Shown piece after piece: positions 1 to 64,000 of a DNA stretch of 64,000 bases (position 1 is the first letter of the stretch; each line of letters begins with the position of its first letter). The stretch is from the NCBI RefSeq assembly GCF_000526375.1, contig NZ_JAFY01000002.1, positions 372,001 to 436,000 of the forward strand, read 5' to 3'. The translations under genes were made by a program, and so were the position numbers. Source of the stretch: Aminiphilus circumscriptus DSM 16581. GTDB lineage: Bacteria > Synergistota > Synergistia > Synergistales > Aminiphilaceae. The notes beneath the pieces were generated by a model. That model made no database searches. It had not been told where the DNA came from and saw only the letters and a program-made list of their open reading frames with translations.

Positions 1-2
1 AA

Positions 3-62
3 AACGTTCAGCGCCACGGAGGAGATTTCCGTCTCGAATGGGAGACCTTCATCTCGGGGTGA
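3..62 (+). CDS. 3' end of an unidentified gene (partial)
   Basis: An open frame enters from the left edge and reads NVQRHGGDFRLEWETFISG before two consecutive stop codons at 60-65. Third codon positions are mostly G or C, as in the neighbouring genes. The next gene starts directly after the stops, which would fit an operon. Only 19 residues are visible, so no family can be assigned, and chance openness is not excluded. Confidence 0.3.
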   Translation, partial: NVQRHGGDFRLEWETFISG

Positions 63-65
63 TGA

Positions 66-278
66 ATGGCCTTCAAAGGCCCGGTGGGCCTTTTCGGAAA
101 ACCGGAGAACATCGAGGGATACGAACCTTTCGCCGTGGAAAACACCGAGAAGACGGTCTGCTGGATCTCTGAAAAGGTTCTCGCCGCCTTTGCCGCATCT
201 CCGGAGGAAGAACACCTCTTTTTCGTCGAGGGTACTGGGCGCCTCCGCCTTCGTTTCGTCGAACCGGGCACCCCCTGA
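66..278 (+). CDS. small uncharacterised protein, paralogue of the gene at 2640-2891
   Basis: This encodes 70 residues from an ATG preceded by GGGGTGA; the frame is closed just upstream by two stops, which fixes the start. I do not recognise the family. It aligns with the 83-residue protein at 2640-2891: both share a GYE-x-[FY]-A-[VI]-E block, an I-x(3)-VL helix segment, an LF-x-V strand and a GR-x-RL-x-F strand near the C-terminus. No signal peptide or membrane segment is visible. The two copies flank the permease/thioredoxin/ArsR cluster on either side. Function is unknown; the repeated family is the evidence that it is a real gene. Confidence 0.55.
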   Translation: MAFKGPVGLFGKPENIEGYEPFAVENTEKTVCWISEKVLAAFAASPEEEHLFFVEGTGRLRLRFVEPGTP

Positions 279-415
279 CGGTGAGGAGCGGCACGCCTCG
301 AAATCGTCCCGAGAGATTCCCCTCTTCGCTGCGCGGAAAGGGGAGCCGCTTTTGTTTGCCTGCACAGGACAGACCATACGGTGCATGGGTACCGCGAGGA
401 CTGAACAGCCGGAAC

Positions 416-1579
416 TCAGGCGGACAAAACGCCGAAAAGCCACCCGGCGATCGCGGAGAGCACTACCACGATGCTCACGTAGGCGGCGGTCATCTTCGTG
501 CCGATGACGCTCCGGATGACGAGCATGTTCGGCAGAGAGAGCGCTGGTCCCGCGAGGAGCAGCGCCAGAGCGGGCCCCTTGCCCATGCCTGCGCCGAGGA
601 GCCCCTGGAGAATGGGCACTTCCGTAAGCGTGGCAAAGTACATGAACGCTCCGGAGAGAGCGGCGAAGAAGTTCGCGAAAAGACTGTTTCCCCCCACGAG
701 AGCACTCACCCAGGCGCTCGGAATGAGCGCCTCATGTCCTGGGCGCCCGAGGAGGAATCCCGCCACGAGAACACCGCCGAAGAGCAGGGGCATGACCTGG
801 AGCGCATAGCCCCACGTGGAGGCGAACCACTCCTGCCGCTCCTCCGCCTTGAACCAGAAAGCGGAGGCAAGAACGGTGAAAGCCAGCGCCGCCCCCGCTA
901 CATGCCACTTGACGGCGTACACGGAAGCCCAGAAACTCTCCGGCACCTTCGGCGCGGCCCAGTTGGCGAAGACGAGAAACGTCACCATGCCCGCCATGTG
1001 CAAACTCGTCTTCCAGAGTGGACGCCCCTCTTCCTCGGGGAGCTGTGCAAACCCCTTCTGGCGGCTCTCTTCGGTGTTGCGGAAAAAGAAGGCCATGAGA
1101 AGTCCCACCACCACGCTGAAGAGGACGGCCCCAACGGCTCGGGCAATGCCGAGTTCCGCCCCCAGTACCCGGGCCGTGAGGATGATCGCCAGGGCGTTGA
1201 TGGCCGGACCGGAATAGAGAAACGCCACGGCGGGACCAAGCCCGGCGCCACGCTTGTAGATCCCCGCGAAGAGGGGCAGCACCGTGCAGGAACAGACCGC
1301 GAGGATCGTTCCCGACACGGCGGCCACCGAATAGGCGACGGCCTTTTTCGCCTCCGCTCCCAGGTACTTCATCACCGCCTGCTGGCTCACAAAGACCGAG
1401 ATGGCCCCGGCGATGAAGAACGCCGGAACCAGACAGAGAAGGACATGTTCCCGGGCGTACTCGTGCATCATGGCCAGGGACTCGACCACCGAACCGGCGA
1501 TGCGTCCGCTCTCGGCGGGGAGGTAATAGAACACCAGGAAGAACCCCAGAATCCAGAGGAATTTCTGTCGATCACTCAT
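416..1579 (-). CDS. ArsP/YraQ-type membrane permease (DUF318 family)
   Basis: This 387-residue polytopic inner-membrane protein has about eight to ten hydrophobic segments. The family hallmark AVCSCTVLPLFAGIYKRG lies near residue 95, followed by a FLYSGPAINALAI block, and the second half repeats a similar element (LLLAGPALSLPNM). Members of this family include ArsP, which exports organoarsenicals, but many homologues have no proven substrate. It is the last gene of a minus-strand cluster behind a CxxC mini-thioredoxin and an ArsR-type regulator, a common arrangement for this family that suggests metalloid or thiol-linked export. The start has GAGGTGA upstream. A hairpin terminator between it and the thioredoxin gene could lower its expression relative to the upstream genes. 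Confidence 0.85.
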   Translation of the reverse strand: MSDRQKFLWILGFFLVFYYLPAESGRIAGSVVESLAMMHEYAREHVLLCLVPAFFIAGAISVFVSQQAVMKYLGAEAKKAVAYSVAAVSGTILAVCSCTVLPLFAGIYKRGAGLGPAVAFLYSGPAINALAIILTARVLGAELGIARAVGAVLFSVVVGLLMAFFFRNTEESRQKGFAQLPEEEGRPLWKTSLHMAGMVTFLVFANWAAPKVPESFWASVYAVKWHVAGAALAFTVLASAFWFKAEERQEWFASTWGYALQVMPLLFGGVLVAGFLLGRPGHEALIPSAWVSALVGGNSLFANFFAALSGAFMYFATLTEVPILQGLLGAGMGKGPALALLLAGPALSLPNMLVIRSVIGTKMTAAYVSIVVVLSAIAGWLFGVLSA

Positions 1580-1639
1580 CGGTCGTCACCTCGAGCAGGA
1601 AACCTCGTCTATGTGGCGAAAATCGCACATAATCTTCCG

Positions 1640-1675
1640 AAAAAACTCCCCGACATGCGCCGGGGAGTTTTTCTT
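1640..1675 (-). terminator. bidirectional hairpin terminator or attenuator
   Basis: AAACTCCCCG and CGGGGAGTTT form a ten-pair stem around an 8-nt loop, with A and T runs on both sides, so it can work in either direction. On the minus strand it sits between the mini-thioredoxin gene and the permease gene, so it may attenuate transcription into the permease. Confidence 0.7.
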
Positions 1676-1786
1676 TCCTTGGCCCCTTGGACTTGATCCG
1701 TTCGAAGGGACCTTCGAACGAAAACACGAAGAAGCACTTCCGAAACAGGGCGCGTCGAGCGTCAGCCCGACCTGTCCCCGATCCCG

Positions 1787-2026
1787 CTAGGTCATCTTTG
1801 AAAGGAGTGCCTTGGTCTCCTCGACGGAAAGAACCTTGCCTGCAGCAAGAACCTTGCCGTCCACGGCGAGCCCCGGCGTGGCCATCACGCCGAAGTCCAT
1901 GATCTTGTCGATCTCCGTCACTTTTTCGATCTCAAAATCCAACCCCAACTGCGTCGCCGCTTCCGAGGCAACTTCTGCGAGTTTTTTACATTTGGGGCAA
2001 CCGATACCGAGAATCTGGATCCTCAT
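1787..2026 (-). CDS. mini-thioredoxin, redox-active disulfide protein 2 family
   Basis: This 79-residue cytoplasmic protein with a thioredoxin-like fold starts MRIQILGIGCPKCKKL. The CPKC pair at residues 10-13 is the expected redox or metal-binding site. The later MATPGLAVDGKV segment holds the cis-proline loop and matches the TIGR00412-type family. Its ATG overlaps the stop of the ArsR-type gene (ATGA), so the two are probably translationally coupled. Together with the downstream permease it forms the conserved ArsR / thioredoxin / DUF318-permease set. The exact partner or substrate cannot be read from sequence. Confidence 0.88.
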   Translation of the reverse strand: MRIQILGIGCPKCKKLAEVASEAATQLGLDFEIEKVTEIDKIMDFGVMATPGLAVDGKVLAAGKVLSVEETKALLSKMT

Positions 2027-2456
2027 GAGCGCAAATCCTCCCTCATTTTTCGTCCGCTCTTTCCTTCGCAGAATTTCCGCGGAACACTTTCGCGAGCGGT
2101 TTCTTCATGCGTCCCCACGAACACAGAGGAGGCATTTCTTCTCTCCAACAGGGGACATGCCGCGTCCTCCGACCCGTTTCCGCCCGCCGGTGCATCCCCG
2201 CAGGAAAGAACCGACGTCAGGCAGTACATGCGCATGCGACAGAAGACGTTGAGCCCTTCTCTGCGATCCTCGATGATGTCCAGCATGCGAAGAATGGACA
2301 AACGCTTGCTGATGGTGGTCCGCTCGCAGGAAAAGGCGCCGGCGATATCGGAGACGCATCGCTCTCCCCCGAGCGCAACTCCACGATGACGAAACGAACC
2401 GGATGAGAGAGTCCCTTGAAGATGCCAGCCTTCTTCCGTCGGCGGGCCATCCGCAT
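2023..2456 (-). pseudogene. ArsR-family transcriptional regulator, frameshifted
   Basis: Two minus-strand frames join to make one ArsR protein of about 144 residues. The first (from ATG at 2456) reads MARRRKKAGIFKGLSHPVRF and goes as far as ELRSGE. The second continues RCVSDIAGAFSCERTTISKR through the recognition helix and ends in a Cys-rich tail with CLTSVLSC, a likely metal or metalloid site. The frame changes near 2362-2371, beside a C5 run and a GAGAG repeat. The stop overlaps the thioredoxin start, so the downstream frame is still organised as an operon. It could be a real loss-of-function mutation or a sequencing error; the intact flanking homology makes an error quite possible. Confidence 0.75.
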
Positions 2457-2473
2457 GCCCCTTTTTTGTGGTT

Positions 2474-2502
2474 ATATTGCCACTAAAGAACTAACTTGTC
2501 AA
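2474..2502 (-). promoter_or_regulatory. sigma-70-like promoter of the arsR / thioredoxin / permease cluster
   Basis: On the minus strand TTGACA (2497-2502) is followed after 17 nt by CAATAT (2474-2479), with TATAAC overlapping the same region. It lies 18-46 bp upstream of the regulator ATG in an AT-rich patch. An ArsR-type repressor would be expected to bind here, but I see no clear perfect operator. Confidence 0.5.
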
Positions 2503-2550
2503 TTCTCCTGCCAGGTCTGAAGAATCAGTTCGAGGTGTTCCCTCGAAATG

Positions 2551-2590
2551 CACCGTGTCCCCAGCCTGCGAGCAGACCGGGGACACGGTG
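2551..2590 (-). terminator. hairpin 3' of the small paralogue gene
   Basis: CACCGTGTCCCC and GGGGACACGGTG form a 12-bp perfect stem with a 16-nt loop, 50-90 bp past the stop of the minus-strand gene at 2640. There is no T-run, so it may be a 3' stabilising hairpin or a weak terminator. Confidence 0.45.
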
Positions 2591-2639
2591 AAACGAAAGA
2601 GCGCTCTCCAGCGGATACATCGGTTCCCGACGGGAACGG

Positions 2640-2891
2640 TCAGGCGGTCTCGGGCATGCTTTCGAAGGGCGATTTTGAGAAGGCAAGCCGGAAGCGACCC
2701 ACGGTCTGCACGGTGAAAAGAGAGTCCCCCTCCGGCATGGGACCCATCTTTTTCCAATTTTCCAACACGTCCTTGTGAATGCGGCAGGTCATCCCGCCGT
2801 CCCCCTCGATGGCGTACTCCTCGTACCCCTCCCCGCTCTCGGGAAGCCCCAGATAGGCTGCAGCACCCTTATCGACGGAACAGCATCCCAT
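2640..2891 (-). CDS. small uncharacterised protein, paralogue of the gene at 66-278
   Basis: This encodes 83 residues starting MGCCSVDKG; GGAGG 9 nt upstream supports this ATG over one 11 codons earlier. I do not recognise the family. It shares the GYEEYAIEG block, the I-x(3)-VL segment and the VGRFRLAF strand with the protein at 66-278. The N-terminal CC pair is unique to this copy. No membrane segment is visible, so it should be cytoplasmic. It stands alone on the minus strand between two hairpins, next to the arsR promoter. Confidence 0.6.
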   Translation of the reverse strand: MGCCSVDKGAAAYLGLPESGEGYEEYAIEGDGGMTCRIHKDVLENWKKMGPMPEGDSLFTVQTVGRFRLAFSKSPFESMPETA

Positions 2892-2932
2892 GATGATGTT
2901 CCTCCATCCAGTTATGTGCGTCAAGACGAATA

Positions 2933-2965
2933 CGCCGAACCGGCTCCTGAAAAAAGCCGGTTCGG
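2933..2965 (-). terminator. hairpin terminator of the GGDEF-EAL gene
   Basis: GCCGAACCGGCT and AGCCGGTTCGGC form a 12-bp perfect stem with a 9-nt loop containing an A6 run. It lies 58 bp past the stop of the large minus-strand gene. The T-tract after it is weak. Confidence 0.55.
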
Positions 2966-3022
2966 CGATGGGATTTCTTTCGAAAAATCCTCGGAAGGCG
3001 ACTTTCTTCGAGCGGAAAAGCC

Positions 3023-5866
3023 TCAGTCTTTTCGGAGAGAATTCAGGAAGGGGCGAATGTCTTCCTCCGGAAGGGGGCGGCTGAACCAGAATCCCTGGAT
3101 CACATCGCAGGAGGTGGTGGTGAAGCGCACCTGCTCCTCCGTCTCCACTCCCTCGGCGACGATCTGCAGGCCCAGCTCGCGGGCGAGCTGGATGATGGCC
3201 CAGACGATGAGTTCATTTTCCTTCTGTTCGTGCAGGTTTTGGATGAAGGAGCGGTCGATTTTCAGCGTATCCAGGGGAAGCGTCCGGAGATAGGTGAGCG
3301 AGGAATAGCCCGTTCCGAAATCATCCAGGGCAATCCGCACTCCGTGGGACTTGAGCACCCTGAGATTTTCAAGACTTGTCTCATAGGACGTGAGCAAGGC
3401 CGTCTCGGTAATCTCCACCTCGAGCGCCTCCGGAGGCAGTCCCGTCTCCTCAAGGATACGAAGCACTTCCAAGGCGAATCCCTCCTGCTGGATCTGCCGG
3501 GTGGAGAGGTTTACCGCCATGTGGTGCACCTCGCCTCCGTCAAGCAGTTCCCTGGCGAAACGACAGGCCCGACGCAGGGCGAACTCACCGAGGGGGAAGA
3601 TGAGCCCGGAACTCTCCGCCACCGGAACGAACTCGCCGGGAGAGATCCATCCGAGTTCCGGGTCGTTCCACCGGAGCAGTGCCTCGAATCCGACCACACG
3701 CCTGGAGACGGCGGAGAAGAGGGGCTGGTAGTGCAGCGAGAGCAGCCCCTGCGAAACCGCGCTGCGGAGACGGCGCTCCAGATCGATCCTCCGGAGGAGA
3801 TCCTGGCTGAGGCTTTCCTCGTAGAAGACCAGGTCCCCGCGGCATTCCGCCTTGGCCTTGTGCAGGGCCATGTCGGCCTTCTTGAGCAGTTCCCCCGGGT
3901 CCGTCCCGTCATCCGGAAAGAGCACCACGCCGGCGGTGAGGGAATAAAAATGCGATGTCCCCTCGTCGGCAAAGGGATCGGCAAAGGTTCCGAGCAGGCG
4001 CCGTGCGTAGGACTCGATCTCCTCCCGGGAATCCTCTCCTTCGCGGAGCACCAGGAACTCGTCGCCCCCCATGCGGGTCACCAAATCCTTTTCCGTGGAA
4101 ACCGCGAGAAAACGCCTTGCCGCATCCTGGAGAACCCGATCTCCGCTGGCATGCCCCAGAGAGTCGTTCACGATACGGAAGTCGTCCACGTCGAGGAAAA
4201 TCAGGGCACCTCTGGTTTCTCCGCTCCGAGCGCGTCGGAGCACCTCGTCGAGACGTTCCAGCAAAAGGCGTCGGTTCGGCAGATCCGTCAAGGCGTCGTA
4301 GTAGGCCATGCGGTGGATCTGTTCGTCCCGAAGCCGTTCTTCCGTGATGTCGAACAGAAAACCCATGACGCTCGTGACGTTTCCTTCCTGTCTGATCGGC
4401 GCGAGGATGTTGCGATAATGCCGGATCGTTCCGCTTCCGGGGTCCTTCGCCTGCACTTCGAAGTCCACCACGGTCCCGGCCCTCGCCTGGCGAAGTTTTT
4501 CCTCCCAGAGCTCCCCGGAACCCCGATCGCAATTCGCCTCCCCGTCTCTCTTGCCGAAAAGGTTCCCCCGCTTGGCGAGAGAAAGATCGTTCTGGAGGAT
4601 GATCCGTCCCTCCATGTCATGGACCCAGAATTCGACGGGAAGATTGCGCACCAGCGCCTCCATGAGCGCACGATGCTGCTGGAGCCGCTCCTCCGCGTTG
4701 CGCCGATCCGAGATGTCTCTGACGATGCTCTGCATCGTGCCATCGGAAAGGCGCTTCGTCCGCATTTCCACCCAGAAGGACGTTCCATCCCGGCGAAGAA
4801 GCTTCCGTTCGTTCGTCACGGTGACGCCTCGTTGCAGCTCTTCCCTTTGCAACGGCTTCCGGCGCAGTTCCTCCGGGGGAAAAAGTTTTTCCACAGGACG
4901 TCCGAGCATCTCCTCCCGAGAGAAGCCCGTCCATGCCAGAATCTGGGCGTTCGCTTCCAGGACGCCCAAGTGTTCATCCGCCCGAACAATTCCGTCCACG
5001 GCCTCTTCGAAAAAGATCTGAAGCTGTTCCTCCCGCTCCCGGAGACGGCGTGTCGCGCTCCGCATGTCCTCATGCAGGGAGAGGAAACCCGCGAGCAGGC
5101 GTTCCGCCTCGGAACCGGGGCGATACTGCGCCACGGGAAGATCCGGCACCTTTTCGGGGTGGTTTCTGAGCTCGTCGATGGCGGCGGTGAGAGCGGCATA
5201 GCTCGAGAAGAGCGGCTTCAGCAGGCGCGCCGCCAGGGTGAGTCCTCCGCCGAGAAGGACGAGGGAAAGAAGGAGAACTTTTCCCATGAAAAGACGCAAA
5301 TCCTTCTCCAGATCGGTCACGTACATACCCGTGCCGATATAGCAGGAAAGTTCCGGAATCCCCACCACATAGGAAATTTTCCGCTGCGGTTCCTCGGAAT
5401 TCGGCGGTGGATATTCGTAGGAGACATAACCGCCGCCAGCCTTCGCTCTCTCGACGAGGGCCCGGATGATGAACACGCCCCTGGAATCCCGGAGTTCCGC
5501 CTGGTTCGTGCCCTCCTTGGCGCGTTCGTAGGGCTGCACGAGCATGGTACCGTCGTAGTCGCTCATGAAGACGTAATTGGGACCGAACACATCGTCGTAG
5601 GTCATGCGTCGGATAAGGTCCGTCACCTGACGGAGCGCCTCCTCCTTCGGCAACATACCCTGGTTGTACCGGGCAAGGATCGGCGCGATGGAACGGGAGG
5701 CCACCTGGACAATGCGCCGGATCTCGTTCCGACGCTGCTGCTCCAGGTTTTTCAACTGAGCGACGTACAGAAACACGAACAAGGCCGCCAGGGCGACCAT
5801 CAGCGCGGTCACGGAGAAAATCAGGCGCGTTCTCGTGTCATCGAAGCGTCTCATTGAGAAGAGCAT
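3023..5866 (-). CDS. Cache-PAS-GGDEF-EAL membrane protein (c-di-GMP turnover)
   Basis: About 947 residues, anchored in the inner membrane. A first membrane helix (residues ~10-33) and a second (~217-240) enclose a periplasmic single-Cache sensor containing a YVFMSDYDGTML strand. Two PAS segments follow (~300-415 and ~420-555), then GGDEF (~560-720, intact TRMGGDEF) and EAL (~730-945, GFEALLRW, DDFGTGYSS, EGVE). The motifs of both domains are intact, so it could make or degrade cyclic di-GMP, or use one domain as a regulator of the other. The start MLFSMRR is chosen for AAGGAAG 7 nt upstream; an earlier ATG exists 35 codons upstream. It is divergent from a chemoreceptor gene, with about 400 bp between them. 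Confidence 0.88.
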   Translation of the reverse strand: MLFSMRRFDDTRTRLIFSVTALMVALAALFVFLYVAQLKNLEQQRRNEIRRIVQVASRSIAPILARYNQGMLPKEEALRQVTDLIRRMTYDDVFGPNYVFMSDYDGTMLVQPYERAKEGTNQAELRDSRGVFIIRALVERAKAGGGYVSYEYPPPNSEEPQRKISYVVGIPELSCYIGTGMYVTDLEKDLRLFMGKVLLLSLVLLGGGLTLAARLLKPLFSSYAALTAAIDELRNHPEKVPDLPVAQYRPGSEAERLLAGFLSLHEDMRSATRRLREREEQLQIFFEEAVDGIVRADEHLGVLEANAQILAWTGFSREEMLGRPVEKLFPPEELRRKPLQREELQRGVTVTNERKLLRRDGTSFWVEMRTKRLSDGTMQSIVRDISDRRNAEERLQQHRALMEALVRNLPVEFWVHDMEGRIILQNDLSLAKRGNLFGKRDGEANCDRGSGELWEEKLRQARAGTVVDFEVQAKDPGSGTIRHYRNILAPIRQEGNVTSVMGFLFDITEERLRDEQIHRMAYYDALTDLPNRRLLLERLDEVLRRARSGETRGALIFLDVDDFRIVNDSLGHASGDRVLQDAARRFLAVSTEKDLVTRMGGDEFLVLREGEDSREEIESYARRLLGTFADPFADEGTSHFYSLTAGVVLFPDDGTDPGELLKKADMALHKAKAECRGDLVFYEESLSQDLLRRIDLERRLRSAVSQGLLSLHYQPLFSAVSRRVVGFEALLRWNDPELGWISPGEFVPVAESSGLIFPLGEFALRRACRFARELLDGGEVHHMAVNLSTRQIQQEGFALEVLRILEETGLPPEALEVEITETALLTSYETSLENLRVLKSHGVRIALDDFGTGYSSLTYLRTLPLDTLKIDRSFIQNLHEQKENELIVWAIIQLARELGLQIVAEGVETEEQVRFTTTSCDVIQGFWFSRPLPEEDIRPFLNSLRKD

Positions 5867-6264
5867 CTCCCGACTTCCTTCCCCTGGAGGACGAAATGAT
5901 CCGTCGCCCACGATTTTTCGATGGAGTTTCCCGGCTCCATTATGGAACGTTCCCTCGCTTTTGACAATCATTACAACGGTCTAAGAAAGTGAAGCGGCCA
6001 CACTTCATTTCCAGCCCAATCGAGGTTTCCGCCCCCGAGCACCGCGACTGCGACAGGAAACGTCGCCTGCAACGGGAAACGTTTCTGCACGGTTCTGTCA
6101 TACTGCTTTATGACCATCTTTGTTTTCTAACAACACAAACAGACATACGCTTGAACGATTGCAGTTCTTCTTCTACACTGAGAGTGGAAACCCGTACATT
6201 TCCGGGAGAAACCGAGCCGGAAAAAACCCGCCCGGAAAGAGCCGAAGAGAGAGGGGGAAGAGTC

Positions 6265-8451
6265 ATGCCATCGCTTTCGCGACGTCCACCGGAAACCGCT
6301 CGTTCGTTCCCTGTGGGAAAAGGACATTCGCCCCGGCAGGACCCACAGAAACCATCCGCCGAGACGACAGGAAGAGAAATCCGAGGCATCTCGTTGCGCC
6401 AGAAGCTCCTGGGAACCACAATTCTGGTAGTTCTGCTCGCCGTGCTTGCCACCACGGGGACCGCAGTCTACATCTTCTCCGCCACCATGGAGAAAGAGGC
6501 CGGAGGGGACGCGGAGCTCGCCGTGAACGGACTGGAACAACTTCTCTTCCGGCAGCGGGACAGGACGGAACTGCTCGCCCGGAATCTTGCACGCTTCGGG
6601 AACGTGGTCGACGCCGTCCGGGAGGGAGACACGCGAATCGTGCTGGAAAGGTTGACACCGCTGGCGAAGGAACAGGGGCTCGATTTCGTGACCGTCACGA
6701 ATGCCGAGGGCATCGTGGTGGCCAGGACACACAGTCCGGAACAGAAGGGGGACAGTGTCCTCGGCCAGAGGAACGTCCAAGAGGCTCTGAAAGGACACAC
6801 CTACGCCGCGGTGGAATCCGGCACGGTGGTCCGGCTCTCCGCCCGGTGCGGCGTTCCTCTTCTGGACGGGGAAGGACGGCTCGTGGGCGTGGTGAGTGCG
6901 GGTATCTCCCTGGAAAATCCTTCCCTCGTGGACGAGGGGAAAAGGCTCTACGGCACGGAGATGACAATCTTCATCGGCGACGAACGCCTCACCACCACCA
7001 TCGAGAGGGACGGCAAACGCCTTGTCGGGACAAAACTCGATCCCTCCATCGCCAAGATCGTTCTCGAGGAAGGCAGGTCCTACTTCGAAAGAGCCGAAAT
7101 CCTCGGCACCCCCTACATCACCGCGTATAAACCTCTCCTCGGACCCGACGGAAAACCGCTGGGCATCCTCTTCGCGGGAGAAGCGCTGGAGACACTTATC
7201 GACACCAGGAATTCCGTGCTCCGTCTGGTGCTCCTTCTCGGGGCGGCCGTCCTCGCCGGAGCCATCGGCGTGTTCACGATTCTCTCGGGACGTATCGTGA
7301 TTCCCCTCCGCCGGGTTGCGGATCTGGCGAAACGAGCGGGGGAGGGGGATCTCTCCTTCGGCAGGGAGGACTTCGGGGTCTCCAGCCGGGATGAGCTGGG
7401 TTTCATGGCGGACGCCCTGGCGACCATGATCTCCCGCCAGAGAGACATGGTCATGGACGTGCAGAGGGAAGCCCGTCGTTTCGCCGCCGCCGCAGAATCG
7501 CTTTCGGCCTTCTCGCAACAATCCGTGGCATCCATGGAAGAGGTGAAGAAATCCCTCGAAAAGGCGAACGCCCTTTCGGAGGCGAACGCCGCCGCGCTGG
7601 AGGAAACGAATGCCGGCGTGGAGGAGGTCGCCTCCAGTGCGTCCACCACCGCCTCCAGCGCCACCGAGGGAGCCGAGGCCGCTGCAGCGGCGACCCGGAT
7701 GAGCGACGAGGCGGCTCACCAGGTGGAGGAAACGGTGCGAAAAATCCGAGGCGCCGGAGAGAAATCCCGCGAGACCGCGACGGTCGTCGAGACCGTCGGG
7801 CGTTCCGTGGAGTCCATCACGAGCTTCATCGCCACGATCCGCAACATCGCGGACCAGACGAATCTGCTCGCGCTCAATGCCGCCATCGAAGCCGCGCGGG
7901 CGGGCGAGGCGGGACGGGGGTTCTCCGTGGTGGCGGAGGAAGTCCGTAAACTGGCGGAAGAGTCGGCCACCGCGGCGAGGGAAGTGGAAACGCTGGTCTC
8001 GTCCCTGACGCAACAAACCGACGGAGCGCTTCGCTCGTCGAAGGATGTGGAAATGCTGACAATTCAGGCGGTCTCGGACTCCGAAGAAGCACGGAAACGC
8101 CTTGCGACGGCGCTCGCGGAGGTTGCCCGTCTCGACGACGTCATGCAGAACATCGCCGCCGCAGCGCAACAACAGGCCGCGGCAAGTTCGGAGATGGCCC
8201 AGAGCGTGGACCAGATCACCAAGGCCACGGCGGAGACGGTGCGCCTCATGGAGGGCATTCGCACTGCCACGGACGAGACGACCCATGCGGCAAGCCGTGT
8301 GGCGGAAGAAGCCGAGACGCTTTCCGAGGGAGCGACAACGCTTCGAAGTCTTCTGGAGCGCTTCACCACCGAAGGAACGGATTCCGGAGATCCCGCCGGA
8401 GCACTTCCTTTGCCTGAAAAACACCGCCTTCCAACGAAGCCGGAACGGTAA
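6265..8451 (+). CDS. methyl-accepting chemotaxis protein with Cache sensor
   Basis: 728 residues from an ATG with GAGGGGGAAGA upstream; longer in-frame starts exist but lack a ribosome site. A cytoplasmic N-terminal tail of about 45 residues precedes the first membrane helix ([15 protein letters not shown]). A large periplasmic Cache-type ligand domain of roughly 220 residues follows, then a second helix ([16 protein letters not shown]), HAMP and the signalling domain. The signalling hairpin has the conserved [20 protein letters not shown] tip. It would form receptor trimers with CheA/CheW, and the ligand is unknown. No che genes are in the window. A hairpin terminator follows the gene. Confidence 0.92.
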
Positions 8452-8514
8452 CGCGAAATCCTCCGATCCGGCAAACACGCTCCGAAGACTTGCGAAAAAC
8501 GCACGACAATGCCC

Positions 8515-8542
8515 CGAGCCCCGGTCGCCTCTCCGGGGCTCG
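8515..8542 (+). terminator. hairpin terminator after the chemoreceptor gene
   Basis: CGAGCCCCGG and CCGGGGCTCG form a 10-bp perfect stem with an 8-nt loop, 63 bp past the stop. Only a weak T-tract follows. Confidence 0.55.
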
Positions 8543-8628
8543 TTCCGTACGCTTTCTCCGCAACCGGATGTTCCGCTTCCCAAAGACACGTTCCTCCGAA
8601 CATACCAGACGGAACCGCCGCGTTCCGC

Positions 8629-8677
8629 TTGACAAAGGGAAGGCCAAGGATGACACTATTTTTTAAATCAGTGACAC
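8629..8677 (+). promoter_or_regulatory. candidate promoter and direct-repeat operator of the nik operon
   Basis: TTGACA (8629-8634) is followed after 17 nt by GACACT, a poor -10 match. The hexamer TGACAC occurs at 8651-8656 and again at 8672-8677, exactly 21 bp apart (two helical turns), with an A/T-only stretch between. This could be the site of a metal-responsive repressor. I saw no cobalamin riboswitch in this leader, which favours nickel over cobalt. Speculative. Confidence 0.3.
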
Positions 8678-8721
8678 CCCTTTCACCTCGTTCCGAAGTA
8701 TGCCCGAGGAGGCTGGAAATT

Positions 8722-9579
8722 ATGGTCAAAACGCATGATGTCCGATTCCACTCCGCTCCGTCGTTCCGCAGCACGACCCTTTTCACCCACTCCTTCGGAA
8801 AAGCGGGTTGGTGTTCTCTCTTCGTTCTGGCGTTTCTCCTCTCTCTCCTTTGGGCCGCCAGCGCCTTCGCCCATTTTCAGGTGATCCTTCCGGACAGAAA
8901 CATCATCGCCCAAGGGGAGTCGCGGACGATCACCCTGGACCTCCGTTTCACCCACCCCTTCGAAGGACAGCTCATGAACATGGCCTCACCGCTGCGCTTC
9001 GGCGTCGTCGCCCGGGGAGAGACCACGGACCTTCTGGGCACGCTCGCAAAGGTGGAGCACGCCGGTGGGCTTCTTTCCTGGAAGGGTGCCTTCGACGTCA
9101 CGCGCCCCGGGGACCACATTTTCTTCGTGGAACCCGAGCCCTACTGGGAGCCTGCGGAGGGGAAATACATCGTGCACCTCACGAAAACCGTGGTGAACGC
9201 CTTCGGCATGGAGGAAGGATGGGATGAACCGGCGGGCCTCCGGGCGGAGATCCTGCCCCTCACCCGCCCCTACGGCCTCTGGGCGGGCAATTCCTTCACC
9301 GGGCAGGTTCTCGTGGAGGGGAAACCGCTCGCGGGAGCGGAGGTCGAAGTGGAGTTCCTCAACGACAAAGGCGCCGTGAAAGCCCCGGCGGATCCCTTCG
9401 TTACCCAGGTGGTGAAGACCGACGATCGGGGAATCTTCTCCTACACCATGCCTTGGGGAGGCTGGTGGGGGTTCGCCGCCCTCGCGGAGGCCCCGGAGAC
9501 GAAAAAGGCCCCCGACGGCACCGACGCACCTATCGAGCTCGGCGCCGTGCTCTGGGTGCGGACCGAAAACCGCCCGTAG
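8722..9579 (+). CDS. nikK: NikK-type periplasmic nickel transport component (DUF4198)
   Basis: 285 residues; AGGAGG 8 nt upstream sets this ATG. A long N-terminal region with a hydrophobic core ending in ASAFA before HFQVILP looks like a cleavable signal peptide, so the mature protein begins with a His near its N-terminus. The body is a DUF4198-type beta-rich protein with a Gly/Trp-rich strand near the end (MPWGGWWGFAAL). In ECF-type nickel importers of the NikKMLQO class this subunit accompanies the membrane component. It is the first gene of a five-gene plus-strand operon in that order, the main evidence for the name. Confidence 0.8.
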   Translation: MVKTHDVRFHSAPSFRSTTLFTHSFGKAGWCSLFVLAFLLSLLWAASAFAHFQVILPDRNIIAQGESRTITLDLRFTHPFEGQLMNMASPLRFGVVARGETTDLLGTLAKVEHAGGLLSWKGAFDVTRPGDHIFFVEPEPYWEPAEGKYIVHLTKTVVNAFGMEEGWDEPAGLRAEILPLTRPYGLWAGNSFTGQVLVEGKPLAGAEVEVEFLNDKGAVKAPADPFVTQVVKTDDRGIFSYTMPWGGWWGFAALAEAPETKKAPDGTDAPIELGAVLWVRTENRP

Positions 9580-9645
9580 ACCGGACGCACAAAAAAGAAG
9601 CCTGCCTCTGCAGAAATTTTCGAAGGCAGGGAAAGGATCTCATTC

Positions 9646-10236
9646 ATGCACATCGCGGAAGGAGTACTCTCTTTGCCCGTGCTCGTCACGGGAGGCGCCG
9701 TGGCTGCCCTGGGCACCGCGGTGGGGCTGCGACATCTTGACGCGGACACCATCCCCCGGGCGGGGGTCGTGTCCGCCGCCCTCTTCGCGGCGTCGCTCAT
9801 TCACGTGCGCCTCGGCGCATCGAGCCTGCATCTGGTCCTGAACGGCGTGGCGGGGCTCCTGCTGGGGAGCGCGGTCTTCCCGGCCTTTCTCGTCTCGCTC
9901 TTCCTGCAGGCCGTGCTCTTCCAGTTCGGCGGCCTGCTCGTGCTGGGGGTGAACACGGCGGTCATGGCCTGTTCGGGCTTCGCCGCGGGAATGGCGGCAC
10001 GGTTTCTCCTCCGCCGGGGAACCTCCGCCTTCGTCGCGGGCTGCATCGCCGGAGGCGGAGGACTTCTCGGCGCGGCGCTTCTCGCCGCCGCGGCACTTGC
10101 CGCGAGCGGCGAAGCCTTCGGCGCCGGCGCCCGGCTGCTTCTGGTGGCGCATCTCCCCCTCGCGGCGGTGGAGGCCGCCGTGGGAGGGGGCGTCTGTACC
10201 CTGCTGCTCCGGCGCTTTCCCGATCTGTGGCAATAG
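9646..10236 (+). CDS. nikM: NikM/CbiM substrate-binding membrane component of ECF nickel/cobalt importer
   Basis: 196 residues beginning MHIAEGVLS. The Met-His N-terminus is the conserved metal-coordinating end of the CbiM/NikM family, so the start is secure. Six or seven hydrophobic segments follow, with NTAVMACSGF as a family landmark. This short form lacks an attached CbiN/NikN part, consistent with separate NikK and NikL subunits in the same operon. It binds Ni(II) or Co(II) and passes it inward with help from NikQ and the ATPase NikO. Sequence alone does not separate nickel from cobalt; the NikK/NikL partners favour nickel. Confidence 0.9.
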   Translation: MHIAEGVLSLPVLVTGGAVAALGTAVGLRHLDADTIPRAGVVSAALFAASLIHVRLGASSLHLVLNGVAGLLLGSAVFPAFLVSLFLQAVLFQFGGLLVLGVNTAVMACSGFAAGMAARFLLRRGTSAFVAGCIAGGGGLLGAALLAAAALAASGEAFGAGARLLLVAHLPLAAVEAAVGGGVCTLLLRRFPDLWQ

Positions 10237-10257
10237 GTTCGTGAAGAAAAATCCCCC

Positions 10258-11058
10258 ATGGGAGGCTTTTCCATCGTGAACACATCCGACAACACATTCC
10301 CCGCGCTCCTGGAAATATCCCGAAAAAACCGTTCCGCGGCACGGCGGCATTTCCACACCGACATGTCGCTTGGGACCGCGCTCCTTGTTCTCGGCCTGGC
10401 CCTGCTCGGCCTCACCCTCGCGCCCCGTGCGGGCGAGGCCCACCGTCTCCTCGTCTTCGCCTACATGGAGGGCGGAACCCTCTCGGGCGAGGCCTACTTC
10501 AACGACGGCGCCCCGGTAAAGCAATGCCCCGTGTCCGTCACCGACGACGAGGGGCGGGAAACCGTCTCGGGAACCACCGACGAGGGAGGCCGCTTCGCCC
10601 TCGTTCTTCCCGAGGGGTTTCCGGCGAAGACGCTCCTCGTCTCCGTGAACGGCGGCGGCGGCCACAAGGGAACATTCCGCCTCGACATGCCCGATGCCGG
10701 CTCTCCCCCGGGAAACGTCGCCCCGGCTGCGGGAACAGCCTCCGGTACCGTCCTGGCGGAGCAAACCCCGCAGCCCTCGCCGCCCGAGGCTCCCTCCAGC
10801 GCGCTTCCCTCCCCGGAAGCACTGGAAACGTTTTTCACCGCGACGCTGGAGAAGGCTCTCGACGAAAACGCCGCCCTTCGGCGCGTGGCTCTTCTGGAGG
10901 GAAAACTCGCGACTCTCCAGGAAGAGCTTCTCGTCCTTCGCCGGGAACTCGCCGGACCACGCATACCGGAAATCCTCGGCGGAATAGGGTACATCATCGG
11001 CATCACCGGAGCCGCGCTCTGGGCGCTTTCGCGCAAAGGCGGGAGCGAAAAGAGATGA
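10258..11058 (+). CDS. nikL: NikL-type accessory component of the nickel importer
   Basis: Up to 266 residues. A hydrophobic segment (LLVLGLALLGLTLAP) precedes GEAHRLLVFAYMEGG, so the chain is exported. The middle is a carboxypeptidase-regulatory-like beta domain (GTTDEGGRFALVLPEG). A Pro/Ala-rich linker, a coiled-coil-like region (~190-225) and a C-terminal membrane helix (GGIGYIIGITGAALWAL) follow. This matches NikL of NikKMLQO systems. The start is uncertain: the ATG at 10258 has only GAAGAA upstream, and an ATG at 10363 would begin close to the signal sequence. Its stop overlaps the nikQ start by ATGA. Confidence 0.75.
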   Translation: MGGFSIVNTSDNTFPALLEISRKNRSAARRHFHTDMSLGTALLVLGLALLGLTLAPRAGEAHRLLVFAYMEGGTLSGEAYFNDGAPVKQCPVSVTDDEGRETVSGTTDEGGRFALVLPEGFPAKTLLVSVNGGGGHKGTFRLDMPDAGSPPGNVAPAAGTASGTVLAEQTPQPSPPEAPSSALPSPEALETFFTATLEKALDENAALRRVALLEGKLATLQEELLVLRRELAGPRIPEILGGIGYIIGITGAALWALSRKGGSEKR

Positions 11059-11933
11059 GCGGATACATTCCGCCTGCAAAAAGCCCGCACCCGGAATGCC
11101 GGAAAGCGGAAGGAGCCGCCGGACGCGCACGGCGCGATCCGGGCGACTTCCGCTCCTTGTCGACCTTTGGATGGGCCGATACCGAAGGGGTTTGCTGCGC
11201 CTCCCTTGCCCCGAAGCGGGGAGGCAAAACGGACAGCACCGACAACGTGCCGCTTCTGGAAAAGCTGCCCCCCGCCTCCCGGGTGCTTCTTGCGGTGTGT
11301 TTCGCCTGCGCGACCACTCTGGCTACGTCCCTTTCCGCCCAGGCGCTCCTTCTGGTCTACGGAGGCGCGCTGCTCCTCCTCTCCGGAGTCTCTCCGGGCC
11401 ATGCAGCGCAGCGTCTCCTGCCCCTGTGGGGCATGCTTCTCCTCCTCTGGGTGACCCTTCCCTTCGGTGCGCCCTCCCTCCGGGAAGGGGTCGTTTTCGC
11501 CCTTGCGGTGACGCTCAAGGCGACGGGGGCGCTCCTGGCCTTTCTCGCGCTACTGGGAACGCTGCCGCCGGAAGAGCTGTTCCGCACTCTGGGCCGTTTC
11601 GGCGTGCCCCCCAAGCTGCTCCTGCTCTTCCACTTCACCCACCGTTACGCCTTCGTCTTCCGGGACGAGGCAGAGCGTGTCCTCAAGGCCATGCGCCTTC
11701 GCGGCTTTGCCGCGGGCCTGTCGCGGGAGAGCCTTCGCGGATGGGGATACCTGGTGGGGAGCATTCTGGGGCGAAGCCTGGACCGGGCGGAGCGTGTCGC
11801 GGCGGCCATGCGCCTTCGTGGTTTTACGGGAACGCTGCCGGCCATCGAGGAACCGCTTCCCCGGGGCAAGCGCCTCTGGACCGCCGGAGCGGTGGCCGCA
11901 CCGCTTTTGTGCATCCTTCTCCTGGCGCAATGA
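11055..11933 (+). CDS. nikQ: NikQ/CbiQ transmembrane (T) component of ECF importer
   Basis: 292 residues; the ATG overlaps the nikL stop. The first ~75 residues are polar and atypical. Then come about five membrane helices and the coupling region with two Ala-Met-Arg-Leu-Arg-Gly signatures (KAMRLRGFAAG and AAMRLRGFTG), which dock onto the ATPase. The HRYAFVFRDEAERV block between helices is also typical. The long polar N-terminal extension could be real or could mean translation begins further in, for instance near the LLEKLPPASR segment. Confidence 0.88.
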   Translation: MSGYIPPAKSPHPECRKAEGAAGRARRDPGDFRSLSTFGWADTEGVCCASLAPKRGGKTDSTDNVPLLEKLPPASRVLLAVCFACATTLATSLSAQALLLVYGGALLLLSGVSPGHAAQRLLPLWGMLLLLWVTLPFGAPSLREGVVFALAVTLKATGALLAFLALLGTLPPEELFRTLGRFGVPPKLLLLFHFTHRYAFVFRDEAERVLKAMRLRGFAAGLSRESLRGWGYLVGSILGRSLDRAERVAAAMRLRGFTGTLPAIEEPLPRGKRLWTAGAVAAPLLCILLLAQ

Positions 11934-12685
11934 CCGCTTCTCGTACAGGCTCCGTCTCCTCAGGGCCGCCGCTCCTCGAGGCACGCACGCTCTCCTTCGC
12001 CTATCCCCGCCAGAGGGAGATCCTCCGGAACGTCTCCCTCACCCTGCGTGCAGGAGAACGGCGATGTCTCCGAGGGAGCAACGGCTCTGGCAAGACCACG
12101 CTTCTGCATCTTTTGGTGGGACTGCTCCGCCCGATGGAAGGGGAGATCCTCTTCGACGGAGCGCCCGTGACGGACAGACAGAACCTCGCCCGTCTCCGCG
12201 CCTCCGTGGGGCTGCTCTTCCAGGATCCGGACGACATGCTCTTCTGCCCGTCCCTTCTGGAGGACGTGGCCTTCGGCCCGCTCAACCTCGGCGTTTCCAG
12301 GGAAGAAGCCCGCAGGAGATCCCTCGAGGTTCTGGAACGGCTCGGCCTGACGCATCTCGCCTCCCGCCCTCCCTACGCGCTTTCGGGGGGGGAGAAACGC
12401 CTCGGCGCCCTGGCGGCGCTCCTCTCCATGGAGCCGAAGATCCTCCTCCTGGACGAACCAACCGGAGGCTTGGATGAAAGGGCCTGGAACGTGCTTGTGG
12501 AAGAGCTTTCCCGAAATTCCGCGGCGCTGCTCGTGGCCTCCCACGACGAGGCATTCCTCACCGCCGTCGCCCCCGAGGGGTTTCTGCTCCGGGAGGGAAC
12601 GCTCGCCTCATTTCCTCCTGAAGAGAGTCTCCGGGAGCATCACCCCGCCACGACGCAGCAGCGCCCCCGCCGCTTCGCTTCGTAG
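11930..12685 (+). CDS. nikO: NikO/CbiO ATP-binding component of ECF importer
   Basis: 251 residues, starting at an ATGA overlap with nikQ. It is a complete ABC ATPase: Walker A GSNGSGKTT, Q-loop LLFQDPDDMLF (the ECF-type QDPDD), signature ALSGGEKRLG, Walker B ILLLDEPTG, and switch His in VASHDE. The last 15 codons overlap, on the opposite strand, the tail of a decayed GGDEF gene, so the C-terminus is probably not conserved. It energises nickel uptake with NikM and NikQ. Confidence 0.92.
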   Translation: MTASRTGSVSSGPPLLEARTLSFAYPRQREILRNVSLTLRAGERRCLRGSNGSGKTTLLHLLVGLLRPMEGEILFDGAPVTDRQNLARLRASVGLLFQDPDDMLFCPSLLEDVAFGPLNLGVSREEARRRSLEVLERLGLTHLASRPPYALSGGEKRLGALAALLSMEPKILLLDEPTGGLDERAWNVLVEELSRNSAALLVASHDEAFLTAVAPEGFLLREGTLASFPPEESLREHHPATTQQRPRRFAS

Positions 12686-13160
12686 AGACGGCGGTCCGCC
12701 AGGGCAATCAGGAGATCTTTCGAGAGCGCACCGCGAAGGCTCTCTTCCTCGACGGAGGACGGAGGCAATCCCGACTCTGAAGGACACACTGAGGGATTCG
12801 TTTCCCCGCGGAAAAGGAATGTGGCGCGTGCGGGCCAGCAGACCAACGTACGATATACGGAAGCCCGAAGTCCTCTTCCGGGAAAAAACAGAGGAAGCCC
12901 TGAATAAAGACCTTTCGCTTTCCCTTGACTCGGGTCGCATCAGGCTCTGCGAAGCGCCCTGCGGGGCTGACGCAGCCTTATTCAGAGATTTCCAGAATGA
13001 ATGCTTCGCCCCCGAAACGCCCCACCACATCCTCCGGCCCCAGATGCACCTCGAACAGCTCCACGAGCCCCCGAAGCACCGCGTCACCGGCGGGATGTCC
13101 GTAGGTTTCGTTAATCTTCTTAAAATGCTCCAGATCAAGAAAGGTCATGGGGCAAAACAA
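12640..13160 (-). pseudogene. decayed GGDEF-domain gene interrupted by a 100-bp repeat element
   Basis: The 5' part reads TFLDLEHFKKINETYGHPAG and continues to VVGRFGGEAFILEI, a clear GGDEF half-domain. It ends in a stop supplied by the inserted element (12893-12992). Beyond the element the GGDEF reading resumes in pieces: an LFPEEDFGL-like stretch, then SLSVSFRVGIASV in another frame, then IALADRRLYEAKRRGR in a third. These are the missing second half of the domain with at least two further frameshifts. No N-terminal sensor remains. The tail overlaps the 3' end of nikO on the opposite strand. It is non-functional on this reading. Confidence 0.75.
12893..12992 (+). repeat. 100-bp MITE-like element, copy 1 (inverse orientation)
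   Basis: One of six 100-bp copies in the window. The target duplication is CAGA on both sides (12889-12892 and 12993-12996). It has four substitutions from the consensus, two of which it shares with copy 4. It sits inside the GGDEF remnant and supplies its premature stop. Confidence 0.9.
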
Positions 13161-13235
13161 AAGAGCGCCCCTTCTTTCCTTACATGGGATATCCTCCGGA
13201 GAGCATGCTCCGTGAGTCTTTACGATACCGAAAAC

Positions 13236-13245
13236 TACCGATGTA
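13236..13245 (+). promoter_or_regulatory. cop-box-like palindrome upstream of copA
   Basis: TACCGATGTA matches the CopY-type operator pattern TACANNTGTA at all but one position. It lies about 115 bp before the copA start in an unusually AT-rich stretch (13200-13320) that also contains CTATATATTT, a possible -10 region. No CopY-like gene is in the window, so this is only a suggestion. Confidence 0.25.
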
Positions 13246-13360
13246 GGGTATCTGCTCTCTCTGATAGACTCTACGCTATATATTTCCTACTATTCTGGTA
13301 GAATTAGTCTATCTCTCTTCACGACAACGCTGCAAAAGCCATAACCAAGGAGGAATTTCC

Positions 13361-15856
13361 GTGACGGAGACGACGAAGAAGGTCACCCTCGACGTGGGAG
13401 GCATGCACTGCACCGCCTGCGCCGCTTCGGTGGAAAGGGCCTTGCGGAAACTCGACGGTGTGCGGGAGGCATCGGTGAACTTTCCCCTGCATCTCGCCGT
13501 TGTCGAGGCCGATGCGGGCCTCGATCCGACCCTGTTCGTCACAGCGGTGGAAAAACTCGGCTTTACCGCACTGGTGAAGGAGAATCCCCTCTCCGGAGGT
13601 GCACGGCGCCTGAGCTTTTCCGTGGAGGGGATGCACTGCGCCGCCTGCGCACGCACGCTGGAGCGGGAGCTGACCAAGGTGACGGGGGTCCGCGCCGCAT
13701 CGGTGAACTTTCCCCAGAAGCGGGCCTTCGTGGAAGCCGACCCGGAAGGGATCTCCGCCGGGGCGCTCGAAGAGGCGGCGGGCAAGGTCGGCTTTGCGCT
13801 GAAACCCCTGGCGAAATCCACCGAGGCGGAGGATCTGGCGGGCAAGGAACTCGCCGAGGCGAAACGTCGCATGATCTTTGCCTGGAGCCTGGGCATTCCC
13901 TCGGCGATCCTCATGATCCTCCACGAGATGGGGATCAAGATTCCGCCGGACCTCACCCAGCATCTCCTGCTGGAGCAGCTCCTGAGCGGAGCCATCATCT
14001 TCTGGGCGGGCTGGGACACCATCTCCCGGGCGTTCAAGCAGATCCTTCGCCTGCAGACGAGCATGGACACTCTCATCACCCTCGGCACGCTGGCTTCCTT
14101 CGCGTCGGGACTCCTGAAGATCGCCGGGCTGCCCGTGGTGAGCTACGCCATGGTGGGTGGCATGATCATGGCCTTCCACCTCACCGGGCGTTACCTGGAG
14201 ACGGGAGCGCGCACCCGGGCGACGAAGGAGATCGCCAAACTGCTCGAGATGGGCGCCAAACGCGCCACGGTGGAGCGGAACGGTTCCGTCGTCGAGGTGG
14301 ACGTGGAGGAACTCGTCCCCGGCGACGTGATGCGCGTCCGCCCCGGAGAGAAGATCCCCCAGGACGGCGAGATCGTGGAGGGAACGAGCAGCATCGACGA
14401 GTCCATGATCTCCGGCGAGCCGCTGCCGGTGGTCCGCAAGGCCGGAGAGGCCGTCACGGGGGCGACCATCAATCTCGACGGCTTCTTGCGCATCCGGGTC
14501 ACCCGCATCGGCGCGGAGTCCTTCCTCTCCCAGATCATCTCCCTCGTCCAGGAGGCCCAGGGGACGAAGGTGCCCATCCAGGCCTTCGCGGACCGCATCA
14601 CCTCGGTGTTCGTGCCCGTCGTCACCGTTCTGTCGGCGCTCTCCTTCGCACTGCTCTTCTTCTTCCCCAACGTGTTCGCACCCTTCATCGCCGCGGCCTC
14701 CCGGCTTCTTCCCTGGATTCCGCCGGACATGCCCGTCTTCTCCAGGGCACTCTCGGCGGCCATCGCCACGCTGGTCATCGCCTGCCCCTGCGCGCTCGGG
14801 CTCGCCACACCCACGGCGCTCATGGTGGGCACGGGCATGTCCGCCAAACGGGGCGTTCTCTTCCGGAACGGCGAAGCCGTGCAGACCATGAAGGCCGTGG
14901 ACGTGGTGCTCCTTGACAAGACCGGAACGGTCACCCTCGGGCGCCCCAAGGTCGAGCGCATTGCTCCTGCCCCGGGAATGACCGAGGCGGATCTCCTCCG
15001 TCTCGCCCTGGCGCTGGAGACTCCCTCGGAGCATCCCCTGAGCCGGGCCATCGTGGAACACGCCGCAACGGCGGGCATGACCGCCGAGCCGGTGGAGCGC
15101 TTTCAGGTGACACCCGGGCGAGGCGTGAGCGGCGTGGTGGACGGAAGGACGGTCTACGCGGGAAATCTCGCGTGGCTCTCCGAGACGAACTCCGACGCGT
15201 CCCCCGGAAAAAGCATTCTTTCCGACGAACTCACCCGGGTACTCGAAGAGGGCACCGCCGCCGCCGCCACACCGGTGTTGCTCTGGGACGAGGAGCGCGT
15301 GCTCGGCCTCTTCCTTCTCGCCGACGAGATCAAGCCCGAGAGCGTCGCCTCGGTGGAGCGCCTTCGGCACATGGGCAAGAAAGTGGTGCTCGTCACCGGA
15401 GACGTGCGGCGCTCCGCGGAACGCATCGGCGCCATGCTCGGCATGGACGAGATCGTGGCGGAAGTTCTCCCCCAGGACAAGATGAGCGTGGTGGAACGCT
15501 TCCAGGCCGCGGGACACACCGTGGCCATGGTGGGAGACGGCATCAACGACGCCCCGGCCCTCAAGAAGGCGAACGTCGGAATCGCCATGGGCACGGGAAC
15601 GGACATCGCCCGGGAGGCCGGGGACGTGGTGCTCGTCCGGGGCAATCTGGAATCCCTCGTGGAGGCCTTCCTCATCGCCGACGCCATGTTCCGGAAGATC
15701 CGGCAGAACCTCTTCTGGGCCTTCTTCTACAACGTGGTGGCCATCCCCCTGGCCTTCGTGGGACTTCTCCATCCCCTTCTCGCCGAGGCAGCCATGGCAC
15801 TGAGTTCCATCAACGTGGTGACCAACTCTCTGCGCCTCCGCAAGCTCCGGCTCTGA
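13361..15856 (+). CDS. copA: copper-translocating P1B-type ATPase
   Basis: 831 residues from GTG with AAGGAGG upstream. Two N-terminal HMA domains carry [12 protein letters not shown] and [12 protein letters not shown] metal sites. The P-type core is complete: SGEPLPV actuator loop, CPC in [24 protein letters not shown] phosphorylation site, SEHPLSRAI nucleotide-site HP, and [10 protein letters not shown] hinge. Eight membrane segments are expected. The CPC and C-terminal membrane motifs fit Cu(I) export (CopA). It is followed after 270 bp by a copper-handling fusion protein, supporting a copper-resistance unit. Confidence 0.95.
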
Positions 15857-16127
15857 TTCCGGACCGTGGACCGGGGGCGGAAAAACTCGGCGCGGCGCTG
15901 AAAAAACGCGTTGCGCTTCCCGGCGGGGAACGTAGAGACAAAACGCGTCAGACAGGGAATGCATGGTGACATGTGAGCAAGGCACGGAAAAAGAATGCGT
16001 CATGACCGCCGAGGATTTCTTTCCTTGATGGATGGCGAAATCCGATGGTCGATGCTGTTCGGGAGAAATCGCGGGCTTCCTTGGGGTAGCAAGAGGAGCC
16101 TGCGTTTGAGGAGGGATGGAGACGATC

Positions 16128-17960
16128 ATGGCAGGAAAAGACGAAAAACGAACAGAATCGAAAAGCCCGGAAGAGGCGACGCCTCCGAAGAAGGGCTCGG
16201 CAAGGGCACAAGAAACCCCGGATGCCGCAACGGAGGCGAAAACTCCAGCGCCTGCGCCGCGGAAGAACGAGCCGGAGCCCCAGGTGCGTCTCTTCGTCCG
16301 GGGCATGCACTGCCCCGCCTGCGAAGCCCTCGTGGCGGAACGGATCGGTGAACTGCCCGGTGTGCGGCATGTGCGCGCCTCCCTGGCGGAGGGAACGGTG
16401 ACGGTCACCCTCGCGAAGCCGGAGCACTCGGCGGCTTCCGGAACGCACGAAAACGGCGGGGCGGCGCCGCAGGATCCGCCGGAAACGAGAGCATCGCAGG
16501 CCCTCTCCCCGGAGAAACTCGGGGAACTCTTCGCCGACCAGGGGTATCTCTTCGCCGAAACCCCCTTTGACGACGCGGGGGGACGTCTCCGGGAGTTCGC
16601 CCTCGCCGGAGGTGCGGTCCTCCTCGCGGCGGCGTTCTTTCTTTTTCTGGAGCACAGCGGCATCCTTCATCTCGTCCTCGTGGACACGTCGTCGGCGCTT
16701 CCCGCCTTCGTCCTCTTCGGCCTGCTCGCGGGCATTTCGAGCTGTGCCGCTCTCGTGGGAGGGCTGGTGCTCTCCGTCTCCCGCTCCTGGGGGACCGACG
16801 GAAACGGGAAATCGTGTCTGTCCTTCAACCTCGGCCGCCTCGTCGCCTACGGCGCGGCGGGGGCACTTCTCGGATCGCTGGGAAGTGCCTTCCGGATCTC
16901 CGCTCCCGCCGCGGCGCTTCTGGTCTTCGCCGTCTCCTTCGTCATGGCGGCTCTGGGGCTCCAGATGCTCGGCGTTCCCGGCGCGGAGCGACTCCGCCTC
17001 CCCTTTTCGGGAGAGGGAACGTCCCGAAAGGGAAAGGGCACCCGGACACCCTTTCTCCTCGGCGCCTCCACGGTGTTCCTTCCCTGCGGCTTCTCCATCA
17101 CCGTCCAGGGCGTGGCGCTTTTGTCGGGCGACCCGTTCCGGGGAGCCCTGGTCATGCTCGCCTTCGCCCTCGGAACAGCGCCCTCCCTGCTGGCCATCGG
17201 CATCGCCGGAACACGCTTTCTGTCGCATCCGCGCTTCTCCCGACTCGCGGGGCGCATCGCGGGAGCGCTCGTCCTCATGGCGGCGCTCTACAACGTGAAC
17301 GCCCAGCTCAATGTCCTGAGCATGCCCTCCTTAAGCGATCTGCCCTTCTTCCGCACCGCACCGGAGCAGGCCTCCGCCGTGCCCCTCGCTCCGGAGGCTC
17401 CGGCGACATCCCAGGCAACTCCCGCATCGCGTTTCCCGAACGACGCGGGCATCACGGGAAGTACCTGCTGCACCGTGGAGCCCGAAGCTCCTGCGCCATC
17501 TCCCCCGAGCGGACGCTTTCCGAGCGATGCGGGGTTCGGCGGCGCCTGCTGTTCCGTCGCGGAACCCGGCGCAGCCTCCCAGGACAGTTCATGCTGCACC
17601 GCCGGTGCGGCGCCGGACGGAAGCCCCATCACCGGTCAGCCCGCACCGACGGGTGCGCCACTTCGTTCCGAGACGCCACCACCCCAGGCGGCACAGCGCA
17701 TCATCATGGCCGCCGGAGCCCGGAGTTACACGCCGAACGTCTTCCAGGTGAAGGCGGGCGTCCCCGTGCGCTGGGAGATCACGGACGGAGGATTCAGCGG
17801 CTGCACCAACGCCGTCATGGCCAGGGGGCTCTTCAACGGAACGCTCCCCCTCGTCCGGGGAGGCACGGCGGTGGCGGAGTTCACCCCGGAAAAGCCGGGG
17901 CGCTACAAGTTCAGTTGTTGGATGGGCATGGTCTCGGGAATCATCGAGGTTCTTCCATAA
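16128..17960 (+). CDS. HMA / DsbD-like membrane / cupredoxin fusion protein with CC-repeat linker
   Basis: About 610 residues. A charged N-terminal tail leads to an HMA domain (RGMHCPACEALVAERIGELP, ~65-105). A six-helix membrane domain of the TauE/SafE or DsbD_2 type follows (~155-400, with NLGRLVAYGAAGALLG and FLPCGFSITVQG). A Pro/Ala-rich linker then carries three CC pairs in near-repeats (STCC, GACC, SSCC, with RFPNDAG / RFPSDAG spacers). A C-terminal cupredoxin-like domain with SGCTNAVM and FSCWMGMVSG closes the chain. It probably takes up, relays or exports copper across the membrane. GGAG 6 nt before this ATG supports the start; another lies 4 codons upstream. Confidence 0.85.
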   Translation: MAGKDEKRTESKSPEEATPPKKGSARAQETPDAATEAKTPAPAPRKNEPEPQVRLFVRGMHCPACEALVAERIGELPGVRHVRASLAEGTVTVTLAKPEHSAASGTHENGGAAPQDPPETRASQALSPEKLGELFADQGYLFAETPFDDAGGRLREFALAGGAVLLAAAFFLFLEHSGILHLVLVDTSSALPAFVLFGLLAGISSCAALVGGLVLSVSRSWGTDGNGKSCLSFNLGRLVAYGAAGALLGSLGSAFRISAPAAALLVFAVSFVMAALGLQMLGVPGAERLRLPFSGEGTSRKGKGTRTPFLLGASTVFLPCGFSITVQGVALLSGDPFRGALVMLAFALGTAPSLLAIGIAGTRFLSHPRFSRLAGRIAGALVLMAALYNVNAQLNVLSMPSLSDLPFFRTAPEQASAVPLAPEAPATSQATPASRFPNDAGITGSTCCTVEPEAPAPSPPSGRFPSDAGFGGACCSVAEPGAASQDSSCCTAGAAPDGSPITGQPAPTGAPLRSETPPPQAAQRIIMAAGARSYTPNVFQVKAGVPVRWEITDGGFSGCTNAVMARGLFNGTLPLVRGGTAVAEFTPEKPGRYKFSCWMGMVSGIIEVLP

Positions 17961-17971
17961 AAAAAAGGAAA

Positions 17972-18071
17972 GGAATCTCTGAATAAGGCTGCGTCAACCC
18001 CGCAGGGTGCCTCGCAGAGCCTGATGCGACCCGAGTCAAGGGAAAGCGAAAGGCCTTTATTCAGAGCTTCC
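17972..18071 (+). repeat. 100-bp MITE-like element, copy 2
   Basis: Exactly 100 bp, flanked by GAAA at 17968-17971 and 18072-18075. It starts GGAATCTCTGAATAA and ends with the near-complement. It has two substitutions from the consensus. It lies 11 bp after the stop of the HMA fusion gene. Confidence 0.9.
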
Positions 18072-18195
18072 GAAACTCTTCCCGAAAACCGCACAATGCG
18101 GCGAGAAACGGAACGGACAAAACGGCGGGGCGGAAAAGCAGAGCAGAGATGAAGCGACATTCCTCCCGGGAGAGCAAACCCTTTCCGGATCGACA

Positions 18196-18235
18196 GAGAA
18201 CGCCGGAGCCCGAAAAAACGGACTCCGGCGTTCTC
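18196..18235 (-). terminator. hairpin terminator of the hut genes
   Basis: GAGAACGCCGGAG pairs perfectly with CTCCGGCGTTCTC (13 bp); the loop holds a further CCG/CGG pair around A6. It lies about 50 bp past the hutG stop on the minus strand. Confidence 0.6.
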
Positions 18236-18286
18236 GTGACTTCTGTGGTCTCCCGCCGGCGCACCGGGTTCTCCGGCACACCGCCC

Positions 18287-19273
18287 TCACCGCCGTCCTC
18301 TCTCGCTGAACCCCTTGCAGAACCAGAAGAGAATCCCCGCACAGAGGGCGGCTGTTCTGCCGTTCTCGTCCAAGGGAGGACACATCTCCACCAGGTCCAG
18401 ATACCGGATGCGATCGGTCCGTCCAGCGAGATAGGCGATCTTCTCCAGCTCCGGAGCCTTGAAGCCTCTTGGATTGCTCGCGGAGGCGCCGGGGGCTTCC
18501 TGGCTTCGGACGGCATCAATGTCGATGGAGAGAGCCACCACCCGGGTCCCGTCCCCAGCGATGCGGCTTGCCTCGAGAAAATACTCCATCGGGCGGTTTC
18601 CGACGGACGTGAGGGTCATGACGGTGGCACCCTGTTCCCTGACCCACCGATAGTAGTGGGGTGAGTTGAAGGGTTCCTGTATGCCGAACTCGACGAAGGA
18701 ACGCCCCAAAAGCGCCCGTCGCGGCAACCCCTCCAGCGCCCTCCGGAAAGGGGTTCCGCTGGTGATGCCCCGGCTGAGGTCGCGCACATCCAGATGACTG
18801 TCCACATTGATGAGCCCCAGTTCTCCCTCGCCGAGCGCCAGCGCTTCAACCATCCCCACTAGGCCGGGAAAGGTCAGGTCGTGTCCGCCGCCGAGGACGA
18901 TGGGGAAGATGTCCCGCTCCAGAATCCGCCTGATCGTCTGGGTGAGGCGGTCGTGACTTTCCTCGAGGGTCTTGCCGGGAGGCACGTCGCCAAGGTCGGC
19001 CATGGGAAGTCCGTAGAAATCGCGACCGAAACCTGGCGTCAGTCTATAGAAGGACCGCCGGATGGCCTCGGGTCCTCCGGCGGCTCCTTTCTTTCCCCCG
19101 TTGGCGGCGATACCCCTGTCCTCTGGAAAGCCCACGAGGGCGATGCGGATCTCGCCGGGCATCTTCTCGAGTCCGCCGTCGACCGGCCGAACGAGGTCGC
19201 CGAGCCTGGGATCGTTGGGATCGTTTCGTGTGAAAAACAACTCTGGTTTCGGAGGATGCAGATCGAAGGACAT
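18287..19273 (-). CDS. hutG: formimidoylglutamase-type ureohydrolase
   Basis: 328 residues, arginase/agmatinase superfamily. The binuclear manganese site is intact: GGGHDLTFPG, NVDSHLDVRD and ALSIDIDAVRS supply the His and Asp ligands. It lies directly downstream of urocanate hydratase, so the likely reaction is N-formimidoyl-L-glutamate to glutamate plus formamide, step four of histidine breakdown. An agmatinase or guanidinobutyrase role is less likely given the neighbour. AAGGAG before MSFDLHPPK sets the start over an upstream TTG. hutH and hutI are not in the window. Confidence 0.88.
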   Translation of the reverse strand: MSFDLHPPKPELFFTRNDPNDPRLGDLVRPVDGGLEKMPGEIRIALVGFPEDRGIAANGGKKGAAGGPEAIRRSFYRLTPGFGRDFYGLPMADLGDVPPGKTLEESHDRLTQTIRRILERDIFPIVLGGGHDLTFPGLVGMVEALALGEGELGLINVDSHLDVRDLSRGITSGTPFRRALEGLPRRALLGRSFVEFGIQEPFNSPHYYRWVREQGATVMTLTSVGNRPMEYFLEASRIAGDGTRVVALSIDIDAVRSQEAPGASASNPRGFKAPELEKIAYLAGRTDRIRYLDLVEMCPPLDENGRTAALCAGILFWFCKGFSERGRR

Positions 19274-19358
19274 TTTTCGCGACTCCTTCAAACAGGTGCC
19301 AGCCTGCGGATACTCCGGGTGCCGACACCTGTCCGTGTCGAGTGCAGCTTGCCGGATG

Positions 19359-21392
19359 TTACTTCTTTTCCGAAGATCCGGCCACGGTGCGGCGCACCAG
19401 ATCGTCGGCCACCCTGAAGGGCAACGTGATGTGGTAGCTTCCCTCGTACTTGGTGTTCACCTCGCGACTCACCTCTTCCGCATGCTCGCAGCGGGCCCAG
19501 GCCCTGCGGGCGACACCGCCCAACACGTCCCACATCATGGCGGAGCGCAGGATCCGGTCGGTTCGTTCCGAGCCGTCAAGGAGCATGCCGAAGCCTCCGT
19601 TGATGGCCTTTCCAATGCCCACACCACCCCCATTGTGGAGCGCGCAGAGCGTCATACCCCTGGCGGCGTTGCCGGCGAAGCACTGCACGGCCATATCGGC
19701 GCAGATGTTGCTGCCATCCTTGATGTTGGAGGTCTCGCGGTAGGGAGAGTCCGTGCCGGAGACGTCGTGATGGTCCCGCCCCATCATGACGGGACCGATT
19801 TCTCCGTTGCGGACCATCTCGTTGAACTTCAGGGCAATCCTCGTCCGCCCCTCCGCATCCTGGTAGAGAATACGGGCCTGGGTTCCCACGACGAGACGGT
19901 TCTTCTCGGCATCGCGGATCCACACCCAGTTGTCGTAGTCCTGGGCTCGCCGGTCCGGATCGATGCACTCCATGGCGGCACGGTCGGTCTTGCGGAGATC
20001 CTCGGGGCTTCCACTCAGGCAGACCCAGCGGAAGGGGCCGTAGCCGTAGTCAAAGAGAACCGGCCCCATAATGTCCTCCACGTAGGAGGGCCAGATGAAT
20101 CCCTCGTAGGTGTTCTCGCCGTTCCGGCAGATCTCCTTCACCCCCGCGTCGAAGACAGCCCGCATGAAGGAGTTGCCGTAGTCGAAGAAATAGGTTCCCC
20201 GACCGGTGAGCACCTTGATAAGTTCATAATGTCGGCGAAGTGTCTCGTCCACCCGACGTCGAAACTCCTTGGGGTCTTTGTGGAGCATCTCGGTGCGCTC
20301 CTCGAAAGAAAGCCCAACAGGGCAGTAGCCGCCGTCGTAGGGGGCGTGGCAGGAGGTCTGGTCGGAGAGAAGCGGAATCGCTATGGAATGGTTCACTGCG
20401 TATTGAAGAAGGTCCACAATGTTTCCGTGATAGGCGATGGAGAGAGGCGCACGTTTGGCCAAGGCTTCGTCGGCCAGGGCAAAGGCATCCTCGCAGCTCT
20501 CGGCGACCCGGCTGACCCACCCCTGGCTGCGGCGGGTCTCAATGCGGGAGGCGTCCACTTCGGCCACGATGCCCACGCCTCCGGCGATCTCGATGGCCTT
20601 GGGCTGGGCGCCGCTCATGCCACCCAAGCCGGAGGAGACAAAGAGAATTCCCGCGAGGTTTTCCTTGGGACCGACGCCGAACCGCTGCCGTGCAGCGTTG
20701 AGCAGCGTGTTGTAGGTTCCGTGCACGATGCCCTGAGGGCCAATGTACATCCAGCCACCGGCGGTCATCTGGCCGTAGTTGCTCACGCCGAGCTGCATGG
20801 CCCGGTGCCATTCAGCCTGATTGTCGAAGAGCCCGACCAGAAGTCCGTTGGTGAGGATCACCCGGGGCGCCTCGGGGTGGGATTTGAAGAGGCCGAGGGG
20901 ATGTCCGCTCTCCAGAACAAGGGTTGTGTCCTCGGTGAGCTGTTCCAGATATTTTTTGATGAGACGGTACTGAAGCCAGTTCTGGCAGACCTGCCCAGTC
21001 TCGCCGTAGGTGACCAGCTCGTAGGGATAGAGGGCGACCTCGAAATCCAGGTTGTTATCGATCATGACCTGGAACGCCTTGCCCGCCAGGCATTTCCCCT
21101 CGTACTCGTCGACGGGTTTGCCACGAAGCCGGCCAGCCGGTCGGTAGCGGTAGGCATAAATGCGTCCTCTGGTGCGGAGTTCCTCGAGAAACTCGGGGGC
21201 CAGTGTCTCGTGCAACTCCTCCGGAACGTAGCGGAGGGCATTGCGGAGAGCAAGCTCCGTCTCCTTTTGGTTCAGTGTCCAGCCCCGGTCCGGCGCCCGC
21301 CGGATTCCGGGAAGAAATTCGGGGTCGCTGGGCAGCTCGGCGTCGAGCTTGATGCTCATGGCTCGCTCGTTCAATTCGTTCACCTCATGCAT
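19359..21392 (-). CDS. hutU: urocanate hydratase
   Basis: 677 residues, in the long form of the family. It converts urocanate to imidazolonepropionate with tightly bound NAD+. Visible family blocks are TAGGWMYIGPQGIVHGT, GLGGMSGAQPKA (NAD-binding), QTSCHAPYDGGYCPVGLSF, and MMGRDHHDVSG near the end. AAGGAGG 8 nt before MHEVNE fixes the start. It is transcribed with hutG 85 bp downstream, and an IclR regulator lies just upstream on the same strand. Confidence 0.95.
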   Translation of the reverse strand: MHEVNELNERAMSIKLDAELPSDPEFLPGIRRAPDRGWTLNQKETELALRNALRYVPEELHETLAPEFLEELRTRGRIYAYRYRPAGRLRGKPVDEYEGKCLAGKAFQVMIDNNLDFEVALYPYELVTYGETGQVCQNWLQYRLIKKYLEQLTEDTTLVLESGHPLGLFKSHPEAPRVILTNGLLVGLFDNQAEWHRAMQLGVSNYGQMTAGGWMYIGPQGIVHGTYNTLLNAARQRFGVGPKENLAGILFVSSGLGGMSGAQPKAIEIAGGVGIVAEVDASRIETRRSQGWVSRVAESCEDAFALADEALAKRAPLSIAYHGNIVDLLQYAVNHSIAIPLLSDQTSCHAPYDGGYCPVGLSFEERTEMLHKDPKEFRRRVDETLRRHYELIKVLTGRGTYFFDYGNSFMRAVFDAGVKEICRNGENTYEGFIWPSYVEDIMGPVLFDYGYGPFRWVCLSGSPEDLRKTDRAAMECIDPDRRAQDYDNWVWIRDAEKNRLVVGTQARILYQDAEGRTRIALKFNEMVRNGEIGPVMMGRDHHDVSGTDSPYRETSNIKDGSNICADMAVQCFAGNAARGMTLCALHNGGGVGIGKAINGGFGMLLDGSERTDRILRSAMMWDVLGGVARRAWARCEHAEEVSREVNTKYEGSYHITLPFRVADDLVRRTVAGSSEKK

Positions 21393-21606
21393 CCTGAAGA
21401 CCTCCTTCGGTACGGAATTGGGGCATCTTTTCAAAAAACACGACCACTATCGCCCCGTCGTTTTCTGTTCCGCGACAGCATGTTTCCCTTTTTTCAGCAA
21501 CCTCTCCGACAACCGCAACGGCTTCCGGAGGGGCGTTCCGGAGACGCCCACACACGGAAGCACACACGCGCCCCCTCCGGATGGCTTCCAGCCTCCTCGC
21601 TTCGCT

Positions 21607-22371
21607 TTATCCCGAAAAAACGGACTGCAACGCCCCGCTCACCCGGGTCGCTACATCCTTGAGCTTTGCGACAAGCGCCTCCTCCTGCCCCTCGAAGCTG
21701 GTCACCAGCCCGGCGAGCCCGAACTGCGCCACGAATTCCCCCCTGCCGTCGAAGAGGGGAACGCTGATGTCCCCGGCGTGCTCCATCCATTCTTCCCTGC
21801 TATAGGCGTAACCCCGCCTTCGGATCTCCGCAAGCTCCCTCTGCAGCACAACCTTGTCCACGCCCTCGGGAAGTCCCGAGGCGAAAATGCGCTCCCGGAG
21901 GTCTTCGCGGCAGAAGGCGAGCAGCACTTTGCCCGTGGCTCCCACGTGGACGGGAACGCCCATGCCCCTGTGCGCCACGTACTTTACCGCGGTTCCTTTC
22001 GGCTCCACGTGGTGAATGCAGAGCCCTGTCATTCCTTCCAGTACACTCATCACTGCGGTCTTGCCCGTCTCGCGGACGAGCCGCTCCATTTCCGGCCCGG
22101 CGATCCGGATCAGCTCGCCATGAAACAGGTCACCCCGATGAAGAAGAAAGAAGTGCACCCCCGGACGGAAGCGCTCCGACGAGGCATCCCGGGTGACCCA
22201 TCCCGCCTTTTCCAGAGAGAGAAGCAGCCGGTGGAGAGTACTCCGGGGAATTCCCACTCGACTCTCGATCTCCCGCAGGCTGAAGGTTCTTCCGGAGAGG
22301 CAAAGAAGTTCCATGACGGCGACGATCTTTTCCACGGCACTTTGCCGCTGCTCCATCCTCCCCTGCGTCAT
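21607..22371 (-). CDS. IclR-family transcriptional regulator
   Basis: About 254 residues: an N-terminal winged helix (VEKIVAVMELLCLSG, GIPRSTLHRLLLSLEKAGWV) and a C-terminal IclR effector domain (HVGATGKVLLAF, GYAYSREEWMEHAGDIS). It lies 215 bp upstream of hutU on the same strand, so it is a good candidate regulator of histidine degradation, with urocanate or a product as effector (inference). The start MTQGRM is preferred because a perfect palindrome and a promoter lie upstream of it, inside what a longer start would translate. Confidence 0.88.
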   Translation of the reverse strand: MTQGRMEQRQSAVEKIVAVMELLCLSGRTFSLREIESRVGIPRSTLHRLLLSLEKAGWVTRDASSERFRPGVHFFLLHRGDLFHGELIRIAGPEMERLVRETGKTAVMSVLEGMTGLCIHHVEPKGTAVKYVAHRGMGVPVHVGATGKVLLAFCREDLRERIFASGLPEGVDKVVLQRELAEIRRRGYAYSREEWMEHAGDISVPLFDGRGEFVAQFGLAGLVTSFEGQEEALVAKLKDVATRVSGALQSVFSG

Positions 22372-22394
22372 TTCTCCCGGAACCCCTCTCAAAA

Positions 22395-22413
22395 ATGGGA
22401 CACATTGTCCCAT
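22395..22413 (-). promoter_or_regulatory. palindromic operator before the IclR gene
   Basis: ATGGGACA-CAT-TGTCCCAT is a perfect 8+8 bp inverted repeat with a 3-bp centre, bordered by A and T runs. It sits between the candidate promoter and the regulator start, where autorepression would act. I did not find the same box upstream of hutU. Confidence 0.6.
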
Positions 22414-22426
22414 ATTTTTGTTTTTC

Positions 22427-22455
22427 AGCCTACCGAACGGAGGGTGATCTGTCAA
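22427..22455 (-). promoter_or_regulatory. promoter of the IclR gene
   Basis: On the minus strand TTGACA (22450-22455) is followed after 17 nt by TAGGCT (22427-22432). The expected transcription start would place the palindromic operator at about +7 to +25. Confidence 0.4.
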
Positions 22456-22562
22456 GAGAGGAACCGCCCTTCGGGTAGCGTCATGTTATCCGAGAATGCG
22501 GCAGTGACGGAACAAACGGAACGGGTACGGAGCAGCATGACAGCGGACCAGGCGGCGATGCG

Positions 22563-22598
22563 CCACGGGGAAAGCCGCTGCAGCGGCTTTCCCCGTGG
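22563..22598 (-). terminator. 36-bp perfect palindrome, probable terminator
   Basis: CCACGGGGAAAGCCGCTG is followed at once by its exact reverse complement, with no spacer. It lies about 100 bp past the stop of the 5'-nucleotidase gene and before the IclR promoter. No T-run follows on the minus strand, so it could equally be a cruciform or boundary element. Confidence 0.5.
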
Positions 22599-22696
22599 AA
22601 TTCCGATGATTTTTCAGAGAGAAACGCGTAGGCGTTTTGTCGCGGAAACCCCGGGCGCGTGTGCGGGTCACCGATGTTGCCGCAAGCACCGCATGG

Positions 22697-24664
22697 TTAC
22701 GGAACCAGCGTGACCCTACCGTCCAAAGCGGCGCCTTTCGCAGCGTCGATGCCGCCCTGGGTGCGAATGTCGGCGATGATCTCGTTGCGATAGATCAGCC
22801 CCGTGTCGATCTTGGGCAGGGAACCGATGTCGAATCCCGTCACCTCGGCGGCGATGTCGGGGATTTTCTTTCCGTTCCAGCAACTGTCTCCGCCGCCGTT
22901 TCCGATATAGCTGTTGAACACCACCGTGAACACCCGATCGAGCTGCTCCTCGATGGGCTTGCCGTGGAGCGTGATGTTCTCCGCAACGGTCTCCCCCGCA
23001 TCCCGCCCCAGGCGGATCGTGTAGCGGAGCGCTCCGGAGAAATGGAGAAAGCCTCTTCCCACGTAGGTGTTCTTCAGGTCCATGCCCGCCGCCTCGTCGG
23101 GTCGGATGATGCGCTTGGCGTTGTTGACCACCATGTCCCGAATCTGGGCTCCTGTCATCTCCCCCACCTGGAGCGTGTCCGCGAAGGGCATCACCGCATA
23201 CCAGTCACTGTAGGCGAGGGACCCCTTGTCCACTCCGGCGATGACGCCCGAGGCGTTGATCAGCGCCAGGTCCACGGGCTTTTCCGAGAACGTGACCGCA
23301 CGCCGCACGATGGCCTCGTTCATGAAGTTTGCCAGGGCGCATTCTCCGGTGTAGCGCTCCACGAGAGTTCTGTCCGCATCGAGGCCATCCACGGTCACCG
23401 CGCCGAGCGTCTCGCTCATCTTCTCCGACAGCAGCGCGAAAAGGGGATCCACAGTGCTCTTCTCGAACACCTCGTCGTAGTCGCCGTCGTGTTCGAACCG
23501 GCCGTAGTCGGGGTTGTCCGCGGCAACGCGGTCGTCGCGCTTTTTCAGAGGAACGAGAAACGCTTCCGCGTTTGCGAGGTGCATCGTATCACCCGAGCGG
23601 ACCAGATCGAGACGGCTCTTGCCGAGAAACTGCCCGCGCTGGCCGCCCTGCAAAATGGGCACGTCTCCCTCGCGCACCTCCAGCCCCTTTTCGTTCAGCA
23701 CGGAGTGGCTGTGGGCCCCTACCACCAGCACCGGTTTGGACGTGAGTTCCCGAGCCTTGCGGGCAAGAAAACGGTCGCTCTCGTCACCGTAGATGGCAGG
23801 CTCGTCCTCGTATCCCACGTGGGTCAGGAGGATCACCACATCACAGAGGGGCTCCAGGGCGGGCAGGAGATGCTGCAGCGCTTCGAGGGGAGGCGTGATG
23901 CGAAAGCCCGGATCCTCGGGTTGTTTCGGAGAGTTCGTGGTGGTAAGCCCGACGATTCCCACCCGATATCCCCGCACCACGCCGAGAAGAGCGCGGTGGA
24001 TCTGTCCGGGCCGAAGAACGGCCGAGCCGTGCAGATTCGCCGACAGGACGGGAAAACGGACATCCTGGGCGATGCCTTTGGCGAGGATCTCCGTTCCCTT
24101 GTCCAGGTCGTGATTGCCGATCACCGCAGCATCCAGATTCGCCGCACTGTAGGCCCGATAGACAGGATCGACTTTGAACTCCGCCCCGTTGCCCCCCAGC
24201 AGTTCGTCGAAGGGTGTTCCCGTGTGGTCGTCGCCGGCGGAGAGAAAGAGCACCGCCTCGTCGGCACCCTTCGCCGCCCTGGCCTCGCGTACCTGGCGCA
24301 CCATCTGCGCGAGAAAGTGCGTATTTCCCCGCGTCTTGTGCGGAACGGTGATGTGGTGGTGCAGGTCATTGAAGTGAAACACCGTGAGAACCAGTCTTTC
24401 CCCCTCGCCACGGAAGGAGGCGAGGCCCTCCGGAATCGGCCCCGTCACCCTCTCCGCAGGTGAAAGCGTGTCGCCGTCCACCACGTACACCTCGTCGAAC
24501 CCCTTTCCGGACGTTCCGGAAAACGGCGAGAGGACCAGCTCGCCGCACCATCCCGCAGCGGCGAGAACAAAGACGAGGAGCGCACCTCCCAGAAACACCG
24601 CCGGAGACACCGACGCAGCGACACCGCGCCGGAAACGTCGCCATGCCTTGAACAACCCGTACAT
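22697..24664 (-). CDS. exported 5'-nucleotidase / metallophosphoesterase (UshA-like)
   Basis: About 655 residues. A twin-Arg-like, hydrophobic N-terminus (AVFLGGALLVFVLAAAG) directs export. The metallophosphatase domain has HFNDLHHH, SAGDDHTGTP, VIGNHDLDKG, THVGYEDE and GAHSHSVL metal-ligand motifs. The C-terminal 5'-nucleotidase domain has ALINASGVIAGVDKG and NSYIGNGGGDS. It probably dephosphorylates nucleotides or UDP-sugars in the periplasm. The start is uncertain: ATG at 24664 or the GTG one codon earlier. A single gene, divergent from the aldo-keto reductase. Confidence 0.88.
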   Translation of the reverse strand: MYGLFKAWRRFRRGVAASVSPAVFLGGALLVFVLAAAGWCGELVLSPFSGTSGKGFDEVYVVDGDTLSPAERVTGPIPEGLASFRGEGERLVLTVFHFNDLHHHITVPHKTRGNTHFLAQMVRQVREARAAKGADEAVLFLSAGDDHTGTPFDELLGGNGAEFKVDPVYRAYSAANLDAAVIGNHDLDKGTEILAKGIAQDVRFPVLSANLHGSAVLRPGQIHRALLGVVRGYRVGIVGLTTTNSPKQPEDPGFRITPPLEALQHLLPALEPLCDVVILLTHVGYEDEPAIYGDESDRFLARKARELTSKPVLVVGAHSHSVLNEKGLEVREGDVPILQGGQRGQFLGKSRLDLVRSGDTMHLANAEAFLVPLKKRDDRVAADNPDYGRFEHDGDYDEVFEKSTVDPLFALLSEKMSETLGAVTVDGLDADRTLVERYTGECALANFMNEAIVRRAVTFSEKPVDLALINASGVIAGVDKGSLAYSDWYAVMPFADTLQVGEMTGAQIRDMVVNNAKRIIRPDEAAGMDLKNTYVGRGFLHFSGALRYTIRLGRDAGETVAENITLHGKPIEEQLDRVFTVVFNSYIGNGGGDSCWNGKKIPDIAAEVTGFDIGSLPKIDTGLIYRNEIIADIRTQGGIDAAKGAALDGRVTLVP

Positions 24665-24932
24665 CACGATTCCATCGACCTCCCGTAGGATGAAGTTGCC
24701 GTTCTTTCGCAAGCGTATCCTCTCCCCGTTACGGAATCATGACCCTTGTGCAACGCTTTCGCGCCCTCTCGCAAGAACATCGAAAACTCCTCACCCCGGG
24801 GCATCTCTCTCTGGTCTCGCACCCTCCGATGCGGTATAGTGATACCCGGACACGGTTTCTCTTGCCGCACGACTTTTGCCCGTCTTTGCGCTCCGCTGCA
24901 GAAGCTGCAAAAAAAAGGAGGTTGAAGCCACC

Positions 24933-26078
24933 ATGGAAACAAGATCGTTCAAGGGTATCGACAAAGCCGTCTCGCTGCTGGGTTTCGGCCTGATGCGCCT
25001 GCCCACCAGATCGTCGGACAAAAAGGACATCGATCTCGAAACGGGACGCCGGATGGTCGACATGGCCATCGCCGCGGGCGTGAATTACTTCGATACTGCC
25101 TGGGTGTATCATGAAGGAGCGAGCGAATCCTTCGCCGGAGAAGTTCTGTCCGGATTCCCGCGCGACAGCTATCACCTGGCCACGAAAATGCCCCCGTGGG
25201 TGCTCTCGTCCAAGGAGGACCTGGAGCGGATCTTCACGGAACAGCTCAGGAAATGCCGCGTGGAGCACTTCGATTTCTACCTGCTCCACAACATCGGAGG
25301 GAAAACCTACAACACTGTTCTCGAATACAACGTCTACGAGTTCCTGCGGAAGAAAAAAGAGGCGGGTTACATCCGTTACCTGGGATTCTCCGTGCACGAC
25401 ACCACCGCCCATGTCGCGAGGATCGTCAACGAATGGGAATGGGATTTCGGACAATTGCAAGTGAACTACGTTGACTGGGAGGACATCGACGCGAAAGGCC
25501 AGTACACCCTCCTCGCCGAGCGGGGAATTCCCGTCGTGGTGATGGAGCCCCTCCGGGGCGGCGCGCTGGCGGACCTTCCGGAGGCGGCGGCGAACATGTT
25601 GAAACGAGCTGACGCGGAGGCGAGCCAGGCATCGTGGGCGCTGCGCTACGCCGCATCCCTTCCGGGAGTGCTGACGGTCCTGAGCGGCATGAGCACCCTC
25701 GGGCAGATGGAGGACAATCTGAGAACGATGACGCGCTTCCGCCCCCTGTCGGAGACGGAACGAGCCCTTCTCGCCGAGGTCGCGACGATCTACCGCTCTT
25801 CAGGAACCATCCCCTGCACCGGTTGCCGTTACTGCATGGACTGCCCCACCGGAGTGGACATCCCGAGGGTGTTCTCGCTGTACAACCACTACCGCAAAGT
25901 CCACTCGTCAAACCCGGATCTTGCGGAAATCGTGCTCAGCAATACCTACTACCGCGCCTTGAACAAACGAGAGCGGGCGGAAAGCTGCATCGCCTGCGGA
26001 AAATGCGTTCCCCTCTGCCCCCAGGGAATCGACATCCCCAAGACCATGAAGGAGATCGTGGACCTCAAAAACGGATAG
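24933..26078 (+). CDS. aldo/keto reductase with C-terminal 4Fe-4S motifs
   Basis: 381 residues with AAAGGAGG upstream. The N-terminal TIM barrel keeps the AKR tetrad: Asp and Tyr in FDTAWVYHEG, Lys in HLATKMP, His in YLLHN. The C-terminal ~100 residues hold two ferredoxin-like clusters, CTGCRYCMDCPTGVDIP and CIACGKCVPLCPQGIDIP. This is a common anaerobe family with no settled substrate. The clusters suggest electron exchange with ferredoxin rather than purely NADPH-dependent reduction. It stands alone between its own terminator and a divergent neighbour. TATAGT near 24834 may be its -10 element. Confidence 0.9.
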   Translation: METRSFKGIDKAVSLLGFGLMRLPTRSSDKKDIDLETGRRMVDMAIAAGVNYFDTAWVYHEGASESFAGEVLSGFPRDSYHLATKMPPWVLSSKEDLERIFTEQLRKCRVEHFDFYLLHNIGGKTYNTVLEYNVYEFLRKKKEAGYIRYLGFSVHDTTAHVARIVNEWEWDFGQLQVNYVDWEDIDAKGQYTLLAERGIPVVVMEPLRGGALADLPEAAANMLKRADAEASQASWALRYAASLPGVLTVLSGMSTLGQMEDNLRTMTRFRPLSETERALLAEVATIYRSSGTIPCTGCRYCMDCPTGVDIPRVFSLYNHYRKVHSSNPDLAEIVLSNTYYRALNKRERAESCIACGKCVPLCPQGIDIPKTMKEIVDLKNG

Positions 26079-26108
26079 AGAGCACGGAAGAAAAACACCG
26101 GAGGCGCA

Positions 26109-26152
26109 GGCCCCCCTGCACGAGGACACGAGACACCCTTCTGCGGGGGGCC
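26109..26152 (+). terminator. hairpin terminator after the aldo/keto reductase
   Basis: GGCCCCCC-TGC pairs with GC-GGGGGGCC around a 23-nt loop, 30 bp past the stop. The stem is G/C only. The rest of the 356-bp gap to mazE holds only the mazE promoter. Confidence 0.5.
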
Positions 26153-26270
26153 CTCCCGTGATGGTGACGAGAGCAAGACAGCCTCTATTCCATCCCCGTT
26201 TGGCGGGCGTAGGCTTTGAGCCGTTCCTCTGTCTCTGTCCATTCCGTCACCAGTGAAGGCTTTTTATTTT

Positions 26271-26299
26271 TTGACAAAGACAAAAGGATCGATTATGTT
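26271..26299 (+). promoter_or_regulatory. mazEF promoter
   Basis: TTGACA (26271-26276), a 17-nt spacer and TATGTT (26294-26299) lie in an AT-rich region unlike its surroundings. GTATATAC, a perfect palindrome at about 26349-26356, lies downstream in the leader and could be where the MazEF complex represses its own transcription (inference). Confidence 0.55.
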
Positions 26300-26434
26300 G
26301 ATAAAGTCAGTGACAACAGGGTTTCACAGGATGCTGCAACTCTACTCTGTATATACGCGGAACGACATGGCAGATGTACACAAGAGCCCGCAGGGAACAA
26401 GGGTGTCTTTGTTGTGTCAAAGGAGGGAAATGGC

Positions 26435-26707
26435 GTGAAGATGACGGGCAGGACGCGGAAAACCGGGACGGAGGTACGCGTCGTAAAATGGGGAAACAGC
26501 CTGGCCATCAGAATTCCGCAGTCTCTGGCAAAACAGACGAAACTCGGAGAGGGTTCCCAGGTCGAACTGCTGGCCACCACCGAGGGGTTTCGCGTGAAGA
26601 AACGCCCCGAACACCCCACGCTCGAAGAGTTGCTTGCTCGGGTGACCGACGAAAACAGGCACGATTCTGTCGATTGGGGCTTCCCTGTGGGCAACGAAAT
26701 CTGGTGA
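26435..26707 (+). CDS. mazE: MazE-type antitoxin (AbrB/SpoVT fold)
   Basis: 90 residues from GTG with AAAGGAGGG 7 nt upstream (ATG two codons later is the alternative). The swapped-hairpin AbrB DNA-binding domain is clear: VRVVKWGNSLAIRIPQSLAK, then LGEGSQVELLATTEGFRVKK. The acidic C-terminal half ends DSVDWGFPVGNEIW, resembling the MazF-binding tail of MazE. It would neutralise the toxin encoded 6 bp downstream and repress the operon. The AT-rich upstream region hints at transfer. Confidence 0.9.
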   Translation: MKMTGRTRKTGTEVRVVKWGNSLAIRIPQSLAKQTKLGEGSQVELLATTEGFRVKKRPEHPTLEELLARVTDENRHDSVDWGFPVGNEIW

Positions 26708-26713
26708 GGGCAA

Positions 26714-27070
26714 ATGACGGACATGGGGGCAAATTCATGGATTCCGGATGCCGGAGAGGTGGTGTTCGTGAATTTTAACCCGGTCATCGGCCACGAACAA
26801 GCGTCAGAACGCCCGGCGGTCGTTCTGACGCCGACGAGCGCGAACCGCATCCTGAACCTCTGCACGGTCGTTCCGATAACGAAACAGGCGAAAGGCTACC
26901 CCTTCGAGGTACTCTTGGACATGATGTCGGGAAGCGTAACGGGGGTTGCTCTCTGCGACCAGCTCAAGACCATCGACTGGAAAAACCGATCGGCCAGGCT
27001 AGCCGGAAGAACAACCCCGGAAACACTCGAAGCAATCAGAGCACTCGTCAAGACGCTGCTCGTTCTTTAG
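26714..27070 (+). CDS. mazF: MazF/PemK-type endoribonuclease toxin
   Basis: 118 residues. WIPDAGEVVFVNFNPVIGHE followed by RPAVVLTP is the conserved MazF N-terminus with the catalytic Arg. The TVVPITKQ strand and ALCDQLKTIDW complete the fold. It cleaves single-stranded RNA at short motifs when MazE is lost. GAGGG 5 nt before the ATG and a 6-bp gap to mazE indicate one operon. Length is normal for the family, so it looks intact. Confidence 0.92.
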   Translation: MTDMGANSWIPDAGEVVFVNFNPVIGHEQASERPAVVLTPTSANRILNLCTVVPITKQAKGYPFEVLLDMMSGSVTGVALCDQLKTIDWKNRSARLAGRTTPETLEAIRALVKTLLVL

Positions 27071-27122
27071 TTTTCAGCTTCGTGACACCGCACGATCCGG
27101 CCCGAATTCGGCCGAGACAGGA

Positions 27123-28733
27123 TCAGCGCAGTTCCCGCGTGGTGTGAAAGACGATCCGGGGCCACTTCTCCGCCACGAGGCGCAGTTGCCAGTTGCCCTC
27201 GGCCAGAAAAGCCAGATTTCCCTCTCCGTCCATGGCCAGATCATTCCGATTGGCCTTCTCGAACTCCTCCAGAATCTTCCTGTCGTCGCAGGTCACCCAC
27301 CGGGCGGTCATGTAGTTCACCGGCTCGTAGTCCGCCTCCACGCCGTACTCCGCCTTCAGGCGCGCCATGGTCACGTCGAACTGCAACGCTCCCACGGCCC
27401 CGAGGATGTAATCGTTCCGCTCCAGAGGGCGAAAAAGCTGCACCGCCCCTTCTTCGGTAAGCTGCTGCAGCCCCTTCTGGAGCTGCTTCGCCTTCAGCGG
27501 CGACTGGAGGCGCACCCTTCGGAAGTGCTCCGGCGCAAAGCTCGGAATACCCGTGAACTTGAGGGGTTCTTTTTCGGTGAAGGTATCGCCGATCTTGATG
27601 GTGCCGTGGTTGTGGATGCCGATGATGTCGCCGGGCCACGCTTCCTCCGCCAGCTCCCGCTCCTGCGCCATGAAGATGACCGGGTTCGCCACGGTCACGT
27701 CCTTGCCGAGACGGTGATGGCGCAGACGCATCCCCCGCTGGAAGCGCCCCGAGCACACCCGCAGAAAAGCCAGACGATCTCTGTGCGAGGGATCCATGTT
27801 GGCCTGGATCTTGAAGACGAAACCCGAGAATGCCTCCTCGTCCGGAGCGACGGTGCGCGTGACGGCGGGCCGCGGCAGGGGGGACGGCGCGATCTCCACG
27901 AAGGTGTCGAGCAGTTCCTTCACGCCGAAGTTGTTGATGGCGCTGCCGAAGAAGACCGGCGTCTGGTTCGCCTTCAGGTAATGCTCCATCTCGAAGGGGT
28001 TCGCCGCCCCCTCCAGCAAAGCGAGATCCTCGCGCAGCTCATCGGCCTGGCGTCCCAGCGCCTCGTCGAGAGCGGGATCGTTCACGTCCCGGATGACCCG
28101 CGCCTTCTCCACACGGTCGCTTCCGGGCGTGAAGAGGTTCAGCTCCCTGCCGTAGAGGTTGTAGGTGCCCTTGAAGAGCTTTCCTCGGCCGATGGGCCAC
28201 GAGAGAGGCGCGCACTCGAGCTGGAGCTTCTCCTCGATATCCCCCAGAATGTCCAGGGGGGCCATGCCCTCGCGGTCGAGCTTGTTGACGAAAGTGATGA
28301 TGGGGGTGTTGCGCATCCGGCACACCTCCATGAGCTTGCGCGTCTGGCTTTCCACGCCCTTCACGCTGTCGATCACCATGACGACGCTGTCCACGGCGGT
28401 CAGCACCCGGTAGGTGTCCTCGGAAAAATCCTCGTGCCCCGGGGTGTCGAGCAGGTTGATCTCGTACCCGCGGTACTCGAACTTCATCACCGAACTGGTC
28501 ACGGAGATGCCGCGCTCCTGCTCGATCTGCATCCAGTCGCTGACGGCGTGGCGTCCCGCCTTGCGGGCCTTCACCGCTCCCGCCATCGTGATGGCTCCTC
28601 CGAAAAGCAGCAGCTTTTCCGTGAGGGTCGTCTTTCCCGCGTCGGGATGGCTGATGATGGCAAAGGTCCGGCGGCGCTCGATCTCCTTCCGGAGAGTTGT
28701 TTCCTTGGTGGGGGTTTCGAAGCAGGTTGACAT
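27123..28733 (-). CDS. prfC: peptide chain release factor 3
   Basis: 536 residues, a translational GTPase that recycles RF1 and RF2 after termination. G1 [15 protein letters not shown]2/switch region [12 protein letters not shown]3 [14 protein letters not shown] and G4 FVNKLDREG are intact. The RF3-specific C-terminal region ends [12 protein letters not shown]. The ATG chosen begins [15 protein letters not shown] lies 13 nt upstream, rather far, but no better start is seen. It is a single gene with its own promoter and a hairpin in the short leader. Confidence 0.95.
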
Positions 28734-28774
28734 GGTTCGTGCATTTCTCCTTCTTGCCGAGGTTGCGGCACACA

Positions 28775-28841
28775 AAAGCCGGGGATGCCCCCGGCTCTTT
28801 TCTCGGGCTCTATTGTACGCTTTTGTGGGAAAAATCAAAAG
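28775..28841 (-). promoter_or_regulatory. prfC promoter and 5' leader hairpin
   Basis: Reading the minus strand, CTTTTG (28836-28841) or TTGATT stands at -35 and TACAAT (28812-28817) at -10. Almost at the expected transcription start, GCCGGGG and CCCCGGC form a hairpin followed by TTTTGTG (about 28776-28803). A terminator-like structure inside a 5' leader may attenuate prfC, or may simply stabilise the end. Confidence 0.45.
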
Positions 28842-28985
28842 AGGGGAATGGAAAACGGCATGGCGGTGACGATGCACGTGCGGAACTGAATCTGCTGGAG
28901 GTTCCTCCCTGGCCGAATGGCACCGTTCTCAAATAAAGCCCCAAAAGTATTGGTTGCACCGCAGTGCTCTACCATTTTTCCATGT

Positions 28986-29165
28986 GCTGGGGTCAGTCGT
29001 CAAAGCGGACACCAAAATTTTTACGCCGCCCTTAGTTGAAATATTTCTGCTCGTAGGCAGTAGGTGAGAGATATTCAAGACACCTTGCTTTCGCGCCTTG
29101 TCAATCCATTTCGGCATTCATGGAGGACATGCCCAAAAGATCAATATAGATCAGTTTCTCCTCGC
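28986..29165 (-). mobile_element. IS3-family remnant (OrfB C-terminus and right end)
   Basis: On the minus strand, CLEYLSPTAYEQKYFN and a stop match the usual C-terminal end of IS3-type transposases. A GMSSMNAEMD piece upstream resembles the SMS-x(3)-GN-x(2)-DNA block but runs into a stop, so the middle is missing. Downstream, TGTCCGCTTTGAC followed by ACTGACCCCA resembles an IS3 terminal repeat. No left end or OrfA is nearby. The fragment is dead and lies 12 bp from repeat copy 3. Confidence 0.45.
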
Positions 29166-29177
29166 TCTTTTTCTTTC

Positions 29178-29277
29178 GGAAGCTCTGAATAAAGGCCTTT
29201 CGCTTTCCCTTGACTCGGGTCGCATCAGGCTCTGCGAGGCGCCCTGCGGGGCTGACGCAGCCTTATTCAGAGATTCC
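29178..29277 (+). repeat. 100-bp MITE-like element, copy 3 (inverse orientation)
   Basis: Exactly 100 bp between TTTC (29174-29177) and TTTC (29278-29281). It is base-for-base identical to copy 6 at 57191, 28 kb away, and to the consensus. It lies between the IS3 remnant and the oxidoreductase pseudogene. Confidence 0.92.
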
Positions 29278-29337
29278 TTTCGTTTTTCCTTCTCCATAGG
29301 CACCGCCCTGTCCGGATTTTCCGCGTGCGGGACAAAC

Positions 29338-29371
29338 GGAGGGGCGAAGGAGGATTCTCCTTCGCCCCTCC
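29338..29371 (-). terminator. strong hairpin terminator past the oxidoreductase remnant
   Basis: GGAGGGGCGAAGGAG pairs perfectly over 15 bp with CTCCTTCGCCCCTCC around a GATT loop. It marks the old 3' end of the minus-strand operon that starts with the AhpD-like gene. Confidence 0.6.
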
Positions 29372-29399
29372 GGCGTTTCCTCGTCCGTTTCACTCCGAT

Positions 29400-29973
29400 G
29401 TTTCCGGAGCCTTTTCCCCCCAAACCGGCCAGGTTTGAGGACACGGTGACGCGGTCCACCCTTGCGAGAACCAGCGACACGTACCTCCGGTTCGAGGGCG
29501 GGAGGCGAGGCCCCCAGGGTGAATTGGCCACCGAGAAAGGCACGGTGCTCGAAGAGGGGCACGCGGTGCCCCCGCAGGGCCGCCGCACGGGACAGGGAAT
29601 CGGCGACGGCGCCTCGGGCCGGATGCCCCGGTGGTCTGCGACGTGGTCTGCCGCCCCGCGTGGAGGAGCTGGGCGAAGGTCCTGCTCCCGTGTCTGTGAA
29701 TGGCTGCGATCATCCGGAAAAGCCCCTCGATCTGTCATCCTCCCTGATGCCCGCCTCGTTGGCGAGCCTTTCCCGCGGGATCGACCACGAGGGCCTCGGA
29801 CATGATCAGACCGTAGCCGCTCCGGGCCTTCGCCTCGAAGTAGTCCACGAAGCGATCCGTCGCCCGTCGTCGCAGTAGTTGGTCACCATGGAGGTGCAGA
29901 CGATCCGGTTCGGAATGGAGACTCCGCCGATCTTTCCCGGCGTAAAGAGCTGTTGCAGCGTCACCTCCGCCAT
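29400..29973 (-). pseudogene. NADH:flavin oxidoreductase (old yellow enzyme family) remnant
   Basis: A proper start (GGAGG before MAEVTLQQLF) leads into FTPGKIGGVSIPNRIVCTSM, the family N-terminus. After NYCDDG the frame shifts; the other frame continues TDRFVDYFEAKARSGYGLIM. HRHGSRTFAQLLHAGRQT and PSPIPCPV follow in further frames. A jump then leads to GHRVPLFEHRAFLGGQFTLG, which belongs to the nucleotide-binding part hundreds of residues later in intact 2,4-dienoyl-CoA-reductase-type enzymes. So the gene has frameshifts plus a large internal deletion. It follows the AhpD-like gene by 13 bp and was probably its operon partner. Confidence 0.72.
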
Positions 29974-29986
29974 ACCGTCCCTCCGG

Positions 29987-30583
29987 TCACCGGTTGTGCG
30001 CGAAATGGCCGTCGTTCGGCTTCGGATCGAGAACACCCACCCACCGATTCGTGTAATTGAAGAAACCCACCACGTAGCTCGCTTCGAGGATCTCGTGATC
30101 GTTGAAGCCGACCTCCCGAAGGCGGTCCACCTGCTCGGTGGTGATCTCCCGGGGGTGCACGGTGAGGAAATAGGCGAAGTCACACAGGGCACGCTGCTTG
30201 GGAGTCAGTTCCGCGCTGCGGTAGTTGTAGCACAGCTTATCCACCCAGATGGGATCCCCCGTGAGCCCCCGCAGGACGTCGCTGTGGGTGGTGAGGCAGT
30301 AGGTGCACCCGTTGGTGGAGGAAACGACGAGACCGATCATTTCCTTGTCGGCGGCGCTCAGGTAGCAGTGCTCCTCATTGAAGAGAGACGCCTTGAAGTC
30401 CAGAAATCCCTTGTACTGTCGGGCGTTGAGGGGAAGAACCTTGAAGAGGTTGTTGATGAACCCCCAGTTCTTCATCTGGGCGTCGGTGTAGGAATCGAAC
30501 ACCTCCTGGAGTTCCGGGGGAACATCCTTCTCGTCGGGTTTCTGCAGATAGGACAACTGCTCGGGATACGATTCGCTCATCAT
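29987..30583 (-). CDS. AhpD-like / carboxymuconolactone decarboxylase-family protein
   Basis: 198 residues of the peroxidase-related AhpD-like type. The active-site segment TNGCTYCLTTHSDVLRG holds the CxxC pair and downstream His. The ALCDFAYFLTVHPREIT and VVGFFNYTNRWVGVLDP segments are usual in this family. It probably works in thiol-dependent peroxide or organic-radical detoxification; no substrate can be named. Two adjacent ATGs are possible starts, both behind AAGGGGG. It was the first gene of a two-gene operon with the now broken flavin oxidoreductase. Confidence 0.85.
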   Translation of the reverse strand: MMSESYPEQLSYLQKPDEKDVPPELQEVFDSYTDAQMKNWGFINNLFKVLPLNARQYKGFLDFKASLFNEEHCYLSAADKEMIGLVVSSTNGCTYCLTTHSDVLRGLTGDPIWVDKLCYNYRSAELTPKQRALCDFAYFLTVHPREITTEQVDRLREVGFNDHEILEASYVVGFFNYTNRWVGVLDPKPNDGHFAHNR

Positions 30584-30640
30584 GGCCGCCCCCTTATGGT
30601 GATGTGCGCTGCTTTACCGCCTGTCGTGCCCATGATAGCA

Positions 30641-30670
30641 CCGAAGCCCGGTCTTCGGACCGGGCTTCGG
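30641..30670 (-). terminator. UUCG-loop hairpin terminator
   Basis: CCGAAGCCCGGTC-TTCG-GACCGGGCTTCGG is a 13-bp perfect stem with a C(UUCG)G tetraloop, flanked by a second outer pairing TGTGCGCTGC / GCAGCGCACA. It lies between the cyclase stop and the AhpD-like gene, so it separates two minus-strand transcripts. Confidence 0.7.
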
Positions 30671-30719
30671 CAGCGCACACGGCAGGCAGTGCCTTGCGGA
30701 CGCCCGGGCGGGCGCAGGT

Positions 30720-31316
30720 TCACGCCACCGGAACCCCCTCGAACAAAATGGCCCTGCAGGGACCAGCTTCGGCGCCACAGATCTTCGACGGCGCCGCCAC
30801 CAGGTAATACTCGCCGTCCTGGACCTTGCTGAGGTCCAGGGATTCAATGATGGCCACGTGGTTGGAGAGGAAGGGGACATGGATGCTGCCCTCGTCCTCC
30901 ACGGGGGCGACGGACCAGGCGTCCGTTCCGACGGTGATGACCCCCTGCTCGATGAGGTACTGCCCCGCATCGGGGGCGAGGTAGGACGTGCCGTCCGATT
31001 TGAGAAGAAGCCGCTTGACGCCCTTGGGCAGATGCTCCTTGAAGAAATCCGCCCCGACGAGGCAGTTTTTGGGAACGGAGAGCACGTAACAGGTGCCGAT
31101 GAAGTGATCGAGGGGCATGTCGGCCACATCCGCATCGCCATCGACGAAATGCAGATAGGCGTCGCAGTGGGTTCCCGCGTGCAGGTTCGAGTGGAGCAGA
31201 CTGAAGTTGTAGGGAGCCCCCCGACTGATGGAGGCCTGTTGTTCCACCTGGGGCAAGGGCGCTCCGGGATAGAGCGGTGCGGAAATCAGTTCGCGGGTGA
31301 TGTCGTGGTACTTCAT
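30720..31316 (-). CDS. cyclase-family metal-dependent hydrolase (kynurenine formamidase-like)
   Basis: 198 residues. The family motif HAGTHCDAYLHF (HxGTHxD) gives the metal ligands near residue 50. The LPKGVKRLLLKSDG and IEQGVITVGTDAWSV segments and the ILFEGVPV end also fit cyclase/arylformamidase proteins. It likely hydrolyses an amide or lactone of an aromatic or amino-acid breakdown product; the substrate is unknown. GAGGAG before MKYHDITRE sets the start. It is a single gene, as the gap to xdhC exceeds 350 bp. Confidence 0.85.
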   Translation of the reverse strand: MKYHDITRELISAPLYPGAPLPQVEQQASISRGAPYNFSLLHSNLHAGTHCDAYLHFVDGDADVADMPLDHFIGTCYVLSVPKNCLVGADFFKEHLPKGVKRLLLKSDGTSYLAPDAGQYLIEQGVITVGTDAWSVAPVEDEGSIHVPFLSNHVAIIESLDLSKVQDGEYYLVAAPSKICGAEAGPCRAILFEGVPVA

Positions 31317-31519
31317 GTCTCTCACTCCTCACGCTATGGATGTGCGCTACGCCATCTCCGTGCTCTGGACCGCTCGCACTCCTCGCCCGGGCCAAATCAC
31401 AGAAATCTGCTTCGGTAAACCTCCGTGTCGCAGGAAAATCTACACGATCGTCACTCCGCGCGCAAGGTGTTGTCGGGAAAGCCGCACCACAATAGACTAG
31501 ACTCCTTTCCGTGGCGCCT

Positions 31520-31558
31520 GCCCTGCCGTTTCCCTTCAGACACGACAGGGCTTTTCTT
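31520..31558 (+). terminator. plus-strand hairpin with T-run in a 356-bp gap
   Basis: GCCCTG and CAGGGC pair around a 20-nt loop and are followed by TTTTCTT. No plus-strand gene ends here, so its role is unclear. I see no coding signal in the rest of the gap (31317-31672). Confidence 0.3.
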
Positions 31559-31672
31559 CCGGCCATGCGCCTTCGTACTCCTTCGGCGAACAGGAACACC
31601 ATGTTCCTGAAGAATCTCGAGTCACTTCTTTTCGTCCGGCAATAACGAGAAGACTGAAGGCCCGACACTTCC

Positions 31673-32545
31673 CTACGAGGCGCAACCACTGGACGGGGAG
31701 ACCGCCTCTTCTCGCTCGAGTGCGTCCTCCGGAAGGGGCTCCAGAGCGGCACGAAGCCCCGCGAGATTCGCGCCGCGGCGAACGGCGATGACCTCCGCCA
31801 GGACGGACACGGCGATCTCCTCGGGCGTCTCCGCCTTGATGGGCAGTCCCACGGGCTGATAGATCCGGTCGAGATGCTCCCGGGACACGCCGCTTTCGAG
31901 CAGGCGTTTCCGCACGAAGGAGATCTTCCGCCGGGAGCCGATCATGCCCACATAGGCCGCAGGTTTGCCGTCCAACAGGCGCACGACCTCGGCGTCGAGG
32001 GCGTGTCCCCGGGTGACGATCACCGCGTAGGTCCGCGGAGTGAAGCGAAGCCCCTTTGCCTCCACTTCATCCAACGGACACGCCAAGGTCCGCCCCCAGG
32101 GAATGTTGTCGGCGTTGGCGAACTCCTCCCGTTCGTCCCAGACGGTAACCCGAAAACCCGTGAGGGAGGCGAACTGAGCGATGGCTTTTCCCACGTGTCC
32201 CGCGCCGAAGATGACCAAATCGTTCTCTCTTCCCACCACCTCGAGATAGACCGCCATGCTGCCTCCGCAGGCAGCGCCGTCGAGAGCTGCCTCCGTGGCG
32301 TTCAGGACCTCCCGGTAAAGTTCCCGCTCGCCCCCCTCCCGGAGTAGTGCGAGAGCACGCGTGATGACCCGGTGCTCCGTGATGCCGCCACCGATGGTCC
32401 CGAGAATACTTCCGTCGGAGCGCACCCACATTTTGGCACCCATGCTCCGGGGCGTGGAACCGGTCTCCTCCACTACCGTACAGAGCACACCCTCTTCCGC
32501 TCCATGAAGCACCTCCGAGAGAATCTGAAAAAGAACGTCATCCAT
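31673..32545 (-). CDS. xdhC: XdhC/CoxI-family molybdoenzyme maturation protein
   Basis: 290 residues from an ATG with AAGGAGG upstream. The N-terminal XdhC domain has CTVVEETGSTPRSMGAKMWV and GTIGGGITE. The Rossmann part has VIFGAGHVGKAIAQFA, GMIGSRRKI and the terminal GLPIKAETPEEIAVSVLAE. Such proteins bind molybdenum cofactor and help sulfurate and insert it into xanthine-dehydrogenase-type enzymes. No hydroxylase gene is in the window. The neighbouring FdhD-like gene also points to molybdenum enzyme maturation. Confidence 0.9.
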   Translation of the reverse strand: MDDVLFQILSEVLHGAEEGVLCTVVEETGSTPRSMGAKMWVRSDGSILGTIGGGITEHRVITRALALLREGGERELYREVLNATEAALDGAACGGSMAVYLEVVGRENDLVIFGAGHVGKAIAQFASLTGFRVTVWDEREEFANADNIPWGRTLACPLDEVEAKGLRFTPRTYAVIVTRGHALDAEVVRLLDGKPAAYVGMIGSRRKISFVRKRLLESGVSREHLDRIYQPVGLPIKAETPEEIAVSVLAEVIAVRRGANLAGLRAALEPLPEDALEREEAVSPSSGCAS

Positions 32546-32782
32546 TGCGCAACGCCTCCTTAATTCGTGAATCTTGCCGTACCGTGTTCGGGCGCTCTTT
32601 CCGACACCGGCCATGCGGACAATCCGTATCCGAAAAGACGGACTGAGAAATCGGATCTCTTCCTTCGGAAAGAAAAATCATCTCCCCGCCGGAGATGACG
32701 TTCCATCGCGCTGTTTCGACGGGGCCTTCCAACCGGGGCATGTGCCGACGGAACCATCCGCCGGGACGGAAGAGCCTCATTT

Positions 32783-33598
32783 TCAGCAGAGCGACGAGGA
32801 AGAAAAGCGCGGAAAATCCTCCGCTTCTCCGGCCTCCGAAGGACCGCCCCGGGGAGTTTCGGCGTTCCATTCGACAAAGCGCTCCGGCATGGCATAGACG
32901 TTCATGCGCCCTCCCCGGACGAAACCGCAGAGAGTGATCCCCGCTCGATCCGCCGTGGTGATACCCGCCTCGGTCGCGGCGGAGACGCTCGCCACGAGGG
33001 GAATGCGGACCAGTGCCGCCTTGAGCACCATGTCCCGGGGCAACCGCCCGGAGACGGCGAGAAGGGTCTCCTCCAGAGGGTGCGCCTTCTCCACCGCCCA
33101 TCCCACAACCTTGTCCACCGCGTTGTGCCGCCCTACATCCTCGGCGACGAAGAGCCGTTCACCATCCCGCGAAAAGAGAGCCGCCACGTGCACGCATCCC
33201 GTGGAGCGATAGAGCGGTGCCTCGGAAAGCGTCTTCACCGCCGCCACGACGGTCTCCGCCGAAAGGCGCCACGTCACGGACAGAGGCGCAAACGTCACCT
33301 TTTCTCGGGGAAGTACGCCGGCAAGCGCTCTGGTTCTCCGGACGGAGAGGATGTTCTCCGAAAGGCGCATCTCCGCCACGTCCTCCCGGCTTTCAATGAG
33401 GCCCCGCGTGGCGAGATGCCCCAGAGCCCAGTACTCCTCGTTTCCCTCGGTCAACAGGCCCGACGCCAGCTCCTCGCCGTCGAGGAAAAGCGTCAGCTCC
33501 CGCTCGGGAAGCACCGCGTCCCGGAGGGAGCTGAACCCTTGCCCTCGGTCGTAGCGCCAGATCGGGAGCTTCCGCTCCCGCCCACCCTCTTCACTCAC
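32783..33598 (-). CDS. FdhD-like protein lacking the usual CxxC
   Basis: 271 residues from GTG with AGGA upstream, overlapping the stop of the Rrf2 regulator by 8 bp. FdhD features are plain: TGCVHVAALF, EDVGRHNAVDKVVGWA, SGRLPRDMVLKAALVRIPLV and a C-terminal CGFVRGGRMNVY. FdhD moves sulfur from IscS to the molybdenum cofactor of formate dehydrogenase through a CGxCG-type loop. Here that loop reads RTRALAGVLPREK with no cysteine. It is therefore either a sulfur-transfer-inactive relative or uses another cysteine, such as the one in TGCVH. Confidence 0.8.
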   Translation of the reverse strand: MSEEGGRERKLPIWRYDRGQGFSSLRDAVLPERELTLFLDGEELASGLLTEGNEEYWALGHLATRGLIESREDVAEMRLSENILSVRRTRALAGVLPREKVTFAPLSVTWRLSAETVVAAVKTLSEAPLYRSTGCVHVAALFSRDGERLFVAEDVGRHNAVDKVVGWAVEKAHPLEETLLAVSGRLPRDMVLKAALVRIPLVASVSAATEAGITTADRAGITLCGFVRGGRMNVYAMPERFVEWNAETPRGGPSEAGEAEDFPRFSSSSLC

Positions 33599-34097
33599 GA
33601 TTTCCTGTCCCTTCCAGGGTGCCCCCGGCGATTTCGGAGACAATCCCCTGCACCCTTTCATCTCCTTGATACATCGCTTCTCGAAGACGCTGTTCTCTTG
33701 CAAACTCCGCCAGGGAGACCGCGGCGAACTCCCGCCGCAACGCTTCGGAGATCCGGAAGAAGATCTCCTTGAGAACGCACGCTTCGGGTGAAGCGCGACA
33801 AAAGGCAATGTCCTCGCAGGGCGCCACGTCAAGGGGACCGTCGAGGGCTTCGATGATTTCCGAAAGGGAGATTTCCTCCGCCGGACGGGAGAGCGAATAC
33901 CCCCCCTTTGCCCCACGAATGGACACCACGAGCTTCGCCCGCTTGAGTTGGGCCAGGAGCTGCTCCAGATAGGAAACGGGCAGATTCTGGCGCTCCGCCA
34001 CGTCCTTCGCCATGGTCACCGCCGTGCCATTCGCCAGGGCCAATTCGAGCATGGCCCGAAGACCATAGCGCGAACGCGTGGACAGTTTCATTCCCAT
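33591..34097 (-). CDS. Rrf2-family (IscR-like) transcriptional regulator
   Basis: 168 residues beginning MGMKLSTRSRYGLRAMLELA, the classic Rrf2 start, with GGAGCGG upstream. A winged helix with VSYLEQLLAQLKRAKLV and IRGAKGGYSLSRPAEEISL follows. Cysteines in APCEDIAFCRASPEACV are spaced as in Fe-S-sensing IscR. It overlaps the FdhD-like gene and probably regulates it in response to Fe-S status, redox or a ligand. Confidence 0.88.
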   Translation of the reverse strand: MGMKLSTRSRYGLRAMLELALANGTAVTMAKDVAERQNLPVSYLEQLLAQLKRAKLVVSIRGAKGGYSLSRPAEEISLSEIIEALDGPLDVAPCEDIAFCRASPEACVLKEIFFRISEALRREFAAVSLAEFAREQRLREAMYQGDERVQGIVSEIAGGTLEGTGNRE

Positions 34098-34364
34098 GTT
34101 TTCCGCTCCTCCTCCCGAAACCATACCGACGCCTTTCTCCGCATTTCGCGTCGGCACGGCTTTGCTGTATCATGAAACCAACGGGAAAAACATCCCGTCA
34201 CAGTCGGTGGTACATCGACAGGACCTCGCAAAAAGAAATGTTGTTTTCCGACCGAATTACTGTACTATAGGCAAGGCGTTCCGACCTGTCAATGCATGGA
34301 ACGACCGGACTCTGTTTTCGGTATCGAGCACCCCCGCATAACCCGGCATCCGAACATTACTTAG

Positions 34365-34464
34365 GGAATCTCTGAATAAGGCTACGTCAGCCCCGCAGGG
34401 CGCCTCGCAGAGCTTGATGCGACCCGAGTCAAGGGAAAGCGAAAGGTCTTTATTCAGGGCTTCC
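34365..34464 (+). repeat. 100-bp MITE-like element, copy 4
   Basis: Exactly 100 bp between TTAG (34361-34364) and TTGG (34465-34468), the only copy with an imperfect duplication. It has four substitutions, two shared with copy 1. It ends 26 bp before the larE start, so it occupies the expected larE promoter region. Confidence 0.9.
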
Positions 34465-34490
34465 TTGGAGAAAGGAACCCACAGAAAACC

Positions 34491-35381
34491 ATGACGGATC
34501 TTCAGCAAAAACGCCTCGACGCACTGACGACCCTGTTGCGCGACCTCGGAAACGTCGTCGTCGCTTTTTCCGGCGGCGTGGACAGCACGCTTCTTGCCGC
34601 GGCTGCTCTCCGCACCCTCGGGCCGGATCACATGGCGGCGGTGACCGCCGTTTCCGCCACGCTCGCCGAGGAGGAGCGGCGGGACTGCGCTGCCCTCGCG
34701 GCGGCGTTCGGCATGCCCCACTTTTTTCTTCCCCTGTCGGAGCTGGAAGAACCGGCCTTTGTCCGAAACGACGGAGAACGCTGCTACCACTGCAAGCGCT
34801 TCCGTTTTCTCCGCCTCGTCGCCTGGGCGGCGGAGCGTGGCTTTACCTGGGTACTGGAGGGCTCGAATGCGGACGATCTCACGGACTACCGCCCGGGACT
34901 CCGGGCGGTGAGGGAACTCGCCGCTCCCGCCCCGGGCCGGACTGGTGTCCGTGCTCCCCTTCTGGAACTCGGCTTCACCAAAGAGGACATTCGGTCCATC
35001 TCGAAAGCGTGGGAACTGCCCACGTGGAACAAGCCCGCGGCGGCCTGCCTGGCCTCGCGCATTCCCTACGGCGTCCCCCTGACGGAAGAGCGGCTGCGCC
35101 GCGTGGGCATCGCGGAGGCGGCGGTGCGACGCTTCTGCTCTTCCGGAACGGACCTCCGGGTGCGGGACATGGACGACACGGCGTGCATCGAGGTCTCTCC
35201 GGAGGCGATGCCCCGTCTCGTCACGGCCGAGGCGACGGAAGCGCTCCTTCGGGAGTTTGCCGCTCTTGGGTTCCGCCGCGTCGTCCTCGACCTGGGAGGA
35301 TATCGCCGGGGGAGTCTGAACGAGGCACTCGACCTCGGTGCGTCGCCTCCGGCGCCGACCGGGGGCGGTACGGACGTGTAG
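34491..35381 (+). CDS. larE: LarE, ATP-dependent sacrificial sulfur transferase
   Basis: 296 residues. The PP-loop AFSGGVDSTLLA adenylates the substrate, CYHCKRFRF and LEGSNADDLTDYRPG are family blocks, and KPAAACLASRIPYG carries the cysteine that is used as the sulfur donor in LarE. It inserts sulfur into the pincer nucleotide that, after nickel insertion by LarC, becomes the cofactor of LarA. larA is at 62.6-63.9 kb; larB and larC are not in this window. GGAGAAAGGAA is the ribosome site. Two unrelated-looking enzymes follow on the same strand. Confidence 0.92.
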   Translation: MTDLQQKRLDALTTLLRDLGNVVVAFSGGVDSTLLAAAALRTLGPDHMAAVTAVSATLAEEERRDCAALAAAFGMPHFFLPLSELEEPAFVRNDGERCYHCKRFRFLRLVAWAAERGFTWVLEGSNADDLTDYRPGLRAVRELAAPAPGRTGVRAPLLELGFTKEDIRSISKAWELPTWNKPAAACLASRIPYGVPLTEERLRRVGIAEAAVRRFCSSGTDLRVRDMDDTACIEVSPEAMPRLVTAEATEALLREFAALGFRRVVLDLGGYRRGSLNEALDLGASPPAPTGGGTDV

Positions 35382-35521
35382 GGCGGAGAGCCTGCTTTTT
35401 TGACAGGGCTCGTCCGGGGCCACACGAAAAGAGCGGTCGGCGCCGGCAACATGAAGACCCACGACGCTGCCCCTCGCCAGGCTCCCCTCGGGGTCTGTCG
35501 TTCGGAGAGGAGAAGATCGCA

Positions 35522-36361
35522 ATGGCATTGGAAGACGGAATCGAAGAACTCCGGCGCAGCGCGGAACATCGGGATGGCTTCGACATCGTCCCCTGGAAAC
35601 TGTGCCGGAAGATCGCCCTCCGGGAAGGAGTCGCTCCCGGAGTGGTGGAGCGAGCCGCCCTGGAAAAGGGGCTCGTTCCCTCGCGCTACGAGCGGAGCCT
35701 GGGGACGCTGGGCATAGCGGGACAAGCCCGCCTCCTCGCCTCCCGGGCGGCGGTGGTGGGCTGCGGCGGCCTGGGCGGGCTGGTGGTGGAACTCCTTGCC
35801 CGGGCAGGGGTGGGACAGCTCGTCCTCATCGACGGGGACACCTTCTCGGACAACAATCTGAACCGGCAGATCCTCTGCACCGAGGCGGACCTGGGGAAAG
35901 CCAAGGCCCTGGTGGCGGCGGAGCGGACAAAGGCGGTGAATGGCGCCGTGGAGGTCTCGCCCTTTCCGGGCTTTCTCGACGCGGACAACGCCGCCTCGCT
36001 CCTCGACGGATGCGGCGTCGCGGTGGACTGCCTCGACAACCACCGCTCCCGGAGGATTCTCTTCGACGCCTGCGCCCGGCTGGGCATTCCCGCAGTGCAC
36101 GGCGCCATCGCCGGATTCTGGGGCCAGGTGGGAACCGTTCTGCCCGGCGACCGGACCCTCCTGGATTTCTGGGGAGACCAGGCGCCGGACAAGGGCGTGG
36201 AGGTCACAACGGGCAATCCTCCCTTTACCCCGGCGCTCGTCTCCTCCCTTGAGGCGGCGGAGGCCGTGAAGGTCCTTCTCGGCATGGAGGAAATCCTCCG
36301 CCACCGGCTGCTCTGGTTCGACCTCCGCATCCAGGAAGCGCAGACCCTGCCCCTGAACTGA
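35522..36361 (+). CDS. ThiF/MoeB/HesA-family adenylating enzyme
   Basis: 279 residues. An N-terminal ~70-residue helical extension leads to the E1-like fold: AVVGCGGLGGLVVELLARAG nucleotide loop, LIDGDTFSDNNLNRQ, VDCLDNHRSRR, and a C-terminal PALVSSLEAAEAVKVLLG. It would adenylate the C-terminus of a small ubiquitin-like sulfur carrier (ThiS/MoaD type). The paired CxxC zinc motifs of MoeB are absent. It lies between larE and an FAD reductase and is only 19 bp from the latter. No MoaD/ThiS-like gene is visible nearby, so its pathway is open. Confidence 0.85.
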   Translation: MALEDGIEELRRSAEHRDGFDIVPWKLCRKIALREGVAPGVVERAALEKGLVPSRYERSLGTLGIAGQARLLASRAAVVGCGGLGGLVVELLARAGVGQLVLIDGDTFSDNNLNRQILCTEADLGKAKALVAAERTKAVNGAVEVSPFPGFLDADNAASLLDGCGVAVDCLDNHRSRRILFDACARLGIPAVHGAIAGFWGQVGTVLPGDRTLLDFWGDQAPDKGVEVTTGNPPFTPALVSSLEAAEAVKVLLGMEEILRHRLLWFDLRIQEAQTLPLN

Positions 36362-36380
36362 GGGAAAGAGAGGGATTTCC

Positions 36381-37541
36381 GTGGAGGAAGCGGCGTTCCG
36401 GGAAGCGGACGTGGTGGTCCTCGGCGGAGGACCGGCGGGAAGCACCTGCGCCTCCGCGCTGGCGGCGTGCGGCTTTTCCGTGATCCTGGCGGAGCGCCGG
36501 CTCTCGGGAGGCGACAAACTCTGCGGCGGCTGTCTCTCCGCGAAAACGCTCCGCTTTCTCTCGGAGGAGATGGACCTTTCCTCCGGCGCTCTCGCCTCGG
36601 AGGGCATTCTCGAGGCCGCGCCGGCGACCTTCGCCTTCGCCTACGGCCTCGGCGACTCCTTCGAGGAGCGCATCGACCCACCCCTCCACTTCGTCCATCG
36701 GGGCCGATACGACGCGTTTCTCCGGGAGCGGAGCCGCCGCCTCGGCGTCGTCGTCACGGAAACGACGGTGCTGCACGCGGACCCCTCCTCGGGTACGGTC
36801 CACCTCGCCGGAGGCGGTCTCCTCCGGGGGCGCTTTCTCGTGGGCGCCGACGGCACACACGGCCCCTCGGGCAAGGCCCTCGCAACGGTCTTCCCCGAGG
36901 AAAGCCGGCGTCCCTCCGCATTCGCCCTCCAGGTGATCATTCCCCGGACAGCGTGGCCCGAAGGACCGGACCACCCCTGCATCTTCTGGAACGTCCCCTC
37001 CGGAGGCTACGGATGGCTCTTCCCGGGGCGGACACGCCTTCTCGCGGGACTCGGCGGCGAAGGCAATTTCTCGTCCTGGAGCCGCTATCCGGCACTCCTC
37101 CGGGATCTTCTCCGGCGAGTCGGCGCGCCGCCCCCGGAACCGGGCACCTTCCGGGGTGCCTTCGTCCCCCTCGCCGGAGAACGGCGGAAGGAGTCCCCGA
37201 GGATCCCTTCCGGAAAGGAACGCCTGCTCCTCGTCGGCGACGCGGCGGGATTCGTCCACCCCATCACGGGGGAGGGCGTTTTCTACGCCCACCTCTCGGG
37301 GCTCTGCGCCGCCCGGAGCATCGCCGCAGCGCTGACGGAACGGGTGAACCCCCTCGAGCGTTACGAAATGTCCCTGGCGGGCATGCACGCCGAGTTCGCC
37401 AGGGCAGCACGGGCGAAATGCTGGCTGCATCTCCCCCTCGGCCCCCTGGGAAAACCCCTGTTCCGCGCCGCCTTCCGGCTCGGCGGTGCGTCCTTCGTCC
37501 GGGCCGTGCACTGGGGCACACTGTCCATCCCGGAGAAATGA
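36381..37541 (+). CDS. FAD-dependent oxidoreductase, geranylgeranyl-reductase-like
   Basis: 386 residues from GTG with GAGAGGGA upstream. FAD-binding signatures are VVVLGGGPAGSTCASALAA at the N-terminus, LVGADGTHGPSGKAL, and LLLVGDAAGFVHPITGEG, which together mark the GGR/PHBH fold. LSGGDKLCGGCLSAKTL is the Cys-containing block of geranylgeranyl reductases. The substrate is probably an isoprenoid or other lipid, bound near the membrane, but this is not certain. It is co-transcribed with the ThiF-type gene 19 bp upstream and ends at a bidirectional terminator. Confidence 0.82.
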   Translation: MEEAAFREADVVVLGGGPAGSTCASALAACGFSVILAERRLSGGDKLCGGCLSAKTLRFLSEEMDLSSGALASEGILEAAPATFAFAYGLGDSFEERIDPPLHFVHRGRYDAFLRERSRRLGVVVTETTVLHADPSSGTVHLAGGGLLRGRFLVGADGTHGPSGKALATVFPEESRRPSAFALQVIIPRTAWPEGPDHPCIFWNVPSGGYGWLFPGRTRLLAGLGGEGNFSSWSRYPALLRDLLRRVGAPPPEPGTFRGAFVPLAGERRKESPRIPSGKERLLLVGDAAGFVHPITGEGVFYAHLSGLCAARSIAAALTERVNPLERYEMSLAGMHAEFARAARAKCWLHLPLGPLGKPLFRAAFRLGGASFVRAVHWGTLSIPEK

Positions 37542-37583
37542 AAAAGGCGCGGCGTGTCCGGGGGATTCTCCGGCACGCCGCGC
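37541..37583 (-). terminator. terminator between convergent genes
   Basis: GCGCGGCGTG and CACGCCGCGC form the stem with an inner CCGG pairing. On the minus strand it is followed by CTTTTTC, so it best terminates the HD-GYP gene; the plus-strand reductase also ends here. Confidence 0.75.
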
Positions 37584-37614
37584 AATCCCGATTCCGTTGT
37601 GCCTCACTCGTTCC

Positions 37615-38835
37615 TCAGAGCTGGCGGAAGATCTCTCCATAGGCTTCCAAAGCGGGAGAGTAAACTTTCTTCCGCTCGATCTGAAGACATTCCTTGATAT
37701 AAATCTTGCTCCCCGACAGATCCAGGGGAACCCGCGCACCCTTTTCGTCGGTCACGCACACCTTGGGCTGGAGCATGTTGCCCTCCGAGGCGGACACCAC
37801 CGTGGCGATCCGCTCGTCCGAGAGGCGCACCACGCTCCCCGGGGGATAGAAGCCGATACCGGAGATGAAACAGCGGCACACGTCGGGATCGAAATGTTCT
37901 CCACTGTAGTAGAGGATGACGTTCAGGGCCTCCTTCACGGAGACGGCGCTCTTGTAGATCCGGTTCGTGGTAAGGGCGTCGAAGGCGTCCGCCACGTGGA
38001 CGATGCTCGCGAGAAGGGGAATCTGCTTTCCCGACAGGCCGTCGGGGTAGCCCTTGCCGTCGAACTGTTCGTGGTGGCTCCGGATCGCGGCGAGAACGAG
38101 GGGATCCGTGATGCCCGCCTTTCGGGCGAGTTCCTCGCTGTGCAGCGAGTGGTGTCGCACCAGGGAGAATTCCTCGGGGGTGAGCTTCCGGGGGGAACCG
38201 AGGACATCCTTCGGGATCAGAAGTTTTCCCAGGTCGAAGCAGAGGCCCGCCACGATGGCGGCCCGAACGAACCCCTCGGGAAAGGGAGCGGAGGCTGCGT
38301 CCAGGGACTGGACGCGCCTCGCCAGGTAACCCGCGAGAAGGGACACGTTGAAGGAGTGCACATGGAGATATTCCTCATGGTTCCTGGGCTCATTGAGGGA
38401 CATGAGCACCTGGGACGTCCGGGCGAGTTCCGCCTCGATCATGTCCGCCACGGCGAAGAGCCCCTCCCCCGAAAAGGGCTTTCCCTCCTCGGGCGGGGCG
38501 TCGAAGGTGCCGGCGAGCCCTCGCAAAATGCGCTCGTTAGTCTCGAAGTCCACCATATGCACGGTGGCATCCAGGGACTGCATGATCGCGGTGATTTCCT
38601 CGGTATCCATCTCCTCCGCGCCGAACTTGAGGTTTACTTCGCGGATTCCCGCATTCTCCAGCTTGCGGAGGATGCTCTGGCGCTGTTTTTCCGTGGCGCC
38701 GATCTCCTCCACGCGAGTTCCCCAGGAGAGCAGCACAGCCCCTGCAACAACAAGATCACTGGCCAGGGTTGCCTCGGGATGGTCGAAGATCTGCTCGACA
38801 GGTACGGTACGAATGTAGGCTCTCGGTTTCTTCAT
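37615..38835 (-). CDS. HD-GYP-domain protein with altered HD motif
   Basis: About 406 residues. An N-terminal region (1-150) with no named domain precedes the HD-GYP fold: HVHSFNVSLLAGYLARR, AGLCFDLGKLLIPKDVL, HHSLHSEELARKAG, HHEQFDGKGYPDGLSG, VADAFDALTTNR. The GYP signature is present, but the HD pair that binds metal is FD here, with Phe replacing His. Cyclic-di-GMP hydrolysis may be weak or lost and the protein may act as a sensor. The start is uncertain: MKKPRAYIR has no good ribosome site, and a GTG 24 codons earlier is possible. Confidence 0.85.
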   Translation of the reverse strand: MKKPRAYIRTVPVEQIFDHPEATLASDLVVAGAVLLSWGTRVEEIGATEKQRQSILRKLENAGIREVNLKFGAEEMDTEEITAIMQSLDATVHMVDFETNERILRGLAGTFDAPPEEGKPFSGEGLFAVADMIEAELARTSQVLMSLNEPRNHEEYLHVHSFNVSLLAGYLARRVQSLDAASAPFPEGFVRAAIVAGLCFDLGKLLIPKDVLGSPRKLTPEEFSLVRHHSLHSEELARKAGITDPLVLAAIRSHHEQFDGKGYPDGLSGKQIPLLASIVHVADAFDALTTNRIYKSAVSVKEALNVILYYSGEHFDPDVCRCFISGIGFYPPGSVVRLSDERIATVVSASEGNMLQPKVCVTDEKGARVPLDLSGSKIYIKECLQIERKKVYSPALEAYGEIFRQL

Positions 38836-38989
38836 GACCGTCGTCGCATGAAAACGACACGCTCCCCCTTCCTCGGACTCTTCCCCTCGCTCCTCGGGCG
38901 GAGCCACGACCGCCGCCCTGCCCCTTCCGATCCGATTCTCCTCCTGTTTTTTGGAGATGCCGGATACGCCTTCGTCATCACATTTTTTG

Positions 38990-39089
38990 GGAATCTCTGA
39001 ATAAGACTACGTCAGTCCCGCAGGGCGCCTCGCAGAGCCTGACGCGACCCGAGTCAAGGAAAAGCGAAAGGCCTTTCTTCAGAGCTTCC
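38990..39089 (+). repeat. 100-bp MITE-like element, copy 5
   Basis: Exactly 100 bp between TTTG (38986-38989) and TTTG (39090-39093). It is the most diverged copy, with six substitutions. One of them (TGATG to TGACG) makes an internal CGTCAG/CTGACG pairing perfect. It lies between the HD-GYP and response-regulator genes. Confidence 0.9.
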
Positions 39090-39270
39090 TTTGGGAAACC
39101 CTGATCAAGTAGGAATCGCCCTCTCTCGATTTTCGATTGCATCGCGTTTTTCCGAGATCGGCACGGCATTTTTCAGAGGCTCCTTTGATTTTACACTGTT
39201 TGAAAAAAAGCGTACAACTCCGGCGGCATGATTCGGCATGATTTCGAGGAACATCCGGAAAGGAAACGAA

Positions 39271-39999
39271 TCACCATCCCCCGGAGTTCTCGGAGCGGTT
39301 CTCTCCGTCGCACAGACGGTACCCCACGCCCGGTTCGGTGAGAATGTATCTGGGAAAACGCGGATCCGGCTCGATCTTGCGCCGAAGATTGCTCATGTTC
39401 ACCCGGAGCAGGTGCCGCCCCTCCTCGTATCCCTCGCCCCAGACGAGACGCAGGATCTGGGTGTGGGTGAGGATCCGTCCCCGGTGGGTCACGAGAACGC
39501 GGAGCATCTCGTATTCCGTGGGAGTGAGGGGAATTTCCAGGTCATCCAGGGTGACGCGCCTCCGTGCAAGGTCCACCGAAAGCCGGCCGATGCGGTGTAA
39601 CGGTTCCTCTTCGGCGGGGGCTGTCCTCCGGAGAACCGCCCGCATGCGCGCCAGAAGCTCGCCCACGGAAAAGGGCTTCGTGAGGTAATCATCGGCCCCC
39701 GCGTCAAGGGCGGCGATCTTGTCCGTCTCTCTCTCCCGGACGGAGAGAACGATCACGTGAACAGCGGACCATTCCCGGAGGTGACGCAGAAAGGCCGTGC
39801 CGTCCATGTCGGGAAGCCCCAGGTCGAGCACGATCAGATCGGGATGTCGGATCGCCGCCAGGGAAAGCCCTTCGTCGCCCCGCTCCGCCTCGGAAACATC
39901 GTACCCCTTGGCCTGGAGGGAAATGTGCAGAAATCGCCGGATGGCCTTTTCGTCGTCCACGACCAGCACGCGGGTCGCCTCGCTTCTCTCGGTGGTCAT
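39271..39999 (-). CDS. kdpE: KdpE-like OmpR-family response regulator
   Basis: 242 residues. The receiver has VLVVDDEKAIRRFL, the phospho-Asp in LIVLDLGLPDMDG, VLSVRE, and Lys in DYLTKPF. The winged-helix output has LTPTEYEMLRVLVTHRGRIL and GVGYRL near its end. The receiver is closest to KdpE by eye. Its ATG overlaps the stop of the sensor kinase gene (ATGA). No kdpFABC potassium pump genes are in the window, so the target may be elsewhere or different. Confidence 0.88.
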   Translation of the reverse strand: MTTERSEATRVLVVDDEKAIRRFLHISLQAKGYDVSEAERGDEGLSLAAIRHPDLIVLDLGLPDMDGTAFLRHLREWSAVHVIVLSVRERETDKIAALDAGADDYLTKPFSVGELLARMRAVLRRTAPAEEEPLHRIGRLSVDLARRRVTLDDLEIPLTPTEYEMLRVLVTHRGRILTHTQILRLVWGEGYEEGRHLLRVNMSNLRRKIEPDPRFPRYILTEPGVGYRLCDGENRSENSGGW

Positions 40000-41561
40000 G
40001 TCCTTCGGCGCTCCTCCTCCTGCGGCTCTTTTTTCTCTTCAGGACGTTCCTCGTCCACGGGAAGACGAATCACCACTTCCGTTCCTCCTCCGGAGCGGCA
40101 ACGCGCCTGGATCGTTCCGCCATGGGCTTCCACGATCCCTCTGCTGATGGAAAGCCCGAGCCCGGTGCCTCCAGGCCCTCCGGGAAAGGCGAGGCGGTGG
40201 AATTTTTCGAAGACGCGCTCCAACTCCGCCTCGGGGATCCCCCGTCCGCGGTCGGCCACGACGATCTCCAGCTCCTCCTCCCGCAGGGAGACGCGCACCT
40301 CCGGAGGCGAGGCATCGCCGCCGTACTTCACCGCATTGTCCAGCACGTTTCCCAGCGCCTGGGCGAGCAGGACGAAATCCGCCCGCAGGGGCGGCAGGTC
40401 CTCGGGAAGCTCCATGCGGACCCGTCCCTCCGCAAAGCGGTCCTCGGTGCGGCGCAGCACCTCGCCCAACAATTCCTCCACGTCGATGAATTCCCTCCGG
40501 AGCGAAAGAGCCCCCGCCTCCAGGCGCGTCATGCCGAGGAGATTCTCCACGAGCTGATTCATGCGCCGCGCCTCGGACCAGGCGGTCTCCACCAACTCAC
40601 TCCGGGCGGCCTCGTCGAGGCGGAAGAGTTCCTTTCCCCCGCCCACTCCCTCTCTGAGCGTGCTCAGCACTCCCTCGATGGAGGAGAGGGGTGTGCGCAG
40701 CTCATGGGAGATGGAGCTGAGCAGGGCACTCTGCATCTTCTCCCTCGCCCGCAGCAGTTCCAGATCCCTGGCGTCGCCGGAGAGGCGAATCCGCTCCAGG
40801 GCCATGTCCGCCTGAATGGCGAACGCCTCAAGCAGGCGACGTCTGGCCGGGTCGAAGGGGTGCTCCGGATCCTGGCACACCGCGAGAATTCCCCGCAAGG
40901 TCCCCGGCTCGCCGAGAGGAACGGAGAGAATCGTCCCGCCCTCCGCCCTTTCCTGCGGCGCGGCTCCGGTCGTTTCGGCATTCCCTCCGGGCGAAGGCGA
41001 TGCGCCGTTCCCGAAGGAGAGCACCGCAGACACGCCGAAAACGGCCCGGACATGAGCCAGAACGGCCCTTTCCGCAGCCGCCGCGTCCCCCGCGGCGGAG
41101 AGATCGCGGCTCAGCTCGAAGAGTGCCTGGGCCTGCCGTTCCCGGGCCAGGGCCGCCCTCGCCTGTTCCCGAACCCGGGAGGTGAGGCTGCTGATCACCA
41201 GACCCACCGAGAGCAGTCCCGCGAAGGTGATGATGTATTCCGAGTCGTTCACAACGAAGGTATAGAAGGGAGGAACCATGAAGAAATCGAAGGCGAGCAC
41301 GCTGAGCACCGACGCGAGGACGGACGGCCCCCTTCCGAGAAAAAGTGCCGACCACACCACCACCGCCAGATAGAGCATGACCAGGTTCGTGGGGGCGATG
41401 AACCAGCGGACGGGAATTCCCAGGAGCGTGACCGCCACCACCAGCAGGAGACTCGTCCCGTAGGCGCGCCGTTTTGCGGCGGCATCGGCGGAACGGGAGC
41501 CTCCCTCGGAGAACGCCGCCATCCAGCCCTGGAGCGCTCGGGGGATCTTTACGTCTTCCAC
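39996..41561 (-). CDS. KdpD-like sensor histidine kinase without the N-terminal KdpD/USP domains
   Basis: About 521 residues from GTG. It begins at the DUF4118 four-helix membrane region (TSLLLVVAVTLLGIPVRWF, APTNLVMLYLAVVV, FFMVPPFYTF). A GAF-like segment (~200-290), HisKA with SSISHELRTPLSSIEGVL, and a catalytic domain with NVLDNAVKYG, DRGRGIP and GGTGLGLSISRG follow. Full KdpD carries about 370 extra N-terminal residues that sense K+ and ATP; these are absent. Probably an orphan-type kinase for the adjoining KdpE-like regulator. Confidence 0.88.
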   Translation of the reverse strand: MEDVKIPRALQGWMAAFSEGGSRSADAAAKRRAYGTSLLLVVAVTLLGIPVRWFIAPTNLVMLYLAVVVWSALFLGRGPSVLASVLSVLAFDFFMVPPFYTFVVNDSEYIITFAGLLSVGLVISSLTSRVREQARAALARERQAQALFELSRDLSAAGDAAAAERAVLAHVRAVFGVSAVLSFGNGASPSPGGNAETTGAAPQERAEGGTILSVPLGEPGTLRGILAVCQDPEHPFDPARRRLLEAFAIQADMALERIRLSGDARDLELLRAREKMQSALLSSISHELRTPLSSIEGVLSTLREGVGGGKELFRLDEAARSELVETAWSEARRMNQLVENLLGMTRLEAGALSLRREFIDVEELLGEVLRRTEDRFAEGRVRMELPEDLPPLRADFVLLAQALGNVLDNAVKYGGDASPPEVRVSLREEELEIVVADRGRGIPEAELERVFEKFHRLAFPGGPGGTGLGLSISRGIVEAHGGTIQARCRSGGGTEVVIRLPVDEERPEEKKEPQEEERRRT

Positions 41562-41815
41562 GGCGCACGCACCTCTCTTTCGGAAAGGACGTTCTCCGCA
41601 CAGGGTGCCAGAAATGCCCCTCTTTGTCCAGACGCCTCCTCCGATCAAGAGGAGGGCAAGGAATCGTGAAATGCCATCAAGATTTCGTCAAGAACGAGGT
41701 CGGATCCATTGCGGCGGACCCGCTCCTTCTTCATACTGATGCTGGATTCATTCCCCCGAATATGCGTATCGTGCGGACGAAGGGGGGAAGATCTTCCGAA
41801 AAGGAGGCGGAGCAC

Positions 41816-42100
41816 ATGACCTCCCTTGTGTCGCTCGCTTTCGATCGTTTCCGGGAGGCGGTGGAGGAAGCCCGCCGACTCGCCCGCGAGGGAGAGACCG
41901 TCAACATCCTCCGAAGTCATGCCACGGGACAGTACATCCTCTGCCTTCCCGGGAACATGGCGGGCAAACTCCAGAACTTCGACGTGGTTCTTCGGGTCGT
42001 TTCTGTGGATGCTACGGAGAGAAAAGGCGATCCACTCTTCCGCGAATCCGGAGACCGGTACGCCTCCGGAAAGGACGGCGAGAAAAGATGCTCTCCCTGA
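41816..42100 (+). CDS. small uncharacterised protein
   Basis: 94 residues, starting at ATG with AAAAGGAGGCGG upstream. I do not recognise it. It has a charged N-terminal helix (FDRFREAVEEARRLAREG) and a beta-rich middle, with a very basic tail. Its 3' end overlaps the next gene by 13 bp, so the two are probably translated together. Confidence 0.5.
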   Translation: MTSLVSLAFDRFREAVEEARRLAREGETVNILRSHATGQYILCLPGNMAGKLQNFDVVLRVVSVDATERKGDPLFRESGDRYASGKDGEKRCSP

Positions 42101-42330
42101 TGGCTTTCGGAAAAAAACGCGGAGCTTCCCTCGGAATTCCCTCTCCGGAGGCGCTGTCCCGTCTTGCTGACGGAAAGCAGATCGAGATCCTCGAAAAAAA
42201 CCCGCTTCTCCTGCACTGCCGAAGCTGCGGCGCTCTCTGGTCCGTGGAGCGCCTTTCCGACGGAACGCTGCCGGCGGACTGGTGGCAGTGCCCCGACAAG
42301 TGCAATCACAGGTGCGGCATCGACATATAG
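42088..42330 (+). CDS. small zinc-ribbon-like protein
   Basis: 80 residues. I do not recognise a named family. HCRSCGALWSVER and WWQCPDKCNHRCG give two CxxC-type pairs, as in a zinc ribbon. It overlaps the gene before it by 13 bp. It is probably cytoplasmic, and a role in nucleic-acid or protein binding would be a guess. Confidence 0.5.
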   Translation: MLSLMAFGKKRGASLGIPSPEALSRLADGKQIEILEKNPLLLHCRSCGALWSVERLSDGTLPADWWQCPDKCNHRCGIDI

Positions 42331-42479
42331 CCGAGCCGCATGCGTGCTCCCACCCTTCCATTCCGGATTCCAATACGCTATGATGATGCCGAGACAAAGA
42401 ACGATTCCGAACCTCTCGCATCGTTCCGGCCCGTCGGAACGAGAATCCCGGCGAACGATCCGGAAGGGAGGGATGGTGT

Positions 42480-43403
42480 GTGGAGAGCGAACTGCACCGG
42501 ACCACCGATCTCTACAAGAAGACCCTTGACTGCCTCTACGACGGCGTCTACGTGACGGACACCCGGCGGATCGTCATCTACTGGAACCATGCGGCGGAAC
42601 GGCTCACGGGCTACACTGCGGCGGAGGTCACGGGACACCGCTGCGCGGACAACATCCTCGTCCACGTGGACGACCAGGGGACATGCCTCTGCGAGAATTC
42701 ATGCCCGCTGGCGGAGACACTCCTGGACGGGAAGATGCGCGAGGCGGATGTCTTTCTCCATCACAAGGAGGGGCATCGGGTTCCCGTGTCCATCCGCGTC
42801 TCGCCCATCACCGACGCACGGGGCGTCGTGGTGGGAGCCGTGGAGGTGTTCAGCGACAACAGCGAGAAGCTCGTCGCTCTGGAAATGGCGGGGATTTTCC
42901 AAGAGATGTCTTTCGCAGACGACCTCACCTGCGCGGGCAACCGGCGCTTTTCGGAGATCTCCCTTCTGGCGAAGATCGATGAGATGCAGGAGAAGGGGTG
43001 GCTCTTCGGCGCATGTCTTCTGGGCGTGGACAACCTGGGGGCAATCAACGAAAAATACGGCCCGGAAACGGGAGACCGGGCGCTCCAGGTGGTGGCCCGG
43101 ACGGTGAAGGGAAGTCTCCGCGCCTTCGATTTCATCGGGCGCTGGGGGGGCGGGAATTTTCTGCTGCTCTTCGCCAACGTGCGCGCCGAGGAAGATCTGG
43201 TCCGCCTCGCGGAGCGCTGCCGCGTCCTCGTCCAGGCCTCCCACTTCCTCTCGCCGGGAGGCGAGTGGGTCTATCCCACGGCCTGCCTCGGCGCCACCCT
43301 CTCCCTTCCCGGAGACACGATGGAGCGTCTCACGGAGCGCCTCTTCAAGGCCCTCGCGGCAACAAAAAAGACTGCGGGACGGAACTCCGTGGTCCTGCTC
43401 TAA
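42480..43403 (+). CDS. PAS-GGDEF protein with degenerate active site
   Basis: 307 residues from GTG with GGGAGGGA upstream; cytoplasmic. The PAS domain (~10-130) contains CLYDGVYVTDTRRIVIYWN and Cys-rich CADNILVHVDDQGTCLCENS, seen in a known PAS-GGDEF subgroup. The GGDEF domain (~150-300) aligns from DDLTCAGNRRFSEI on, but the signature is RWGGGNFLLLF, so GGGNF replaces GG[DE]EF and the key acidic residue is lost. It is probably not a cyclase and may act through its PAS domain. Its stop overlaps by 3 bp the reconstructed end of the convergent phosphatase gene. Confidence 0.85.
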   Translation: MESELHRTTDLYKKTLDCLYDGVYVTDTRRIVIYWNHAAERLTGYTAAEVTGHRCADNILVHVDDQGTCLCENSCPLAETLLDGKMREADVFLHHKEGHRVPVSIRVSPITDARGVVVGAVEVFSDNSEKLVALEMAGIFQEMSFADDLTCAGNRRFSEISLLAKIDEMQEKGWLFGACLLGVDNLGAINEKYGPETGDRALQVVARTVKGSLRAFDFIGRWGGGNFLLLFANVRAEEDLVRLAERCRVLVQASHFLSPGGEWVYPTACLGATLSLPGDTMERLTERLFKALAATKKTAGRNSVVLL

Positions 43404-45324
43404 CGGAACTCGAAGACCAGGATGGTCACGTCGTCCGCCTGCTCCGCCCCGGCGGCGAAGCGGTCCACCGTGGTGCGGATCTCCGTGGCGAGCGAACGGA
43501 CGTTCGCAAACCGGTCGTCTGCGGCCGCACACCGGGCAAGCTCCGCTTCGAGACGCGCCTCCGAATAGAACGCCCCGCTTCGTTCATGGCCTCGGAGACG
43601 CCGTCCGTGTAGAGAAACAGACGATCTCCCCGGCCGAGGCGAAGGTGTCCTTCCTCGAAATGCCGTCCCTCCATGGCTCCCAACAGACACCCCGCGAGAC
43701 GGGGAAGACGCTCCGGCGCCATTCCCCTCCGGAGCAGAAGAGGAAGGTTGTGCCCCCCGTTCGCGAAGGCGCACTCCCCCGTGGACAGATCCGCCACGGC
43801 GCAGAAGAGTGTGACGAACATGCACGACTCGTTCTGCTCCGCCAGGGCGTCGTTCAGTCGGGCCAGGATTTCCCCTGGGGCGGAGGCGTTTTTCGCGATG
43901 GCCTTCATGAAGGTGCGCGTCACCGCCATGAAGAGCGCCGCGGGAATTCCCTTGCCGGACACGTCCCCCACGACGAAGCAGAAGTGCGTCTCATCGAGAA
44001 AGAAGAAGTCGTAGAAATCGCCCCCCACCTCCCGGGCGGGGTCGAGCAGGGCGAAGATGTCGAACTCCTTCCGGTCGGGAAAGGGAGGAAAGGTCTTGGG
44101 AACCAGTTCCATCTGGATGGTGTGGGCGATGCGGAGTTCGCTCTCGATGCGCTCCTTCGCGGCGGTGGTGGCGGCCAGCTTCGCCAGATAGCTCCGGAGA
44201 TCCGCCTGCATGCGGGCGAAACTTTCCGCCAGGGAGGCCACCTCGTCTCCGCCGGAGAGATCGGGAACGGGAACATCCAGGTCGCCCCGGGCGATCTTTC
44301 CCGCGATGCCCTCCAGACGCTTGAGGGGGTCCGTGATGGTCCGGGCCACGAAGAGCACCAGTCCGAGCATGAGCAGAAATCCCGCGCCGCCGAGGCCGAG
44401 CTGGATGCTGCTCAGGGCTGCCACGGGAGCCAGCACGTCCTCCTTTCCCAGGACGATGCCCAGACTCCACCCGGTGGAGGGGACGGGAAGAAAGGCCAGC
44501 CAGTGGGACGGTGTTGCGTCCCTGTCCTTTTTCGAGAAATCCCTGAAGGGAACGAAACCGGATCCGCCCCGGACCATGTGTTTCCCCAGCTCGCGGAGCG
44601 AAGGTTCCCCAAGGGTCTCGGCGATGCTGAAGACCGTCTCGTTCATGATGAAGTCCCGGACGGGATGGCTGATGAAGGTGCCGTTGCGGGAGAGAAGAAA
44701 GGCATAGCCGCTGCCGAGCGGAAGGGTGCCCAAAAGCTCCGTGAGCCACTCCAGGGAGATGTCCCCCGTGACGATCCCCGCAAAGGCAAGCTCCTTCACC
44801 AGGGGAACGGAATAGGTGGCCATGACGGCGTTGCCGCCGCCCTCGTCGAAGTAGGGCTCGCTCCAGACGGAACGGAGCAGTTCCCTGGGAATGGTGTACC
44901 AGTCCATGATCTGCATGGGGTAGGCGCCGCTCGCCAGATCCGTCCGGACGAGCCCCCCGGGTCCCCGGTACACGTAGGGCACCGCTCCGGGGATCGCCGT
45001 GCTCCCAAGGCTCGCGGCCATGCCGAAAAGCTCGCCGTGAAGGCGGAGCTTGTCCTCCAGAAGCATCGCCTTTTCCTCGGCGGTGAGAGAAAAGCGGTCC
45101 ATCAGGAGCACCGTCTCCCGCACCACCTTCTCCACCCCGGAGGTCACGGCGTCGATACGGGCCACTGTGGCGGCGGCGACGGCGAGAATGCGCTCCTTCG
45201 TCTCCGCCTCGAGAAGATCCCGGGAGGCGCGCCAGCCGTACCCTACCACGGCGGCGAGAATGCACCCGACCCCGATTCCGAGGAGGAGCACGAGACGCCC
45301 GGCAATGCTCCGCCTAGGGAACAC
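43400..45324 (-). CDS. Cache-HAMP-PP2C (SpoIIE/RsbU-type) phosphatase, frameshifted near the end
   Basis: Starts at GTG with GAAGGAG upstream. A membrane helix (LVLLLGIGVGCILAAVVG), a periplasmic double-Cache sensor (~40-330), a second helix, HAMP and a PP2C phosphatase domain follow. The catalytic motifs are AREVGGDFYDFF, GDVSGKGIPAALFMA and YTDGVSEAMN. At 43571-43577, beside a C4 run, the frame changes; the other frame supplies the proper tail (SEARLEAELARC to AEQADDVTILVFEF) ending at 43400. Uncorrected, it ends at 43426 with an unrelated tail that lacks the final DD ligand. It should dephosphorylate a STAS partner such as the one at 46394-46732. Confidence 0.82.
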
Positions 45325-46375
45325 GGGGCGACGCTCCTTCCGTAAACTCTTCGTAAGAAACGTTCCTTCGGATAACCTTCTCCTGGAGCAGTACGTCCCG
45401 GGTCCGCTCGAAATCCTCTCGAGAGAGAACCCCCGGACGCCAGGGAACCTCCGCGCCCTCGGAAGGCACGATGTCCGGAAGAATGTTGCGGAACATCCAC
45501 GCCATGTGGGCCCGGTTGGTGGGTACGTGGGCCTCCCGGACATAGCGCATCACCACGTCCAGCGCCTCCTCGGGATGCGCCGCCGCATAACGCCATCCTT
45601 CGAGGGTGGCCTCGACGAGATCCCGGCAGACCCGGGGGTTCGCCTCCCGGTAGGAGGCGAGACAGTACAGGCCGTCCTCGGGAAAGCCGAAACCGTAGTC
45701 GCCCAGGCGGAACAGAGAGAGATCGCCCGGCTCCATGCCCGCCTGGAGGAGCATGTGGTATTCGTTGTAGTCCATGGCGGCACAGGCATCCACGACACCC
45801 CGGAGAAAGAGGTTCACCGACCAGTTCTGCAGAACCTCCCGAACCGTCACCCCGAGGGAGCGGAAAAAGGCCAGATAGGCTCCGTGAAAGGCGTCGCCCC
45901 AGAAAGAGACCCGAAGTCCCCTCAGATCCTCGGGAGTCCGGATGCCCCGGTTCGCCCGTCCGACCAAAAGCAGGGAGGAGCCGTTCACGATCTGGGCCGT
46001 GTGCACGAGCGGCGTGCCCTTGTCCAGCGCCTCCAGCGCCGCGGTGAGGAACATGGTACCGAACTCCGCCTCACCCCGGCGGAGCGCCTCGGGCACGCTC
46101 TTTCCGGGCCCGCCTCCGAGAATCCGCACGTCCAGCCCCCGACGGAGGTAGAATCCCTTTTCGAAGGCCATGTAGATCCCCGCGAACTGAGCCTGGTGGC
46201 TCCACTGGAGCAGGAGTCGCACGGACAGCGCATCCGGTCCCGGTGCGCGGGGGTCCGGCTCCTGCGGAGAGCCCGCTTCGCAGGCGCTCAGGAAAATTCC
46301 CGCCAGGAGCGACAGCGAGAGCAGAAGAAACGGGAGGAGAATCGCCCTACCCGAAAAAAACCGTCCCGCCGCCAT
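45314..46375 (-). CDS. NMT1/THI5-like substrate-binding lipoprotein
   Basis: 353 residues. The lipobox LSAC at the end of LLSLSLLAGIFLSAC predicts membrane anchoring outside the cytoplasm. The fold matches ABC-type binding proteins for thiamine precursors or sulfonates: QWSHQAQFAGIYMAFEKGFY, AEFGTMFLTAALEAL, GLRVSFWGDAFHGA and ANPRVCRDLVEATLEGW. No ABC permease or ATPase is nearby. Instead it overlaps by 11 bp the start of a Cache-HAMP-PP2C phosphatase and follows a STAS gene by 18 bp. That suggests ligand sensing for the phosphatase rather than transport. Confidence 0.85.
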   Translation of the reverse strand: MAAGRFFSGRAILLPFLLLSLSLLAGIFLSACEAGSPQEPDPRAPGPDALSVRLLLQWSHQAQFAGIYMAFEKGFYLRRGLDVRILGGGPGKSVPEALRRGEAEFGTMFLTAALEALDKGTPLVHTAQIVNGSSLLLVGRANRGIRTPEDLRGLRVSFWGDAFHGAYLAFFRSLGVTVREVLQNWSVNLFLRGVVDACAAMDYNEYHMLLQAGMEPGDLSLFRLGDYGFGFPEDGLYCLASYREANPRVCRDLVEATLEGWRYAAAHPEEALDVVMRYVREAHVPTNRAHMAWMFRNILPDIVPSEGAEVPWRPGVLSREDFERTRDVLLQEKVIRRNVSYEEFTEGASPRVP

Positions 46376-46393
46376 CGCGGAGGAAAACGCTCC

Positions 46394-46732
46394 TCACGCG
46401 CCCGCCACGAGCGCTGCGGCGGCCTCGTTCTCCGCGACGGGAAGCAGCGAATCGAAGCCGGAAATGGCGAAAACCTCCTTCACCACCCCGGAAAGGCCGA
46501 AGAGCACCACCGAGCCGCCGACACTCTTCGCCTTCTTGAGCACCACGAGGACGCTCCGCAGCCCCGCGCTGCTCACGTACTCCAGGGACGAGAAATCCAT
46601 CACGAGGCGAATGTGCCCGGCCAGGAGCCACTCGACGCCGCGGGTCTCGAACTCCGGTGCCGTCAGCGCGTCGAGCCTTCCGCCCACGGCAACCACCGCG
46701 TAGCCTTTTTCCTCGCGAATCGATATCTGCAC
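46394..46732 (-). CDS. STAS-domain anti-sigma-factor antagonist
   Basis: 112 residues from GTG with GGAGGGA upstream. The STAS fold is complete: GRLDALTAPEFE, IRLVMDFSSLEYVSSAGLRS with the phospho-acceptor Ser in the SSAGL loop, and a C-terminal helix. It is the first gene of a three-gene minus-strand operon with the binding lipoprotein and PP2C phosphatase. The expected mechanism is partner switching: phosphatase output sets the STAS phosphorylation state. The matching serine kinase is not in the window. Confidence 0.9.
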   Translation of the reverse strand: MQISIREEKGYAVVAVGGRLDALTAPEFETRGVEWLLAGHIRLVMDFSSLEYVSSAGLRSVLVVLKKAKSVGGSVVLFGLSGVVKEVFAISGFDSLLPVAENEAAAALVAGA

Positions 46733-47002
46733 CAGCGATCCCTCCAGACATGGGGAGGGCGGTTCGCCTCCCGGGCTTTTCCACTCCTTTGTACCACATT
46801 TCCCCGGCGGCGGCACGATGCCTCTTTTTTCTCCGCAAAACCAGTCCGGCGGTTCCGAGCTTTCGGTTTTGAAAAGCGCCGGAGGTAGACAAAGGGTTTG
46901 GAGCGCGGCGTTTCACGGACCGCTTTTCTTCCGAGGCGCTCGCGAGGGCTCTTCTGCGTTCTTCGCCGGAAAGGGCGGGCTGCTCGCGAGGATTCTTTCT
47001 TG

Positions 47003-47031
47003 TTGACAGGAGGAGGAGCGTCCTCTACCCT
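47003..47031 (+). promoter_or_regulatory. TRAP-operon promoter with overlapping inverted repeats
   Basis: TTGACA (47003-47008), 17-nt spacer, TACCCT (47026-47031). The spacer contains AGGA-GCG-TCCT and the whole is bounded by GACAGG / CCTGTC, so a repressor could sit on the promoter. A leader of about 210 nt then precedes dctP. The divergent STAS operon starts 270 bp away; nothing else is evident in the 519-bp gap (46733-47251). Confidence 0.45.
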
Positions 47032-47251
47032 GTCCCAATGACACGGAGGTGCCTTGCTTCTTCAATTCGACGATTTCGCGCTTCTGTCTCATGCAGGCGC
47101 GTTGTGGCATTCGGGAGGTGATGCGGGGAAATTCGCATCGGGAGAGCGGGAATTCGAGGCGAAAGACGCGGCATCGGAGGAGGCGACGCTTTTCGAAAAG
47201 CAGGAGAAACGCGTCGTTTCGGAGACGAGAGATTCGAGGAGGCGGAAACGC

Positions 47252-48325
47252 ATGCGTAAAGGAATGGCACTGCTCCTGACGGCATTGCTCCTGGCGGCAC
47301 TGGTCGTCCCCGCGACGGCGGCCTACAAGGACGAGTACAAGCTGGACGTCGTTCCCGGTCCCACCACCGCGTGGGGCCTGGGTGCCCAGTACTTCGCGGA
47401 CATCGTGAAGGACAAGACCGAGGGACGCATCGTCATCAAGCCCTACTTCGGCTCCCAGCTTTCGGCGGGAAAACAGACCTCGGCCTTTCTCCTCCTCCGG
47501 AACGGGGCCATCGACTTCGCCCTCCAGTCCACCATCAACTGGTCGCCCCAGGTGAAGGAACTCAATCTCCCCGCGCTTCCCTTCTTTCTCGCCGGCTCCG
47601 GAAAGGACCGCTTCAAGGCCATGGACGCCGTCAAGGCGGGCAAGGCGGGCAAGATGATGATCGACGCGGTGGAGAACAAGGGCGTGAAATTCCTCGGCTG
47701 GGGAGAGAACGGTTTCCGGGAGCTCACCAACAGCAAGAAGCCCGTGGCGGCCCCCTCGGATATGGACGGACTCAAGATCCGCGTCGTGGGCAGCCCCATC
47801 TACATCGACACGTTCAAGGCCCTCGGGGCCAATCCGGTGAACATGAACTGGGCCGAGGCGACCACGGCATTCCAGCAGGGCGTGGTGGACGGGCAGGAGA
47901 ACCCCATGGGCATCCTCATTCCCTCCAAGATCTACGACTACCACAAGTACATCACGGAGTGGCACTACGTGATCGATCCGCTCCTCTTCGCGGTGAATCC
48001 CGACGTGTGGAAGAGCTTCTCCCCCGAGGACCAGGCCATCCTGATGGAGTGCATCGGCCTCGCCTCCAGATACCAGACCGCCCTCGCCCGGGTCGGGTTG
48101 GACGACGGCAGCGCCCTCGCGGTTCTCCAGGAGATGGGCATGGTTCCGGAAATCGTGGATCCCTACAAGGCGCTCACCGAGAAGGGCATGGAAGTGACGT
48201 TCCTCTCGGAGGAGCAGATGGCGGCGTTCCGCGAGAAGACGCAGCCGGTCTTCGAGAAGTGGGCCAAGGAAATCGGCGAGGAGCTGGTGAAGGCCGCCCA
48301 GGAGGACATCGCCTCCGTGCAGTGA
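47252..48325 (+). CDS. dctP: TRAP transporter periplasmic binding protein (DctP family)
   Basis: 357 residues. GAGGAGG upstream and the signal peptide MRKGMALLLTALLLAALVVP ending ATAA fix the start. DctP landmarks are GLGAQYFADIVKDKTEG, LPALPFFLAG, DGLKIRVVGSPIYIDTFKAL, and the QQGVVDGQENPMG segment that holds the substrate-carboxylate region. It delivers a C4-dicarboxylate-like or other organic acid to DctQ/DctM. A hairpin terminator follows, which would keep this protein more abundant than the membrane subunits. Confidence 0.93.
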   Translation: MRKGMALLLTALLLAALVVPATAAYKDEYKLDVVPGPTTAWGLGAQYFADIVKDKTEGRIVIKPYFGSQLSAGKQTSAFLLLRNGAIDFALQSTINWSPQVKELNLPALPFFLAGSGKDRFKAMDAVKAGKAGKMMIDAVENKGVKFLGWGENGFRELTNSKKPVAAPSDMDGLKIRVVGSPIYIDTFKALGANPVNMNWAEATTAFQQGVVDGQENPMGILIPSKIYDYHKYITEWHYVIDPLLFAVNPDVWKSFSPEDQAILMECIGLASRYQTALARVGLDDGSALAVLQEMGMVPEIVDPYKALTEKGMEVTFLSEEQMAAFREKTQPVFEKWAKEIGEELVKAAQEDIASVQ

Positions 48326-48339
48326 GGTCATGTACCAGC

Positions 48340-48373
48340 CACTCTCCGGCGGATCCCTCTTCGGCGGAGAGTG
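48340..48373 (+). terminator. intercistronic hairpin between dctP and dctQ
   Basis: CACTCTCCG and CGGAGAGTG form a 9-bp stem with a 16-nt loop, followed by CTTGTTTTCTC. It probably causes partial termination after the binding-protein gene. Confidence 0.6.
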
Positions 48374-48501
48374 CTTGTTTTCTCGAAAGAGACGCCGATG
48401 AAGGAAAAGCGCAGAAGGAGCCGCTCCTCTTTCCGGGAACACGCCCCAGACGGAGCGGCACTCCGCCTGCTTTCGAAACTCCACGAAAGGACCGTTTCTC
48501 C

Positions 48502-48972
48502 ATGATCCGCACGCTCTGGACGCATTTCGAGGAAATCGCGGGCTCCATCATTCTCGCCGTCATGACCACCGTGGCCTTTCTCAACGTGGTCACGCGGTAT
48601 TTCATCAAATACTCCTTCTCCTTCACCGAGGAGATCGAGGTGAATCTCTTCGTCTGGCTCGTGCTCCTCGGCACCTCTCTGGCCTTCCGCAAGGGAGCGC
48701 ACCTGAGCATGAACTTCTTCTACGACCGCTTTCCCCCCGCGGTCCGAAAGATCTTCTTTCTCGCCACCACCGGAATCTGCGTGGCGTTTTTCGCCGTTTT
48801 GGCCCATCTGGGGCGGCTCGAGGTGCTGGACGAACTGGCCCTGTCGGTGACCACCGAATCCCTGGGCATTCCCGTGGTGGTCTACACTGCGGCGGTGCCC
48901 GTCCTGTCGCTCCTCGTCATCGTGCGCATTCTCCAGCAGAGCGCCGCCGCCCTCCGGGCAGGCGACATCTAG
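48502..48972 (+). CDS. dctQ: TRAP transporter small permease (DctQ family)
   Basis: 156 residues with four membrane helices. FLNVVTRYFIKYSFSFTEE and EVNLFVWLVLLGTSLAFRKG are the DctQ signatures. AAAGGA lies 10 nt before the ATG. It pairs with DctM 15 bp downstream to form the sodium-coupled importer. Confidence 0.92.
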   Translation: MIRTLWTHFEEIAGSIILAVMTTVAFLNVVTRYFIKYSFSFTEEIEVNLFVWLVLLGTSLAFRKGAHLSMNFFYDRFPPAVRKIFFLATTGICVAFFAVLAHLGRLEVLDELALSVTTESLGIPVVVYTAAVPVLSLLVIVRILQQSAAALRAGDI

Positions 48973-48987
48973 GAAGAGGTGCATCCC

Positions 48988-50295
48988 ATGGACAAACTTC
49001 TCGCCGATCCGGCCTTCTGGATGCTCCTTCTCTTCCTCGCGCCGCTCCTCCTGCGCGTTCCCGTGGCGGTGAGCCTGGGCGGCGCGGCCCTCGCGGTGTG
49101 CGTGCACTGGAACCTGGGGTATCAGATGGTGTCCTACAACTTCTTCGCCGGGATCGCCAAGTTTCCCCTCCTGGCCATTCCCTTCTTCATCCTCGCCGGG
49201 GTCATCATGGAGAAGGCGGGCATCGCGGAACGCATCATCGACCTCATCGACGAGCTCGTGGGCTCCGCCACGGGAGGACTCGCCCTCGCCACGGTGGGGG
49301 TGGCCACCTTCTGGGGCGCCGTGAGCGGGTCCGGCCCCGCCACAGTGGCGGCCCTGGGGCTCATCCTCATTCCCGGCATGGCCGCGGCGGGATACGACAA
49401 ACCCTTCGCCACGGCGGTGGTCTCCGTGGCCTCGGGCCTGGCCATCGTCATTCCTCCGAGCATCGCCTTCATCGTCTACGGAGACATCATGCAGCAGTCC
49501 GTGGGGGCGCTCTTCGCGGCGGGCGTGCTGCCGGGCATCGTGGTGGCCCTCTTCCTCATGGGAGCGGTCTATCTCATCTCGCGGCGCCGAAACTACCGGG
49601 GCAAACCCAGGACCTCCACCGCCGCCCTGTGGCGGGCCTTCGTCCGTTCCCTCTGGGGGCTCTTCACTCCGGTCATCATCCTCGGCGGGATCTACGGGGG
49701 GATCTTCACCCCCACCGAGGCCGCCTCGGTGGCCGTCTTCTACGGGCTTTTCGTGGGGGTCTTCATCTATCGGACCATCACGTTCCGGACGCTCTACGAG
49801 ATCCTGAGCGCCACGGTGCTCTCCACCGCGGTGGTCATGCTCGTGGTGACCTGCGCGGGACTCTTCTCCTGGGTGGGTTCCGCCGTGGGACTCATCGACA
49901 AGGCGGCGAATCTTCTGCTGGGGGTTTCCTCCTCGCCGCTGGTGGTTCTCCTGATGATCAACCTCATTCTTCTCTTCGCGGGAATGCTTCTGGACGCCAT
50001 CTCCATCTTCTACGTCTTTCTTCCCATCCTCATGCCCATCATCGCCCACTTCGGCTGGGATCCCGTGTGGTTCGGCGTGGTCATGACCATCAACCTCGCC
50101 ATCGGACAGGTGACACCCCCCGTGGCGGTGAACCTCTACGTGGGAGCCAACATCAGCGGCCTCACCATGGAGGAACTCACGCCTCCGGCCCTTCCGCTCA
50201 TCGCGGCCTCCGCCCTGGCCCTGGCGGTGGTGTCCCTGATCCCCTCCTTGAGCACCTGGCTTCCCTCAGTACTGGGGCTCCATGGGTCGCCCTGA
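48988..50295 (+). CDS. dctM: TRAP transporter large permease (DctM family)
   Basis: 435 residues, about 12 membrane helices. GVATFWGAVSGSGPATVAALG, IPPSIAFIVYGDIM, YGGIFTPTEAASVAVFYG and GQVTPPVAVNLYVGANISG are family hallmarks, including the sodium- and substrate-site loops. The ATG at 48988 is preferred over the GTG three codons earlier, which sits on top of the ribosome site. It is the last gene of the dctPQM operon and ends at a bidirectional terminator. Confidence 0.94.
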   Translation: MDKLLADPAFWMLLLFLAPLLLRVPVAVSLGGAALAVCVHWNLGYQMVSYNFFAGIAKFPLLAIPFFILAGVIMEKAGIAERIIDLIDELVGSATGGLALATVGVATFWGAVSGSGPATVAALGLILIPGMAAAGYDKPFATAVVSVASGLAIVIPPSIAFIVYGDIMQQSVGALFAAGVLPGIVVALFLMGAVYLISRRRNYRGKPRTSTAALWRAFVRSLWGLFTPVIILGGIYGGIFTPTEAASVAVFYGLFVGVFIYRTITFRTLYEILSATVLSTAVVMLVVTCAGLFSWVGSAVGLIDKAANLLLGVSSSPLVVLLMINLILLFAGMLLDAISIFYVFLPILMPIIAHFGWDPVWFGVVMTINLAIGQVTPPVAVNLYVGANISGLTMEELTPPALPLIAASALALAVVSLIPSLSTWLPSVLGLHGSP

Positions 50296-50327
50296 TCCGT
50301 CCCGCAACAGCCGGACGCTCGAACGCA

Positions 50328-50366
50328 ACGTGGGGAGGAGCGCGCTCGTGCGCGTTCCTCCCCACG
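50328..50366. terminator. strong bidirectional terminator
   Basis: ACGTGGGGAGGA pairs with TCCTCCCCACGT and an inner CGCG/CGCG pairing continues the stem to a small loop. It separates convergent dctM and the TrpR-like gene. Confidence 0.75.
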
Positions 50367-50426
50367 TCTTTCCGCAAAAAGAACAGAAGATCCTGCGGGG
50401 ATTCTTTCGGAAAGTCTTCTCCGCGT

Positions 50427-50747
50427 CTACGCCTGCTCGACCTCCCGGGCGTCTTCCTTTCGGGCTTTCAGCCTTTCCAGCACGCGGAGCAGGCCATCCG
50501 TCCCGTAGTCGAGAGCCTTTTTGGTCCTGCTGATGGTCACCGAGCTGGCGCCGGACATCCGGGAGATCTCCCCGTAGTTGAGCCCCTCGTGAAGGAGGCG
50601 GGCCACCTCGAGCCGCTGGGCCAACGCCTTCAACTCGCCGATGGTGCCCACATCCTCGAGAAAGCGGTACATTTCGTCCTGCGTCTTGAGGCAGAGAATC
50701 GCCTCGCAGAGACGATCCGTGGAGCTGTCCTTCCATTTCACCGACAT
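50427..50747 (-). CDS. TrpR-like (YerC/YecD family) DNA-binding protein
   Basis: 106 residues with AAAGGAGGAAAA before the ATG. CLKTQDEMYRFLEDVGTIGE and ALAQRLEVARLLHEGLNYGE are the YerC/YecD signature, and the helix-turn-helix is ISRMSGASSVTISRTKKAL. It is related to TrpR, but the ligand and targets of this family are not established. A single gene; the region upstream to 51203 holds no convincing gene. Confidence 0.9.
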   Translation of the reverse strand: MSVKWKDSSTDRLCEAILCLKTQDEMYRFLEDVGTIGELKALAQRLEVARLLHEGLNYGEISRMSGASSVTISRTKKALDYGTDGLLRVLERLKARKEDAREVEQA

Positions 50748-51203
50748 GCCTTTTCCTCCTTTTATACCCACTGCCATTACATTCCGGAGTACCACACCCG
50801 TTGCGGCATCCTCCAGGCAGTTGCGTTCATCCATCCGACAAAACCATCTTCCGTCCGACCTCCGCGCATCGCGGAGCACGACCGGAAAAACCGCCCCGGC
50901 TTCCCGTCGGAGCATCGGCGGGCCGGATTCCGACACTTGTGCAGTCCTCCATCGAGCATGGGGCCCTCCTCCGCGTTCCCTCAAGAGGTTTCCTCTTTTC
51001 AGGGGCACACTTCCTCTCGGGCTGACTTTCCGGAAGAAAATCTCCCCTTTCCCCACTCCATCAGGATACCATGAAACGGAAGAAAAGCACAGATGACGTT
51101 GACGTTCTTTTGATAACGAAAAAATGCCGCCATGCCCGTCAAGGAATTCTTCGGGCAACAAGAAAACCTGATAGGGAATCCTGTTCAAAACAGGAAAAGC
51201 GTC

Positions 51204-53285
51204 TCAGCGTCCCGAAGGCAGGGCCTCGAGGGGAGCAGCGCCGGCATTCCTTTCCCCGCAACGGCGGATCACGTCTTCGAGCTTGCGCGTCAGCGCCTCG
51301 CTGATGGTACGCGCCTTCCTGTGCAGCTCCTCCAGCTGTTCCGTCTTTCCGCTCCGTCCGGCGTCCCGCACGGCATGCCCCAGATGGTGCAGTTCGTCGT
51401 GAAGCCGGCGAATCTCTCCCCATTCCGCGGCCACTGCGGGAGGCGTGTCCGTCACGGCGAGAAAGATGCCGAAGCGGCAGCGCGTCGGATCGGTCTCGAG
51501 GTTCCAGAGCCCGCCCCGGATGTAGTCATCGAGGCGCTGCATCCACGCCGCGTGGCCGTCGATGGCGATGCGGCAGATCTCTGTAAACTCCTCGCAGGTG
51601 GTGATGGAGAAATGCGACAGAACATCGAGGACGGAACGCCCCGTCTCGGCGCCGTCGGCGATCTGTTTCCGGAGCAGGACCACCGAATCGCCGAGACGGA
51701 GAACGCTCTTCTCCACGCTCCCGATGACGGCACCGAGCTCCAGTGCGAACTGGGAAACCGACTCCGCTCCCGAGGCCATTTCCTGGGAGGAGGCACTCAG
51801 TTCCTCCGCTCCGGCGGCAACGCTCTGGGAGGCCTCGTTCACACCGGCCATGCGGCGGAGAATGGCGGAGATGGAGTGCACCACGCCGGAAATCTGCGCA
51901 CCGACCCGCTCCATTTCCCGGGCCATGCCCTGAATATCCCCGGACGTTCCGGCAACACCTTTCATGAGCGTGGACAGGTTTTCGCCAATCCGTGCCGCCG
52001 CCTTCCTGCTCTCTTCCGCAAGGGTGCGTACTTCCTCCGCGACGACGGCGAAGCCCCGCCCCGCGTCACCAGCCCTGGCGGCTTCGATGGCCGCGTTGAG
52101 AGCGAGGAGGTTTGTCTGTTCCGCAATACCCGTGATGGCCTGCACCACCGAATTGATGACCTTTGCCTGTTCCGCAAGGGAGACAGCGCGTTCCGAGACG
52201 CCCGAGACGTTCTCCCGAATGCTGGTGATGGTGGCGATGGTGGCGCCCAGGGCCGCCTCGCCCCCCTCCGCATCCCGGGCCACCTCGGAAACGGCGCCGT
52301 TCAGTTCCTCGGCGATACGCGCCAGGGACTGGGCCGTGGAGGCGATCTCCTCGGAGCTGGCATACTGCTGCTGTACCGCCCCGGTGATTTTCTGCACCGC
52401 TCCGGCGCCCACGACCGTACGCTCCCTCACCTCGCCGAATTCCTCGCTGAAGGCATCGAGGGAGCTGTTGACGCTGTAGAAGATGGCGAGGAACTGCTGC
52501 ACCCCCTTGGAGAAACGCCAGAAGGAACTGCGGAGAAACTCCACGAAGACGTTGAAGGCGCCTCCGAGGCGGCCAATTTCGTCGTTGGTCCGCACGGGAA
52601 GGCGTCGGGTGAGATCGCCTCCCGAACTGGCGAAGCTCTCCATGAGTCGGAGCATGCTTCGCGTTGGCGCCAAAATAGCCCGCAGATAAAAGAACACGCA
52701 GAGCAGGGCCACCGCGACGGCGATGACGAGCGCCAGCTCCTGGGACCGTTCGAGAAGAACGACCTTCGTCTCTGCCTCCGCCTGGAAAACCGACACGGCA
52801 CCGTCCATGGCCCTCAAAATTTCCGGTTCCGCCCTGCGGATAGCCTCAAGGGTGTCTTTTCCGGAACCGGACGAAGCCGCATTCCGAAGGGAACCGAGAA
52901 TGTCCCTGAAAGGGTTCCAGAGGGAACGCACCGCTCCCAGCGCCGCCGCCGCCTTCGGCGAGGGAACGGGAAGCGCAACCAGGAGCGTGCCCTTCAGATC
53001 CAGCGGCGCGTCCCCTCCCTCGGCGAGTGCCTTCAGGGTCCTGTCGAAGGCGGTGGCGGACCGGTCCAGCTCTGCGAGAACCGACGCATCTGAGGTGAGC
53101 AGATACAGGTAGGCATCCTTGGCCATCTTCTGAGAGAGCATGCGCTGACGTCCCGCCAGATTGATCACGACGCCGTCCCGTGCCTGCCCGGAGGTGACGA
53201 AAAACGTCACCGACAGGGACGCGACGAAAAGCACCACGAGGATTCCCAGTGGAAGGAGGAGCTTTGCCAGCAGACTTCTTTTCAT
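51204..53285 (-). CDS. methyl-accepting chemotaxis protein with PilJ-type sensor and CZB domain
   Basis: 693 residues. The start [20 protein letters not shown] gives the first membrane helix, with GAAAGGG upstream. The periplasmic part opens with [20 protein letters not shown], the NarX/PilJ-type P-box helix. The second helix and HAMP follow (~195-270), then a signalling domain with [20 protein letters not shown]. The C-terminal CZB zinc-binding domain is complete: [24 protein letters not shown], and [15 protein letters not shown] domains sense zinc or, through an oxidisable Cys-Zn site, reactive chlorine species. The ligand of the sensor domain is unknown. Confidence 0.93.
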
Positions 53286-53535
53286 GAATACCGCACCCTT
53301 TCTCTCGTCCGTCTTTGTATGGTGGTTTCGCGAAAAGAACAACGCAACATAGAATCATTCCATTTGAGATGATACGAGGTTTCGTCACACCTGACAATGT
53401 TCGTTCTGTCGTACTTTTCTCTTCCTCTCCGCCTCCGCTTTTCCGTGATGGCATCGCCCGCATTCCTTCCGCGATCACCACGCCCCGGCCCGGAGGAGAA
53501 CTCCTTTTCCCGGCGACATTGTTCGGACGCACCTC

Positions 53536-53564
53536 TTGCTCTTTTTTTGTACCTCTTTCATAAT
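53536..53564 (+). promoter_or_regulatory. promoter of the HisKA_2 kinase gene
   Basis: TTGCTC (53536-53541), a 17-nt spacer and CATAAT (53559-53564), about 115 bp before the kinase start. The rest of the 398-bp divergent gap (53286-53683) shows no gene. Confidence 0.5.
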
Positions 53565-53683
53565 GGGGCAACGCGCTGTCCACCCATCGACACCGCCGAC
53601 GCGACCGCAGCCGGACCGGATTCCGCCACGCCTTCGGGAGCACCGGGGAAAATCGGAAACGGCCGGAGAGAATGGAGAAAACC

Positions 53684-55975
53684 ATGAGCACAGAACAAGC
53701 CCGTTCCCTGCCACGGACCGTGTTTCCCCTCGCAGGCCTTGTTGTTCTTGCCTTCCTGGGAAACGCCTTCGGCCTGAATCTGCTTCCCGGTGTCGATTTT
53801 CTCTTCGGCAGCATCTTCGTTCTTCTCGCGGCGTGGCGCTTCGGCCCTCTTGCCGGTGCTCTCGCGGCACTTGTCTCCTCGGCCTACACCGTTGTGCTCT
53901 GGGGACATCCCTGGGCTATCATCAACTACATGACGGAAGCTCTCGCGGTGGGGTTCGGAAGACGGTACCTGAACAACCTCTTCCTGCTGGATTTCCTCTA
54001 TTGGATCACCTTCGGCAACATGCAGCTTCTCCTGCTCTGGAAGGGACTCTACGGCATGGACTGGGAAGGGGTGTTCTTCCTGGTTCTCAAATGCGACGTG
54101 AACAGCCTCTTCAACGCCCTCACGGCTTTCCTCGTCGTCACGATTCTTCCGTTCCGGACTTTTCCGGGGCCGAAACATGCTCCCGACCGCCCGCCTCTGG
54201 AGCACCTTCTTCTCTGCGGCATGCTCTTCCTTGCCATCGTGCCCCTTCTCGCCGTCATGCTTCACGGCACGCTTCACCTCGATGACGACATCGAGTCCGC
54301 CACCGAGCGCAGGCGCTCCGAGGCCCTGCGGCTGGTGCAGCGACGGATGGCGCAATGGAAGACTCCTTTGGTCCAGGCACTCCCCTTCATCGCCCACGTG
54401 ACTTCGGAGGGACACCTTTCCGCACAGGAAAATCCCTTCGTCGGCACAAGCATCCTCGAGATCTACCTCGTCAGCCGGAACGGCACGACGGCCAGATCCT
54501 TCCTCGACGACACCGAAGTTCCCCCGGAGAGGCTTCTTCCCTCGCCCGTACTGGAGCACCTCCAGCGTTCCCGGACCGGAGCCGCCCCGGAGGATGTCTC
54601 CTTTCTCCTCTGCCCCCTGGGAAAAGAAACCTACCGGGTCTTCGTGGTGGCGGAAACGGGAAACTCTTTCGTCGTCCTCGCCACCGACCCGACGCCCGTC
54701 TTCGACGATCTGGCGGAACAGCTCCGAACGCTCGGCGTCCAGGCGCTTCTCGTGGACGACAACACCGGTGCCGTGCGCCCTCTGTCGCTCTTTCCCGAAC
54801 ACCTGCTCTCCCGCCTCGACGAGTTCCGCGACAGTGCCGGGCCCTTTCCCCTGCGGATCAAGCCCCGTTCGGACAGAAGAGGGAGCATCCCGCTGGTGTA
54901 CCTCTGGATGCGTACCATCCTCGTGGACCGCGTGGTCTACGAGGAAATGCCCGGCTGGACCATGCTCGTCGCCTCCCCCCTGGACGCTTCCGGCGGCGCT
55001 CTCTTCGGAAACTACATCCGTACCATGTTCCTCATGATCTCCATGGCCTTCGCCTCGATCATCGTCTCCTTTGTCCTGAGCCGACTTCTCGTCCGTCCGG
55101 TTCTCAGGCTGGCAACACTCACGGAGAAGCTCTCTCCCGAACATTCCGTCGAGGACTGGCCCAGAGGTATCTCCGCCGAGACGGAGCACCTCGCCACAAA
55201 CGTGCGCCGTATGCACACCTCCCTCGCGACACAGTTCGCGCAACTTCGGGAACTGAACCAAAACCTGGACGGCGCCGTGCGAGAGCGCACTGCGGAGCTG
55301 GAAGAGACGAACCGCGCGCTGGAGGAGGAGATCGCCGAGCGGACACGGGTGGAGGAACTGCTGCGGATCTCCCTGCAGGACAAGGAAGTGCTGCTCCGGG
55401 AAGTGCACCATCGGGTGAAGAACAACCTTCAGGTCATCTCCAGCCTTCTGAGCCTCCAGGCCCAGCGCGCCGCACTCCCCGAACTGGCGGAGCAGCTTCG
55501 GAAGGGGCAGAGTCGGGTCCGGACCATGGCACTGGTGCACGACCTCCTTTACCGCACGTCGGAGTTCTCCACGGTGGACATGAAAATCTATCTGGAGCAG
55601 CTCGTGCGTTATTTCGGAGAAGTGTCCCTTCCCCGCGATGCGGAGGTGACCATCGTCACCTCCGTGGACGCCACGGCCCTTCCCGTGGACAAGGCAATCC
55701 CCTGCGGTCTCGTGGTGGGAGAACTCCTCATGAACGCATGCAAACACGGATTTTCCGACACGAAAAAAGGCACCATCACCGTTTCTCTCCGGAGTGCGAA
55801 GGCGGAGGCGACGCTTTCCGTCTCGAACGACGGCGCACCGCTGCGGGAAGAGTACGCCACCGGCGCCACGGGACTCGGCATGACCATCGTGGAGGCCCTG
55901 GTGCGGCAGCTCGACGGCACACTCCGGGTCCGCACGGCAAACCCCGTGGTCTTCGAGATCCGCTTCCCCCTGTAA
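53684..55975 (+). CDS. membrane sensor histidine kinase, HisKA_2 family
   Basis: About 763 residues. GGAG 6 nt before MSTEQ supports this ATG; another lies four codons upstream. Five hydrophobic segments (~15-190) form a membrane sensor of MASE1-like look. An extracytoplasmic Cache-like region (~200-430), another membrane helix ([18 protein letters not shown]), HAMP and a coiled coil follow. The kinase has [20 protein letters not shown] (phospho-acceptor His in HHRVKNN), NACKHGF and [13 protein letters not shown]. No response regulator gene is adjacent, so its partner lies elsewhere. Confidence 0.88.
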
Positions 55976-55982
55976 CGGCGCG

Positions 55983-57155
55983 TCACGTCGGCCGCCGGGG
56001 GGCCAGAAGACGGCGCGTCACCACGGGAGAGATCATGGTGGTGACGATGCTCAGAACCACGATGGCCACGAAGAACGCCTCGTTGAGCAGGCCCAGCTCT
56101 CGTCCCACCGCCGCGGCGGCGAGGGTGGCCGAGAGCTGAGGGATGGTGGCGAACCCCATGCCGAGGCTCTCCCGGAAGGGCATGCCGAGCAGCGTCCCCG
56201 CGAGAGCCCCGCTTCCCGCCTTGGTGCAGATCAGCCCCAGGACCACCGTGATGGTGATGAAAAGGTTCTCTCTCGCCTGGAACAGCACTCCCAGGTTGGT
56301 CTCCATGCCCATGACGAGAAAGAAGATGGGAATGAAGAAGGAATAGCCCAGGGTGGTGAGCTTCTCTTCGCAATCCTTGCAGGCGTGGACATCGAAGGTC
56401 TCCGACAGGGCCACCCCGGCGAGAAAGGCTCCCACGATGGCGTGTACGTGCAACACCTCCGCCAGAAACGTGACGAGAAGGAGAACGAAGAGGATAAAGC
56501 GTACCTCCGTCTCGAAATGGACCAGCGTGCCGTGGTCGAGACGGAAGAAGCGGTGTCCGATCTTGGGCACGAGATAGAGCACCGCCGCGAGAAAAAGCAC
56601 CGCGGAGAGAATGAAGAGCCAGATGCCCCCGGCCCCTCCCGCCTGGATGCGCACCACCACCGAGAGGACGAGGAGGGAGAGGATGTCCATGATCACCACG
56701 GCGCTGATGACCAGGTCGCCCATGCGTTGAACTCTCTCGCCGGAACCCCGTATCTCCCGGAAGACGGGAATGATGATTCCCACCGAGGAGGAGGTGAAGA
56801 TGGACCCGAGGAGCACCGCCTCGAGCCACCCCAGCCCGAAGAAGCGCCCCACGAGCAGCCCCCCGAGAAAGGGAATCCCCCCGTTGCAGCACGTGAGCAG
56901 GACCGTGCGGTTCCGGTTTCCCCGGAAGACCTGGGGGTCCATCTCCATGCCCGCCAGGAACATGAGAAAGACGAGCCCGAGCTGGGCGATGGCCTTGAGT
57001 GCCGAATTGGGCTCGATAAGCCCGAATCCGTAGGGGCCGACGAGAATGCCCGCGGCGATCTCCGCCGTGACGTTCGGAATGCCCAGGCGGTTGAGAAGCC
57101 GCGGAAAGAGCAGCAGCACAAACATGACCACCGTGAAGAGCAGGAGCGTATTCAT
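55983..57155 (-). CDS. CPA2-family cation:proton antiporter (Kef/NapA type)
   Basis: 390 residues, about 12 membrane helices. NRLGIPNVTAEIAAGILVGP is the family entry block; FLMFLAGMEMD, TSSSVGIIIPVF and VISAVVIMDILSLLVLSVVV carry the ion-path residues. It exchanges Na+ or K+ for protons. There is no C-terminal TrkA/RCK domain, so it resembles NapA-type rather than full Kef proteins. GGGAGGTGA lies upstream. Convergent with the kinase gene at a 7-bp gap; repeat copy 6 sits 35 bp upstream of its start. Confidence 0.9.
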   Translation of the reverse strand: MNTLLLFTVVMFVLLLFPRLLNRLGIPNVTAEIAAGILVGPYGFGLIEPNSALKAIAQLGLVFLMFLAGMEMDPQVFRGNRNRTVLLTCCNGGIPFLGGLLVGRFFGLGWLEAVLLGSIFTSSSVGIIIPVFREIRGSGERVQRMGDLVISAVVIMDILSLLVLSVVVRIQAGGAGGIWLFILSAVLFLAAVLYLVPKIGHRFFRLDHGTLVHFETEVRFILFVLLLVTFLAEVLHVHAIVGAFLAGVALSETFDVHACKDCEEKLTTLGYSFFIPIFFLVMGMETNLGVLFQARENLFITITVVLGLICTKAGSGALAGTLLGMPFRESLGMGFATIPQLSATLAAAAVGRELGLLNEAFFVAIVVLSIVTTMISPVVTRRLLAPRRPT

Positions 57156-57190
57156 TTCGGAGGATCACCTCCCTTTCCGTTCTTTCCTAA

Positions 57191-57290
57191 GGAAGCTCTG
57201 AATAAAGGCCTTTCGCTTTCCCTTGACTCGGGTCGCATCAGGCTCTGCGAGGCGCCCTGCGGGGCTGACGCAGCCTTATTCAGAGATTCC
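57191..57290 (+). repeat. 100-bp MITE-like element, copy 6 (inverse orientation)
   Basis: Exactly 100 bp between CTAA (57187-57190) and CTAA (57291-57294). It is identical to copy 3 and to the consensus. It lies in the promoter region of the minus-strand antiporter gene. Confidence 0.92.
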
Positions 57291-57685
57291 CTAAAGAAAT
57301 TTACGCTTGGAGTGTCAACGCAAACGCGACAGAGGTGGAACCGGCCCCCGGTGAACCTCCGCCGCCCCTCCGGAACGGACAGAAAAGACGCCGCCGGTGC
57401 TGCGTTCCGGCGAACTCCTTCAGAAGCACCCGAATACGCCCCGATGCGAGCGATCATGAACAGAGACAACGTCTTGCCGGAGAAATTCGAGCACATTCTT
57501 GGGTTCTTCCGTGCGTTGGATTGTATCATAGGAACGCTTTTCCCTGAAAACGAACATGTACCGAATTTTCCGACGAAACAGCCGGACTCGGCGGAATGGC
57601 TCTTTGCGGCGGCGTTCGACGGGTTTAGAATGTTTTCCGCTCAGTTCGCTTTGCCACGTTTCGGAAAAACCAGGGAGGGTTCGGT
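57291..57685. other. 395-bp gap without a gene
   Basis: Several short open frames cross this gap, but none has a ribosome site or recognisable sequence. TATCAT near 57524 could be a -10 element for opgG. Otherwise I see nothing in it. Confidence 0.4.
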
Positions 57686-59383
57686 GTGATCGGGACATGT
57701 CGAAGAAAATATGGAGAAATTGCCCGGGGGCGGCTCCGCCGAAGGGACCAAAGTATTGCGGACAGGGAACTCCGAACAGAAAGAAGACCGCTCCGAGGAG
57801 GGCTCCTGTTTCTGTGTCTTCTGTTCGCCCTGTGCCTGTCGCCGGGGGAGAACGCTCCGCGGGCCATGGCGGCACAGAGCACGGGGGGATTCGGCCTGCG
57901 AGCCGTGGCGGAGCGCGCCCGGGAATTGGCGTCCCGCCCCTATGAAAACTCCGAGGGAGAGGTTCCGGAGTTTCTGCTCAAGCTCAGCTACGACCAGTGG
58001 CGGGACATCCGCTTCCGCAAGGAGCACGCGCTCTGGCGGGACAGAGGACTTCCCTTCGAAGTGCAGTTCTTCCATCCAGGCATGTTCTACAACCGCCTGG
58101 TGAAAATCAACGTGGTGAACGCCGAGGGACCGAGTCCCGTCCCCTATTCTCGGGACTTTTTCGACTACGGAGACAACGAGTTCAAGGAGCCCTTTCCGGA
58201 GGATCTGAGCTTCGCGGGGTTCCGGATCCACTTTCCGATCAACAGACCGGACTACAAGGACGAGGTAGCGGTCTTCCTCGGGGCGAGCTACTTCCGCGGC
58301 GTCGCCAAGGGACTCCAGTACGGTCTGTCCGCCCGGGGGCTTGCCATCGACACGGCGCTCCCTTCGGGGGAGGAATTTCCCTGCTTCCGGGAGTTCTGGC
58401 TTCTGGAACCCGCCTCGGGGGACACCTCATTCACACTCTACGCCCTGCTGGACAGCCCGAGCATCACCGGGGCCTACAAGTTCATCATCACTCCCGGGGA
58501 GGAGACGGTCATGGACGTGGATGCCCGCCTCTTCCGCCGGGCCGACGTGGCGAAACTCGGCATCGCGCCCCTCACGAGCATGTTCCTCTTCGGCGAGGCC
58601 GAGAACGGCCGCCCCGGCGACTACCGCCCGGAGGTGCACGACTCGGACGTGCTCCTTCTGCACACCAGCGAGGGGGAATGGTTCTGGCGCCCCCTGCAAA
58701 ACAGCAAGCGCCTGGGAATTTCTTCCTGGAAGGCGGGAAACCTCGCCGGATTCGGCCTGCTCCAGCAGGACCGCCTCTTCGACCACTATCAGGACCTGGA
58801 GGCGCGCTACGAACTGCGCCCGAGCCTCTGGGTGGAGACGAAGGGCAAATGGGGTCCCGGCAGGGTGGAGCTCATCGAGATCCCCTCGGAGGAGGAGATC
58901 AACGACAACATGGTCGCCTTCTGGGTCCCCGAACCTTCCGCTCCGGAGGAGGGCACCACGGATGTGGAGGAGGAAAACGACCCCCTCGCCTTCTCCTACC
59001 GCCTGCGCTGGTGCGCTCTGCCGAAGGATCTGTTCTCCCTCGGCGTTCCCGCCTCCACCCGTACCGCCAAAAGCGCTCCGGACATCACGAAGTTCGTCCT
59101 CGACTTCGAGGGGGGAGAGCTGGAAACCCTCTCCGCCGATGCGGGACTTTCAAGCGTCATCACTGTCGGCGAAGGAGGCCAGCTCCTGGAAAAGCAACTT
59201 CACAAAAACGATGTCACCGGCGGCTGGCGCCTTGTCTTTCAGGTCCGCACCGTCCCCGAGGGAAAATTCAAGGCGGTCTTTCCGGCCCATCGCCCGCCCA
59301 TCCGTCTTTCGGCGCTGCTGAAAAAGGGGGAGAACCTTCCGGACCCCCTCACCGTGACCTGGACCTACGACCTGCTGCAATGA
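57686..59383 (+). CDS. opgG: periplasmic glucan biosynthesis protein OpgG/OpgD
   Basis: 565 residues from GTG with AGGGAGGG 6 nt upstream. An unusually basic N-terminus leads into a signal sequence (LRGGLLFLCLLFALCLSPG). The MdoG fold shows ERARELASRPYENSEGEVPE, LSYDQWRDIRFRKEHALW, FQVQFFHPGMFYN-like EVQFFHPGMFYN, FLGASYFRGVAKGLQYGLSA and GEWFWRPLQNSKR. It modifies or releases osmoregulated periplasmic beta-glucan made by OpgH. It ends in an ATGA overlap with the next gene. Confidence 0.93.
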   Translation: MIGTCRRKYGEIARGRLRRRDQSIADRELRTERRPLRGGLLFLCLLFALCLSPGENAPRAMAAQSTGGFGLRAVAERARELASRPYENSEGEVPEFLLKLSYDQWRDIRFRKEHALWRDRGLPFEVQFFHPGMFYNRLVKINVVNAEGPSPVPYSRDFFDYGDNEFKEPFPEDLSFAGFRIHFPINRPDYKDEVAVFLGASYFRGVAKGLQYGLSARGLAIDTALPSGEEFPCFREFWLLEPASGDTSFTLYALLDSPSITGAYKFIITPGEETVMDVDARLFRRADVAKLGIAPLTSMFLFGEAENGRPGDYRPEVHDSDVLLLHTSEGEWFWRPLQNSKRLGISSWKAGNLAGFGLLQQDRLFDHYQDLEARYELRPSLWVETKGKWGPGRVELIEIPSEEEINDNMVAFWVPEPSAPEEGTTDVEEENDPLAFSYRLRWCALPKDLFSLGVPASTRTAKSAPDITKFVLDFEGGELETLSADAGLSSVITVGEGGQLLEKQLHKNDVTGGWRLVFQVRTVPEGKFKAVFPAHRPPIRLSALLKKGENLPDPLTVTWTYDLLQ

Positions 59384-59919
59384 CGGAGGAGGAACCTGTC
59401 GTGCGAGACACGAAAATGCCGGAGACCGGAGTCCCCTTCGATACGGCGGGCACGGAAAAAACGGCGGCAGAGGAAGCGGAAGCGCTCCGGAGGGACTCCG
59501 CTACCGAGGGATGGCAGATCGCCCGGGACCGGGTGGTGCTCTACGTGACCGCCCTGGATCTTCCGCCCTTCAAGGGATTGGAGCTCGCCCTGGAGTCCCT
59601 GAAACGTTCGGGCCCCACGGATGTGACGAAGGCCATGCGGACTCTGCGGGAGCTGCTGGCGGAACACGGCCTCGACCGGGGAATCCGCACTTCCGAAGGA
59701 GCGCATCTCTCCTCCCAGCCGCCTCTGAACCGGGGCACCATGGTGGCGAAGGAGCTGGACCGCCTTCCCTGGCTCTCGGGGCTGAAGCGCTTTCTCACGC
59801 GCTGGATGCGGGACCTCTTGGGGCAGACCGACCGGGAGCGGCATGCAGCCTTGTCCGCCGGAGAGGCCTCCGCTCCGGAACAGATGAAAAGGAAGAGCGA
59901 CCACAATGGCGACCTCTAG
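59380..59919 (+). CDS. small cytoplasmic protein between opgG and opgH, likely detached OpgH N-terminal domain
   Basis: 179 residues; starts at ATGA on the opgG stop and overlaps the opgH start by 14 bp. No database family comes to mind. It is soluble, charged and lacks membrane helices. Its last third (ELDRLPWLSGLKRFLTRWM, then RDLLGQ) loosely resembles the RFW-x-RL-x-GR stretch that precedes the first membrane helix of E. coli OpgH. The OpgH encoded next lacks that ~140-residue cytoplasmic N-terminus. So this may be the OpgH N-terminal domain as a separate gene, or one gene split by a frameshift. Confidence 0.7.
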   Translation: MTEEEPVVRDTKMPETGVPFDTAGTEKTAAEEAEALRRDSATEGWQIARDRVVLYVTALDLPPFKGLELALESLKRSGPTDVTKAMRTLRELLAEHGLDRGIRTSEGAHLSSQPPLNRGTMVAKELDRLPWLSGLKRFLTRWMRDLLGQTDRERHAALSAGEASAPEQMKRKSDHNGDL

Positions 59920-62029
59920 CGCCCGTCCGCCGCACTTCGCCTGGGTGCGGGCCGCGAGCTGGCGACGTCTGCTCCTCGTGGCTCTTATCGTCCTGCCCAC
60001 CGTCACGGCCACGCGCACCATGGCGGCGGTGCTCCCCCACAAGGGCGGCACACCGCTGGAGCTTGCCCTGACCGCGGTCTTCGCCGTGCTCTTCGGCTGG
60101 ATTTCCATCGGCTTCTGGACGGCGAGCATCGGCGCCCTCCGCCTCTGCCTCGGCCGGGACGCCTTCGCGGTCTCCCTTGCGGGAGAGGAGGACGATCCCC
60201 GGGAAATCGACCGGGAGGCCCGCACAGCCATCCTGGTTCCGGTCTTCAACGAGGACCCGGAGCGCGTCTTCGCGGGAGTGCGTACCGTCTACGACTCCCT
60301 GGAGCGCACGGGCCGGTCCGACCTCTTCGACATCTTCATCCTCAGCGACACTCCCGATCCGGACGGCTGGGTGGAGGAGGAGGCGGCGTGGTTCGCCTTC
60401 TGCCGCGAGAAGAACGCCTTCGGCAGAATTTTCTATCGGCGGCGCCGGAGCAACGCCAAGAGAAAGAGCGGCAACGTGGCGGATTTCTGCCGCCGCTGGG
60501 GAAAGAACTACCGCTACATGATCGTCTTCGACGCGGACAGCGTCATGGCCGGGGAGACCATGCTCCGCATGGTGGGCATCATGGAACGAAGACCCGACGT
60601 GGGCATCCTCCAGACACCCCCCGCCGCGGTGAACCGGGAAAGCCTTCTCGCCCGGGTGCAACAGTTCGCCAACCACGTCTACGGCCCCATGTTCGCTGCG
60701 GGGCTCCATTTCTGGCAGCTCGGCGACGCCCAGTACTGGGGGCACAACGCCATCATCCGGGTTCGCCCCTTCATGGAGCATTGCCAGCTGCCGCGTCTTC
60801 CGGGAAAGGGACCTCTGGGAGGGGACATCCTGAGCCACGATTTCGTCGAGGCGGCCCTCATGCGCCGCGCCGGGTTCAGTGTGTGGCTCGCCTACGACCT
60901 GCGGGGCAGCTACGAGGAAACGCCCCCGACACTGCTGGACGAGCTGAAACGGGACCGCCGGTGGTGCCAGGGGAATTTGCAGCACCTGCGGCTGCTCTTC
61001 ACCCGGGGGCTCTTTCCCGCCCACCGGGCGCTGTTCCTGAACGGCATCATGTCCTACGGTTCGGCGCTTCTCTGGTTCGTCTTCCTGCTCCTCAGCAGCG
61101 TCGAAGCGATTCTGGAGGCGATTCTAGAGCCCAAATACTTTTCGGGCCCCGCACTCTTTCCCGACTGGCCCGTGTGGTATCCCCACTGGGCCATCACGCT
61201 CCTCGCCTCCACGGCGGTGGTGCTCTTTCTCCCCAAGCTCTTCGCGGTGCTCCTCATCGTCCTCAAGAATCGGGAGGCCCATCTCTACGGAGGCGCGGGA
61301 AAACTTGCGGCGAGCGTCTTCCTGGAGGTGGCGGTGTCCACCCTGCTTGCGCCGGTCCGCATGTTCTTCCACACCACCTTCGTGGTCACGACCCTGCTGG
61401 GACGACGCGTCACCTGGGGAAGTCAGATCCGGAGCGACCGGGAGACCTCCTGGGGGGATGCCTTCCGGGCGCATTGGCTGAGCATGGTCGCCGCCTTGCT
61501 CTGGGGCGGTCTGGTCTATCTGGCGAACCCCACCTTCTTCTGGTGGATTTCGCCGGTGCTCGTCCCCCTCGTCCTGGGAGCGTTCCTCTCGGTATTCACC
61601 AGCGGAGCGTCCCTGGGGCGCCTGCTCCGCAAGTGGAAGCTCCTCCTCATTCCGGAGGAGTCGAATCCGCCCCGGGAGCTGCGCGACCTGGAAGCGAATT
61701 TGAACCGCCCCCGTCCCTACTCGCCCCTGCCGATTCCCCCCGGCGAGGGGTTCGTCAGGGCCGTGGCGGACCCGGTGGTGCACCAGCTCCACACCTCCCT
61801 GCTCCTGCGCCGCCGCCGCGCCGCCCCCGCCGTGGAGCACCGCCGCCGGGAGATCGAGGAAAAGGCTCTCTCCCTGGGTCCGGGAAGTCTCTCGGCGAGG
61901 GAGAAGATGGAGCTTCTTCTGGATCCCTTCCGCCTCGCCGAGCTGCACCGTCGCGTATGGGAGCTTCCCGGACGGGAGAACGCCGCCCGGTGGGGACTCG
62001 CTTTCTTTATGCCTTCTTCACGGCGATGA
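59906..62029 (+). CDS. opgH: glucan biosynthesis glucosyltransferase OpgH
   Basis: 707 residues, inner membrane. The first helix starts almost at once (RLLLVALIVLPTVTATRTMA). The GT2 domain has AILVPVFNEDPERVFAG, FYRRRRSNAKRKSGN, FDADSVMAGETM, QQFANHVYGPMFAAGLHFWQ, GHNAIIRV, SHDFVEAALMRRAG and RDRRWCQGN, all characteristic of OpgH/MdoH. C-terminal helices and WKLLLIPEESNPP follow. It polymerises UDP-glucose into periplasmic beta-glucan. GGAAGAG precedes the ATG. Its 3' end overlaps convergent ridA by 23 bp. Confidence 0.94.
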   Translation: MATSSARPPHFAWVRAASWRRLLLVALIVLPTVTATRTMAAVLPHKGGTPLELALTAVFAVLFGWISIGFWTASIGALRLCLGRDAFAVSLAGEEDDPREIDREARTAILVPVFNEDPERVFAGVRTVYDSLERTGRSDLFDIFILSDTPDPDGWVEEEAAWFAFCREKNAFGRIFYRRRRSNAKRKSGNVADFCRRWGKNYRYMIVFDADSVMAGETMLRMVGIMERRPDVGILQTPPAAVNRESLLARVQQFANHVYGPMFAAGLHFWQLGDAQYWGHNAIIRVRPFMEHCQLPRLPGKGPLGGDILSHDFVEAALMRRAGFSVWLAYDLRGSYEETPPTLLDELKRDRRWCQGNLQHLRLLFTRGLFPAHRALFLNGIMSYGSALLWFVFLLLSSVEAILEAILEPKYFSGPALFPDWPVWYPHWAITLLASTAVVLFLPKLFAVLLIVLKNREAHLYGGAGKLAASVFLEVAVSTLLAPVRMFFHTTFVVTTLLGRRVTWGSQIRSDRETSWGDAFRAHWLSMVAALLWGGLVYLANPTFFWWISPVLVPLVLGAFLSVFTSGASLGRLLRKWKLLLIPEESNPPRELRDLEANLNRPRPYSPLPIPPGEGFVRAVADPVVHQLHTSLLLRRRRAAPAVEHRRREIEEKALSLGPGSLSAREKMELLLDPFRLAELHRRVWELPGRENAARWGLAFFMPSSRR

Positions 62030-62387
62030 CATCGATCTCCACGAGAATGTCGTCGAGCAGGGCGCTTCCCACGGTGGTGCGCACCGGATAGGGCTCGGAA
62101 AAGAACTCCCGGTACACCGCGTTGAAGGCCGCGAAATCCTCCAGGTTCGCCAGGTGCACCGTGGACTTGACCACCTCGTCCATGGACGCTCCCGCCGCCT
62201 CGAGAATCGAGCGGATGTTCGTGAGCACCTGCCGGGTCTGTTCAGTGATGGTGTCGCCCACGGTCGCCCCCGTCTTCGGATCCAGGGGCCCCTGTCCGGC
62301 CACGAAGACCAGATTGCCCACGAGAAGCCCCGGCGTATAGGGGCCGAGGGGTTTGGGCGCGCTTTCGGGATGTACGGGCTGTTTCAT
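62007..62387 (-). CDS. ridA: RidA family enamine/imine deaminase
   Basis: 126 residues with GGAGGG upstream. GPYTPGLLVGNLVFVAGQGP, QTRQVLTNIRSILEAAGASM and YPVRTTVGSALLDDILVEID are the family blocks; the Arg in PVRTTV and terminal Glu region form the active site. It hydrolyses reactive 2-aminoacrylate-type intermediates or related imines. It lies 219 bp downstream of larA on the same strand. Confidence 0.93.
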   Translation of the reverse strand: MKQPVHPESAPKPLGPYTPGLLVGNLVFVAGQGPLDPKTGATVGDTITEQTRQVLTNIRSILEAAGASMDEVVKSTVHLANLEDFAAFNAVYREFFSEPYPVRTTVGSALLDDILVEIDVIAVKKA

Positions 62388-62523
62388 GCGATGGACCCTC
62401 CTCGTTTTTTCAGATGGTTGAGCCTGCGCCGTCATTGTAGCATTGCCCGGTCTCTGGACCGAAAGAAGGAGGAGGCACGGCGCTGGACACCCTGCGCTTC
62501 GAGAGGGCCCCTCCGACACGTCC

Positions 62524-62541
62524 GCGCGCTTCGAAGCGCGC
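62524..62541 (-). terminator. GC palindrome between larA and ridA
   Basis: GCGCGCTTCGAAGCGCGC is an 18-bp perfect palindrome about 65 bp past the larA stop. No T-run follows, so termination is only possible, not clear. Nothing else is seen in 62388-62605. Confidence 0.3.
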
Positions 62542-62605
62542 CCAAGGCACCTTACACATCGGATCGGACCGGAAAAGCACCCGCTTCGGCGTTTCCGGCG
62601 TCGCG

Positions 62606-63880
62606 TCACCGTCCCTCCGGGGCAAACACGGGAACAGTGAGGCTCCCCTGGGGCATGACGATGCAGCGAAACGCCGCTCCTCTCTCCGCCTCGATGCGGC
62701 CCAGGGCCTCCTCCACGGAGGCGGCCTTTTCGGCGAAGAGCTTCCGTACCATCTCCCCGCTCATGGAGGTCACCAGGTAGATTTTCTTCGCCGCCGCAAC
62801 CTTGGCGATGCCGAAGGCCTTGTGCCCTCCCATTCTGAACTCCCTCCGGATCCGCGCCACGATGTCCTCCGGGCGGGAGGCTGCGTTCAGCCACTCCTCG
62901 AAGACCCTCTCTCCGTAGCCACCGGGACAGTCTGCCACGAGGACGATGGCGCCTCCCGCTTTCGTGGCCTTGTCCGCGTGGTCCAGGGCTTTCTGGGCCT
63001 GATAGACGTTGATGTCCCGGGGATGGCCGCAGGCAGAGACGATGGCCACGTCGGCGCGTTCCACGACGGGCACCTCGTAGAGGGCGGACGAGACGGCCAC
63101 CGCCTCCTTCCAGGCTTGTTCCACGTCCCCCGCGACGACCTTCACGACCTCTCCGTTCTCGTTCGTCACCACGTTGAGGATGCAATCCACCCCCACCCTC
63201 CGGGCCGCCTCGAGCATCTCCAGGTGCAGGGGATTGGCGTCCAGGTCGGGAAGATCGTCCATGAGGGCCACCATGCGCACATGGTTGCGCTCCACCGACT
63301 CCTTTCCGGCCACGCCGGGGAGAATGGATTTCCGCCCCCCGGAATATCCGGCGAAATAATGGGGCATGACGACCCCCAGAGTGAGCAGAAAATCCGCCTC
63401 GGCCACCAGCCGGTTGACGAAAAGCTCCGATCCGGTGGCAAGCGTTCCCAAAGAGACGAGGGAATCCGGATCGTCCGCCGCGTGGGAGACGATTCGGAAG
63501 CGCCGGACCAACTCCTCCCCGTAAACCTGGAGATTCTGCTCCGGCGTGTGGGGATCGTGGATGCCCGTGGCCACCACCAGGGTCACTTTTTCGTCCGGAA
63601 TGCCCGCCTCGGCGAAACGCCGCAGCACCGGAGGCAGCAGCAGCGCGTAGGGAGTGGGGCGAGTGATGTCGTTCACCACCACCACGACCCTTTCGGGTTT
63701 TCTCGCCTGAAGCTGCTCCAGAAGCGGCGGCGTTCCCACGGGATGGTCCAGCGCGGCCTCCACATCGGCGGCGGTACAGGGCACCGCCTTCACTTCAGGA
63801 GGAAGGAGCACCTGGGAGATCCTGGCCTCGTCGAGCCGGAACTCATGCGTGCCTCTACCGTAGGGAAAGCTGAAGTTCAT
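62606..63880 (-). CDS. larA: nickel-dependent lactate racemase (LarA family)
   Basis: 424 residues. VVVVNDITRPTPYALLLPPV, VATGIHDPHTPEQ, MPHYFAGYSGGRKSILPGVA and HVRMVALMDDLPDLDANPLH are LarA blocks. The two catalytic His (in ATGIH and MPHYF) and the Lys of GGRKS that anchors the pincer cofactor are present. It interconverts D- and L-lactate or a related 2-hydroxyacid. The cofactor needs LarE (34.5 kb in this window) and nickel, which the nik operon could supply. It follows a minus-strand terminator and so starts its own transcript. Confidence 0.92.
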   Translation of the reverse strand: MNFSFPYGRGTHEFRLDEARISQVLLPPEVKAVPCTAADVEAALDHPVGTPPLLEQLQARKPERVVVVVNDITRPTPYALLLPPVLRRFAEAGIPDEKVTLVVATGIHDPHTPEQNLQVYGEELVRRFRIVSHAADDPDSLVSLGTLATGSELFVNRLVAEADFLLTLGVVMPHYFAGYSGGRKSILPGVAGKESVERNHVRMVALMDDLPDLDANPLHLEMLEAARRVGVDCILNVVTNENGEVVKVVAGDVEQAWKEAVAVSSALYEVPVVERADVAIVSACGHPRDINVYQAQKALDHADKATKAGGAIVLVADCPGGYGERVFEEWLNAASRPEDIVARIRREFRMGGHKAFGIAKVAAAKKIYLVTSMSGEMVRKLFAEKAASVEEALGRIEAERGAAFRCIVMPQGSLTVPVFAPEGR

Positions 63881-63929
63881 GGAAGATCACGCTCCTTTCC
63901 ACCGGAGAAGGTCCTTTCGGAACATCGAC

Positions 63930-63957
63930 AAAAAAAAGACTCTTCAGCAGAAGAGTC
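63930..63957 (-). terminator. intrinsic terminator overlapping the end of the upstream gene
   Basis: GACTCTT and AAGAGTC form the stem, followed on the minus strand by eight T residues. The stem begins inside the last codons of the partial gene at the right edge. Confidence 0.8.
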
Positions 63958-64000
63958 CCTGAAGAAGAATCTTCGCGCCGAGAAGCACAAGAATAACGCC
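63944..64000 (-). CDS. C-terminal end of a membrane protein (partial)
   Basis: Minus-strand frame entering from the right edge and ending GVILVLLGAKILLQGLFC before a stop and a canonical terminator. The hydrophobic, Gly-Lys-containing end resembles the last helix of small exporters such as MntP or TerC-type proteins, but 18 residues are too few to decide. Confidence 0.5.
   Translation of the reverse strand, partial: GVILVLLGAKILLQGLFC

Follow-up and report, generated by a model that had tools for sequence, protein, structure and literature searches.

The analyzed window is a 64-kb stretch, positions 372001-436000 of contig C2, from the host genome (3.22 Mb in 7 contigs, designated as G000). 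It contains six copies of a short repeat, designated as MITE family 1, and beside one of them a copy of another repeat, designated as MITE family 2. The copies are listed below with their target-site duplications (TSDs) and, where available, the state of the orthologous site in a congeneric genome, G001.

12893-12992, + strand: MITE family 1; TSD CAGA at 12889-12892 and 12993-12996; site empty in G001
17972-18071, - strand: MITE family 1; TSD GAAA (read on the + strand)
29178-29277, + strand: MITE family 1; TSD TTTC; identical to the copy at 57191; site empty in G001
34365-34464, - strand: MITE family 1; TSD imperfect, TTAG/TTGG (3/4)
38990-39089, - strand: MITE family 1; TSD TTTG, one TSD copy common with the adjacent family 2 element; site empty in G001
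39094-39183, + strand: MITE family 2, ~90 bp; adjoins the copy at 38990; absent from G001 here
57191-57290, + strand: MITE family 1; TSD CTAA; identical to the copy at 29178

The six family 1 repeats had been located by the first-pass annotation. The printed copies with their flanks, as well as a repeat search, agree with it on the coordinates, on the length of exactly 100 bp each, and on the presence of both orientations. The flanking tetranucleotides are also as it had given them, five duplications being perfect and one matching at 3/4. Its description of the element as exact holds for the length; the copies at 29178 and 57191 are the only identical pair, and the rest are ~90-98% alike. The lack of coding potential was borne out, and what had been called open in several frames corresponds to 2/6 frames without stops.

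The ends of the window copies are GGAAGCTCTGAATAA and GGAATCTCTGAATAA, with two copies starting GGAAGCC... instead of GGAAGCTCTGAATAA. They constitute imperfect terminal inverted repeats (TIRs) of ~15 bp, GGAATCTCTGAATAA and GGAAGCYCTGAATAA when read inward, with 1 mismatch. Family 1 thus has the structure of a MITE: it is short (100 bp, where less than 500 bp is expected), it lacks a transposase, and its TIRs are within the range of about 4-30 bp. It also shows target-site duplications and empty orthologous sites, and its ends are common to an autonomous IS of the same genome, as described below. The parent transposase had been reported absent from the window, and PF01609 and transposase searches of the own genome gave no match there.

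The window also contains a 117-nt inverted repeat pair (7846-7962 and 52011-52127), which is 80% complementary and lacks MITE ends. Since stretches like the 52-kb arm are found repeatedly, in many contigs of G001, the pair is probably a shared protein domain.

Copy number, target sites and genomic context of family 1

A very high genomic copy number had been anticipated from the window, and at least 126 copies of family 1 are indeed present in the 3.22-Mb genome. A 20-bp core pattern was found at 61 + 65 = 126 places of the own genome, while its reversed control was found at 0 + 0. With a profile derived from the six window copies, 126 copies were likewise detected, in the stretches retrieved around copies; the two counts coincide by chance, and either is a minimum. 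A TIR pattern gave 121 + 124 = 245 genomic matches versus 1 + 0 for its reversed control, and thus family 1 is not a chance pattern.

Both ends were scorable in 122 copies, and 83 of these are 100 bp long, the remainder showing small indels. Copies with intact ends span 88-112 bp. Length variation had been named in the first-pass annotation as an observation that would speak against a mobile element; it is present in minor form, as a few variants of 88-112 bp that carry small indels, but the reading stands because the 4-bp duplications and the empty sites hold. A perfect 4-bp duplication flanks 77/122 copies, and 20 more show a 3/4 match, while random re-pairing of the flanks yielded 3.2 perfect duplications on average and 11 at most. 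With alternative widths, duplications were seen in 9 (3 bp) and 3 (5 bp) of the same 122 copies. The targets are AT-rich, with T at position 2 in 57/77 and A at position 3 in 46/77 perfect duplications; strict YTAR accounts for just 18/77. The median divergence from the consensus is ~4 positions per 100 and identical pairs are few, which indicates that the amplification was in large part not a very recent event.

Termini such as GGAAGCCCTGAGGAAGCTCTGAAGAAA, partly duplicated at one end only, were observed at C5:277913, C5:502784, C2:158824, and C1:109601. They possibly arose when an element inserted into the CTGA at the end of another one and sequence was then lost.

Gene calls came from a crude, home-made simple dicodon model and not from standard gene-finding software. 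By these calls, 118/126 copies are entirely intergenic or at the border of a stretch, 6 extend over a gene end, and 2 are inside a predicted gene, versus 61% of matched target tetramers. We infer that this intergenic bias is due to purifying selection. Tandem, divergent, and convergent gaps occur around the copies in background proportions, which gives no hint that promoters or terminators are favoured. At C5:502784, where a family 1 copy lies beside an IS copy, element-encoded residues replace the C-terminal end of a transporter-like ORF, which we take to be of the TAXI type from reading its sequence, without a family search.

A resident IS5-family element and a second MITE family

Following the proposal of the first-pass annotation, an IS was sought whose ends and 4-bp duplications match those of family 1, and an intact 1236-bp IS5-family IS was found outside the window. 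Four copies (C2:849k, C5:502k, C7:426k, and C7:435k) are 100% identical, one further copy is at 97.7%, and several are decayed (roughly 10% or more divergence). The four identical IS copies contrast with the family 1 copies, most of which are diverged. In clear cases the IS is flanked by the 4-bp duplications AAAG, TTAA, and TTAA. Its product is an intact 320-aa DDE transposase, which scores 364.6 bits against NF033581 (transpos_IS5_4; cut-off 140, E 3e-109) and is also over the cut-offs of PF01609 and PF05598. The IS5-type DDE transposase, the GG-starting TIRs, and the 4-bp duplication of the YTAR type are those of the IS5 family.

The ends of the 1236-bp IS are GGAATCTCTGAAAAA and GGAAACCCTGAACAA (GGAATCTCTGAAAAAC and GGAAACCCTGAACAAG when read inward). 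GGAATCTCTGAAAAA agrees with one MITE end at 14/15 positions, and GGAAACCCTGAACAA agrees with the other at 12-13/15. An asymmetry is also common to the MITE and the IS: in both, position 5 is T at one end and a purine at the opposite end. No similarity between the MITE interior and the IS was seen beyond the terminal ~15 bp, and therefore the MITE may have an origin other than simple deletion from the present IS.

Relatives of the IS in other Synergistota (~70% protein identity) have the ends GGAACCTCTGAAAAA, and relatives in Pseudomonas (~52% protein identity) have GGAAGGTCTGAAAAA or close variants. In both, GGAANNTCTGAA ends are accompanied by 4-bp CTAA, TTAA, CTAG, or CTAT duplications. The relatives include Synergistaceae bacterium LM3-B12.1, Synergistota bacterium L-13, and Thermovirgaceae bacterium, which assigns the host to Synergistota.

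Other candidates for the parent were rejected. A 2.15-kb IS encoding a 615-aa DDE transposase, present in five copies ~99% alike (L045-L049: C7:65k, C5:532k, C5:625k, C2:1295k, and C5:52k), has unrelated ends (CCCGACTTCGCC). Distant TIR ends in pairs of 1.4-3 kb (C5:268k, C5:479k, and C1:111k), considered as the borders of a full-length IS, proved to be neighbouring MITEs.

De novo repeats in the stretches around family 1 revealed family 2, a MITE of about 90-110 bp with the structure GGAAACCCTGATCAAG...CATTTTTCAGAGGCTCC. Its ends, GGAAACCCTGATCAAG and GGAGCCTCTGAAAAA, are related to those of family 1. Besides the window copy, it was found at C2:597745, C7:406750, C1:110918, and C5:150871. Counts of family 2 and of the other repeats apply to the stretches around family 1 (13.5% of the genome) and are biased towards family 1 neighbourhoods. 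Another interspersed repeat, the third, reaches ~200 bp in length (GTTGTGTGCGTCAAGTTGTGCAAAAAGG...); it was noticed at loci L051, L079, L102, L105, L022, L029, and L090, and at C7:731736 it adjoins a MITE copy. An 86-bp repeat (CTCCCCTGCCGCCTATGAGAAACAATTTTTC...) occurs at L030:1858-1943 and, close by, at 2129-2214, as well as at L034:12065, L063:226, and L089:2026. In addition, a segment of 1.4 kb is 99.9% identical between L020:2512-3950 and L024:3064-4501, and a MITE copy starts each. The spurious ORFs in this segment suggest a putative rRNA operon edge.

From the shared ends, we infer that the transposase of the 1236-bp IS is the mover of family 1. The reading that family 1 consists of MITEs mobilised in trans by the DDE transposase of this resident IS is assigned a probability of roughly 0.93. 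Another helper is unlikely, yet it is the most serious alternative: a different IS5-type transposase, lost or unsampled and with ends exactly GGAAGCTCTGAATAA/GGAATCTCTGAATAA, would have founded and amplified the family, and the resident IS would be a cousin that rarely or never moves it. The agreement of only 12-14/15 between the MITE ends and the resident IS is in line with such a helper, as are the second MITE family and the decayed IS copies (~10% or more), which speak for a long history with several related elements. On the other hand, all examined IS5-type transposase matches with TIR-like ends belong to one IS group, and the mismatch-free TIR ends among the first 100 places listed are all within MITE copies, so that a full-length IS with ends exactly like those of the MITE was not seen. 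This alternative would change the helper and not the identity of family 1 as a MITE.

Empty sites, folding and stacked insertions

G001, an 81% complete draft, was the only same-genus genome found, and its identity is ~90-98% over most aligned parts of the window; for the window overall it is put at 93-96%. A comparison with empty sites in relatives had been suggested, and G001 lacks the insertion at three of the six sites, with one target copy at each of the three. At the 12893 site, both flanks align to G001 contig C62 and overlap there by 4 bases, which correspond to the duplicated target (a single CAGA), and the predicted empty sequence aligns across the junction unbroken. The 29178 site shows the same pattern on contig C20. 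At the 38990 site, C20 has a single TTTG, and neither a family 1 nor a family 2 copy is present. As for the remaining sites, 17972 is outside the G001 contigs found, the flank of 34365 is diverged, and the segment around 57191 is missing from G001. The empty sites show insertion directly.

At least 7 family 1 copies are present in the draft assembly of G001. A filled site is common to both species, at C38:40733 in G001 and C2:753939 in the host, with the same flanks, and the tandem site C1:28320/28423 has a counterpart on G001 contig C52. Since both empty and filled orthologous sites exist, part of the amplification predates the species split and part of it came later.

The first-pass annotation had also proposed that the whole unit could fold. 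The - strand is predicted to form a long imperfect hairpin of -46.7 kcal/mol (z = -4.1), which accords with the presence of the TIRs and of inner inverted repeats. This strong single-strand folding, along with the intergenic location, would suit a structural or regulatory RNA (REP- or ERIC-like elements, RNase III sites, or terminators) selected for its fold and not mobile. Such a function is nevertheless very improbable as the explanation of family 1, for the 4-bp duplications and the empty sites show insertion. Among 54 distinct copies, the covariation was 0.082 versus 0.080 for shuffled alignments, and pairs changed on both sides numbered 3 versus 2.1 expected. The pairs thus covary no more than in the shuffles, indicating a fold that is inherited and not visibly maintained. 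Rfam gave no match for family 1, terminator-like or promoter-like sites were not found in the one copy scanned, and the gap types are at background, as noted above.

Segmental duplication accounts for a few copies, C5:390011/390155 being in a 144-bp tandem duplication and C5:61065/481013 in a 1.4-kb repeat of 99.9% identity, but for the family as a whole it is refuted by the three sites empty in G001, and the unrelated flanks, own target duplications, and exact ends of the six window copies also speak against it.

In several places family 2 abuts the edge of family 1. At 38990-39187 in the window, the order is TTTG-[family 1]-TTTG-[family 2]-TTTG, versus the single TTTG in G001. Pairs of family 1 copies with one common duplication were found at C5:479457/479562 (CTAG) and C2:1270260/1270364 (TTAA). 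Head-to-tail MITEs with a single 4-bp target or few bases between them are also present at C1:28320/28423 and C1:109401/109493/109601. The simplest reading of these stacks is successive insertion into the regenerated target. It is conceivable, if somewhat doubtful, that target re-use is built into the IS5-type system, the regenerated 4-bp target being preferred and different MITE families stacking there.

Under mobilisation by the resident IS, the IS5-family transposase would bind the ends common to IS and MITE and excise or copy the 100-bp element. Insertion would take place at AT-rich 4-bp targets with a preferred T-A core, resembling YTAR, and repair of a 4-bp staggered cut would leave the 4-bp direct repeat. 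The regenerated target could be used again, and elements would then stack head to tail with one duplication in common. Some of the amplification would have taken place before the sister species diverged and some afterwards. The near absence of copies within genes would be due to selection against them, and the remaining copies would drift.

Distribution and comparison with known elements

The exact 31-bp core of family 1 had no match in a genome collection, from which the host and near genomes were possibly left out, and the 20-bp core had none in a viral collection. A phylum-wide search gave matches in 5/188 genomes, three of them weak matches of 23-40 bp. Based on these searches, family 1 looks restricted to the genus. 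Four other Synergistota genomes with IS relatives were searched for analogous MITEs, and a single 89-bp element was found in one of them (G189:C41:29067-29155, L271; ends GGAACCTCTGAATAA and GGAAGCTCTGATTAA). No description of MITEs in Synergistota turned up in a literature search.

With family 1, a burst of MITEs to high copy number is on record for Synergistota, and an intact candidate for the helper IS is present in the same genome. Insertions dated relatively by empty and filled sites in two close species, and a co-resident second MITE family, are available, making this a natural system for asking what limits and drives the amplification of bacterial MITEs. For annotation, the overlap of family 1 with gene ends explains spurious ORFs and protein tails.

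The Correia, ERIC, and Chunjie elements are similar to family 1 in being short, foldable, intergenic, and high in copy number, while their ends, sizes, and duplication lengths differ from those of family 1. More than 120 copies of Correia and 30-711 copies of ERIC are given in a review of bacterial MITEs (PMC10969869). IS5-family ISs with a 4-bp YTAR-like duplication (NF033581) are represented here by the resident 1236-bp IS, a member by its transposase profile, which has the same end motif and duplication length as family 1; but family 1 has no transposase, and no interior similarity to this IS was seen.

The closest described analogue of family 1 is MITEPsy1 from P. syringae pv. phaseolicola, a non-coding element of 100 nt with the end GGAAGGTCTGAAAAAGCC and a 4-nt duplication of CTAG or YTAA (PMC3189936). 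Its transposition was captured in a trap plasmid, with 4-nt duplications, and its presumed helper is ISPsy2 of the IS5 family (PMC3189936). The two elements are alike in the 100-nt length, the GGAA..TCTGAA end motif, the 4-nt duplication, and the presumed IS5-family helper; a comparison by eye with the published ends places the likeness in sequence in the end motif, homology beyond it not being shown. They differ in that transposition of MITEPsy1 was demonstrated, whereas the mobility of family 1 is read from genome sequence, and in copy number, with 6 copies of MITEPsy1 in its host (PMC3189936) versus at least 126 of family 1. As MITEPsy1 matches it in design and even in length, family 1 is a new family of a known kind, and what is unusual in it is the copy number and the setting, not the mechanism.

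Follow-up and report, generated by a model that had tools for sequence, protein, structure and literature searches.

A three-CC linker in a membrane protein encoded beside copA is best read as a lineage-specific gain within an HMA-DsbD_2-cupredoxin family

The gene that follows copA in the window (the whole 64,000-nucleotide stretch of DNA that we analysed) encodes a membrane protein with HMA, DsbD_2 and cupredoxin domains, in this order, and, in front of the cupredoxin, a disordered linker that holds three CC pairs. By comparison with related sequences, the CC array is best read as a lineage-specific gain and not as a conserved relay of the family. We hold with middling confidence that the protein is an accessory Cu(I)-handling component of the CopA module, and that its CC arm would act as a Cu(I) buffer or landing site near the cupredoxin instead of an indispensable ordered relay; metal binding is what we infer here. 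The features discussed are collected in Table 1.

Table 1. Features of the copA locus and of the fusion protein. Residue numbers refer to the translation.
Feature	Position	Strand	Basis
Two inverted repeats before copA: GATACC-N17-GGTATC (13224-13252) and GATAGACT-N35-AGTCTATC (13263-13313)	13224..13313	+	
copA, P1B Cu(I)-ATPase with two HMA domains, same-strand upstream neighbour	13361..15856	+	TIGR01525/TIGR01511; CPC motif in translation
HMA-DsbD_2-cupredoxin membrane protein gene	16128..17960 (start 16128 or 16116)	+	ORF calls, Pfam, AlphaFold model
HMA (Atx1-like) domain, CxxC at residues 66 and 69, predicted cytoplasmic	16281..16556	+	PF00403; model residues 56-147
Seven-helix membrane part (residues 154-400): one helix plus six-helix DsbD_2, C210 and C324	16575..17315	+	PF13386; modelled helices; positive-inside charges
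Disordered Pro/Ala-rich linker (residues 418-520), three CC pairs, degenerate 28-aa repeat RFP[NS]DAG...CC	17367..17675	+	
CC pair 1, STCC, residues 451-452	17466..17471	+	
CC pair 2, GACC, residues 478-479	17547..17552	+	
CC pair 3, SSCC, residues 493-494	17592..17597	+	
CupA-like cupredoxin (residues 526-614), C563, C601, M603, M605, predicted extracytoplasmic	17691..17957	+	Pfam, sequence, fold

Results

Domain architecture and membrane topology

The open reading frame at 16116-17960 on the plus strand encodes 614 aa, with an in-frame methionine (Met5) corresponding to a start at 16128. A GGAG lies 6 nt upstream of Met5, and this better placement makes 16128, the start given in the original prediction, the plausible one. 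Pfam searches matched HMA over residues 59-101 (E 4.9e-10), DsbD_2 over residues 198-391 (E 1e-28) and Cupredoxin_1 over residues 526-607 (E 7.7e-05, below the curated cut-off). The protein had been described as a fusion of HMA, DsbD/TauE-like membrane and cupredoxin domains; the three domains stand, the membrane part matching DsbD_2, and the Pfam search of the window protein gave no TauE family match. Regarding the cupredoxin, its identity was confirmed by both sequence and fold: Streptococcus pneumoniae CupA matched it with an E value of 2.7e-05, the cupredoxin domain of pneumococcal CopA was matched too, and the best Foldseek match was again CupA (4f2e, TM-score of 0.81 on the target). In the AlphaFold model (pTM 0.70), seven helices span the membrane, and the HMA and cupredoxin domains are both predicted with confidence.

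Given the seven helices and the positive charges found on loops 2-3, 4-5 and 6-7, in the window protein as well as in the family mean, the HMA domain is predicted to be cytosolic and the linker and cupredoxin extracytoplasmic. The charge rule therefore supports an outer location of the linker. In the alignment of 97 rows, the HMA CxxC (C66/C69) was present in nearly all homologues, while C210 and C324, located in helices 1 and 4 of the DsbD_2 unit, were found in 96 of the 96 rows filled at those positions. C563, C601, M603 and M605 of the cupredoxin (C...CxMxM) were invariant. These four residues align with C74, C111, M113 and M115 of CupA, whose Cu(I) sites are C74/C111 and C74/M113/M115 (PMC5646241).

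The CC linker

The linker, of approximately 100 residues, showed pLDDT values below 50 over its whole extent (418-520) in the model, as expected from the flexible chain originally proposed. It had also been called acid- and Pro-rich: the aligned residues 404-530 (127 aa) contain 18% Pro, 18% Ala, 4.7% Cys, R 5 and 8.7% D+E (11/127), so that Pro-rich is accurate and acid-rich is not. The motif RFP[NS]DAG occurs twice (residues 439 and 467), and the first two CC pairs sit in a degenerate 28-residue repeat. The third has no such motif before it, and the spacing between pairs is uneven (27 and 15 residues), which leaves the description of CC motifs in repeated units with RFP[NS]DAG spacers valid for two of the three pairs.

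Three CC pairs arose in composition shuffles of the linker at a frequency of 8.5e-5, and only 13 of 5000 CC-preserving shuffles aligned as well as the two repeat units. Hence, by shuffles, the CC array and its repeat are more than chance. Besides, in 464 kb of the genome (313 putative proteins from heuristic gene calls) the window protein was alone in having three CC within 60 aa, and no CC pair was found in other low-complexity stretches of the same sample. One could argue that duplication simply made a Pro/Ala-rich linker longer in a genome rich in GC, leaving Cys pairs without function; the linker is unique to one genome, its repeat is degenerate and linker lengths vary. However, the improbability of three pairs for this composition, their absence from the other low-complexity stretches sampled and the recurrence of Cys-rich arms among relatives (see below) make such neutral growth rather unlikely.

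Linker comparison across the family

A genome scan identified 75 loci, mostly from Patescibacteria, and a search of the phylum matched the linker-cupredoxin part in 42 of 188 genomes, while a plasmid collection gave only three matches, all of them partial. Besides these, a 102-aa ORF (G023:C6:63344-63634; L005, L013) combines the last portion of the membrane part with a truncated cupredoxin and may be what is left of a decayed fusion gene copy. The HMA-DsbD_2-cupredoxin family is widespread and apparently uncharacterised, with no description of the architecture found in the non-subscription literature searched.

We compared 97 sequences, namely the window protein and 96 homologues from Patescibacteria and other Synergistota. 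The homologue linkers measured 25 to 59 residues and contained 0 or 1 Cys, at least two linker Cys being found in the window protein only; in the 73 full-length sequences, all linkers except that of the window protein had 0 Cys and 26 to 59 residues. None of the 96 homologues, the two nearest relatives included, presented a linker Cys pair. These nearest relatives, L016/G032 (60% core identity) and G002, have no Cys-rich tail either, and the window protein grouped with them with an SH-aLRT of 99, next to two more tail-less proteins, in a quick tree with a long G002 branch. The contig of the sole same-genus genome, from a sister species, ends inside copA. It is the lack of linker Cys pairs in relatives, together with this placement, that points to a gain in the window's lineage.

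According to these results, the core of the family manages with short linkers that hold no Cys pair. This bears directly on the proposal that Cu(I) leaves the membrane part and reaches the cupredoxin by moving in order over the three CC pairs. The linker does lie between the two, is flexible and repeats its CC units; yet 96 proteins with the same domains have no Cys pair there and a linker of 25 to 59 residues is enough for them, the CC spacing is uneven and the third unit has no spacer motif, so we consider an ordered relay unlikely. As a mechanism of the family, the chain of Cu(I) sites originally predicted is not supported, since homologues with the same domains do not conserve linker cysteines. 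A weaker version, a Cu(I)-binding arm, is plausible by analogy with the Cys-rich tails of relatives.

Cys-rich tails and other arms in relatives

A Cys-rich tail follows the cupredoxin in 60 of the 97 sequences: 39 tails have no CC pair and are mostly of the SGAKGCGCGGG type, and 21 carry CC or CxCC. The only tail modelled, that of L018, was disordered (pLDDT below 50 over residues 483-524). The window protein stops with the cupredoxin and has no such tail. When tail labels were placed on the tree they required 26 parsimony changes, fewer than in each of 200 shuffles, so the tails are inherited and yet have been gained or lost many times. With 60 of 97 sequences bearing them, a thiol-rich arm beside the cupredoxin is recurrent, and what is new in the window protein is the position before the domain and the CC array. 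Its place in a tail-less clade suggests that the arm was gained independently of the tails.

We also considered homology between linker and tails (PSGAKGCGCGGG against FPSDAGFGGACC of Patescibacterial tails) and rejected it, since the linker's score against a profile built from 36 tails did not exceed that of shuffled sequences. Any shared role is hence one of analogy, and the likeness would be one of design.

Other Cys-rich stretches were seen along the way. Many of the Synergistota proteins L094-L118 end in GAAEAAE followed by CxCC at the very C-terminus. L036, L069 and L015 have two cupredoxins per chain; in L036/L069 a Cys-rich stretch of the CGGGGGGCGCGGG type lies between them, and the site of the second cupredoxin is changed (CGMEMM/CGMGMI). 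In the window's genome, a GntR/FCD-type regulator (L124:14805-15959, minus strand) has the predicted start region MAKPACCVKSGTFCCDG, which could reflect either a misassigned start or an N-terminal extension rich in Cys.

Neighbourhood of copA and copper context

The fusion gene starts 260-270 bp after copA on the same strand, in line with the original prediction. The same order, with copA directly before the fusion, is found in G002, a genome of the same taxonomic family as the window's. A P1B ATPase is nearby in 19 of the 20 Synergistota loci examined, and among the family loci with 2 kb of downstream sequence, 57 of 66 have one downstream on the same strand. No promoter was detected between copA and the fusion gene by a simple scan, of a kind that is uninformative in a GC-rich genome. 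Neither of the inverted repeats before copA is expected by chance, each occurs once in the window, and both are candidate operators for a copper regulator; the sole CsoR-like gene found in the genome is on another contig (C7:975915).

A 98-bp repeat brackets the two genes (12893-12990 on the minus strand and 17974-18071 on the plus strand, 95% complementary), and we asked whether it bounds a mobile cassette. It does not define one, because it is dispersed in at least 43 copies in the genome, with 86-100% identity and some of them in tandem (contig C1, about 109.4-109.7 kb); it would be of MITE or REP type. The ORFs at 9646-12685, immediately before the copper genes, have, by eye, the look of a nickel/cobalt ECF transporter (CbiM-, CbiQ- and CbiO-like). 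Finally, copper supply to a respiratory heme-copper oxidase is unlikely, as no COX1 was found in the window's genome; a role in detoxifying copper or in handling Cu(I) on the outer side is a better fit than one in assembling the oxidase.

Discussion

Our preferred reading is that of an accessory protein of the CopA module. The cytosolic HMA would take Cu(I); Cu(I), or else reducing equivalents, would be handed on by the membrane cysteines, and the C/C and C/M/M sites of the outer cupredoxin would bind Cu(I). As a lineage-specific thiol arm, the CC linker may buffer or collect Cu(I) close to the cupredoxin, coming from CopA or from the protein itself, and so raise capacity or local capture; it would play, from the other side of the cupredoxin, the probable role of the relatives' Cys-rich tails. 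Counting against this explanation, the CC pairs could be oxidised in the periplasm unless kept reduced. The CC linker occurs in one genome only among the 97 sequences compared.

The CcdA redox pair lies in the equivalents of the first and fourth helix, the same positions as the invariant membrane cysteines of the DsbD_2 part. The two Cys of CupA help to reduce Cu(II) (PMC5646241). A CcdA/DsbD-like flow of electrons via C210/C324, serving to maintain the CupA-like site and the CC pairs in the reduced state or to reduce Cu(II), is nonetheless unlikely, given that an HMA replaces the cytosolic thioredoxin and a cupredoxin the outer one, which speaks for metal and not electrons, and that homologue linkers have no outer dithiol.

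Going beyond the accessory role, the family might form a class of membrane Cu(I) conduits, with HMA inside, a CcdA-like Cys pair and a CupA-like cupredoxin outside, that repeatedly gains disordered thiol arms beside the cupredoxin, the three-CC arm of the window protein being a true Cu(I) relay or buffer; we regard this broader reading as doubtful. If the arm binds Cu(I), the family would show a P-type copper pump coupled to an outer cupredoxin via flexible thiol arms on one side of the domain or the other, and this coupling would extend to bacteria including the reduced-genome Patescibacteria. The set of linker-CC, tail-CC, tail-CGCG and arm-less proteins offers a comparison of what disordered Cys arms add to metal transfer. 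Besides, the membrane part carries a sulfite exporter annotation, yet the family has the look of copper proteins.

Regarding known systems, CupA of S. pneumoniae (4f2e, 2mry) and the cupredoxin domain of CopA (4f2f) share the cupredoxin fold and the two Cys and two Met that make up the two Cu(I) sites, and CupA is likewise membrane-anchored and encoded with a Cu(I) ATPase. However, CupA is a cytoplasm-facing chaperone with a single N-terminal helix and no CC linker, whereas the window cupredoxin ends a seven-helix protein with an HMA and is predicted to lie outside; given these helices and the charge rule, the match is to a CupA-like domain only. The DsbD_2/CcdA-type proteins (PF13386), annotated as 'sulfite exporter TauE/SafE family', have the same six-helix unit with one conserved Cys per half, to which the window protein adds a helix and an HMA in front and a cupredoxin behind. 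The Patescibacterial and other Synergistota proteins (L015-L089, L094-L118) resemble it in domains, invariant residues and neighbouring P1B ATPase, and differ in their linkers of 25-59 aa without Cys pairs and in the tail carried by 60 of the 97. PacL1 of Mycobacterium tuberculosis also partners a P-ATPase in the membrane and combines a disordered segment with a motif that binds metal (PMC9374683), but it is unrelated, has one helix, handles zinc and bears its motif at the cytoplasmic C-terminus. Bacterial metallothioneins such as MymT likewise have a stretch rich in Cys, where several Cu(I) would be expected to bind; they are free small proteins, whereas the window protein holds its six Cys in a tethered linker.
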